From a virus, in IMG/VR virus record IMGVR_UViG_3300046010_013864, positions 1 to 26,928 of that record: a DNA stretch of 26,928 nucleotides; one strand, 5' to 3'. Below the pieces are notes generated by a model. It saw nothing but the letters and a program-made list of their open reading frames with translations. It ran no database searches and had not been told where the DNA came from. Of the stretch, positions 1 through 26,928 are shown piece by piece. The position numbers and the translations under genes are program-made. The stretch's first letter is position 1, and every line of letters starts with the position of its first letter.

Positions 1-2
1 TA

Positions 3-470
3 GTATCATATAAAGGACATACCCTCTCCTTTTGGCCCTCTGGTAAAGTAGAAATACCATATTCTGTTGCTAATTCATGTAGAGAATATACTGTAAAGGG
101 GGCTATTAAAAAGATAGATGAATTTGAGGAAGAAAAGGAAAGAAAAAATCTTGACATCCAAAGAAAAACTGCAGCTTTACAGTCTGCTACAGAATTCCTT
201 AAAAAATCAATAGAGGAAAGTAATATTAAAGCTACAATAGAAAGTAAAAAAAGTGGACATTATATAAGTTCTAATAGAAGAGAATGGATTGAATATGATG
301 TATTGGAGATTAAATTTGAAAATGGAAACTTTATCAAATATAGAGTAGGATATCAATGGAATAAAGAATTATCCTCAATCACTTATACTTTAAGTTTGAT
401 TGAATTTAAAGATAATCGATTAGATGATGTTAAAAAAGATCCTCAAAAATTATTAAATCATTTGAAATAG
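3..470 (+). CDS. Unrecognised protein, 3' part of a gene cut by the window edge
   Basis: The reading frame is open from the first bases of the window to TAG at 468-470, giving 155 residues with no start in view, so the N terminus is missing. The visible part has a charged, probably helical stretch (about residues 31-80, rich in E and K) followed by a beta-prone stretch (about 85-140) with many aromatic residues. I do not recognise the family. It is followed directly by an intrinsic terminator and the first expression cassette, so it ends a transcription unit. Confidence 0.75.
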   Translation, partial: VSYKGHTLSFWPSGKVEIPYSVANSCREYTVKGAIKKIDEFEEEKERKNLDIQRKTAALQSATEFLKKSIEESNIKATIESKKSGHYISSNRREWIEYDVLEIKFENGNFIKYRVGYQWNKELSSITYTLSLIEFKDNRLDDVKKDPQKLLNHLK

Positions 471-505
471 GGAACAGGGAGCGCAAGCTCCCTTTCGTAT
501 ATTCA
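470..505 (+). promoter_or_regulatory. Cassette promoter, copy 1
   Basis: GGGA at 470-473 and CGTATATTCA at 496-505, 26 bases apart start to start. This is the recurrent bipartite element of the window: RGGW, 22 bases, then YGTATATTYA. If TATATT is the -10-like box, transcription would start near 510 and RGGW would lie near -40; that mapping is inference. The core is 33 bases before ATG 529. Confidence 0.75.
477..495 (+). terminator. Intrinsic terminator inside a promoter spacer
   Basis: GGGAGC (477-482) pairs with GCTCCC (487-492) around a GCAA tetraloop, followed by TTT. The T run is the start of the next cassette core TTTCGTATATT, so terminator and promoter share bases. Confidence 0.8.
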
Positions 506-528
506 ATCATATTAAAAAATTAAAGGTT

Positions 529-747
529 ATGGAAAATATAAAGATAAAAAACGCTCTAAAACGAATTGAAAAAGATAGAAGCCCTATCCTAACTTACCAA
601 TTAGGGTCTTTAACAGGAAGAGAAATGGTGGAATTGGTTCGAATGTTAGCTCCATCAACGAATGCAGATTTTGAGGATGTATTTGGTCATCCAATTTCTA
701 TTCATGAATTAGATACTATGTTGGAAGGATTTGCTATTAATAATTAA
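529..747 (+). CDS. Small unknown protein, 72 aa
   Basis: Not recognised. The protein begins with a basic, probably helical stretch (K/R-rich, residues 4-17) and continues as a mixed alpha/beta sequence with no cysteine, no membrane segment and no known motif. The start at 529 is supported by the standard leader AAAGGTTATG and by a cassette core 33 bases upstream. It is the first complete gene of the array and appears to be transcribed alone, because the next cassette begins one base after its stop. A role in early host takeover is plausible from context only. Confidence 0.8.
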   Translation: MENIKIKNALKRIEKDRSPILTYQLGSLTGREMVELVRMLAPSTNADFEDVFGHPISIHELDTMLEGFAINN

Positions 748-783
748 AGGAATATAATTTTTAAATTATAGTTCGTATATTTA
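748..783 (+). promoter_or_regulatory. Cassette promoter, copy 2
   Basis: AGGA at 748-751 immediately after the upstream stop; CGTATATTTA at 774-783; ATG 33 bases after the core start. Confidence 0.75.
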
Positions 784-806
784 ATGTATAAGAAAAAATA
801 AAGGCT

Positions 807-1130
807 ATGACAAACGCAGAATTAACTTGGGATATTAGAGAGTATGTAGAGGTTGATAGAAAACCATTTGATACAGATGATATTTCTTCTAAAACACAAC
901 TATCAGACATTCCACAAGATGTTCAAGAAATCTTAAAACAACTTCCATTACTAGAGATAGAAGAATACTTTGATTTTAATAATCAAGGATTCTTTGCGGA
1001 TGTATTGGATGGAGACCAACAGATTTATCTATTGAAAGATGAAAATAGAATATTCTTTGTAGATACACAAGGATACAGATATGCTCGTTATGTGGGAGAG
1101 ATTGAGGGGGGAATTGAATTATTAAAATAA
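807..1130 (+). CDS. Unknown acidic protein, 107 aa
   Basis: No family assigned. The N-terminal half is polar; the C-terminal half is rich in aromatic residues and ends in a strand-like segment with the pattern FFVDTQGYRYARYVG (about residues 84-98), a type of sequence I have seen in other unannotated phage proteins. No catalytic motif or membrane segment is visible. The start is fixed by a cassette and the leader AAAGGCTATG, a one-base variant of the usual GGTTATG. Its last codons overlap the GGGA box of the next promoter. Confidence 0.82.
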   Translation: MTNAELTWDIREYVEVDRKPFDTDDISSKTQLSDIPQDVQEILKQLPLLEIEEYFDFNNQGFFADVLDGDQQIYLLKDENRIFFVDTQGYRYARYVGEIEGGIELLK

Positions 1131-1144
1131 CATTCGTATATTTA
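1109..1144 (+). promoter_or_regulatory. Cassette promoter, copy 3
   Basis: GGGA at 1109-1112 lies inside the preceding gene; CGTATATTTA at 1135-1144; ATG 1167 is 32 bases from the core start. Confidence 0.75.
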
Positions 1145-1166
1145 ATCATATTAAAAAATAAGGGTT

Positions 1167-1403
1167 ATGGTAAAATTAGAGCAGATTAAACAATTAGTTA
1201 TTGATAGTGAAACGCCATGGCTCATAGATATCCATGGAGAGGAAGATGCAAAACCATATATTGATGGAATGATGGGGGAAATATCAGAATGTGAAGATAT
1301 TAATGATATTGTAGAGTTCTATGAAATGGCGGGATATAGTCAAGTAGAAGGTTATAGAATCATAATTGATATTATGAGAAGAGAATGTAAAATAGAGGAA
1401 TAG
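1167..1403 (+). CDS. Unknown acidic protein, 78 aa
   Basis: Unrecognised. The sequence is acidic and mainly helical by eye, with a short cluster of aromatics near residue 50-60 and a C terminus ending in Glu-Glu. Leader AAGGGTTATG and a cassette core 32 bases upstream define the start. The terminal Glu-Glu-stop codons (GAGGAATAG) contain the AGGA box of the next promoter, so the protein's end and the neighbour's promoter constrain each other. Confidence 0.82.
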   Translation: MVKLEQIKQLVIDSETPWLIDIHGEEDAKPYIDGMMGEISECEDINDIVEFYEMAGYSQVEGYRIIIDIMRRECKIEE

Positions 1404-1431
1404 TCTATAATAGAGAACATTCGTATATTCA
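1396..1431 (+). promoter_or_regulatory. Cassette promoter, copy 4
   Basis: AGGA at 1396-1399 is within the last codons of the upstream gene; CGTATATTCA at 1422-1431; ATG 1456 is 34 bases from the core. Confidence 0.75.
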
Positions 1432-1455
1432 GTTCAAATAAAAAAATAAAAGGTT

Positions 1456-1680
1456 ATGGCAAACATGAGTTATTGTAGATTCAGAAACACATTACAAGAT
1501 TTTGAAGATTGTTTTGATTTCTTAAGAAATGGAGGTGAAAAATTATCCTATGAGGAATTGAGAGCAGCAATTTCACTAATCCGAAGAGCGGAAGATATGG
1601 TTGAGATGTTTGAGGGGATGGATGATGAGGAATTGAAAAGCGAATTATCTAATATAGATGATGAGGAAGATGATTATTAA
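1456..1680 (+). CDS. Small conserved-type phage protein starting MANMSYCRFRNT, 74 aa
   Basis: The opening MANMSYCRFRNT followed by a helical, acidic remainder matches a widespread class of unannotated small phage proteins that begin MANMSYCRF-x-NT and carry an xLxDCxD segment (here at residues 13-20). The tail is strongly acidic. The biochemical function is not known to me. The start is supported by AAAGGTTATG and a cassette 34 bases upstream. The AGGA box of the next cassette lies within its acidic C-terminal codons. The family resemblance is from memory. Confidence 0.85.
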   Translation: MANMSYCRFRNTLQDFEDCFDFLRNGGEKLSYEELRAAISLIRRAEDMVEMFEGMDDEELKSELSNIDDEEDDY

Positions 1681-1699
1681 AAAATAATTCGTATATTTA
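1664..1699 (+). promoter_or_regulatory. Cassette promoter, copy 5
   Basis: AGGA at 1664-1667 inside the upstream gene; CGTATATTTA at 1690-1699; ATG 1720 is 30 bases from the core. The leader here ends AATAATATG rather than GTTATG. Confidence 0.72.
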
Positions 1700-1719
1700 G
1701 TTCAAATAAAATAAATAAT

Positions 1720-2457
1720 ATGAAAAACGTATTTTTAATACCAACAGAAAAACCAAGTAGGTTATTTATTATAGATGGTAAATTATACAACTACCATAAA
1801 CCACAACAAGGAGATGGAGTTAATGAAATAAACCAATACATCTACATCACTTCTGATGAAAAAATTAAAGAAGGGGTTGAACAATGGTATTTAGATAAAG
1901 TACTAAATGAACCTTATAATTCAGGAGGTGCTCAATATTCATCTAAACAAGATGTTATCATCCTAACAACAGACCAAGACTTAATCAAAGATGGTGTACA
2001 AGTTATTGATGATGAGTTCTTAGAGTGGTTTGTTAAGAATCCGAGCTGTGAGTGGGTTGAGGTTGAATCAATGATTAACATGATTCAATTTACACCAAGA
2101 GAATTTATTTACAAAATCATCATCCCACAAGAAGAACCTAAACAAGAAATAGTTATAAATGAAAAATGTTCTAAATGTGGTAGTAGTCAATATCAAATAG
2201 GAACACCATTTTGTACTGATGAATTTTGCAATACAAATATTGGAAAAGCTTCAGAAGATTATTGGCTTAAACAACCTTACAATGAAGATGCTTTTGCAGA
2301 AGGTGCTAAATGGATGGCTGAAAGAATGTATAGTGAGGAAGAAGTTTTAAAAATTCTTTATGATTGGACAATATACAAAATTGATTTAATGGTCAATGAA
2401 AAATTAGATTCTATTTTAGCTTACAATGAATGGTTTGAACAATTTAAAAAGAAATAA
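1720..2457 (+). CDS. Two-part protein with a C-terminal-half Cys4 zinc-ribbon-like motif, 245 aa
   Basis: This is the largest gene of the accessory array. Residues 1-115 form a beta-rich domain ending with the segment DEFLEWFVKNPSCEWVEVE, a pattern I recall from unannotated Bacteroidota phage proteins. Around residues 149-167 there are two cysteine pairs, CSKCG and CTDEFC, consistent with a small zinc-binding ribbon. The remainder is helical, with an AFAEGAKWMAERM segment near 200. No enzyme motif is seen. A role in binding nucleic acid or protein is inference from the Cys4 motif. The start follows a cassette at 30 bases. Confidence 0.85.
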   Translation: MKNVFLIPTEKPSRLFIIDGKLYNYHKPQQGDGVNEINQYIYITSDEKIKEGVEQWYLDKVLNEPYNSGGAQYSSKQDVIILTTDQDLIKDGVQVIDDEFLEWFVKNPSCEWVEVESMINMIQFTPREFIYKIIIPQEEPKQEIVINEKCSKCGSSQYQIGTPFCTDEFCNTNIGKASEDYWLKQPYNEDAFAEGAKWMAERMYSEEEVLKILYDWTIYKIDLMVNEKLDSILAYNEWFEQFKKK

Positions 2458-2462
2458 GATAA

Positions 2463-2498
2463 AGGAATAAACTCTATAAAATATAATTCGTATATTCA
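2463..2498 (+). promoter_or_regulatory. Cassette promoter, copy 6
   Basis: AGGA at 2463-2466, CGTATATTCA at 2489-2498, ATG 2520 at 31 bases. Confidence 0.75.
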
Positions 2499-2519
2499 GT
2501 TCAAATAAAAAAATAAAAT

Positions 2520-2822
2520 ATGAGTAAAGAAATTAAAGAATCTATTTTAAATTATTTAAAATTTGAAAGAGATGAACGTATCCCTGAATTAATAGAGGCA
2601 TATGATGGGGATGTAGAATATGTAATCAATGAGATATGGGGGCCTTTAGAAACAATCCTAGACGGGAAAACAGATGAGGAACTAATTGAGATTATAAATG
2701 ATAATTTAGATGAACCTGAATTTGAGGAAAAATTCAATAAATTTAAAAAACATATGGGAGAGGGATGGGATGAAGAGGAATTATACTGCAATTATGTTTG
2801 GGAGAATATTACTAATCCTTAA
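2520..2822 (+). CDS. Unknown acidic protein, 100 aa
   Basis: Not recognised. The sequence is highly charged, with Asp/Glu spread along its length and Trp/Tyr residues near the C terminus. It looks helical throughout, with no cysteine cluster and no membrane segment. An open frame on the opposite strand across most of the gene is a shadow of its regular codon pattern. The start is chosen because it is the only ATG at the expected distance from the cassette; the leader is AAATATG rather than GTTATG. Confidence 0.82.
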   Translation: MSKEIKESILNYLKFERDERIPELIEAYDGDVEYVINEIWGPLETILDGKTDEELIEIINDNLDEPEFEEKFNKFKKHMGEGWDEEELYCNYVWENITNP

Positions 2823-2828
2823 CCAAAG

Positions 2829-2864
2829 AGGAACATAAATTATAAAAAATATTTCGTATATTCA
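2829..2864 (+). promoter_or_regulatory. Cassette promoter, copy 7
   Basis: AGGA at 2829-2832, CGTATATTCA at 2855-2864, ATG 2887 at 32 bases. Confidence 0.75.
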
Positions 2865-2886
2865 GTCATATTAAAAAATAAAAGTT

Positions 2887-3192
2887 ATGAAAAAATTACA
2901 ATTAACACAATTGGGGGAAGTAGAATTAGATAGAATAAATGAACTAATCATACAAGATGTAGATTATCATGATTTATCTAAAGAAGAAAAACTAGTTGCA
3001 GATATTGGAATGTATGTAGATGAAGCATATGGGGAAAATCAATTCAATTCATTAGAGGAATTCATAGCGGAGGCAATGTCAGTTGAATTTGTTCCTGAAT
3101 ACATAACTGAAAAACGAATCAAAAGGAGAGTAAATAAGATAAAGAAAGCAATCAAAGAAAATATTTGTGAGATAGTAGAAATAGAGGAATAA
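2887..3192 (+). CDS. Unknown protein with acidic body and basic C-terminal helix, 101 aa
   Basis: Unrecognised. Residues 1-75 are acidic and mixed. Residues about 76-92 form a basic helix with a KRIKRRVNKIKKAIK run that could contact nucleic acid or the acidic body of the same protein. The last residues are again acidic, ending Glu-Glu with the codons GAGGAATAA, which supply the AGGA box of the next promoter. The start is set by AAAAGTTATG and a cassette at 32 bases. Confidence 0.83.
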   Translation: MKKLQLTQLGEVELDRINELIIQDVDYHDLSKEEKLVADIGMYVDEAYGENQFNSLEEFIAEAMSVEFVPEYITEKRIKRRVNKIKKAIKENICEIVEIEE

Positions 3193-3220
3193 ACTCTATA
3201 AGATAGAATTCGTATATTCA
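3185..3220 (+). promoter_or_regulatory. Cassette promoter, copy 8
   Basis: AGGA at 3185-3188 in the upstream coding end; CGTATATTCA at 3211-3220; ATG 3243 at 32 bases. Confidence 0.75.
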
Positions 3221-3242
3221 AATATAAATAAAAAAAGAAGTT

Positions 3243-3437
3243 ATGAAAGAAAATAGATTATCAAACAACAATTATGGAGTATTTTGCATTGCCGCTCAAT
3301 TAGAACAAAATAATAGAGAATTAGATGTTTTGTGGGACAAAGCACTTAAACTGTATGATGAATTTCGAAATAGTAAATTTAATAATCCCAAAGAATCGGA
3401 ATTAGAATGTATCAATGAATTTCTAAATAAAAAATAA
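3243..3437 (+). CDS. Unknown small protein, 64 aa
   Basis: Not recognised. A largely helical protein with two cysteines and a central heptad-like stretch (about residues 17-45), possibly self-associating. It has the leader AGAAGTTATG and a cassette 32 bases upstream. It heads a three-gene unit: the next start lies one base after its stop, and no new cassette occurs before the third gene, so the three are probably translated from one transcript. Confidence 0.78.
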   Translation: MKENRLSNNNYGVFCIAAQLEQNNRELDVLWDKALKLYDEFRNSKFNNPKESELECINEFLNKK

Positions 3438-3438
3438 A

Positions 3439-3555
3439 ATGGAGGAAATAAAAGAATATCTAAAAGAATTAACAGATGAAGGTATAATTCACCCTGATGT
3501 AAGGGATAATATTATTTTTTTAATAAAAACACATATCCTAAAAGAAAAGTTATGA
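3439..3555 (+). CDS. Unknown microprotein, 38 aa
   Basis: The frame from ATG 3439 reads MEEIKEYLKELTDEG and continues to TGA 3553-3555. It is acidic and probably a single helix followed by a hydrophobic stretch (DNIIFLIKTHIL, about residues 23-34). It starts one base after the upstream stop and overlaps the next start as ATGA, a typical translational-coupling arrangement. That tight fit on both sides, more than the sequence itself, supports it as a real gene. Confidence 0.6.
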   Translation: MEEIKEYLKELTDEGIIHPDVRDNIIFLIKTHILKEKL

Positions 3556-3779
3556 TAGAAAAAATTCATGGATATTACACAATATCAAATATAGGAGGGT
3601 ATGGAGTTATACTTTCAGATTGTGGTGAAGCAGCAAAACTAGTTATGAACAATGAAGATTGTGATGTTACAGATTGGTTAGATATTGAACATATATTTGA
3701 TGAAGATGAAAATGAATTTGTACCTGTTATTGACCCAACTGGTTACAATGTATCTTTAAATTTAGTAATGAGGGTATAG
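3552..3779 (+). CDS. Unknown acidic protein, 75 aa
   Basis: Unrecognised. The N terminus is a beta-like segment rich in Gly and Tyr (residues 5-20), followed by an acidic middle and a hydrophobic C-terminal strand. The start overlaps the previous stop (ATGA) and is preceded by AAAAGTTATG, so the usual leader is present although no cassette precedes it. The GGGT box of the next promoter lies in its last codons. Confidence 0.8.
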   Translation: MIEKIHGYYTISNIGGYGVILSDCGEAAKLVMNNEDCDVTDWLDIEHIFDEDENEFVPVIDPTGYNVSLNLVMRV

Positions 3780-3807
3780 AAAATTTAAAAGATATTTCGT
3801 ATATTTC
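3772..3807 (+). promoter_or_regulatory. Cassette promoter, copy 9
   Basis: GGGT at 3772-3775 inside the preceding gene; CGTATATTTC at 3798-3807 followed by AG; ATG 3829 at 31 bases. Confidence 0.72.
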
Positions 3808-3828
3808 AGTAAATAAAAAATAAAAGTT

Positions 3829-4029
3829 ATGAAAGTATTTAGAATTACAACAGAAGTAAAATCAACAAAAACTATTCAATATATTGTTGAAGCGAACTCA
3901 AAGGAAGAAGCAGAATTAAAAATAATTGAAGGAGAAGAACGTGGTGAAGGTGATGAAGTGGATGAGGTAATTGAATGGGGGACAGAAATACTTACCAAAA
4001 CCAAATTTATAGAAGATTTAGAGGACTAA
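3829..4029 (+). CDS. Small acidic alpha/beta protein, 66 aa
   Basis: The order of segments is strand, helix, strand: a valine/isoleucine-rich N-terminal strand, a QYIVEANSKEEAELKI segment (about residues 17-32) and an acidic tail. The strand-then-VEANSxEEA arrangement is common in small phage proteins of unknown function. No catalytic residue is evident. Leader AAAAGTTATG and a cassette at 31 bases set the start. The codons for its last residues overlap the AGGA box of the next cassette. Confidence 0.83.
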   Translation: MKVFRITTEVKSTKTIQYIVEANSKEEAELKIIEGEERGEGDEVDEVIEWGTEILTKTKFIEDLED

Positions 4030-4057
4030 GAAATATAAAATAAAATTCGTATATTCA
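4022..4057 (+). promoter_or_regulatory. Cassette promoter, copy 10
   Basis: AGGA at 4022-4025 in the upstream coding end; CGTATATTCA at 4048-4057; ATG 4082 at 34 bases. Confidence 0.75.
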
Positions 4058-4081
4058 AGTATAAATAAGAAAATAAAAGTT

Positions 4082-4372
4082 ATGAAAACAATTAACAAAG
4101 TAATTGAGATTGATAATAATAGAGGAGATATCCGTGAAATTATAGAATTCAATGGGAAAAAATTCAAACTCAAAGCCTCATTAAGAAATGGTTCAAGTGA
4201 ATTAGAGGCCCAAATTATGGATAGTGATGGAGTATTCCAATTTGTATTGGCAGGATTAGATGCAGGTTTTAAATACCAAGCAAGCTATGTTTCGGATAGA
4301 AATAGAAAAGAAGCAGATATGTTAACAGGAATTGATACAATGAAGGCCCTAATTAAAAAAGTATATTCTTAA
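4082..4372 (+). CDS. Unknown protein, 96 aa
   Basis: Not recognised. It looks like a mostly beta domain (residues 1-70, alternating charged and hydrophobic residues, with FKLKASLRNGSSELEAQIMD in the middle) ending in a short basic helix. It is less acidic than its neighbours. Start supported by AAAAGTTATG and a cassette 34 bases upstream. It appears to be a single-gene unit. Confidence 0.82.
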   Translation: MKTINKVIEIDNNRGDIREIIEFNGKKFKLKASLRNGSSELEAQIMDSDGVFQFVLAGLDAGFKYQASYVSDRNRKEADMLTGIDTMKALIKKVYS

Positions 4373-4377
4373 TTAGA

Positions 4378-4413
4378 GGGAATAAGAAATATAAAAGAAA
4401 GATCGTATATTCA
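4378..4413 (+). promoter_or_regulatory. Cassette promoter, copy 11
   Basis: GGGA at 4378-4381; core CGTATATTCA at 4404-4413 preceded by GA rather than TT; ATG 4434 at 30 bases. Confidence 0.72.
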
Positions 4414-4433
4414 GGATATAAAAATAAATAAAT

Positions 4434-4595
4434 ATGGAAAACGAAACAAACGCATTTGGTTTACCCGAGACAACCAAAGATGAAATTATCGATAAGATAG
4501 AGGCATTATCTAAAAAAATAAGAATGGATTTCTCAGACCCTAGAGGGGAATGTAGAAAGATTGTTGAATTGTGTGAAAAATTAAGAACAATATGA
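4434..4595 (+). CDS. Unknown small helical protein, 53 aa
   Basis: The frame starts MENETNAFGLPETTKDEI and ends at TGA 4593-4595. It is a soluble, mainly helical protein with two cysteines near the end and no recognised motif. A cassette 30 bases upstream supports the start. Its stop overlaps the ATG of the following membrane protein as ATGA, so the two are probably coupled and may act together. Confidence 0.72.
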   Translation: MENETNAFGLPETTKDEIIDKIEALSKKIRMDFSDPRGECRKIVELCEKLRTI

Positions 4596-4783
4596 TATTA
4601 GCAATTGCAATTATATTAGGAATCGCTATGATACTTAATATAAAAGAGACAGAAGGAAATTATAATGTGTTGATGGGGGCAGCCTTAGTAATAAGCGTTT
4701 GGGGGTTGAATTGGGTTGTAGGACTTGTAATACTATGTTTGTTAGTGGTTATTGGAGTTGGATGTGTTATAGTGAATAATTAA
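4592..4783 (+). CDS. Small integral membrane protein, 63 aa
   Basis: Two hydrophobic segments are visible, at about residues 2-16 and 26-60 (the second long enough to hold one or two spans), separated by a short charged loop KETEGN. It overlaps the previous stop by ATGA and has no cassette of its own. Small membrane proteins like this in phage early regions can act in superinfection exclusion or lysis control, but nothing here shows which, if either. It is the last gene before a 700-base gap. Confidence 0.72.
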   Translation: MILAIAIILGIAMILNIKETEGNYNVLMGAALVISVWGLNWVVGLVILCLLVVIGVGCVIVNN

Positions 4784-5012
4784 GTAATTTAACGTATATA
4801 AAACAAGAGAGAATATGAGACAATCATTGTTATTGAGAGTGAGAGGTATAGTTGAGTCCGCGTTTAATTTTATTAGAATGTTTATATAAAGGGTGGGAGC
4901 TCTTTACATAATAAATTAAGTAAAGGGTGGAAACTAAGAGTGGATAATGGGGAAACTATTACGAGGTAGATTAGGGTATATGAATTATGTGATTAGATGA
5001 ATGGTATGGGAA

Positions 5013-5030
5013 GGTTAGATGCATCTAACC
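5013..5030. repeat. 18-base perfect palindrome, possible terminator or protein-binding site
   Basis: GGTTAGATGCATCTAACC reads the same on both strands and is preceded by AA and followed by CTTTT. As RNA it could form a 7- or 8-bp hairpin with a short loop and a T tail; as DNA it could be a dimer-binding site. It lies at the point where the gap switches from G-rich to C-rich. Confidence 0.75.
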
Positions 5031-5270
5031 CTTTTATGCATCGCCCCTACCCCCTCTCACCTCTCCCAAAAATATATACCTTCCTCACGAGAAATGTACA
5101 AAAGAATGCATTTTTCCCCTCCCCCCACATATGTATAACCGTAAGTTCATTAACATTTTGTATTAAAAAACCACTCCCCACATCAATAGTAGCGGCAAGG
5201 TGCGATATTATCCAAGTGATTTCCCTCCACGTTTCGGTTTAGAATGCAAATAGTTACATGTTTTTACGCA

Positions 5271-5326
5271 ACTCGATTAAGCCCCCTAAGAGGGATGATA
5301 TCTGAATTCTATTACACAAATCGAGT
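5271..5326 (+). ncRNA. Possible structured RNA or operator
   Basis: ACTCGATT (5271-5278) and AATCGAGT (5319-5326) are exact inverted repeats of 8 bases. Between them lies a smaller hairpin, CCCT-AAG-AGGG (near 5283-5293). The nested arrangement suggests a folded RNA or an operator. TATAAATA follows at 5326-5333. No known RNA family is recognised. Confidence 0.3.
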
Positions 5327-5459
5327 ATAAATAAAGAGTATTGTAGGTATGACTTTAAGACCACAATGTAAGTAATAGGTAAATGTAATGGATTAAAAGA
5401 AACTTAAACTTGCAAATTGATGCAGGTTATCTTACTGCTTGGCTTAGTAAAATATTTTT

Positions 5460-5469
5460 CGTATATTTA
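5460..5469 (+). promoter_or_regulatory. Cassette promoter core, copy 12, without GG box
   Basis: CGTATATTTA at 5460-5469, preceded by TTTTT; the position 26 bases upstream reads ACTG, so the upstream element is missing. ATG 5489 is 29 bases away. It is the first copy after the gap. Confidence 0.65.
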
Positions 5470-5488
5470 ATGTATAAAAATAAAGGTT

Positions 5489-5731
5489 ATGAATTATCAA
5501 AAACTAATATCACTCAATCCTACCTCATATGGTAAGATAGTAAATAGTAAAAATCAAGAAATTGAATTTTATGAACATCCTTTAAGAGGAGATGAATACC
5601 CAGTAATAGCGGTATGTCATGTTTTAGAGAAAGCAGAAGCAACAGATTTCTTTGAGTTAGATGATATGACAGCATCCCATAAAGAATATGAACCTTGGTT
5701 TGATGAATCAGGGGAATTGAATTATGGTTAA
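5489..5731 (+). CDS. Unknown acidic protein, 80 aa
   Basis: The middle of the protein, YPVIAVCHVLEKAEATDFFELDDM (about residues 37-60, given here only as a landmark), followed by HKEYEPWF, resembles unannotated phage proteins I have seen; no function is known to me. It is acidic with one cysteine and no membrane segment. Start supported by AAAGGTTATG and a core at 29 bases. Its 3' end carries the GGGA box of the next promoter. Confidence 0.82.
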   Translation: MNYQKLISLNPTSYGKIVNSKNQEIEFYEHPLRGDEYPVIAVCHVLEKAEATDFFELDDMTASHKEYEPWFDESGELNYG

Positions 5732-5747
5732 ATAATTCGTATATTCA
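5712..5747 (+). promoter_or_regulatory. Cassette promoter, copy 13
   Basis: GGGA at 5712-5715 within the upstream gene; CGTATATTCA at 5738-5747. The first ATG downstream (5752) is only 14 bases from the core, the second (5773) is 35 bases away, as in other cassettes. Confidence 0.7.
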
Positions 5748-5751
5748 GATT

Positions 5752-5895
5752 ATGAAAAATGATTGGAAAAAAATGGGATTTGAGAGTGAGAAAGAATATA
5801 ATGATTTCTTAAAGGATAAAATGAATTCTTTACTCCATAAAATCAAAACCACACCCGAATTATTAAATGTTTTTAAACGATTAAATGATAGATAA
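5752..5895 (+). CDS. Unknown helical microprotein, 47 aa (or 40 aa from ATG 5773)
   Basis: The frame from ATG 5752 begins MKNDWKKMGFESEKEY; Met8 at 5773 is an alternative start giving 40 residues. The alternative fits the usual core-to-start distance (35 bases), whereas 5752 would fall near the predicted transcription start and give a leaderless message. The protein is basic overall, helical, and without recognised motifs. No further cassette precedes the next two genes, so the three probably form one unit. Confidence 0.65.
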   Translation: MKNDWKKMGFESEKEYNDFLKDKMNSLLHKIKTTPELLNVFKRLNDR

Positions 5896-5924
5896 TATAG
5901 AAAATAAACTAAAAACTAAACAAG

Positions 5925-6122
5925 ATGGTACATTCAAGCACGGTAAAAGCAGCGATAAAAAAAGTAGATGATACTTTAAAAGTAATATCTATAAAAAAAC
6001 ATAAATGGGGTTTGATAACTGTTAAGGTATCAAAAGAAATGGTTAAAAGCACTAAAATAGGTTTAATATTTGGTGAATGGAATGGTGAATTTTTAACTTT
6101 AGAAAAAATAGAATGGCTATGA
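5925..6122 (+). CDS. Unknown basic protein, 65 aa
   Basis: A lysine-rich protein with alternating hydrophobic and lysine residues (for example ISIKKHKWGLITVKVSKEM, about residues 21-39), suggesting a small beta domain. It is clearly basic, unlike most neighbours, so nucleic-acid contact is possible but unproven. No cassette and no GTTATG leader precede it; an overlapping 28-codon frame from 5885 competes for the same bases and is considered less likely. Its stop overlaps the next start as ATGA. Confidence 0.65.
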   Translation: MVHSSTVKAAIKKVDDTLKVISIKKHKWGLITVKVSKEMVKSTKIGLIFGEWNGEFLTLEKIEWL

Positions 6123-6286
6123 ATACAATAGTTATAACAATAGTTTATCTAATCTTAGTTTTATTTCCACAGATTTATGCGTGGTATGAATTGAATAAAA
6201 ATAAATTCTATCACGACCATTATTTTTTTATGATTATACCCATTATTGTTTCTGCTTTAATGTACTTATCAATTATTTTGAACTAA
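6119..6286 (+). CDS. Small two-span membrane protein, 55 aa
   Basis: The frame starts MNTIVITIVYLILVLFPQIY and has two hydrophobic segments, residues 3-20 and about 37-54, joined by a polar, His/Lys-containing loop. It overlaps the preceding stop as ATGA and is followed directly by a strong terminator, so it ends the transcription unit. This repeats the pattern at 4434-4783, a soluble small protein coupled to a small membrane protein. Function unknown. Confidence 0.68.
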   Translation: MNTIVITIVYLILVLFPQIYAWYELNKNKFYHDHYFFMIIPIIVSALMYLSIILN

Positions 6287-6296
6287 TCCAACAAAC

Positions 6297-6320
6297 GGGG
6301 AGCGTCAAAACTCCCCTTAT
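6297..6320 (+). terminator. Intrinsic terminator
   Basis: GGGGAG (6297-6302) pairs with CTCCCC (6311-6316) around an 8-base loop, followed by TTAT. It closes the 5752-6286 unit. Confidence 0.78.
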
Positions 6321-6335
6321 TAAACTAAACAAAAA

Positions 6336-6623
6336 ATGAAAAAAGAACTTAAAGACGAATGGACACCACAAGCGGGGGAGTGGGTAGATACACGAATAAA
6401 AGACGACCACGATGTAAGACCGCGACAATTTTGTTTTGAAAAAGATGGGCTTTACTACGTTGTTTTGGATGGCTATGAGTTACCTAAAAACACCAAACAA
6501 TCGGTTGTATTGGGTTGTTATAATAAAATCCGACAAATCAAGCCCGAAACAATGACCTTGCAAGAAGCCCAAAACAAGCTGAGAGAGGTGTTGAACAAGC
6601 CTAATTTGGTAATCACAGAATAG
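6336..6623 (+). CDS. Unknown protein, compositionally distinct, 95 aa
   Basis: Not recognised. It begins MKKELKDEWTPQAGEWVDTR, a Trp-containing N terminus, and has a beta-like middle (YYVVLDGYEL) and a helical C terminus with QEAQNKLREVL. Codon use is richer in C and G than in the neighbouring genes. It has neither cassette nor GTTATG leader, sits just after a terminator, and the cassette that follows it lacks the GG box. Together these suggest a more recent insertion. I infer transfer; I cannot name a source. Confidence 0.8.
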   Translation: MKKELKDEWTPQAGEWVDTRIKDDHDVRPRQFCFEKDGLYYVVLDGYELPKNTKQSVVLGCYNKIRQIKPETMTLQEAQNKLREVLNKPNLVITE

Positions 6624-6646
6624 ATTTTGATAATCAAGTTATATTT

Positions 6647-6656
6647 CGTATATTCA
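6647..6656 (+). promoter_or_regulatory. Cassette promoter core, copy 14, without GG box
   Basis: CGTATATTCA at 6647-6656; 26 bases upstream reads TAGA (6621-6624), no GG. ATG 6686 is 39 bases away. The upstream flank here is the end of the compositionally distinct gene. Confidence 0.65.
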
Positions 6657-6685
6657 AGCATATTAATAAATAAAAAATAAAGGTT

Positions 6686-6868
6686 ATGAAAACAGAAGAC
6701 AAAAAATTCCTATCCCGAACCCTAAAAAATGAACTACAACATGTAGATGATTTATGGAATGAGAAAACAGATAACCATGCCTATATCATAGGATATCTAA
6801 TAGGGATGGTTAAAGGAGTAATCTATGAACTAGATGGAGATGAAGAAGATTCAAATAACCCAACATGA
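6686..6868 (+). CDS. Unknown acidic protein, 60 aa
   Basis: Unrecognised. Helical, with a hydrophobic, Gly-containing central stretch (AYIIGYLIGMVKGVIYEL, about residues 33-50) that could be a buried helix or a membrane-touching segment, and an acidic C terminus. AAAGGTTATG and a core 39 bases upstream set the start. Its last 29 bases are shared with the next gene in another frame. Confidence 0.78.
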   Translation: MKTEDKKFLSRTLKNELQHVDDLWNEKTDNHAYIIGYLIGMVKGVIYELDGDEEDSNNPT

Positions 6869-6959
6869 AATAAACCAGGCCACTCGCCCCAACGTGTATA
6901 AAAATAAGAAAAAATACACACGTAAGGGTAAGTTAGGGAATTGGAGGGATGAGAATTGA
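6840..6959 (+). CDS. Basic microprotein overlapping the previous gene, 39 aa
   Basis: The frame from ATG 6840 reads MKKIQITQHEINQATRPN and then a strongly basic tail with YKNKKKYTRKGK, ending at TGA 6957-6959. Lysine/arginine-rich tails of this kind occur in other tiny phage proteins, and the +1 overlap with the preceding gene (6840-6868) is typical of translational coupling. The alternative, that this is only intergenic sequence, is weakened by the clean basic composition and by the next cassette's GGGA box starting inside it at 6936. Confidence 0.6.
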   Translation: MKKIQITQHEINQATRPNVYKNKKKYTRKGKLGNWRDEN

Positions 6960-6971
6960 TTCGTATATTTA
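6936..6971 (+). promoter_or_regulatory. Cassette promoter, copy 15
   Basis: GGGA at 6936-6939; CGTATATTTA at 6962-6971; ATG 6994 at 32 bases. Confidence 0.75.
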
Positions 6972-6993
6972 ATTCAAATAAAAAGATAAGGTT

Positions 6994-7188
6994 ATGAAAA
7001 GAAGATCCACATTAGAGAAAGAAGCGCTTGTTAAGCAATTGAATTGGCTAGAGAGAAAACACAAACGAAATAACAAGTGGGATGAGCAAGTTAAATTGGC
7101 GTTTCAAGTTACAGGTTCGTTCTCATTTGATGAGTTAATCCATAAGGATAAATTTATAGCAGAAGATTTAGTGGAACAATTTGGTTAA
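6994..7188 (+). CDS. Unknown basic protein, 64 aa
   Basis: Basic N-terminal half (MKRRSTLEKEALVKQLNW followed by ERKHKRNNK) and a mixed C-terminal half ending in an acidic helix. The N-terminal basic helix suggests nucleic-acid binding, by inference only. Leader AAGGTTATG and a cassette at 32 bases define the start. The TGGA box of the next cassette lies within its last codons. Confidence 0.8.
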   Translation: MKRRSTLEKEALVKQLNWLERKHKRNNKWDEQVKLAFQVTGSFSFDELIHKDKFIAEDLVEQFG

Positions 7189-7207
7189 AAAATAATTCGT
7201 ATATTTA
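7172..7207 (+). promoter_or_regulatory. Cassette promoter, copy 16
   Basis: TGGA at 7172-7175, the only T-first version of the GG box; CGTATATTTA at 7198-7207; ATG 7237 at 39 bases. Confidence 0.7.
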
Positions 7208-7236
7208 AGCATATTAAAAATTAAAAAATAAAGGTT

Positions 7237-7557
7237 ATGAAAATTGAAAGTAAAACATTGATGGTAAATGTAGCAAATGATGTAGTAGTAGGATCTCTTG
7301 AATTTACAGCTATTCATATGGTAATAATTGGTAAAAGAGAAGATAATGAAATATTAGTTGATGTTGATTTTGCAGATGTAGAGAATGTTAAATTTATGGG
7401 AATACCTATTGAAGGGTATGATGCATTTAGAACATTTAAAAATAGAATGTTAGAAATGGGAATTGATATTGATGCAGCAATGGATGAGGCTTGTGTAGGA
7501 CTTATCTCAAATGAATTTATTTCTCAATTAAAAGCAGATTTTACAAAAATCGCTTAA
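7237..7557 (+). CDS. Unknown protein, 106 aa
   Basis: Not recognised. Beta-rich N-terminal two thirds with alternating Val/Ile (for example LMVNVANDVVVGSLEF near residues 8-23 and EILVDVDFADV near 39-49), then a helical C terminus. No cysteine cluster or catalytic pattern. Codon use already shows low C. The start is preceded by AAAGGTTATG and lies 39 bases from a cassette core. The final A of its TAA stop is also the A of the next AGGA box. Confidence 0.83.
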   Translation: MKIESKTLMVNVANDVVVGSLEFTAIHMVIIGKREDNEILVDVDFADVENVKFMGIPIEGYDAFRTFKNRMLEMGIDIDAAMDEACVGLISNEFISQLKADFTKIA

Positions 7558-7592
7558 GGAATATAAATTATAAAACATAGTTCGTATATTTA
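7557..7592 (+). promoter_or_regulatory. Cassette promoter, copy 17
   Basis: AGGA at 7557-7560, whose A is the last base of the upstream stop; CGTATATTTA at 7583-7592. ATG 7638 is 55 bases away, an unusually long leader with an expanded A/T-rich repeat before GGTTATG. Confidence 0.73.
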
Positions 7593-7637
7593 ATATATAA
7601 AAAAAGAAAGTTAAATTAAAAATTAAAAATTAAGGTT

Positions 7638-7994
7638 ATGTCAAAGAAAAATGTAAAAACAGTTAATGTAGAAGTAGCAACAATTGTAGCTCAAAAAGGT
7701 CGTCCAGTTAATCCAGAATCAGCTCGTCAAATTAGATTGATGGAATTGGAAGCAAAACGTTTGAATGGAGAACTAAAACGTGGAAGACCAGTAGTTGAAA
7801 ATTCAACTCGTCAAATTAGATTGATGGAGTTGGAGGCAAAACGTTTGAATGGAGAATTGAAAAGAGGACGTCCATCAAATCAAGAATCAGCTCGTCAAAA
7901 GAGGTTAGCTGAATTGAAAGCTAAAGCTGAGGCAAATGGGGGTGTTGTTCCAAAAGGCCGCCCAAAAGCTAAAGTAGAGGAAGTAGCTAATTAA
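7638..7994 (+). CDS. Tandem-repeat protein with four AT-hook-like GRP motifs, 118 aa
   Basis: The protein is built of repeats of 28-30 residues. Each starts with KGRP or RGRP (GRP at residues 21-23, 49-51, 77-79 and 107-109), then an S/T-x-RQ-x-RL-x-EL-x-AK helical stretch. R/KGRP is the core of the AT-hook, a minor-groove AT-binding motif, and the phage DNA is AT-rich, so a DNA-coating or DNA-bending role is a reasonable inference. The lysine/arginine content is high. The first two repeats are nearly identical as DNA, indicating recent duplication. A cassette drives it, and its stop lies in the loop of a terminator hairpin. Confidence 0.85.
   Translation: MSKKNVKTVNVEVATIVAQKGRPVNPESARQIRLMELEAKRLNGELKRGRPVVENSTRQIRLMELEAKRLNGELKRGRPSNQESARQKRLAELKAKAEANGGVVPKGRPKAKVEEVAN
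7698..7964 (+). repeat. Intragenic tandem repeat, 84-base units
   Basis: Four GRP-centred units within the AT-hook-like gene, spaced 84, 84 and 90 bases. The stretch after the first GRP and that after the second differ by only a few bases, so copy number may vary between related phages. Confidence 0.8.
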
Positions 7995-8013
7995 AGCTAC
8001 TTTCGTATATTTA
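7978..8013 (+). promoter_or_regulatory. Cassette promoter, copy 18, ahead of the tRNA-like genes
   Basis: AGGA at 7978-7981 in the upstream coding end; CGTATATTTA at 8004-8013. The next feature is not a protein gene but the tRNA-like element at 8054, 50 bases away, so this cassette probably transcribes RNA. Confidence 0.7.
7981..8003 (+). terminator. Terminator hairpin with the stop codon in its loop
   Basis: AAGTAGCT (7981-7988) pairs perfectly with AGCTACTT (7995-8002) around AATTAA, which contains the TAA stop; T follows. It fills the spacer of the next cassette promoter. Confidence 0.78.
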
Positions 8014-8053
8014 GTGTATAAGAAAAGATAAGTTCATTGAAATTTTAAACATT

Positions 8054-8143
8054 AGTCAGGTGGCGGAATTGGTAGACGCAAAAATAGAATTAGTAAGGTC
8101 GTAACCCCTTTACAATTTACAGGTTCGAATCCTGTCCTGACTA
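8054..8143 (+). tRNA. tRNA-like element, class II (Leu-like) outer arms, no clear anticodon arm
   Basis: The acceptor pairs AGTCAGG (8054-8060) with CCTGACT (8136-8142). The D arm GCGGAATTGGTAGACGC matches bacterial tRNA-Leu, and the T arm ACAGG-TTCGAAT-CCTGT is canonical. CCA is not encoded (ACGA follows). The 39 bases between D and T arms fit a class II tRNA in length, but I cannot fold a 5-bp anticodon stem with a 7-base loop and U33; instead GTAAGG and CCTTTAC form a different hairpin. It may be a degenerate or unusual tRNA, so no anticodon is assigned. Confidence 0.5.
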
Positions 8144-8173
8144 CGAATGTTTAATAGTGGTAATTACGGGTCC

Positions 8174-8216
8174 GCCCCCTTGCCTGGAAATATACACTGA
8201 ACAAATTAAGGGGGGC
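8174..8216 (+). repeat. GC-rich hairpin between the tRNA-like elements
   Basis: GCCCCCTT (8174-8181) is complementary to AAGGGGGGC (8208-8216) with one extra G. There is no T run, so it is more likely an RNA-processing or folding element than a terminator. Confidence 0.5.
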
Positions 8217-8221
8217 AACAT

Positions 8222-8333
8222 GGTCAGGTGGCGGAATGGTAGACGCACATCGGCAGGTGATTTAGTTTGAGGGTACAGCGGCAGTCGAGGCCACAAACAT
8301 ATACAAATACAGGTTCGAATCCTGTCCTGACTA
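8222..8333 (+). tRNA. Second tRNA-like element with an expanded centre
   Basis: GGTCAGG (8222-8228) pairs with CCTGACT (8326-8332), the first pair being G-U. The D arm is one base shorter than in the first element (GCGGAATGGTAGACGC) and the T arm and acceptor 3' strand are identical to it over 26 bases. The middle is about 62 bases, too long for a normal tRNA of any class, and folds as a long hairpin (GTTTG with CAAAC). No credible anticodon arm is visible. It could be a duplicated and disrupted tRNA, a tRNA with an insertion, or a tRNA mimic. Confidence 0.42.
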
Positions 8334-8422
8334 CAAAATACAGTTTTAACAAATGCCTGGACTGAAATGCTAGCTAAAATTCAGGGATGTGTAGGTAGTG
8401 ACTTACCACTAGAAATTTAAAG

Positions 8423-8452
8423 AAACAATTGCTTCATAACCGATTGTTTTTT
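8423..8452 (+). terminator. Probable terminator of the tRNA-like transcript
   Basis: AAACAAT (8423-8429) pairs with ATTGTTT (8443-8449) around a 13-base loop, running into a six-T tract. The 90 bases before it (8334-8422) hold no gene I can support. Confidence 0.6.
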
Positions 8453-8475
8453 ATACTTGAATAACATCATCCGCT

Positions 8476-8500
8476 CACCCATTCATATGGGTGGGCTTTT
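8476..8500 (+). terminator. Intrinsic terminator
   Basis: CACCCAT (8476-8482) pairs with ATGGGTG (8487-8493) around TCAT, followed by GGCTTTT. It lies 21 bases before the next start. Confidence 0.68.
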
Positions 8501-8520
8501 GGTGTTGTAAATCAATTCAT

Positions 8521-8670
8521 ATGAGCGTATTTCAATTCATAAAATCCAATTCACAACGTATTTTAAATATTGATGGTTGTCTAACCGAAAATGGCAATAT
8601 AACGGTTTTGGAGGATAATGGTGATTTATCATTTATATATTTTGAGAATGGGAATATAATTGTTAAATAA
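8521..8670 (+). CDS. Unknown microprotein, 49 aa
   Basis: The frame from ATG 8521 begins MSVFQFIKSNSQRILNIDG and ends at TAA 8668-8670. It alternates hydrophobic and polar residues with repeated Asn-Gly turns (ENGN, EDNGD, ENGN), consistent with a small beta-hairpin protein. It has no cassette of its own and sits after two terminators; its source of transcription is unclear. The next promoter's GGGA box lies in its Glu-Asn-Gly-Asn codons. Codon use is less C-poor than in the genes that follow. Confidence 0.6.
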   Translation: MSVFQFIKSNSQRILNIDGCLTENGNITVLEDNGDLSFIYFENGNIIVK

Positions 8671-8685
8671 TATTTCGTATATTTA
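8650..8685 (+). promoter_or_regulatory. Cassette promoter, copy 19
   Basis: GGGA at 8650-8653 inside the upstream microprotein gene; CGTATATTTA at 8676-8685; ATG 8708 at 32 bases. Confidence 0.73.
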
Positions 8686-8707
8686 AGTATAATAAAAAAT
8701 AAAAAAT

Positions 8708-8956
8708 ATGAAAGTAATTGAGTTTGTAAAATTGAATGAAGTTGAAATTAAAAATGAATTAATTAAATTAAATTTAATTGATGAAGATGATATTGATGAG
8801 TTAAATTTTGAAGAAAATATTGATGATGAAGAAATATGTGGGGGGGAAGAGTTTGGAATTGATTTTAGTTTTAATAAAAGTAAAGTTGATGAAGATGAAA
8901 CTTTTGAATTAAAAATAAATGATAAAGTTTTATTTGGGTGTTGTTATAGTTATTAA
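8708..8956 (+). CDS. Very acidic unknown protein, 82 aa
   Basis: About 25 of 82 residues are Asp or Glu against about 8 Lys, giving a strong net negative charge. Acidic runs lie near residues 25-50. The C terminus holds two adjacent cysteines followed by Tyr-Ser-Tyr. This charge pattern is compatible with a DNA-mimic or protein-binding inhibitor, but I see no motif proving it. The gene is nearly free of C on the coding strand. Its last 35 bases belong to a 92-base sequence repeated perfectly at 11001. Confidence 0.82.
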   Translation: MKVIEFVKLNEVEIKNELIKLNLIDEDDIDELNFEENIDDEEICGGEEFGIDFSFNKSKVDEDETFELKINDKVLFGCCYSY

Positions 8957-9013
8957 TTTAAAGGTATAGTTTAATTAAAAATAAATTTGTATATTTAAGT
9001 ATAATAAAAAATA
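8922..9013 (+). repeat. 92-base perfect direct repeat, copy A
   Basis: Identical base for base to 11001-11092. This copy covers the end of the acidic gene from ATAAAGTTTT, its stop codon, the AGGT box, the TGTATATTTA core and the start of the A-rich leader. It is the original context, because the coding part is in frame here. Confidence 0.93.
8962..8997 (+). promoter_or_regulatory. Cassette promoter, copy 20 (T variant)
   Basis: AGGT at 8962-8965; TGTATATTTA at 8988-8997, with T in place of C. ATG 9034 is 46 bases away, after a lengthened A/T-rich leader. Confidence 0.7.
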
Positions 9014-9033
9014 ATAAATTAAAAATTAAGGTT

Positions 9034-9393
9034 ATGAAATTAGAATTAGAGAGAATTTATAGAGAGTATTGTAATAGTGATTTAGAAGGTTTAAAAGATG
9101 AAGATGAATTTGTAGATGTATTATTAGGATTTGTAAAATTTAGATTATATGTGAGTGGTGGGAATATGCATGATTGTATGGTAAGTATGAATAATGTAAG
9201 TAATTTTTTAGATGAAATATTTTTATATGATAATATGATGAGTGATTGGGGTGGTGGTTATAGAGGAGATTTTTGTTGGGAATGTTTTGATAGTTTAGAA
9301 GAATTAGTTAATGAAAGTAATTTAGAAGAAAATATTAAAAATGAAATATTAGAAGGTTATAGAAAAGAAAATGGAATGGATGATGATGAATAA
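9034..9393 (+). CDS. Acidic unknown protein, 119 aa
   Basis: Helical and acidic, with conspicuous aromatic and glycine content in the centre (SDWGGGYRGDFCWECFDSLEE region, residues about 69-88) including a Cys-Trp-Glu-Cys pair. Four cysteines in total could bind metal but their spacing is not a standard ribbon. No family recognised. The start follows GGTTATG. Almost no C occurs on the coding strand. A strong terminator begins just after its stop. Confidence 0.82.
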   Translation: MKLELERIYREYCNSDLEGLKDEDEFVDVLLGFVKFRLYVSGGNMHDCMVSMNNVSNFLDEIFLYDNMMSDWGGGYRGDFCWECFDSLEELVNESNLEENIKNEILEGYRKENGMDDDE

Positions 9394-9397
9394 TTAA

Positions 9398-9433
9398 AGG
9401 AAGCCCCTATATAAAGGGGCTTTCGTATATTCA
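9398..9433 (+). promoter_or_regulatory. Cassette promoter, copy 21
   Basis: AGGA at 9398-9401; CGTATATTCA at 9424-9433; ATG 9457 at 33 bases. Confidence 0.75.
9401..9423 (+). terminator. Intrinsic terminator inside a promoter spacer
   Basis: AAGCCCC (9401-9407) pairs with GGGGCTT (9416-9422), loop TATATAAA, then T and the cassette core. The stem lies between the GG box and the core of the next promoter. Confidence 0.8.
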
Positions 9434-9456
9434 GTTATATTTAAAAATAGAAAGTT

Positions 9457-9606
9457 ATGAATAATAGGTTTGTGTATAGAGGAATATTAATTTTATTTGA
9501 TGAATTAATTGGATGGTTTTTTTATGATAAAAATAGTAATAGATTTGATTTTGATGATAGGGAAACCTGTAAACAATTTATAGATAAAAAAATAATAAAG
9601 GAATAA
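9457..9606 (+). CDS. Unknown microprotein, 49 aa
   Basis: The frame begins MNNRFVYRGILILFDELIGW and ends at TAA 9604-9606. It is rich in aromatic residues, with a hydrophobic segment GILILFDELIGWFFY (about residues 9-23) that contains acidic residues and so is more likely an amphipathic helix than a membrane span. The end codons AAGGAATAA provide the AGGA of the next cassette. AAAGTTATG and a cassette at 33 bases strongly support it as a gene despite its size. Confidence 0.75.
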   Translation: MNNRFVYRGILILFDELIGWFFYDKNSNRFDFDDRETCKQFIDKKIIKE

Positions 9607-9634
9607 CATTATTAAATTTAAGTTCGTATATTCA
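9599..9634 (+). promoter_or_regulatory. Cassette promoter, copy 22
   Basis: AGGA at 9599-9602 in the upstream coding end; CGTATATTCA at 9625-9634; ATG 9666 at 41 bases. Confidence 0.73.
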
Positions 9635-9665
9635 AGTATAAATAAATAATTAAAAGATAAAAGTT

Positions 9666-9821
9666 ATGTATAGTTTGAAATGTGATTATTATAAGAAGGA
9701 GTTCAACACAATTGATGAATTGATTGATAACGTGATGATGGATGGAATGGATCCAAGTTATGAAGTAACTAAGGATGGAAAAGGAACAGGTGAATATTTA
9801 GAAGATTTTATAGTATATTAA
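9666..9821 (+). CDS. Unknown acidic microprotein, 51 aa
   Basis: The frame begins MYSLKCDYYKKEFNTIDEL and ends at TAA 9819-9821. It has a Tyr-rich N terminus, a Met/Asp-rich centre (DNVMMDGMD) and an acidic C terminus with EYLEDFIVY. No recognised motif. AAAAGTTATG and a cassette 41 bases upstream support it. The last base of its stop is the A of the next AGGT box. Confidence 0.75.
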   Translation: MYSLKCDYYKKEFNTIDELIDNVMMDGMDPSYEVTKDGKGTGEYLEDFIVY

Positions 9822-9856
9822 GGTATAAAATAATTAAAATCTGATTCGTATATTCA
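9821..9856 (+). promoter_or_regulatory. Cassette promoter, copy 23
   Basis: AGGT at 9821-9824, sharing A with the upstream stop; CGTATATTCA at 9847-9856; ATG 9880 at 33 bases. Confidence 0.75.
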
Positions 9857-9879
9857 GCTCAAATAAAAAATGATAAGTT

Positions 9880-10173
9880 ATGAAAGTATTAAATGAAATG
9901 ATTGAATTCGTAAATTCAAATTTTGAAGTAATTAAAGATAAATTTTCATCTGATGAAAGAGAAATGTTAAATGAATTAGATGATAATTTTTTCTTTGATG
10001 AGGAAGATAATTATTTACTTCATGCTCTAAATTCAGGATTAGATTCAGCTCAAGATGATACATCATTAATTGAATTAATTAATGAACGTTCATTAGGGGT
10101 AGATTTAGAAGATGATTCAGATGCTATTAATTTATTTAATATGATTAAAGCAATAAAGGAAGCAGCTAATTAA
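9880..10173 (+). CDS. Acidic helical protein, 97 aa
   Basis: Predicted by eye to be almost fully helical, acidic, with a hydrophobic periodicity. The C terminus IKAIKEAAN is encoded by the bases that form the stem of the following terminator, as in the AT-hook-like gene at 7638. Not recognised. AATAAGTTATG-type leader (ATAAGTTATG) and a cassette at 33 bases set the start. Confidence 0.82.
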   Translation: MKVLNEMIEFVNSNFEVIKDKFSSDEREMLNELDDNFFFDEEDNYLLHALNSGLDSAQDDTSLIELINERSLGVDLEDDSDAINLFNMIKAIKEAAN

Positions 10174-10192
10174 AGCTGCTTTCGTATATTTC
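10157..10192 (+). promoter_or_regulatory. Cassette promoter, copy 24
   Basis: AGGA at 10157-10160 in the upstream gene; CGTATATTTC at 10183-10192 followed by AG; ATG 10214 at 31 bases. Confidence 0.75.
10160..10182 (+). terminator. Terminator hairpin with the stop codon in its loop
   Basis: AAGCAGCT (10160-10167) pairs with AGCTGCTT (10174-10181), loop AATTAA containing the TAA stop. It is the same design as at 7981-8003, with one base pair changed on both sides of the stem (T-A there, C-G here). Confidence 0.8.
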
Positions 10193-10213
10193 AGTATAAT
10201 AAAAAATAAAAAT

Positions 10214-10414
10214 ATGAAAAAGTATTTAGTAATTGATATTGAAAATGGGAATAATTTTTATTTAGTTGATGATTTAACTATATTAATTAATGAAATGTAT
10301 GAATGTGAATTATTTGATAATGAATTTGAAGTAGTTAAAGGATGGTTTTTTGATAATTTTAAAGTATTTGTTAGTGGAAGTGATATAATTGAATTAACAA
10401 GGGATATAGATTAA
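10214..10414 (+). CDS. Acidic unknown protein, 66 aa; paralogue of the gene at 10779
   Basis: Begins MKKYLVIDIENGNNFYLVDD. The opening pattern MKKYL-x-xD-x-EN, followed by a short acidic linker and helix, is shared with the protein encoded at 10779-10997, so the two look like diverged copies. Beta strand, helix, strand order; acidic; no cysteine motif. The start follows AAAATATG rather than GTTATG. The GGGA box of the next cassette is inside its last codons. Confidence 0.8.
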   Translation: MKKYLVIDIENGNNFYLVDDLTILINEMYECELFDNEFEVVKGWFFDNFKVFVSGSDIIELTRDID

Positions 10415-10436
10415 TAAAATAAAATTCGTATATTTA
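10401..10436 (+). promoter_or_regulatory. Cassette promoter, copy 25
   Basis: GGGA at 10401-10404 inside the upstream gene; CGTATATTTA at 10427-10436; ATG 10460 at 33 bases. Confidence 0.75.
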
Positions 10437-10459
10437 ATTATAATAAAAAAATATAAGTT

Positions 10460-10708
10460 ATGAAGTATAGAGTAATTAAAAATGGATATTTTGTTACAAA
10501 CAATTTAAGTAATGAAGGATTGTTAAGTGAGGAAGAGTTTAATATGAGTTTTATTCATATGTTAGTAGTAGGTGATGAGTGGGAAGTAGATGAAGTAATT
10601 GAAGGAGAGACTGAGGTGAAGTGTATTAAAAGTGAAAATTGGGAAGGTGAGAGTAGTTATGGATGGTTTAATTTTGATTTTTATAAGGAATATTTTGAGT
10701 TAATTTGA
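10460..10708 (+). CDS. Acidic small protein with aromatic C terminus, 82 aa
   Basis: Has the arrangement GDEWEVDEV (about residues 37-45), VKCIKSENWEGE (about 52-63), then GWFNFDFYKEYFELI. That succession of a GDxWEV strand, a charged strand and an aromatic helix is familiar from small unannotated phage proteins, but I cannot name a function. Start supported by ATAAGTTATG and a cassette at 33 bases. Confidence 0.82.
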   Translation: MKYRVIKNGYFVTNNLSNEGLLSEEEFNMSFIHMLVVGDEWEVDEVIEGETEVKCIKSENWEGESSYGWFNFDFYKEYFELI

Positions 10709-10721
10709 TTTTATATTTTTA

Positions 10722-10757
10722 GGGAATAAAATAATTAAAAATAATTTTGTATATTTA
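10722..10757 (+). promoter_or_regulatory. Cassette promoter, copy 26 (T variant)
   Basis: GGGA at 10722-10725; TGTATATTTA at 10748-10757; ATG 10779 at 31 bases. Confidence 0.72.
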
Positions 10758-10778
10758 AGTATAATAAAAAAACATAAT

Positions 10779-10997
10779 ATGAAAAAGTATTTAAAAGTTG
10801 ATTTAGAAAATTGTTATGGTATTAGTTTATGTGATACTAAAGAAGAAGTAATTGAAGGATGTGGTTATGATGTTAATGAAATTACATTTGAAGAATTATT
10901 AATTGAAGTTAGAGGTGTATATGATATTGTTGAAATTGAAGGTGAATTTAATATGAAATGGTTAGTTGATGATATTGATGAAGATGATGAAGATTAA
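10779..10997 (+). CDS. Very acidic protein, 72 aa; paralogue of the gene at 10214
   Basis: Begins MKKYLKVDLENCYGISLCDT and ends in a run of Asp/Glu (DDIDEDDED). The N-terminal pattern is shared with the protein at 10214-10414. The acidic tail could mimic nucleic acid or bind a basic partner; this is inference. Immediately after its stop comes copy B of the 92-base repeat, so the sequence downstream of this gene was replaced or inserted from elsewhere in the array. Confidence 0.8.
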   Translation: MKKYLKVDLENCYGISLCDTKEEVIEGCGYDVNEITFEELLIEVRGVYDIVEIEGEFNMKWLVDDIDEDDED

Positions 10998-11000
10998 ATA

Positions 11001-11092
11001 ATAAAGTTTTATTTGGGTGTTGTTATAGTTATTAATTTAAAGGTATAGTTTAATTAAAAATAAATTTGTATATTTAAGTATAATAAAAAATA
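11001..11092 (+). repeat. 92-base perfect direct repeat, copy B
   Basis: Identical to 8922-9013. Here the first 35 bases, which encode the C terminus of the acidic protein at 8708 in copy A, are not part of any gene. The promoter portion drives the gene at 11099. This marks copy B as the derived one. Confidence 0.93.
11041..11076 (+). promoter_or_regulatory. Cassette promoter, copy 27 (T variant)
   Basis: AGGT at 11041-11044; TGTATATTTA at 11067-11076; ATG 11099 at 32 bases. Entirely within repeat copy B. Confidence 0.72.
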
Positions 11093-11098
11093 TAAATT

Positions 11099-11332
11099 AT
11101 GAAAAATTTAAAATTAAATTTAGAATTAGAATTAGGGTTAGAAGTTAATTTATTATTAAATGAAGATAGTGGAGAGGAAAATGATTTTTATTTAAATGTA
11201 AATGAAGAAATAGATATATTTGAGGGGGCATATCAAAAATGGGATATTTATATAGAAGAGGGAGATATAGAGAAAAGTTTTATGAGTGATGAGGAATTAA
11301 TTATATTTTTAAAAGATTATATTAAGGAATAA
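11099..11332 (+). CDS. Very acidic unknown protein, 77 aa
   Basis: Starts with an alternating Leu/charged stretch (MKNLKLNLELELGLEVNLLL), then acidic loops and a helical end. It looks like a beta-hairpin followed by a helix. No known motif. The start is preceded by AAATTATG and lies at the standard distance from the copied promoter. The last codons AAGGAATAA carry the next AGGA box. Confidence 0.8.
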   Translation: MKNLKLNLELELGLEVNLLLNEDSGEENDFYLNVNEEIDIFEGAYQKWDIYIEEGDIEKSFMSDEELIIFLKDYIKE

Positions 11333-11360
11333 AATTATTAAATAATATTTTGTATATTTA
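11325..11360 (+). promoter_or_regulatory. Cassette promoter, copy 28 (T variant)
   Basis: AGGA at 11325-11328 in the upstream coding end; TGTATATTTA at 11351-11360; ATG 11384 at 33 bases. Confidence 0.72.
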
Positions 11361-11383
11361 AGTATAATAAAAAATAATAAGTT

Positions 11384-11605
11384 ATGACAAAGGAAGAATT
11401 AAATTTAAAAATTAAAAATTTAGAAGATTTTGGTTTTACAGGAGAAGGAATTGAATTTAAAGAATTATTAATAACTTGTTTTACCCAGGAAGATGAAGAT
11501 GAAACTCCTCATTATATTGTTTATGGGGAGGAAGATGAGAGTGAGGATGGAATTTTTAATTCTTTAGATATAGAGGAAGTAGTAGAGTTTGTTTTTAATT
11601 ATTAA
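11384..11605 (+). CDS. Very acidic unknown protein, 73 aa
   Basis: About 22 of 73 residues are Asp/Glu against 4 Lys. Acidic clusters occur at QEDEDE (near residue 35-40) and GEEDESED (near 48-55). The middle has an HYIVYG strand. Such proteins can act as DNA mimics or inhibitors of host enzymes, but nothing here identifies a target. ATAAGTTATG and a cassette at 33 bases set the start. A strong terminator follows. Confidence 0.8.
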   Translation: MTKEELNLKIKNLEDFGFTGEGIEFKELLITCFTQEDEDETPHYIVYGEEDESEDGIFNSLDIEEVVEFVFNY

Positions 11606-11615
11606 ATAATAATAT

Positions 11616-11642
11616 AATGGGGGTATAAAAACCCCCATTTTT
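11616..11642 (+). terminator. Intrinsic terminator next to a promoter core
   Basis: AATGGGGGT (11616-11624) pairs with ACCCCCATT (11631-11639), loop ATAAAA, followed by a T-rich tail. The GG box of the next cassette is in its 5' arm. Confidence 0.82.
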
Positions 11643-11656
11643 ATTTTGTATATTTC
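11621..11656 (+). promoter_or_regulatory. Cassette promoter, copy 29 (T variant)
   Basis: GGGT at 11621-11624; TGTATATTTC at 11647-11656 followed by AG; ATG 11692 at 45 bases. Confidence 0.68.
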
Positions 11657-11691
11657 AGTATAAGAAAGATAAATAATTAAAATTAAGAATT

Positions 11692-11856
11692 ATGAAAATG
11701 ATGTTAAGTGAATTTGTGAGAAAAGTAGAAAATAATTATGATTCAATTAAAGTAATAGGGTTAATAGTAAATTTAAAATGTGTATTGAAAGAGAGAGGTG
11801 ATGTTGAAATTGACTTGGATCTTATGTGTAAACATTTTGGAGTTGAAATTAATTAA
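11692..11856 (+). CDS. Unknown small protein, 54 aa
   Basis: The frame begins MKMMLSEFVRKVENNYDSIK and ends at TAA 11854-11856. It looks like two helices joined by a short loop, with two cysteines in the second half and a final HFGVEIN strand. Not recognised. A cassette lies 45 bases upstream. An in-frame Met at residue 3 or 4 is an alternative start. The stop codon's last A is the A of the next AGGA box. Confidence 0.73.
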   Translation: MKMMLSEFVRKVENNYDSIKVIGLIVNLKCVLKERGDVEIDLDLMCKHFGVEIN

Positions 11857-11891
11857 GGAATAAAATAATTAAAAATAAATTCGTATATTCA
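11856..11891 (+). promoter_or_regulatory. Cassette promoter, copy 30
   Basis: AGGA at 11856-11859; CGTATATTCA at 11882-11891; ATG 11916 at 34 bases and a second leader-start at 11955. Confidence 0.75.
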
Positions 11892-11897
11892 GTCATA

Positions 11898-11980
11898 ATT
11901 AAAAAATTAAATGTTATGAAAAGTTTAAAAGATTTTATTAAAAAATTAAAGGTTATGGAAAGTTTAAAAGATTTTATTAA
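11898..11980 (+). repeat. 39-base tandem duplication of a leader and start codon
   Basis: The leader, ATG and first codons are present twice in tandem, 39 bases apart, with two or three differences (ATGTTATGAAAAG against AGGTTATGGAAAG). The period is 13 codons, so the frame is kept. Confidence 0.88.
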
Positions 11981-12161
11981 TGAAAATTTTAATGAATTTA
12001 ATAATTTAGATAGTAGTGAAATTATTGAATGTACCTTAGATGAATTTAATAATGAAGTAATTGATTATTTAAAATTGAATTATAGATTTGATTATAAAGG
12101 TATATGTATTTATTATGTTAAAGAGAAAGATGAGATATGGATTGAAAATTTTAATAATTAA
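11916..12161 (+). CDS. Unknown acidic protein with duplicated start, 81 aa (or 68 aa from ATG 11955)
   Basis: The frame reads MKSLKDFIKKLKVMESLKDF: the first 13 residues are a duplicate of the next ones. The second ATG (11955) is preceded by the consensus leader TTAAAGGTTATG, better than the first (AAATGTTATG), so translation may start at either or both. The body is acidic and helical with Tyr-rich strands near the end (YKGICIYYVKEKDEIWIE). Function unknown. Confidence 0.8.
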   Translation: MKSLKDFIKKLKVMESLKDFINENFNEFNNLDSSEIIECTLDEFNNEVIDYLKLNYRFDYKGICIYYVKEKDEIWIENFNN

Positions 12162-12197
12162 AGGAACATAAATTATAAATAGAAATTCGTATATTCA
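12162..12197 (+). promoter_or_regulatory. Cassette promoter, copy 31
   Basis: AGGA at 12162-12165; CGTATATTCA at 12188-12197; ATG 12221 at 33 bases. Confidence 0.75.
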
Positions 12198-12220
12198 AGT
12201 ATAATAAAAAAAGATAAGTT

Positions 12221-12430
12221 ATGTTAGTATTTAAAGAAAATGTTAAAGGTTTTATTTATGATTCCATTAATGGACAATGTTATAATTTAAATTCAGATTT
12301 TGATAATGAAGATGATGATTTTATTATTATAGATGATGTTGAATTATTAAATGAATTATTTATAGTAACTGATAAAGAACAGTTAATGAATGATGAAGAA
12401 GATTTAAATTTATTTGTTGAATTTAAATAG
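12221..12430 (+). CDS. Acidic unknown protein, 69 aa
   Basis: Beta-like start (MLVFKENVKGFIYDSINGQC) followed by an acidic stretch with DNEDDDFIIIDD (about residues 27-38) and a helical acidic end. The general plan resembles the paralogous proteins at 10214 and 10779 (strand, acidic linker, helix), but identity is too low to call by eye. ATAAGTTATG and a cassette at 33 bases set the start. Confidence 0.8.
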   Translation: MLVFKENVKGFIYDSINGQCYNLNSDFDNEDDDFIIIDDVELLNELFIVTDKEQLMNDEEDLNLFVEFK

Positions 12431-12434
12431 TTAA

Positions 12435-12470
12435 AGGTATAAAATAGTTAAATAATATTTCGTATATTTA
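12435..12470 (+). promoter_or_regulatory. Cassette promoter, copy 32
   Basis: AGGT at 12435-12438; CGTATATTTA at 12461-12470; ATG 12493 at 32 bases. Confidence 0.75.
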
Positions 12471-12492
12471 ATTCAAATAAAAAATAAAGGTT

Positions 12493-12681
12493 ATGAAAAA
12501 TGTAAGTAATGAGAGTTTAGTAAAAGGATTGAAATTAAATAAAGTTAGTAATAAAAATATTGAATTATTTTTACAATTAAAAGAGGTGGGGAAAAAATTA
12601 GGTTTTGAAATTGATAACACTGATGGAATGGATGGGGAATTTTTTGTTACATTTTCTATAAAAGAAGAATTTAATAGTTAA
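12493..12681 (+). CDS. Unknown small protein, 62 aa
   Basis: A Lys/Asn-rich helical N-terminal half followed by a Gly/Asp turn (NTDGMDGEF, about residues 42-50) and a strand. Less acidic than its neighbours. Not recognised. AAAGGTTATG and a cassette at 32 bases define the start. Confidence 0.78.
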   Translation: MKNVSNESLVKGLKLNKVSNKNIELFLQLKEVGKKLGFEIDNTDGMDGEFFVTFSIKEEFNS

Positions 12682-12685
12682 TAAT

Positions 12686-12721
12686 AGGACATAAATAATC
12701 AAAATAAATTTCGTACATTTC
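12686..12721 (+). promoter_or_regulatory. Cassette promoter, copy 33 (CGTACATT variant)
   Basis: AGGA at 12686-12689; CGTACATTTC at 12712-12721, with one change in the core; ATG 12744 at 32 bases. Confidence 0.68.
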
Positions 12722-12743
12722 AGTATAATTAAAAATAAAGGTT

Positions 12744-12824
12744 ATGACATATTTAGGGATTGTAGGATTTGGAATAGTTATTATATTTAAGTGTATGATA
12801 TTTCGTACTTTTATAAATAAGTAA
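12744..12824 (+). CDS. Single-span membrane microprotein, 26 aa
   Basis: The frame reads MTYLGIVGFGIVIIFKCMIF and six further residues to TAA 12822-12824. One hydrophobic segment (residues 3-15) is followed by a basic, Cys-containing tail, the usual layout of tiny phage membrane peptides. It would be ignored by length, but it has the full cassette: GG box, core, and AAAGGTTATG at the standard distance. It is the last gene before the second non-coding gap. No function can be assigned. Confidence 0.6.
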   Translation: MTYLGIVGFGIVIIFKCMIFRTFINK

Positions 12825-12852
12825 TTGGCGGTACGTACGCATATATATGGTA

Positions 12853-12991
12853 TATAGGGTATAGGCGGTAGAGGGTACCACGTGCGTTGGTATCAATATA
12901 TGGCGGGGGTGGTGTGGGAAGCGAAGTAGACGCACCCATACATCTCTAAAACCCTTTACCCATCGATTGATATATCTTTATATACCCTATA
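12853..12991. repeat. 11-base inverted repeat pair
   Basis: TATAGGGTATA at 12853-12863 and its exact complement TATACCCTATA at 12981-12991, 117 bases apart. A GGGGGTGGTGTGGG stretch (near 12904) has an imperfect C-rich counterpart near 13,033-13,049. Confidence 0.75.
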
Positions 12992-13127
12992 ACTATCCCA
13001 CAACTATCAATATTTTATATCACCCATGGTTATCCCCCACAACCACACCCCAAATTTACAAAATGTCAAAAAACTAAAAAAACCAAAAATCCAAAATCTC
13101 TCTTTTAAAAAATCCTTTACCCATCGA
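12953..13127 (+). repeat. 14-base direct repeat pair CCTTTACCCATCGA
   Basis: Exact copies at 12953-12966 and 13114-13127, each preceded by AAA followed by C or T and followed by A/T-rich sequence. Iteron-like, but two copies only. Confidence 0.8.
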
Positions 13128-13181
13128 CATTATATATACAAATATATTTTTTGATAACCAAATGATATTATGAAATAAACC

Positions 13182-13190
13182 AATATTTAT
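13182..13190 (+). promoter_or_regulatory. AATATTTAT motif before a late-type gene
   Basis: AATATTTATCAT, 9 bases before ATG 13200. Similar elements precede 19908 and 22524, and a related one precedes 14352. Whether it is a promoter or a translation element is not known. Confidence 0.35.
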
Positions 13191-13199
13191 CATAAAAAA

Positions 13200-13535
13200 A
13201 TGAGTACATATTCCTACCAACAACTAAATTCAACAGGCTCAATTGGTGAAGATATTACGGGTGATACAACATTTGCATTTATTAACCCAAGCGCATCATC
13301 ATATCTAGTTTTAGAAACCATAACCACATCATCATTCTATTCAGAATCTCATCCTAAAAATTTCTTAGGAACTTTTACCTTCTCATCTGTTTCCGATATA
13401 GTAAATTCTCCATATATTGTAGGAGTAGTAGTCCCACCAGGTTCTTCCTCATTTGATTTCACCCCAGACTCACCTATTTCTGGTTCTTCTTATAGAATCC
13501 GAGGAACAGGAATGTTTTCTTTGAATATCTCATAA
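13200..13535 (+). CDS. Probable small virion protein, 111 aa
   Basis: Ser/Thr/Gly-rich and beta-like throughout, starting MSTYSYQQLNSTGSIGEDIT and ending with a RIRGTGMFSL strand. A VVVPPGSSSFDFTP segment (about residues 78-91) looks like a loop in a jelly-roll or Ig-like sandwich. This composition is typical of phage head or tail decoration proteins, and codon use matches the structural module rather than the C-poor array. I believe I have seen related sequences among phage structural genes, but I cannot name a position in the virion. Confidence 0.7.
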   Translation: MSTYSYQQLNSTGSIGEDITGDTTFAFINPSASSYLVLETITTSSFYSESHPKNFLGTFTFSSVSDIVNSPYIVGVVVPPGSSSFDFTPDSPISGSSYRIRGTGMFSLNIS

Positions 13536-13562
13536 AAAAGCTTGTCTTCCTAAATAATTTTT

Positions 13563-13572
13563 CATATATTCA
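13563..13572 (+). promoter_or_regulatory. Degenerate cassette core, copy 34
   Basis: CATATATTCA at 13563-13572, with A for G and no GG box 26 bases upstream; ATG 13596 is 33 bases away, preceded by AAAGGTCATG. It is the last recognisable copy. Confidence 0.55.
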
Positions 13573-13595
13573 GGTATAATAAAAAAATAAAGGTC

Positions 13596-13868
13596 ATGAG
13601 AAAAGAAATTAAAGCATTATTGAAAGATGAACTCAAGGCAGTTCAAAAATCAAAAACATCTATCCTAGTAGGAATTGTAATGGTAATCCTTGATATTGTT
13701 CTTGTATTAGCTAGTTTACTATCAATTCACTCCCTAATTTTTCTAATCCCAATTTTATTCATAATTCGAAAAGCATACTTTGATTACCAACTAAATCAAG
13801 CCATGCTTACTTTTACCCGAATGTTAATTGATGATGAATTTGAATTAGAACAAACAAAAAATGATTAA
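13596..13868 (+). CDS. Two-span membrane protein, 90 aa
   Basis: A basic, Lys-rich N terminus (residues 1-20) is followed by two adjacent hydrophobic segments (about 22-42 and 45-58), then a charged C-terminal helix. The arrangement resembles small phage inner-membrane proteins of unknown role; holin is possible but the lysis partner is not in view. It overlaps the next start by 8 bases, so the two are probably co-translated. Confidence 0.75.
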   Translation: MRKEIKALLKDELKAVQKSKTSILVGIVMVILDIVLVLASLLSIHSLIFLIPILFIIRKAYFDYQLNQAMLTFTRMLIDDEFELEQTKND

Positions 13869-14328
13869 GCGAATTACACCCCAAGAAGCCTCAAACTATA
13901 TCCCTGTTACAGAAGATTTTACAAACTCGGATGCGGCTTTCTTTACTCTTACTCCATGCCCAATAGATCCAGAATGGGATGATGTAACATATTATACAGC
14001 CAGAAAAAAAGATCTATATCAAAATAGAGAAGGTGAAGGTGATTCTTGGATATATATTCTAACTAATCCTACTATGCCAAACCTTATTAAAATTGGATAT
14101 ACAGATAAGACGCCAGATAAACGAGCATTTCAATTATCTCGCTCAACGGGTGTACCTTTAAAATTTAGCGTTGCTTATGCGTTTAAATGCTTTAATGCTC
14201 ACGCATTAGAAATTGAACTACATAGATATCTTAAGGATTATAGAATTAATAATGATAGGGAGTTCTTCCAAATGAAAATAGATGAGGCTAAAGAGGCTAT
14301 TTGGCTTTTGGGGGGCAGATATTTATAG
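13861..14328 (+). CDS. T5orf172 / GIY-YIG superfamily protein, 155 aa
   Basis: Residues about 61-150 carry the T5orf172-type signature: WIYILTNP, then LIKIGYT (75-81), an Arg at 88, the pattern HALEIELHRYL (114-124) with the conserved Glu, and REFFQ (133-137). This family belongs to the GIY-YIG nuclease fold and is common in phages, where it may cut or bind DNA. Residues 1-60 are an extension without a recognised motif. The stop is followed by an inverted repeat containing TATAAATA. Function as an active nuclease is plausible but not shown. Confidence 0.75.
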   Translation: MIKRITPQEASNYIPVTEDFTNSDAAFFTLTPCPIDPEWDDVTYYTARKKDLYQNREGEGDSWIYILTNPTMPNLIKIGYTDKTPDKRAFQLSRSTGVPLKFSVAYAFKCFNAHALEIELHRYLKDYRINNDREFFQMKIDEAKEAIWLLGGRYL

Positions 14329-14338
14329 ATATAAATAT
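14319..14338 (+). promoter_or_regulatory. Inverted repeat containing a T4-late-like TATAAATA
   Basis: ATATTTAT (14319-14326) and ATAAATAT (14331-14338) are exact inverted repeats. TATAAATA (14330-14337), the consensus of T4 late promoters, ends 15 bases before ATG 14352. Confidence 0.4.
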
Positions 14339-14351
14339 TATATGATGTATT

Positions 14352-14564
14352 ATGGGAGAAAATGAAAATTTAAAAAAACAAATCAAGGAACTTGAAAGAG
14401 AACTATATGATTCTATTCTATTTAAGGATGAATTATGGTTATATCATCCAAATAATCCAAACTATATTAATGTTATATCTGTGTTTAAAAAATTAGAGAA
14501 TGAAATTACATTAATTGAACGTAAAATCAATGATTTAACGTTTAGATTAAACGCTTTAAATTAA
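14352..14564 (+). CDS. Coiled-coil protein, 70 aa
   Basis: Residues 1-25 (MGENENLKKQIKELERELYD) and 45-68 (KLENEITLIERKINDLTFRL) have heptad patterns of Leu/Ile, separated by a Pro/Asn-rich linker (YHPNNPNY). It should form an antiparallel coiled coil or a dimer. No specific function recognised. It lies between a T5orf172-type gene and a helical protein in a closely spaced unit. Confidence 0.75.
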   Translation: MGENENLKKQIKELERELYDSILFKDELWLYHPNNPNYINVISVFKKLENEITLIERKINDLTFRLNALN

Positions 14565-14575
14565 AAGTCGATGAT

Positions 14576-14983
14576 ATGGATTTAAATAAATTTTTCCGTG
14601 TTTTAAACGATGAGATTCAAATAAATGATGATCTTGAAAAATTTAAATCTTCCCCGTATTATAAATTAGGAATGTTTAATAAATTAATCCTGAATGGGTT
14701 AGGATTTAAAAAGCAGGTTATCTCATTTTTTGAACATAATGTTGAGGATGTTGATAAAGTTGAGATGGCTGGAGAATTTATGATTTATAATAGGGCTTGG
14801 TTTTGGATAAGTCAATTTAAATGGGATGAAGAGTGGGTTGAGGATTTAGGGAAAATTGGAGATGAGTATTTTTTAACTTCGGTTAAGTTATCAATTCATT
14901 ATTTTGAGGAAAATGAAGATTTTGAAAAATGTGCGTTTTTAAAAAAAATACAAGACTTTATTGAAAATAGCTTGGCTAAATAA
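14576..14983 (+). CDS. Helical protein with UVR-like C terminus, 135 aa
   Basis: Not assigned to a family. The C-terminal part, SIHYFEENEDFEKCAFLKKIQDFI (about residues 106-129, landmark only), has the spacing E(D/E)(F/Y)EKCA-x-L-x-x-I, as seen in UVR-type helical hairpins that mediate protein contacts in UvrB/UvrC-like and McsA-like proteins. The centre has several Trp/Tyr residues. A small adaptor role is possible. It follows the coiled-coil gene by 11 bases. Confidence 0.75.
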   Translation: MDLNKFFRVLNDEIQINDDLEKFKSSPYYKLGMFNKLILNGLGFKKQVISFFEHNVEDVDKVEMAGEFMIYNRAWFWISQFKWDEEWVEDLGKIGDEYFLTSVKLSIHYFEENEDFEKCAFLKKIQDFIENSLAK

Positions 14984-15050
14984 AATATAAATTGTATACT
15001 TTGGGTGAGGAAAAAAAGATAACTATATAGATTAGAATATAGTAATATTG

Positions 15051-15125
15051 GATAATGTTAGATAATGTTAGATAATGTTAGATAATGTTAGATAATGTTA
15101 GATAATGTTAGATAATGTTAGATAA
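15051..15125 (+). repeat. 10-base tandem repeat, seven copies of GATAATGTTA
   Basis: Seven exact units from 15051 to 15120 plus a partial GATAA. It lies in the 174-base gap between 14983 and 15158, which holds no gene. Units are perfect, so the array is young or maintained. Confidence 0.95.
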
Positions 15126-15135
15126 ATGATGGGTA

Positions 15136-15143
15136 TATAAATA
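15136..15143 (+). promoter_or_regulatory. T4-late-like TATAAATA
   Basis: TATAAATA at 15136-15143 ends 15 bases before ATG 15158, the same spacing as at 14330-14337. It is the first gene upstream of the HD/sigma/baseplate module. Confidence 0.4.
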
Positions 15144-15157
15144 TAATAACATAAATT

Positions 15158-15325
15158 ATGAGGAATAAGGAATTAGCATTACGTAGAATACAAAGTATTC
15201 AATCAAAAGTAAAAACATTAAACTTGATTATCAATCGAGGTACTAATGAAGAAAGAGTTAATAGTTTAAAAGAATTAACAGAGTTATTAAATGATCTTCA
15301 ATCTATTGTTGAAAGAGAAAATTAA
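15158..15325 (+). CDS. Small helical protein, 55 aa
   Basis: The frame begins MRNKELALRRIQSIQSKVKT and ends at TAA 15323-15325. Two amphipathic helices (about residues 3-25 and 30-53) separated by NRGTNEE suggest a helical hairpin. A basic first helix is followed by an acidic second helix. Not recognised. It is preceded by AAATTATG and lies 16 bases before the HD-domain gene, probably in the same transcript. Confidence 0.72.
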   Translation: MRNKELALRRIQSIQSKVKTLNLIINRGTNEERVNSLKELTELLNDLQSIVEREN

Positions 15326-15341
15326 AAAATAAAAATAAGTT

Positions 15342-16130
15342 ATGAATTTAACCGCAGAACAAATCCAATCCAATTGGGATGAATTAATGGAATATATTAA
15401 TGAATATATTTCTGAACCACGTAAAGAAAAATTATTAGCCTTTTATGAAAAATATGCTGAGCGTTTAATGTTGATGCCTGCTGCTCATAAAAAAGAATAT
15501 CATAATGCTTTCCCTGGAGGATATGTAGAACATGTTTTACGTGTTATTAGATGTGCTCTTAAACAAGCTGAATTATGGAATGATGAAGGGGCTGATATGT
15601 CTACTTTTACTGTTGAAGAATTAGTATTTTCAGCTTTAAATCATGATTTGGGGAAAATGGGAAGTGAAGAGGAAGAATCTTATATCCCTCAAACTGATAA
15701 TTGGAGAAAGGAAAAATTAGGTGAGGATTATATGTTTAATACTAAAGTACCTTTTGCATCTGTTCCTGATAGAGGATTATTTCTTTTACAATCCCATAAC
15801 ATCCAGTATACTTTTAATGAGATGATTGCTATACAAACTCATGATGGTTTATATGATGAGGCAAATAAAAAATATCTTTTTTCATTTATGCCAGAACAAA
15901 AACCAAGAACATCTCTTCCTTTTATCTTACATCAGGCGGATTTAATGGCTGCTCGTATTGAATTTGAGCGTGAATGGTTACCTAGATTAAAAGAAGATAA
16001 AAAAGGGTTGGATGGTAAAAAAGGAAATTTTATATTATCCTCAACTAAAGAAAAATCTCCTAAAATGAAAGATAAAGCTTTAGGTTCTATTAAAAGTGAA
16101 GGTTTAAAAAATTTATTAAATAACATATGA
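15342..16130 (+). CDS. HD-domain phosphohydrolase-like protein, 262 aa
   Basis: The metal-binding pattern of the HD superfamily is present: His64 in GGYVEHVLR, the HD pair at residues 101-102 (NHDLGKMG), and later His167-Asp168 (THDGLY) and His197/Asp200 (LHQADLMAAR). HD proteins hydrolyse phosphate esters, typically nucleotides or cyclic nucleotides, in the cytoplasm; the substrate here cannot be told. The C-terminal 50 residues are Lys-rich and probably flexible. A similar HD gene beside late genes occurs in other T4-like phages, from memory. Its stop overlaps the next start as ATGA. Codon use is like the structural genes. Confidence 0.85.
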   Translation: MNLTAEQIQSNWDELMEYINEYISEPRKEKLLAFYEKYAERLMLMPAAHKKEYHNAFPGGYVEHVLRVIRCALKQAELWNDEGADMSTFTVEELVFSALNHDLGKMGSEEEESYIPQTDNWRKEKLGEDYMFNTKVPFASVPDRGLFLLQSHNIQYTFNEMIAIQTHDGLYDEANKKYLFSFMPEQKPRTSLPFILHQADLMAARIEFEREWLPRLKEDKKGLDGKKGNFILSSTKEKSPKMKDKALGSIKSEGLKNLLNNI

Positions 16131-16423
16131 TTTTATATATTATAATAGGAGTATTATCATTATTAAGTATAATTTTAGGATTTACTACCTTTAATCTCTT
16201 AAGAAAACAAGAAAAAGCAGAAGATATTCTTCTAGAATATATAAAATATTTAGATTCTTTATCCCGAACAATTGAGATTTCAGATAAAAAAATAAAAGAA
16301 ATAGATTATAAACAATCATTTGAATCAGATGATGAGGTTGGTTTCTTTTTTAAAGCCATTAAGCAAATCCAAGAAATCCTAAATGAATTTAAAGTAATTC
16401 GAATTACAAATGATAGTAACTAA
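16127..16423 (+). CDS. Membrane-anchored helical protein, 98 aa
   Basis: One N-terminal transmembrane segment (MILYIIIGVLSLLSIILGFT, about residues 1-20) is followed by a long, charged helix with heptad spacing, ending in a conserved-looking FESDDEVGFFFKAIKQIQEI stretch (about 64-83). The layout suggests a coiled-coil protein anchored in the inner membrane with its C terminus in the cytoplasm. It overlaps the HD gene before it (ATGA) and the sigma-like gene after it by 14 bases. Function unknown. Confidence 0.75.
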   Translation: MILYIIIGVLSLLSIILGFTTFNLLRKQEKAEDILLEYIKYLDSLSRTIEISDKKIKEIDYKQSFESDDEVGFFFKAIKQIQEILNEFKVIRITNDSN

Positions 16424-17147
16424 AAAAAAAAGAGAGAAGAGAAGATATTTTACCCAAGAGACAGAAGATGCTATTGTAAGATATAATAATACTTCTGATT
16501 CAAAGGAAAGAAATAAAATATATGAAGAAGAAATTCATTATGCTTTTTTCAAATTAACTCAAAACATAATTCATACTTTTAAATTTTACCATACAGATGT
16601 AGATGATTTAGAACATTTACAACATGAAATTGAAATATTTTTATTATCTAAAATTCATCTCTTTAACCCAGAGAATGGGGCAAAAGCATTTTCATATTTT
16701 GGAACTATTGTAAAAAGATGGTTAATATTATATAATGATAAAAATTATAAAAAGAAAATAGATAAATCATCTATGGAAGATCTAGAGAATGATGAGAATT
16801 ATTCTTATGTTTTGGATTCATTTTCACCCGATGATAAACTTTCCCATTTCATGAGTGAATATGTTACATTTATATCTGATAATATTTTTGATATTTTTCC
16901 TAAATCACATGATGCTCACATAGCAGATTCTATATTAGAATTATTTAGAAAAAGAAAAGAAATAGATATATTTAATAAGAAAGCTCTTTACATCTATATA
17001 CATGAAATGATAGATGTTAAAACACCAAAAATCACCAAAATAGCTAATACACTCCAGAGAATTTTTAAAGAAAACTATATATTTTATATAGAAAATGATT
17101 ATATGGATTTTAAAAATAATTTTAATAAATATTTATCATCAAAATAA
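16410..17147 (+). CDS. Probable gp55-like late-transcription sigma factor, 245 aa
   Basis: The central segment FNPENGAKAFSYFGTIVKRW (about residues 88-107), followed by a lysine-rich stretch (NDKNYKKKIDK), matches what I know of the T4 gp55 family and other group sigma-2-like regions: F-(D/N)-P-x-x-x-x-A-x-x-Y-(F)-x-x-x-x-x-x-x, then a basic patch. gp55 replaces the host sigma and recognises a -10-only promoter (TATAAATA in T4) for late genes. The N terminus is basic; the C-terminal 90 residues have no clear match. Its place in front of the tail genes suits a late regulator. It starts inside the previous gene. Confidence 0.68.
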   Translation: MIVTKKKREKRRYFTQETEDAIVRYNNTSDSKERNKIYEEEIHYAFFKLTQNIIHTFKFYHTDVDDLEHLQHEIEIFLLSKIHLFNPENGAKAFSYFGTIVKRWLILYNDKNYKKKIDKSSMEDLENDENYSYVLDSFSPDDKLSHFMSEYVTFISDNIFDIFPKSHDAHIADSILELFRKRKEIDIFNKKALYIYIHEMIDVKTPKITKIANTLQRIFKENYIFYIENDYMDFKNNFNKYLSSK

Positions 17148-17150
17148 CCC

Positions 17151-17495
17151 ATGAGTAATTTTGATAAAAATATATTTGGAAAAAAAACATTCTCAGGAAT
17201 TCTTCAAGAAATATATAACAACCAAAAGAAAAAAGAAGAACAAATATCTGCTTTAATAAATGAATTAAAGCCATTAATTAATGATATAGGAGATGCTACT
17301 CTTATAGTTCCATTAATTAAAGAATATATGGATCTAGCTATTAAAAATGATGAAGCATTAATTAAAATGGCTACTATTGCTCAACGAGCATTAAATTCTG
17401 AATCATCTGATGATGGTAATTTTGGAATGACTGAGGAGGAAAAAGCACAACTTTTAACTGAGGTAAAGAATTTCACTCCAAAAAAGAATGATTAA
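17151..17495 (+). CDS. Conserved-type helical protein in the late module, 114 aa
   Basis: Starts MSNFDKNIFGKKTFSGILQE, then a helical region with PLINDIGDATLIVPLIKEYM (about residues 42-61), and a polar tail with TEEEKAQLL. I recall similar proteins of unknown function at this location in T4-like marine phages. It has no cysteine or membrane segment. The start is 3 bases after the sigma-like gene's stop, and its end overlaps the next gene by 8 bases, so it is part of the operon. Confidence 0.75.
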   Translation: MSNFDKNIFGKKTFSGILQEIYNNQKKKEEQISALINELKPLINDIGDATLIVPLIKEYMDLAIKNDEALIKMATIAQRALNSESSDDGNFGMTEEEKAQLLTEVKNFTPKKND

Positions 17496-18747
17496 TAGAG
17501 TAGGACTTCCTGGTTTAGTTAAAAATTTATCTACCAATTCAAAATCAACGGTAGGAAATACATCCCCAACATATATAACAGGGCGTGTATTGGATATTAT
17601 ATTAGATGAAAACCACCCAGATTTCTCTATTCAAGGAGAATGGAATTCTATAGGAACTATTCAATTTAAAATAGTATCCTCAGATAATGTAGGAAATATA
17701 AGATTTGCAAAACCATTATATCCTAATATTAAATGTTTTCCTATTGTAAATGAATTAGTAGTTATATTTCTTATAACAATTCCTTCAATAGTAAATGAAA
17801 GTTATACTACTGAATATTATTATATGAATGGAGTATCATTTTGGAATCATCCTCATCATAATTCAACTCCTATACCTTTTGAAAATAATTTACCTCCATC
17901 ACAACAATTAGATTATCAACAAACCGAAGGTGGACTTGTTAGAAGAATAACTGATGGATCTTCTGAGATAGAATTAAATAGTCCTTTAAATCCTAGCCAA
18001 AATACATTTATTGAAAAATCCAATATACACCCATTATTATCATTTTCAGGGGATATGATATATGAGGGTAGGTGGGGAAATAGTTTAAGATTAGGAAGTA
18101 CTGCTAAATCTAAAAGTTTATATAATAATAATTGGTCATCTGTTGGAGAAAATGGAGATCCTATTACTGTAATTCGTAATGGGCAACCTAAAAATGTATC
18201 AACTGAGGGATGGTTACCTATAACAGAAGATATTTCTAAAGATTTATCATCTATCTATTTAACTTCTACCCAAAAAATCCCATTTAGTTTATCTAATGAA
18301 AATTTTATCTCTTATACAACCCCACCTATTACCCCAGCACAATATTCTAACCCTCAAATTATATTCAATTCAGATAGAATTATTTTAAACGCGAAATCTG
18401 ATAGTATTTTAATTAGTGGACAAAATTCTGTTGGTTTATCCTCAAATGGGAGTATTAACGTAGAATCTACAGATTCTATCAATATAAGTAGTAAATTAAT
18501 TAATTTAGGAGATAAAAATGCATCCCAATCAGTATTAAAAGGAGATGACACTGTAGAATATTTAAAAATATTAATTAATGAATTACAAAATATAGCTGAG
18601 GCTTTAAAAGTAATTCAAGATTGGCCTGGGGGAGTAGCTACTCCAAACCCAATTGCATTAACTGTAGCAAATTCTTCTTTACAAGTTTTTAATAAAGTTT
18701 ATAATCAAATTGATGATATTAAATCTAAAATTGTTAAAACCGTATGA
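17488..18747 (+). CDS. Probable baseplate hub/spike protein with OB-fold and beta-helix, 419 aa
   Basis: Residues about 30-120 (TYITGRVLDIILD... then VNELVVIFLITIP) look like the OB-fold domain of gp5/VgrG-type hub proteins. Residues about 290-345 alternate short strands (FNSDRIILNAKSDSILISGQ and onward) in the repetitive pattern of the beta-helical spike. The C-terminal 70 residues are helical. No lysozyme motif is present, unlike T4 gp5. The protein would lie at the tip of the tail tube and pierce the outer membrane. It overlaps both neighbours, as in a structural operon. Confidence 0.7.
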   Translation: MINRVGLPGLVKNLSTNSKSTVGNTSPTYITGRVLDIILDENHPDFSIQGEWNSIGTIQFKIVSSDNVGNIRFAKPLYPNIKCFPIVNELVVIFLITIPSIVNESYTTEYYYMNGVSFWNHPHHNSTPIPFENNLPPSQQLDYQQTEGGLVRRITDGSSEIELNSPLNPSQNTFIEKSNIHPLLSFSGDMIYEGRWGNSLRLGSTAKSKSLYNNNWSSVGENGDPITVIRNGQPKNVSTEGWLPITEDISKDLSSIYLTSTQKIPFSLSNENFISYTTPPITPAQYSNPQIIFNSDRIILNAKSDSILISGQNSVGLSSNGSINVESTDSINISSKLINLGDKNASQSVLKGDDTVEYLKILINELQNIAEALKVIQDWPGGVATPNPIALTVANSSLQVFNKVYNQIDDIKSKIVKTV

Positions 18748-19889
18748 TATATAGTATAAAAGGAACAGTTATAGATGAACAATCAAAATCCCCAATTAAT
18801 GGAGCTAAAATATCCATATCATCAACTGAACATGTATCTTCAGATGAAAATGGAGACTTTATAATAAATGGAGATATACCCGAAAATGAATTTATATCAT
18901 TAATAATATCATCCCCAGGATATCAATTTGAGGAACCAGCTATATATAAAGGAGATAATACTATAAAAAATAATATAGGAATAATTCAATTACAACCATT
19001 AATTCCTTCTATAGAACAGGATAAAATTAAATCATCTCAATTAGATCAATCTCAAGTTAAAAATTTAACCAAAGGTAAAAAAGATGCATCTTATTATTCT
19101 CAAGAAATTATTTCTAATCAAGTAAATGTTTTAAAAAATACTTTACTCCCCTCAGTATTAACTATGATTGCCCCATTTGGGTTATCTCAAATAAATAATA
19201 TTTCTCCCCAAGAATTTTCCAAATATATAGATCAAGCTACATGTCCAACAACATCAGAATTAGATAATTTAATAAAAAGAAAAAACCAATTAGTTAAACA
19301 ATTAAATAATAGTTTAAATCTTATAAATAATACTACTAAAGCTTTAGGTATAACTGGAGGGATTATAGAAACATTAAATGTAGTTTTTCAAGTATTAAAA
19401 AATATCCCAATCCCTTCAGCTGTTGCTGGGGTTGGACTTCCAATAAACGTTATATTAGCCGTACAAGATAATAAAGAAAGAATAGATAAATTAATAGGAA
19501 AATTAAGAAATGTAAATGTAGGTATATTATCTATAATTATAATTTTACGTCAAACCTTAATCCAAATTATTCAATTACTTAATTTATTAGACCAATTAAT
19601 TCAAGAATGTTATCCTGATGCTGAACAAGAAAAAATAGCATTTGAACTTAATCAACTAACCCAACAGCAATCAAACCAATTAGACCCAGTAGTTACAAAT
19701 GTAAATGGTTTTGAAATGGGTGTGGAAACTGAAATAACTGAAAAGCCTTTAAAACGTAGAAGAGCACTTGCACGTAATAAACAAGGTGTGGTAATGTTAA
19801 AAGGAGAGTGGTCTTTCTCATCTATTGATCAGATATTAATAGATGAACTTGTATTTTATATACAACAAAATAATTTAAAAGCTGATTAA
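18744..19889 (+). CDS. Structural-type protein with carboxypeptidase-regulatory-like domain, 381 aa
   Basis: Residues 1-80 match the carboxypeptidase-regulatory-like (CarboxypepD_reg-like) beta-sandwich: IKGTVIDEQSKSPINGAKIS, then DENGDFIINGDIP and an FISLIISSPGY strand. Such domains act as surface-exposed adhesive or structural modules. The middle (about 190-300) is a hydrophobic helical segment with Leu/Ile-rich repeats. The C terminus (about 325-381) has PLKRRRALARNKQGVVMLKG and ends in a helical LIDELVFYI, a pattern I associate with T4-like phage structural proteins. Its place in the baseplate operon suggests a virion or assembly role. It overlaps the previous gene by ATGA. Confidence 0.7.
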   Translation: MIYSIKGTVIDEQSKSPINGAKISISSTEHVSSDENGDFIINGDIPENEFISLIISSPGYQFEEPAIYKGDNTIKNNIGIIQLQPLIPSIEQDKIKSSQLDQSQVKNLTKGKKDASYYSQEIISNQVNVLKNTLLPSVLTMIAPFGLSQINNISPQEFSKYIDQATCPTTSELDNLIKRKNQLVKQLNNSLNLINNTTKALGITGGIIETLNVVFQVLKNIPIPSAVAGVGLPINVILAVQDNKERIDKLIGKLRNVNVGILSIIIILRQTLIQIIQLLNLLDQLIQECYPDAEQEKIAFELNQLTQQQSNQLDPVVTNVNGFEMGVETEITEKPLKRRRALARNKQGVVMLKGEWSFSSIDQILIDELVFYIQQNNLKAD

Positions 19890-19892
19890 TCT

Positions 19893-19901
19893 AATATTTA
19901 T
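19893..19901 (+). promoter_or_regulatory. AATATTTAT motif before the gene at 19908
   Basis: AATATTTATAAT beginning at 19893, with the core ending 6 bases before ATG. Same type as at 13182 and 22507. Confidence 0.35.
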
Positions 19902-19907
19902 AATCAT

Positions 19908-20243
19908 ATGAAATCAATAGAATTAAAAAAATTTATTAAAGAAGCTGTAAGAGAAGCAATCCAAGAAGAATTAAAAGATATTCTTTTAGAAGCAGTTCGT
20001 GCCCCAAAAACTCAAATTGTTAAAGAACATATGATTCCTCAAGTTGATATTTCTTCTAGACCACCAGATATAACAATGGATAAAAGAAAAGCTTATATGG
20101 ATATTTTAGGAGAAACAGCTTTAAATCTTACATCTCAGGATGTACCTAAATTTGCACCACAAGGTGTAGATTCTATAAATGGCGCTCTTCCAAATGGGGA
20201 AGTAGGAATGGATCAAATTATGAATTTAATGGTTGGTAAATAA
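19908..20243 (+). CDS. Small helical protein in the baseplate operon, 111 aa
   Basis: The N-terminal 30 residues (MKSIELKKFIKEAVREAIQE onward) form a charged helix. The rest is Pro/Asp-rich with IPQVDISSRPPDITMDKRKA (about residues 43-62) and a short hydrophobic end. Probably a chaperone, linker or small virion protein; not identified. It is 18 bases after the preceding stop, preceded by an AATATTTATAAT motif, and its last base overlaps the gp25-like start. Confidence 0.7.
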   Translation: MKSIELKKFIKEAVREAIQEELKDILLEAVRAPKTQIVKEHMIPQVDISSRPPDITMDKRKAYMDILGETALNLTSQDVPKFAPQGVDSINGALPNGEVGMDQIMNLMVGK

Positions 20244-20650
20244 TGGCTTTTAATCCACAACAAATATTTCCATTAGATTTAAATCCTAATAAAGCTATTG
20301 GGGTAAATATTCCATTTAATGGTCCGGTTGCATTTACCTCAAATTATTTAACTAAAGATTCAATTAAGAATAATCTGATAAATTTTTTTTTAACTAATCC
20401 TGGAGAAAGATATCTTAATCCAAATTTTGGGGGAGGATTAAAAAATTTCATATTTGAAAATATACTAAATGACTCCACAGATTTTCTTATAGAAGATATA
20501 ACTAATAAAATATCTACATTTTTTCCGAATGTTAATATAAATTCATTAAATATATCTAAAGTAGATGATCAAAATAATATTAAAATTGATTTATCATATA
20601 ATATAATAAATACAAATATTACAGATAATCTTGAAATTGAATTTGAATAA
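20243..20650 (+). CDS. gp25-like baseplate wedge protein (GPW/gp25 family), 135 aa
   Basis: The family hallmark is clear: a segment of about 20 residues with NNLINFFLTNPGERYLNPNF (about residues 41-60) followed by GGGLKNFIFE, where NPGER and the following Gly cluster are characteristic of GPW/gp25. Length agrees with the family. The protein forms part of the baseplate wedge at the sheath attachment, together with J/gp6. It overlaps the upstream stop and the downstream start (TAATG arrangement), which is the classical W-J operon order. Confidence in family is high. Confidence 0.88.
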   Translation: MAFNPQQIFPLDLNPNKAIGVNIPFNGPVAFTSNYLTKDSIKNNLINFFLTNPGERYLNPNFGGGLKNFIFENILNDSTDFLIEDITNKISTFFPNVNINSLNISKVDDQNNIKIDLSYNIINTNITDNLEIEFE

Positions 20651-22503
20651 TGAGCACACCTAAAAGAGATATTAAATACATAAATCGAGATTTTTCCGAT
20701 TTTAGAGAAAGATTAATTGAATATGCTAAGGTATATTTTCCTAATACATATAATGATTTTTCTCCATCATCCCCAGGAATGATGTTTATGGAACAAGCCT
20801 CATATGTAGGTGATGTTTTAAGTTTTTATTTAGATAACCAATTTCAAGAAAATTTTATCCAATATGCTAGACAAACAAATAATATATTTGAATTAGCATA
20901 TATGTTTGGATATAAACCAAAAACCACGGGTGTTGCTCAAACTACAATTGATGTATATCAACAATTACCTGCTATAACTATAGGAGGAGAAACAGTACCT
21001 GATTTTAATTATGTGTTAACAGTTAATGAAAATGCAACCATATCAACCCCAAATGGTTCAACATTTTTAATTCAAGATAAATTAGATTTTTCTGTTTCAT
21101 CCTCTCAAGACCCAACCGAAATTTCTATATATCAAATTTCAGGGAATACCCCCCAATATTATCTTTTAAAAAAAAGTAGATCAGCTATCTCAGCAACTAT
21201 AAAAAATCAAACCTTTAGTTTTACAACTCCTGAACCATTTACTACTATAGAAATAGAAGATTCAAATATTATAGGAATACTTGATATAATAGACTCTGAT
21301 GGAAATATATGGTATGAAGTTGATCATTTAGCTCAAGAAATGATATATAAACCATTATTAAATACTAACCCAAACGATCCAAACAATTTTCAAAACTCAG
21401 GACAAGTTCCTTATTTATTAAGGTTGGAAAAAATCCAAAGGAGATTTTCAACTCGTTTTACATCATTAAACACCCTCCAAATCCAATTCGGAGCAGGTAC
21501 ATCAGATGATAATGATGAAGAAATTATACCTAACTCAAATAATATAGGATTAGGTCTTCCATTTAAGAAAGATAAATTAACTGCAGCATATTCTCCAACT
21601 AATTTCCTTTATACAAAAACATATGGTATTTCTCCTTCCAATACTACTTTATCAATTAGATATTTAACTGGAGGGGGAGTAAACTCAAATGTTGATGCTA
21701 ATGCATTAGTTAATTTAAATACATCGAATGTAAAATTTAATAATATAAATCTTAATTCAACTACAGCAAATTATATTTTTACATCTATTTCCTCAACAAA
21801 CCCTATCCCAGCATCAGGAGGTAAAGGTGGAGATACATTAGAAGAAATAAGACAAAATACCTTATCTCTTATAGCATCACAAAAACGCTCAGTAACTGCT
21901 GATGATTATTTAGTAAGAGCTTTAAGTATGCCATCCCAGTATGGAAGCATATCTAAAGCATATATCGAACAGCCTAAATTAACTGATAGACAAATATCAA
22001 CCCAAGAAACATTAAATTTATATTGTTTATCTTTAAATTCCTCGGGTCAATTAGATTATCCATCAAATACTCTTAAAAATAATCTTAGATCATATCTCTC
22101 TCAAAATAGAATAATAGGAGATAACATTGATATAAAAAATGCATATATCATTAATATCAGTGTAAATTTTGAAATTATAGTACTCCCAGAATATAATAAT
22201 AATGAGATATTACTTAATTGTATAAATTCTTTAAAAGGATATTTTAATACAAATAATTGGCAAATAAATCAACCAATCCTACTAAGAGATATTTATATTA
22301 ACTTAGATAAAATTTTAGGAGTTCAAACTGTCAAAGATATTCAAATTTCCAATATAGCTGGTACTACATTAGGATATTCTGAATATGCATATGATATATC
22401 AGGAGCTATACAAAATCAAGTTATATATCCTTCATTAGATCCAAGTATATTTGAAGTTAGATATCCTGATTTAGATATTAAAGGTCGTGTATCTCCTCTA
22501 TAA
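20650..22503 (+). CDS. gp6/J-like baseplate wedge protein, 617 aa
   Basis: Follows the gp25-like gene directly, as J follows W in P2 and gp6 accompanies gp25 in T4. The N terminus has the gp6 pattern: IKYINRDFSDFRERLIEYAK, then YNDFSPSSPGMMFMEQASYVGD and later ARQTNNIFELAYMFGYKP. The middle has baseplate-J-type segments such as GGKGGDTLEEIRQN and KRSVTADDYLVRAL, which mark the core fold. The C-terminal 130 residues are beta-rich. In the virion gp6-like dimers form the inner ring of the baseplate. Very probably essential for tail assembly. Confidence 0.88.
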   Translation: MSTPKRDIKYINRDFSDFRERLIEYAKVYFPNTYNDFSPSSPGMMFMEQASYVGDVLSFYLDNQFQENFIQYARQTNNIFELAYMFGYKPKTTGVAQTTIDVYQQLPAITIGGETVPDFNYVLTVNENATISTPNGSTFLIQDKLDFSVSSSQDPTEISIYQISGNTPQYYLLKKSRSAISATIKNQTFSFTTPEPFTTIEIEDSNIIGILDIIDSDGNIWYEVDHLAQEMIYKPLLNTNPNDPNNFQNSGQVPYLLRLEKIQRRFSTRFTSLNTLQIQFGAGTSDDNDEEIIPNSNNIGLGLPFKKDKLTAAYSPTNFLYTKTYGISPSNTTLSIRYLTGGGVNSNVDANALVNLNTSNVKFNNINLNSTTANYIFTSISSTNPIPASGGKGGDTLEEIRQNTLSLIASQKRSVTADDYLVRALSMPSQYGSISKAYIEQPKLTDRQISTQETLNLYCLSLNSSGQLDYPSNTLKNNLRSYLSQNRIIGDNIDIKNAYIINISVNFEIIVLPEYNNNEILLNCINSLKGYFNTNNWQINQPILLRDIYINLDKILGVQTVKDIQISNIAGTTLGYSEYAYDISGAIQNQVIYPSLDPSIFEVRYPDLDIKGRVSPL

Positions 22504-22506
22504 TCA

Positions 22507-22515
22507 AATATTTAT
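22507..22515 (+). promoter_or_regulatory. AATATTTAT motif before the gene at 22524
   Basis: AATATTTATAATAAAAA directly before ATG 22524; core ends 8 bases before the start. Confidence 0.35.
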
Positions 22516-22523
22516 AATAAAAA

Positions 22524-23660
22524 ATGGCTGTTTATAAATTATTCCCTTCACAGGATGCAACAATATATTCTTATTATCCCGTAATGAATACTGGATTAGA
22601 TGCTATATGTGAAATATACAATTCATTAAATATTGCTGGTAGCCCTAATGTTTCTAGATTTTTAACTCAATTTAATCAACAAGAATTAGAAAATATAATA
22701 GATAATATTATAGGGAATAAATCTTGGGAAGTTCATTTTAATTCATTTATAGCCACAGCCCAAGGTATTAATTCAGAATATACCTTAGAGGTATGGCCTG
22801 TTGCTCAAGATTGGAATAATGGAACAGGTGAATATCTGGATTCTCCTCAAACTACAGATGGAGTATCATGGATATTCCCAACTATATCAGGATCAGGAAA
22901 TTGGAGTACAGGTGGTTCTATAGGAACTGAATTATATACATCATCCTTTAACTCATCATCTTCATCCCAAGGTGGTGGAAATTGGTTTTATTCTGGATCT
23001 AATACACCATCATATAAAGTAACTCAATCATTTAATTTAAGAGATTTAAAAGATTTTAACTTAGATGTAACTAATATAGTAAATAAATGGTATAGTGGTT
23101 CTATTCCAAATTATGGTTTTATTACAAAATGGGAAGATTCTATTGAATTTAATACAAGTTCATTTAATCAACCAATTTTAAAATATTATAGTGTTGATAC
23201 TAATACTATATATCCCCCCCAATTAGAATTTAAATGGAGAGATTTCTCTACAGTTTTAACCGGTTCCCTCTCATCTAAGATAGTTACCACTACTAATTTA
23301 AAACTTTCCCTAGATGAAAACCCAGGCACTTTTTTCCCTGAAAGTATTAATAGATTTAAAGTAAATGTAAGCCCATTATATCCTACTAGAGTATTTCAAA
23401 CTTCTTCACTTTATACTAATCAATATTTTCTTCCAACATCATCATATTTTGCTATAAAAGACTTGGATACTAATGAATTTATTATTAACTTTGATGAACT
23501 TTATACTCAAATAAGCTCAAATAGTAGTGGGAATTATTTTGATGTTTATATGAGTGGATTAGAACCTGAGAGATATTATAAAATATTAATAAAAGTAATA
23601 CTTAATGGTTCTACTAAAATATTTGATGATGATTATTATTTTAAAATTGTTAATGGATGA
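22524..23660 (+). CDS. Beta-sandwich tail protein with DNRLRE-like N-terminal domain, 378 aa
   Basis: Opens MAVYKLFPSQDATIYSYYPV, then an N-terminal region up to about residue 215 with strand patterns like those of DNRLRE-type surface domains (P-x-x-D-A-T-x-Y, a VAQDWNNGTGEY segment and FNLDVTNIVNKWYSG). The rest consists of beta strands ending in EPERYYKILIKVILNGSTKI. Such domains commonly bind carbohydrates or act as stalk units on surface proteins. Its place after gp6-like suggests a baseplate- or fibre-associated role. It overlaps the following start by ATGA. Confidence 0.65.
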   Translation: MAVYKLFPSQDATIYSYYPVMNTGLDAICEIYNSLNIAGSPNVSRFLTQFNQQELENIIDNIIGNKSWEVHFNSFIATAQGINSEYTLEVWPVAQDWNNGTGEYLDSPQTTDGVSWIFPTISGSGNWSTGGSIGTELYTSSFNSSSSSQGGGNWFYSGSNTPSYKVTQSFNLRDLKDFNLDVTNIVNKWYSGSIPNYGFITKWEDSIEFNTSSFNQPILKYYSVDTNTIYPPQLEFKWRDFSTVLTGSLSSKIVTTTNLKLSLDENPGTFFPESINRFKVNVSPLYPTRVFQTSSLYTNQYFLPTSSYFAIKDLDTNEFIINFDELYTQISSNSSGNYFDVYMSGLEPERYYKILIKVILNGSTKIFDDDYYFKIVNG

Positions 23661-24007
23661 GTAATGAAATAAAATTTAATAAACAAGTATTTAATAAAAA
23701 TAATTATCAAAAAATTATAGATACTTCATTTAAACAACTTGGTGTAAAAACCATTCAAGAACAATTAGATGAACAACCGACAGTTGAAGAATTTTTTGAG
23801 TTATATAATGAATTATTTTATAATATACCTGAATTAGGAAATAATTCACATGAATCTTTAATACAAAAAAGTAGTGAATATATAAATTTTGATCCTAATC
23901 AAGAAATAATAGAGGCTCTTCAAGCAGAAATATCTCAATTAAGAATAGATCTCCTTGAAACTCAAAAACAATTAATTGAATCCCAAACTGGAACTAATTT
24001 AATCTAA
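23657..24007 (+). CDS. Coiled-coil protein in the baseplate operon, 116 aa
   Basis: N-terminal half polar and helical; the C-terminal 35 residues (about 80-113) form a clear coiled coil with heptads of Ile/Leu (NQEIIEALQAEISQLRIDLL onward). Probably oligomeric, perhaps a connector or fibre-associated protein. Not recognised. The start overlaps the previous stop as ATGA and the next gene begins 8 bases after its stop. Confidence 0.72.
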   Translation: MSNEIKFNKQVFNKNNYQKIIDTSFKQLGVKTIQEQLDEQPTVEEFFELYNELFYNIPELGNNSHESLIQKSSEYINFDPNQEIIEALQAEISQLRIDLLETQKQLIESQTGTNLI

Positions 24008-24015
24008 TAAATTTA

Positions 24016-26928
24016 ATGGCTGCCGAAATTATTCAAATAGACCCTCAGGATTTAACTACTCAAATATATGAATCTCAAGATACGAATTTAATTCCATCTT
24101 TTGAAATAAATACTGCTTTAACAAGCGATAGTTATATTGAATTTTTTATATATGATTTAAATAAAAATTTAATATCATCTGATTCAAACTTCACTCAATA
24201 TTCAATATTAAATGATGGTCAATCATCCCAAAATAATGAATTAAATCAAATTAATATAGATCCTGAACAAAATCTTATCAATAATGGATTTGATCAAGGA
24301 AGTTATATAACATATTATAATTTTTTAAATAAAAAAATAGGCTCCCCTATAGAACTTCTCTATATATCAGAGATATCTTCAGATAGAACTGAAATAAGAT
24401 TGGATAGTACTACTTTATCTTCTCAAGATATTATAGAAAAAACCAATCAATTTATAGAGGAAAGAGAATCAAGTTCATATTTTTTAGATTTTTTATTAAA
24501 TTTTGGAGAAAATATTCTTTTTATATCAAATAATATAAGATTAGATGAGACTGATCCTTCTAATCCTACCATTTTAATAAAACTATATGAACCTCTCCTA
24601 GAAGAAATAAATCTAAACGATACATTATTTATTGTATCAACTTTAGAAGAACCATTAGCTTACCAAATCGCATTCCCTGAAGAGGAAATCATATTTAACG
24701 ATACTACTCCAATACAAGGTCCAAATTTTAATATCCAACTTCAAGACCAAATAAATAATTCAACATCAGAATTATCATACTCTGATTTAGTATCAACTAC
24801 ATCATTAAGTTCATTTAATCAAATTAATAGTTTATTAGAGGAAAAAGAAATAGATATTAATATTGATTATACTGATTTTAATAATTTTACCCATTTTAGT
24901 TCAGCTAAAACAAGATTAGAAAACTTCTTTTATAAAGTAAGTTTAATAGAAGGATATTCATCATCTATATCAATTATTAATTCTAATATTACAGGCTCAA
25001 CATCATCATCTTTAGTAGTAAGTGAAAGTAAAACTATACTAGAAAATAAAATATCAGATATAATTAAAAACTTTGATGGTTATGATTATTATCTATACTA
25101 TTCAAGTGAATCATTTGCATATCCAAAATCAACAACAGAACCACCATATCAATTATATCCAACAACAGATCCGACAGTTGTAACTTGGTTCTCTAATATC
25201 ATCACCTCAGCATCAATATATGATCAAGATAATAAAGATAATTTATTATTTTCAATCCCCGAATATTTAAGAGAAGATGCAGATAATAAACCATATGAAT
25301 TATTTGTTGATATGGTTGCTCAACATTTTGATAATATTTGGATATATTATAAAGATATAACTGAAAAATATAATAATGATAATAGATTAGAATATGGTAT
25401 ATCAAAAGATTTAATAGCAGATGCTATTAGAGACTTTGGAATTAAATTATACCAAAATAATTTTTCAAACCAAGATTTATATACAGCATTTCTAGGATTA
25501 ACCCCTGAAGGATCTTTATTTCCATTCCCACAAATAACAGGATCATTACCAACCCCCTCAGGATTTGAATATATTGATACTCTCATATCAGCATCTAATG
25601 ATTATATACCGTTAGATGATGTTAATAAATCGCTATATAAACGCATTTATCATAATTTGCCATACCTGCTTAAAACCAAAGGTACTCTACCAGGATTACG
25701 CGCACTTATTACCTCATATGGTATCCCAGATACTGTATTAAGAATTAATGAATATGGAGGAAAAGACAAAACAAATGAGAATGATTGGGATTATTGGCAA
25801 AATGAATTTAATTATGCTTTTGAAGGAGAAAATAGAATTACAACAGATTGGCAATTAAATTCCACTTGGAATTCTCCAAATAATGTCCCCTCTACTTTAG
25901 CTTTTAGATTTAAAATCCCAGAATTATCTATTATTAGTGGTTCATCTCCTATTAATCTTTGGTCAACAAATACATCATCATCCCTTCAATTAAGATATAT
26001 TGGATCTGGATTTACAAGTGAATCATACTCTGGTTCAATTATAAATCCTGAATATCAATATGCTTATCTTGATTTTTATCCTAATTTACAAAATACCCCA
26101 ACAATATCTGCAAGTATATATTTACCTTTTATAGATGAGGGTTGGTGGTCTGTGATGATAAATCGTAGATTAAATAATTTTGAATTACATGCTGGAAATA
26201 ATATCTACGATGGAGGCAATAATGGAACCCAATTAGGGTTTTATTCCTCGTCCTCAATCACAGTAAGTATTACTAATACAGCTTGGATAGATGGAGTAGA
26301 TTCTATTTTTATTCCAAATGAAGAAAAAGTATATCTCCAAGAAATAAGATATTATAATGCAGCATTAAATGTAAATTCATTTAAAGATTATATAATGAAT
26401 CCTTATTCAATTGAAGGTAATTCAATAAATAGTGGTCCCAATGAGTTAGCATTTAGAGCATCTTTAGGAGGTGAATTATATACTAGTTCAATTTCTATCC
26501 ATCCTAAAATTACTGGATCATTCCCATTAACAAACTCATTTGCATCAGATAGTAATTTTACTTTTAATTCATCCCCTACTTTTATCCCTAATACTGAATA
26601 TTTTTTCTATGATCAACCAATAGCAGGTATAAAAAATACTGTAAGTGATAAAATTAAATTATCATCCAATAATTTCCCATCAGGTTCAACTTTATCCCCT
26701 TATAGAAGATTAGAACAAAATTTAGATTCAAATTCAAAATATACAACAGATGTAAATTATCTTGAGGTAGCATTTTCTCCCCAAAATGAAATAAATGATG
26801 ATATAATGAGTCAACTTGGATTCTTTAATATAGGAGATTATATTGGAGACCCAAGTGAAAGATTTAACGGAACATCATATCCTGATTTAGATAGATTAAG
26901 AAATGAATATTTTGAGAAATATATATAT
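24016..26928 (+). CDS. Very large baseplate/tail protein, gp7/P2-I-like with lectin-like segment, truncated by the window end
   Basis: The frame runs from ATG 24016 (MAAEIIQIDPQDLTTQIYES) through 971 codons with no stop, so the gene continues past the window. Residues about 538-575 (LYKRIYHNLPYLLKTKGTLP, then GLRALITSYGIPDTVLRINEYGG) fit the pattern of P2 gpI-type tail proteins, which complete the W-J-I baseplate wedge. Residues about 610-795, with WWSVMINRRLNNFELHAGNN and YLQEIRYYNAALNVNSFKDY, look like a LamG/concanavalin-type lectin sandwich. I infer a gp7/I-like wedge protein bearing a glycan-binding domain. It lies directly after the coiled-coil gene. Confidence 0.72.
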   Translation, partial: MAAEIIQIDPQDLTTQIYESQDTNLIPSFEINTALTSDSYIEFFIYDLNKNLISSDSNFTQYSILNDGQSSQNNELNQINIDPEQNLINNGFDQGSYITYYNFLNKKIGSPIELLYISEISSDRTEIRLDSTTLSSQDIIEKTNQFIEERESSSYFLDFLLNFGENILFISNNIRLDETDPSNPTILIKLYEPLLEEINLNDTLFIVSTLEEPLAYQIAFPEEEIIFNDTTPIQGPNFNIQLQDQINNSTSELSYSDLVSTTSLSSFNQINSLLEEKEIDINIDYTDFNNFTHFSSAKTRLENFFYKVSLIEGYSSSISIINSNITGSTSSSLVVSESKTILENKISDIIKNFDGYDYYLYYSSESFAYPKSTTEPPYQLYPTTDPTVVTWFSNIITSASIYDQDNKDNLLFSIPEYLREDADNKPYELFVDMVAQHFDNIWIYYKDITEKYNNDNRLEYGISKDLIADAIRDFGIKLYQNNFSNQDLYTAFLGLTPEGSLFPFPQITGSLPTPSGFEYIDTLISASNDYIPLDDVNKSLYKRIYHNLPYLLKTKGTLPGLRALITSYGIPDTVLRINEYGGKDKTNENDWDYWQNEFNYAFEGENRITTDWQLNSTWNSPNNVPSTLAFRFKIPELSIISGSSPINLWSTNTSSSLQLRYIGSGFTSESYSGSIINPEYQYAYLDFYPNLQNTPTISASIYLPFIDEGWWSVMINRRLNNFELHAGNNIYDGGNNGTQLGFYSSSSITVSITNTAWIDGVDSIFIPNEEKVYLQEIRYYNAALNVNSFKDYIMNPYSIEGNSINSGPNELAFRASLGGELYTSSISIHPKITGSFPLTNSFASDSNFTFNSSPTFIPNTEYFFYDQPIAGIKNTVSDKIKLSSNNFPSGSTLSPYRRLEQNLDSNSKYTTDVNYLEVAFSPQNEINDDIMSQLGFFNIGDYIGDPSERFNGTSYPDLDRLRNEYFEKYIY

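Follow-up and report, generated by a model that had tools for sequence, protein, structure and literature searches.

The locus raises the question of what reads a two-part element that recurs ahead of small genes in a viral genome, and how much of that element is foreign to the host. The window, meaning the whole stretch of DNA analysed, was IMG/VR virus record IMGVR_UViG_3300046010_013864, positions 1 to 26,928 (26,928 nucleotides). The nearest cultured phage was Flavobacterium phage vB_FspM_immuto (NC_055915; immuto below), in which the small-gene array was syntenic (529..12681 in the window, 66.8-76.2 kb in immuto). Baseplate PHROGs, corresponding to the gp25/gp6-like baseplate proteins of the T4 superfamily, were present in the window. 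The window ended short of the gp23-like capsid gene, and the capsid of relative G014 matched those of immuto, RM378, and T4-like phages. The best explanation was that the phage is a T4-superfamily myovirus of Bacteroidota. The array and its main promoter class were as follows.

529..12681, + strand: array of genes, most of them small (about 50-120 aa) and of unknown function, fed by the predicted GG and TTG promoters
470..12721, + strand: 31 GG-class promoters, RGGW at -40 to -37 and core YGTATATTYA at -14 to -5
496, 774, 1135, 1422, 1690, 2489, 2855, 3211, 3798, 4048, 4404, + strand: first bases of GG-class cores, part 1
5738, 6962, 7198, 7583, 8004, 8676, 8988, 9424, 9625, 9847, + strand: first bases of GG-class cores, part 2
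10183, 10427, 10748, 11067, 11351, 11647, 11882, 12188, 12461, 12712, + strand: first bases of GG-class cores, part 3

The repeated element and its spacing

All 34 cores reported in the initial annotation were present on the + strand, between 496 and 13563, including the two variants, CGTACATT at 12712 and CATATATT at 13563. The strict core [CT]GTATATT[CT] occurred 32 times on the + strand in 1-13600, against 0.5 expected under a Markov-1 model (maximum 4). It was found once on the - strand and had no match on the + strand after 13600. The fixed spacing of a GG, which had been claimed for 31 of the 34 copies, was borne out: counted from the core C, the GG lay at offset -25/-24, against a background of 4.2% (binomial P = 8e-40). 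This combination ranked first among 554 dinucleotide-by-offset tests. When the proposed shuffling check was carried out, the highest GG count at any single offset was 7 in 2000 shuffles, compared with 31 observed. Fourteen of the 31 GG boxes lay within upstream coding sequence, so the spacing was no by-product of gene ends. Moreover, the spacing was conserved far above chance in the window and in held-out sequences of relatives. As a spacing control, 40 related records were scanned for the RGGW pattern with a spacer one base longer, which matched 4 times. Further positions were conserved beyond those noted earlier: AA after the GG, TAAA at offsets -12 to -9, and TT directly before the core.

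The statement that nearly all cores lie 29-34 bases before a start codon was too broad and applied to only 26 of the 34. The copy with core 8004 had no start codon and preceded two tRNA-like elements, which indicates that the element is transcriptional. The element is almost certainly a promoter.

8054-8143 and 8222-8333, + strand: two tRNA-like elements downstream of promoter core 8004; no open frame starts there

Relation to the Bacteroidota promoter and the two classes

The Bacteroidota sigma-A promoter consists of -33 TTTG and -7 TAnnTTTG (PMC6847099, PMC9723704), and the -7 element of Flavobacterium johnsoniae is TAHHTTTG (PMC6847099). The register relative to the presumed transcription start was set by placing the first T of TATATT at -12. 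GG then fell at -39/-38, in keeping with the bipartite promoter with a GG box near -40 proposed in the initial annotation. That annotation had also seen no match to Bacteroidota elements, which needs correction: the core TATATTYA at -12 to -5 aligned with the sigma-A -7 element TAnnTTTG with A for G at -5. The T, A, T, T, and the pyrimidine agreed, and the G at -5, nearly invariant in the host element (PMC6847099), was A in most copies, so that the use of host sigma-A is not certain. This A and the TTCG at the start of the downstream half might be signs of a non-host sigma, although the exact phage core was rare in host genomes with either base at -5. The AT-rich spacer and the A-rich leader without a Shine-Dalgarno sequence were also shared with the host promoter type, whereas the -33 element was replaced by RGGAA. 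The classical -33 TTTG/TTG was missing in 28 of the 34 copies and was found in the three GG-less copies and in three GG copies. Judged from the sequence, the foreign part of the promoter is the upstream half only.

5439..5469, + strand: TTG-class promoter without GG box, TTGG at -35 to -32, core 5460
6627..6656, + strand: TTG-class promoter without GG box, TTTTG with a one-base shift, core 6647
13542..13572, + strand: TTG-class promoter closing the array, CTTG, core CATATATTCA at 13563; upstream of 13596-13868 and later genes

The three GG-less copies (5460, 6647, 13563) had been tied to their position in the array. What explains them instead is a TTG that all three carry at the classical -33 position (offset -21 or -20). 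The TTG -33 element with an identical core was also used elsewhere in the same genomes. The upstream half was TTTGG at -36 to -32 in the TTG class and RGGAA at -40 to -36 in the GG class, and both classes were alike in everything from -26 downstream. At 281 held-out sites of relatives, GG (-39/-38) and TTG (-35 to -33) were mutually exclusive (odds ratio 0.06, P=6e-21), although not absolutely, since 36 sites carried both. The exclusion also held within single genomes. In addition, the two classes lay in separate blocks along the genomes, with 47 switches against 104 expected in 15 relatives. It is likely that GG substitutes for the -33 contact.

Orthologous array genes had TTG in immuto where the relatives had GG. 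The presumably early array of immuto resembled that of the window in its small genes before phosphohydrolase, sigma-like, and baseplate genes, and in its core and leader type, but differed from it in having AGTTGC where the -33 element lies. Immuto had no promoter with GG only, no cultured GG-class phage was found, and the 50 kb examined of Microcystis phage Mel-JY01, the next relative, contained no GG array. The gene content of the array turned over between relatives. Neither in 257 Gb of bacterial and archaeal genomes nor in 199 Flavobacteriaceae was the GG pattern commoner than expected by chance, a test that is partly weak given the rarity of the exact phage core in hosts. GG was almost absent from other phage contigs that had TTG and the identical core. 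No earlier description of the GG motif was found in the literature searched.

Candidate readers of the GG box

7638..7994, + strand: AT-hook-like protein with repeated GRP motifs, a putative DNA-binding lead for the GG box
16410..17147, + strand: conserved sigma-like protein, putative late sigma

The AT-hook-like protein was found in most GG-bearing records and was absent from immuto. It was not found in G025, G010, and G009, all of which are fragments, and it is therefore only a lead as the GG reader. The sigma-like protein also occurred in immuto and was thus not GG specific. Its structure model had a pLDDT of 71 and a pTM of 0.42, and the best Foldseek hits were mostly sigma factors, all with E above 0.05; PDB and PHROG sequence searches with this protein gave nothing useful. 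The MotA C-terminal domain had no match in 16 records, and the control genomes gave no match either. Proteins with sigma regions 2 and 4 were rejected as the GG reader, since none was general among the records searched; an ECF-sized protein with both regions was encoded by G017 and G022, two of the 15 records besides immuto. Furthermore, a DpdA-like DNA guanine transglycosylase was present in immuto and five GG-bearing relatives, most with 7-deazaguanine genes.

Proposed mechanism and alternatives

In the proposed mechanism, each promoter would drive a single small gene or a few of them, in a region presumed to be early and to serve host takeover. Polymerase with host sigma-A, or a close functional match, would read the common downstream half, consisting of TTCG at -16 to -13 and the -7 element, and RGGAA would stand in for TTTGG. 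If GG takes the place of the -33 contact, its reader is probably a phage factor or a phage-modified polymerase, and we lean towards such a phage-specific factor or modification. The reader could be phage-made or virion-borne, or could be the modified polymerase itself, and would dock at the position of sigma region 4 or next to it. The arrangement suggests a virus that carries in or produces something redirecting bacterial RNA polymerase. A third, putative late motif, ATATTTATA, preceded the structural genes; the GG class would form a separate regulon in one genome block, beside the TTG promoters and this motif. The reading that we favour is that a T4-superfamily lineage has a second promoter class, specific to the phage, with RGGAA replacing the -33 contact. 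The fuller proposal, that a Bacteroidota phage lineage evolved a new factor reading RGGAA for -33 and that on a single branch the whole takeover array switched its promoters from TTG to GG, has about an even chance of being correct.

Most detailed knowledge of sigma appropriation comes from T4 in E. coli, and the primary sigma of Bacteroidota is divergent. To our knowledge, no phage has been described that takes over a Bacteroidota sigma in the GG-box manner. The T4 middle promoter combines a MotA box with a sigma-70 -10 (PMC2988021). Like it, the GG class has a phage box at fixed spacing in place of the host upstream element, keeps a host -10-type element, and forms a separate class beside ordinary promoters. 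Replacement of a host element at a fixed distance, as by a MotA-type box, was found here as exclusion together with a single offset, and the GG box is probably read in the way of a MotA box. It was different in that TGCTT is centred at -30 in T4 and RGGAA at -38 here, and in that the GG class serves a small-gene array, not chiefly replication genes. The sharp box, the exact register, the two matched classes per genome, and the cultured TTG relative make the proposal testable with promoter reporters. A promoter class foreign to the host might be of use in Bacteroidota genetic tools, and the GG signature might help to locate this phage lineage in metagenomes and to place the starts of its genes.

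The unmodified host holoenzyme might instead read GG as an alternative contact, through sigma-A region 4 or the alpha CTD and with no phage factor. The downstream half common to both classes and the 36 sites with both boxes are consistent with this. In T4-like phages, the array of small genes is usually early and should therefore be active before any phage protein has been produced. However, GG was at chance level in bacterial genomes, including the Flavobacteriaceae, phage contigs combining TTG with this core hardly had it, and the two classes lay in blocks and were not mixed; we regard this explanation as unlikely, though it is the strongest competitor. GGAA also resembles the -35 motif of ECF sigma factors, and a phage-encoded ECF-type sigma, as G017 and G022 could supply, might read it as a -35 box. 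Among the 15 records searched besides immuto, such a sigma was confined to those two, the downstream element is sigma-A-like, and the geometry is wrong: the distance of 27 bases from the start of GG to TATATT is too great for a -35/-10 pair, whereas GGAAC in an ECF promoter lies about 23 bases before the start of the -10. The box was rejected as an ECF -35 on this geometry, and the explanation is very improbable. Just as improbable is that GG marks the DNA, for example as a site of guanine modification or a site for a phage nucleoid protein, and makes no promoter contact. The DpdA-like enzyme and the frequent AT-hook-like protein fit this idea, but immuto has modification genes without GG boxes, and a mark needs neither exact spacing to the -7 element nor exclusion of TTG.

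PeSL (promoter early stem-loop) cassettes of T4-like phages, cited in PMC4503421, resemble parts of the array in pairing a promoter with a terminator-like stem-loop between small genes in a hypervariable region of a T4-superfamily phage. The array might consist chiefly of recombination cassettes, whose promoter-plus-hairpin repeats would stay alike because they allow genes to be shuffled, with the fixed spacing a by-product of copying one ancestral cassette.

470..495, + strand: terminator-like hairpin inside the GG-to-core spacer, example
before cores 8004, 9424, 10183, and 11647, + strand: further spacer hairpins

Strong terminator-like hairpins, found in the spacers of about 20% of the promoters of both classes and in 1% of shuffles, are in line with this origin, as are the turnover of array genes and a long identical stretch common to copies 8988 and 11067, which is only suggestive. 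However, the bases between GG and core vary from copy to copy and 14 of the 31 GG boxes are coding, so the distance persists while the spacer sequence does not. The exclusion of GG and TTG is not accounted for by copying alone, and in many relatives GG is conserved at solitary promoters whose spacers are unrelated, which argues against copying as the only cause. A cassette origin of the spacing is improbable, and shuffling may be an added effect. The array also differed from PeSL in that only about a fifth of the copies had a hairpin and the GG box and exact spacing were added. In the favoured phage-specific promoter class, a spacer hairpin would terminate transcription arriving from upstream within the promoter itself.

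Promoter array and its two upstream boxes

In the window, a virus record of 26,928 bases, the core YGTATATTYA was present in 34 copies on the + strand, from 496 to 13563, and all 34 of the + strand cores counted in the initial annotation were recovered. For the strict core, 32 matches were observed on the + strand of 1-13600 against 0.5 expected, and no strict-core match was detected on this strand of the window beyond 13600. A GG started exactly 25 bases upstream of the core C in 31 of the 34 copies. The fixed GG-to-core spacing claimed in the same annotation held against shuffling, since GG reached a maximum of 7 at any offset in 2000 shuffles; GG at this offset was also the strongest signal among all dinucleotides and all offsets around the window cores. 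Fourteen of the 31 GG boxes lay within upstream coding sequence. Further conserved positions in the window were AA following GG, TAAA at offsets -12 to -9 and TT at offsets -2/-1, and the leader was A-rich.

The small-gene array of Flavobacterium phage vB_FspM_immuto (NC_055915, 66.8-76.2 kb), immediately upstream of phosphohydrolase, sigma-like and baseplate genes, was syntenic with the window array and carried AGTTGC instead of GG ahead of a core of this type. When position -12 is assigned to the first T of TATATT, the TTG of immuto falls at -35 to -33, as the -33 element of Bacteroidota does, and the core falls at -12 to -5, the same place as TAHHTTTG of Flavobacterium johnsoniae (PMC6847099). 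The three window copies lacking GG (core starts 5460, 6647 and 13563) all had TTG at the -33 place, compared with 3 of the 31 GG copies (Fisher P=0.003). In a held-out set taken from related IMG/VR loci, comprising 281 promoter-like sites after removal of all pattern-selected ones, a single GG peak appeared 25 bases upstream of the core C (199 sites) and a single TTG peak at -21/-20 (84 sites), and the two boxes were mutually exclusive (odds ratio 0.06, P=6e-21). A within-genome analysis of the window, immuto and 15 relatives also gave this exclusion (Mantel-Haenszel odds ratio 0.31, chi-square 29.5). Because the boxes exclude each other and the classes were alike 3' of the upstream box, GG and TTG appear to be two options for a single role.

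Elements associated with the promoters

The copy at 8004 preceded two tRNA-like elements, and there was no open frame there, which argues that the repeated element is a promoter and not a translation element.

8054-8143, + strand: tRNA-like element 1 (Rfam tRNA, 41 bits)
8222-8333, + strand: tRNA-like element 2 (Rfam tRNA, 40 bits)

These tandem elements had good acceptor, D and T arms and an unusual 33- and 57-base stretch in place of the anticodon arm; ARAGORN called neither of the two. Similar D-arm sequences were seen in a few related loci.

A strong hairpin lay upstream of the core in about one fifth of the promoters of both classes, compared with 1% of shuffles, and T's often followed directly 3'; such copies can thus be regarded as composite promoter-terminators. 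In this respect, they may be like the PeSL elements reported for T4-like phages (cited in PMC4503421).

Promoters 8988 and 11067 were identical over a long stretch that reached from around the core back into the end of the upstream gene. This points to a recent duplication, as expected of a duplicated cassette. At 5738-5752, the first ATG coincided with the predicted transcription start, so this mRNA may be leaderless or a later ATG may be used. Two long stretches without clear genes (4784-5459 and 12825-13199) lay within the array, each with one pair of direct repeats; the latter directly followed the 26-codon frame preceded by the 12712 promoter. Gene-poor stretches were found in the immuto array as well.

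Lineage, phage specificity and possible rewiring

The downstream half of the window encoded contractile tail genes (gp25-like and gp6-like baseplate proteins), and the closest cultured relative was immuto, with 45% identity over the gp6-like protein. The capsid of the related record G014 matched that of immuto at 57% and that of Rhodothermus phage RM378 at 34%, with weaker matches to T4-like phages; on this basis, we assign the window virus to a lineage of Bacteroidota phages within the T4 superfamily. Most of the relatives compared were fragments, and a search for a cultured phage of the GG class found none.

The GG pattern appears to be phage specific. Among bacteria and archaea (257 Gb of genome sequence), it matched 76 stretches, once each and scattered across phyla, and in Flavobacteriaceae it was found in 2 of 199 genomes, below the reversed control. 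Viral contigs gave 95 stretches, many of them multi-copy (maximum 15 copies). GG was almost absent from other phage contigs with the same core and TTG promoters.

The classes were arranged in blocks along the genomes, with 47 switches against a shuffle mean of 104 (47 was never reached in 20,000 shuffles). The GG block corresponded to the small-gene region, and TTG promoters lay mostly at its flanks. Genes behind GG promoters were small (median length, 80 aa) and seldom matched immuto proteins from outside the array. Promoter class was kept between orthologous genes above expectation (P=0.002). Nevertheless, the immuto array genes 70642, 72224 and 72966 had TTG, and their relatives in six records (G004, G011, G015, G017, G023 and G028) had GG. 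The simplest story would be that the array was rewired on one branch; a loss of GG in immuto is a possible alternative. The gp6-like tree separated immuto from the clade that bears GG (support 89/91), but its position is unsure because of long branches.

Candidate readers of the promoters

The whole promoter account, including the predicted starts and the putative factor, was drawn from sequence. Of 71 regions upstream of structural genes (relatives and immuto), 29 contained ATATTTATA, where about 1 was expected, and none contained TTCGTATATT. The motif ATATTTATA, which is of late type, would represent a third promoter class.

16410-17147, + strand: putative late sigma, conserved in 14 records, immuto included

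Several members of this protein family in the relatives gave weak sigma region 2 matches. Sigma factors ranked high for the predicted fold (modest confidence), with insignificant E-values. The protein is likely a late sigma like T4 gp55. A role in reading GG is improbable, because immuto encodes this protein as well. The immuto homologue is annotated as hypothetical.

Since both classes share the -7 half, the same holoenzyme would read both. GG at -39/-38 would take the place of the -33 contact. The shared -7 half could also suit a reading of GG by the host holoenzyme alone, the main rival, which we consider rather improbable. With the -33 contact apparently replaced and no sign of GG above chance in hosts, the reader would most likely be a component that is made by the phage, carried in the virion or modified. 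T4 MotA with AsiA was the working analogy for the GG class (PMC2988021), but the MotA box differs from the GG box in sequence and position. A MotA C-terminal domain search of 16 records found no homologue, and the control genomes gave no match either. A candidate for the phage component is an AT-hook-like protein, which is a lead only.

7638-7994, + strand: AT-hook-like repeat protein with three to four GRP motifs

Of the 16 records with GG, 13 encoded it; immuto lacked it, and GenBank phages gave no match. In some relatives, it had an extra N-terminal SAP-like segment.

A DpdA-like DNA guanine transglycosylase was encoded by immuto (18607-37015) and by five related records (G010, G014, G020, G022 and G029), in most cases together with genes for 7-deazaguanine synthesis. 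Guanines of this lineage are possibly modified, which could affect how the GG box is read. In addition, two relatives (G017:88400-88837 and G022:17509-17976) encoded a sigma factor of ECF size in which regions 2 and 4 were present.
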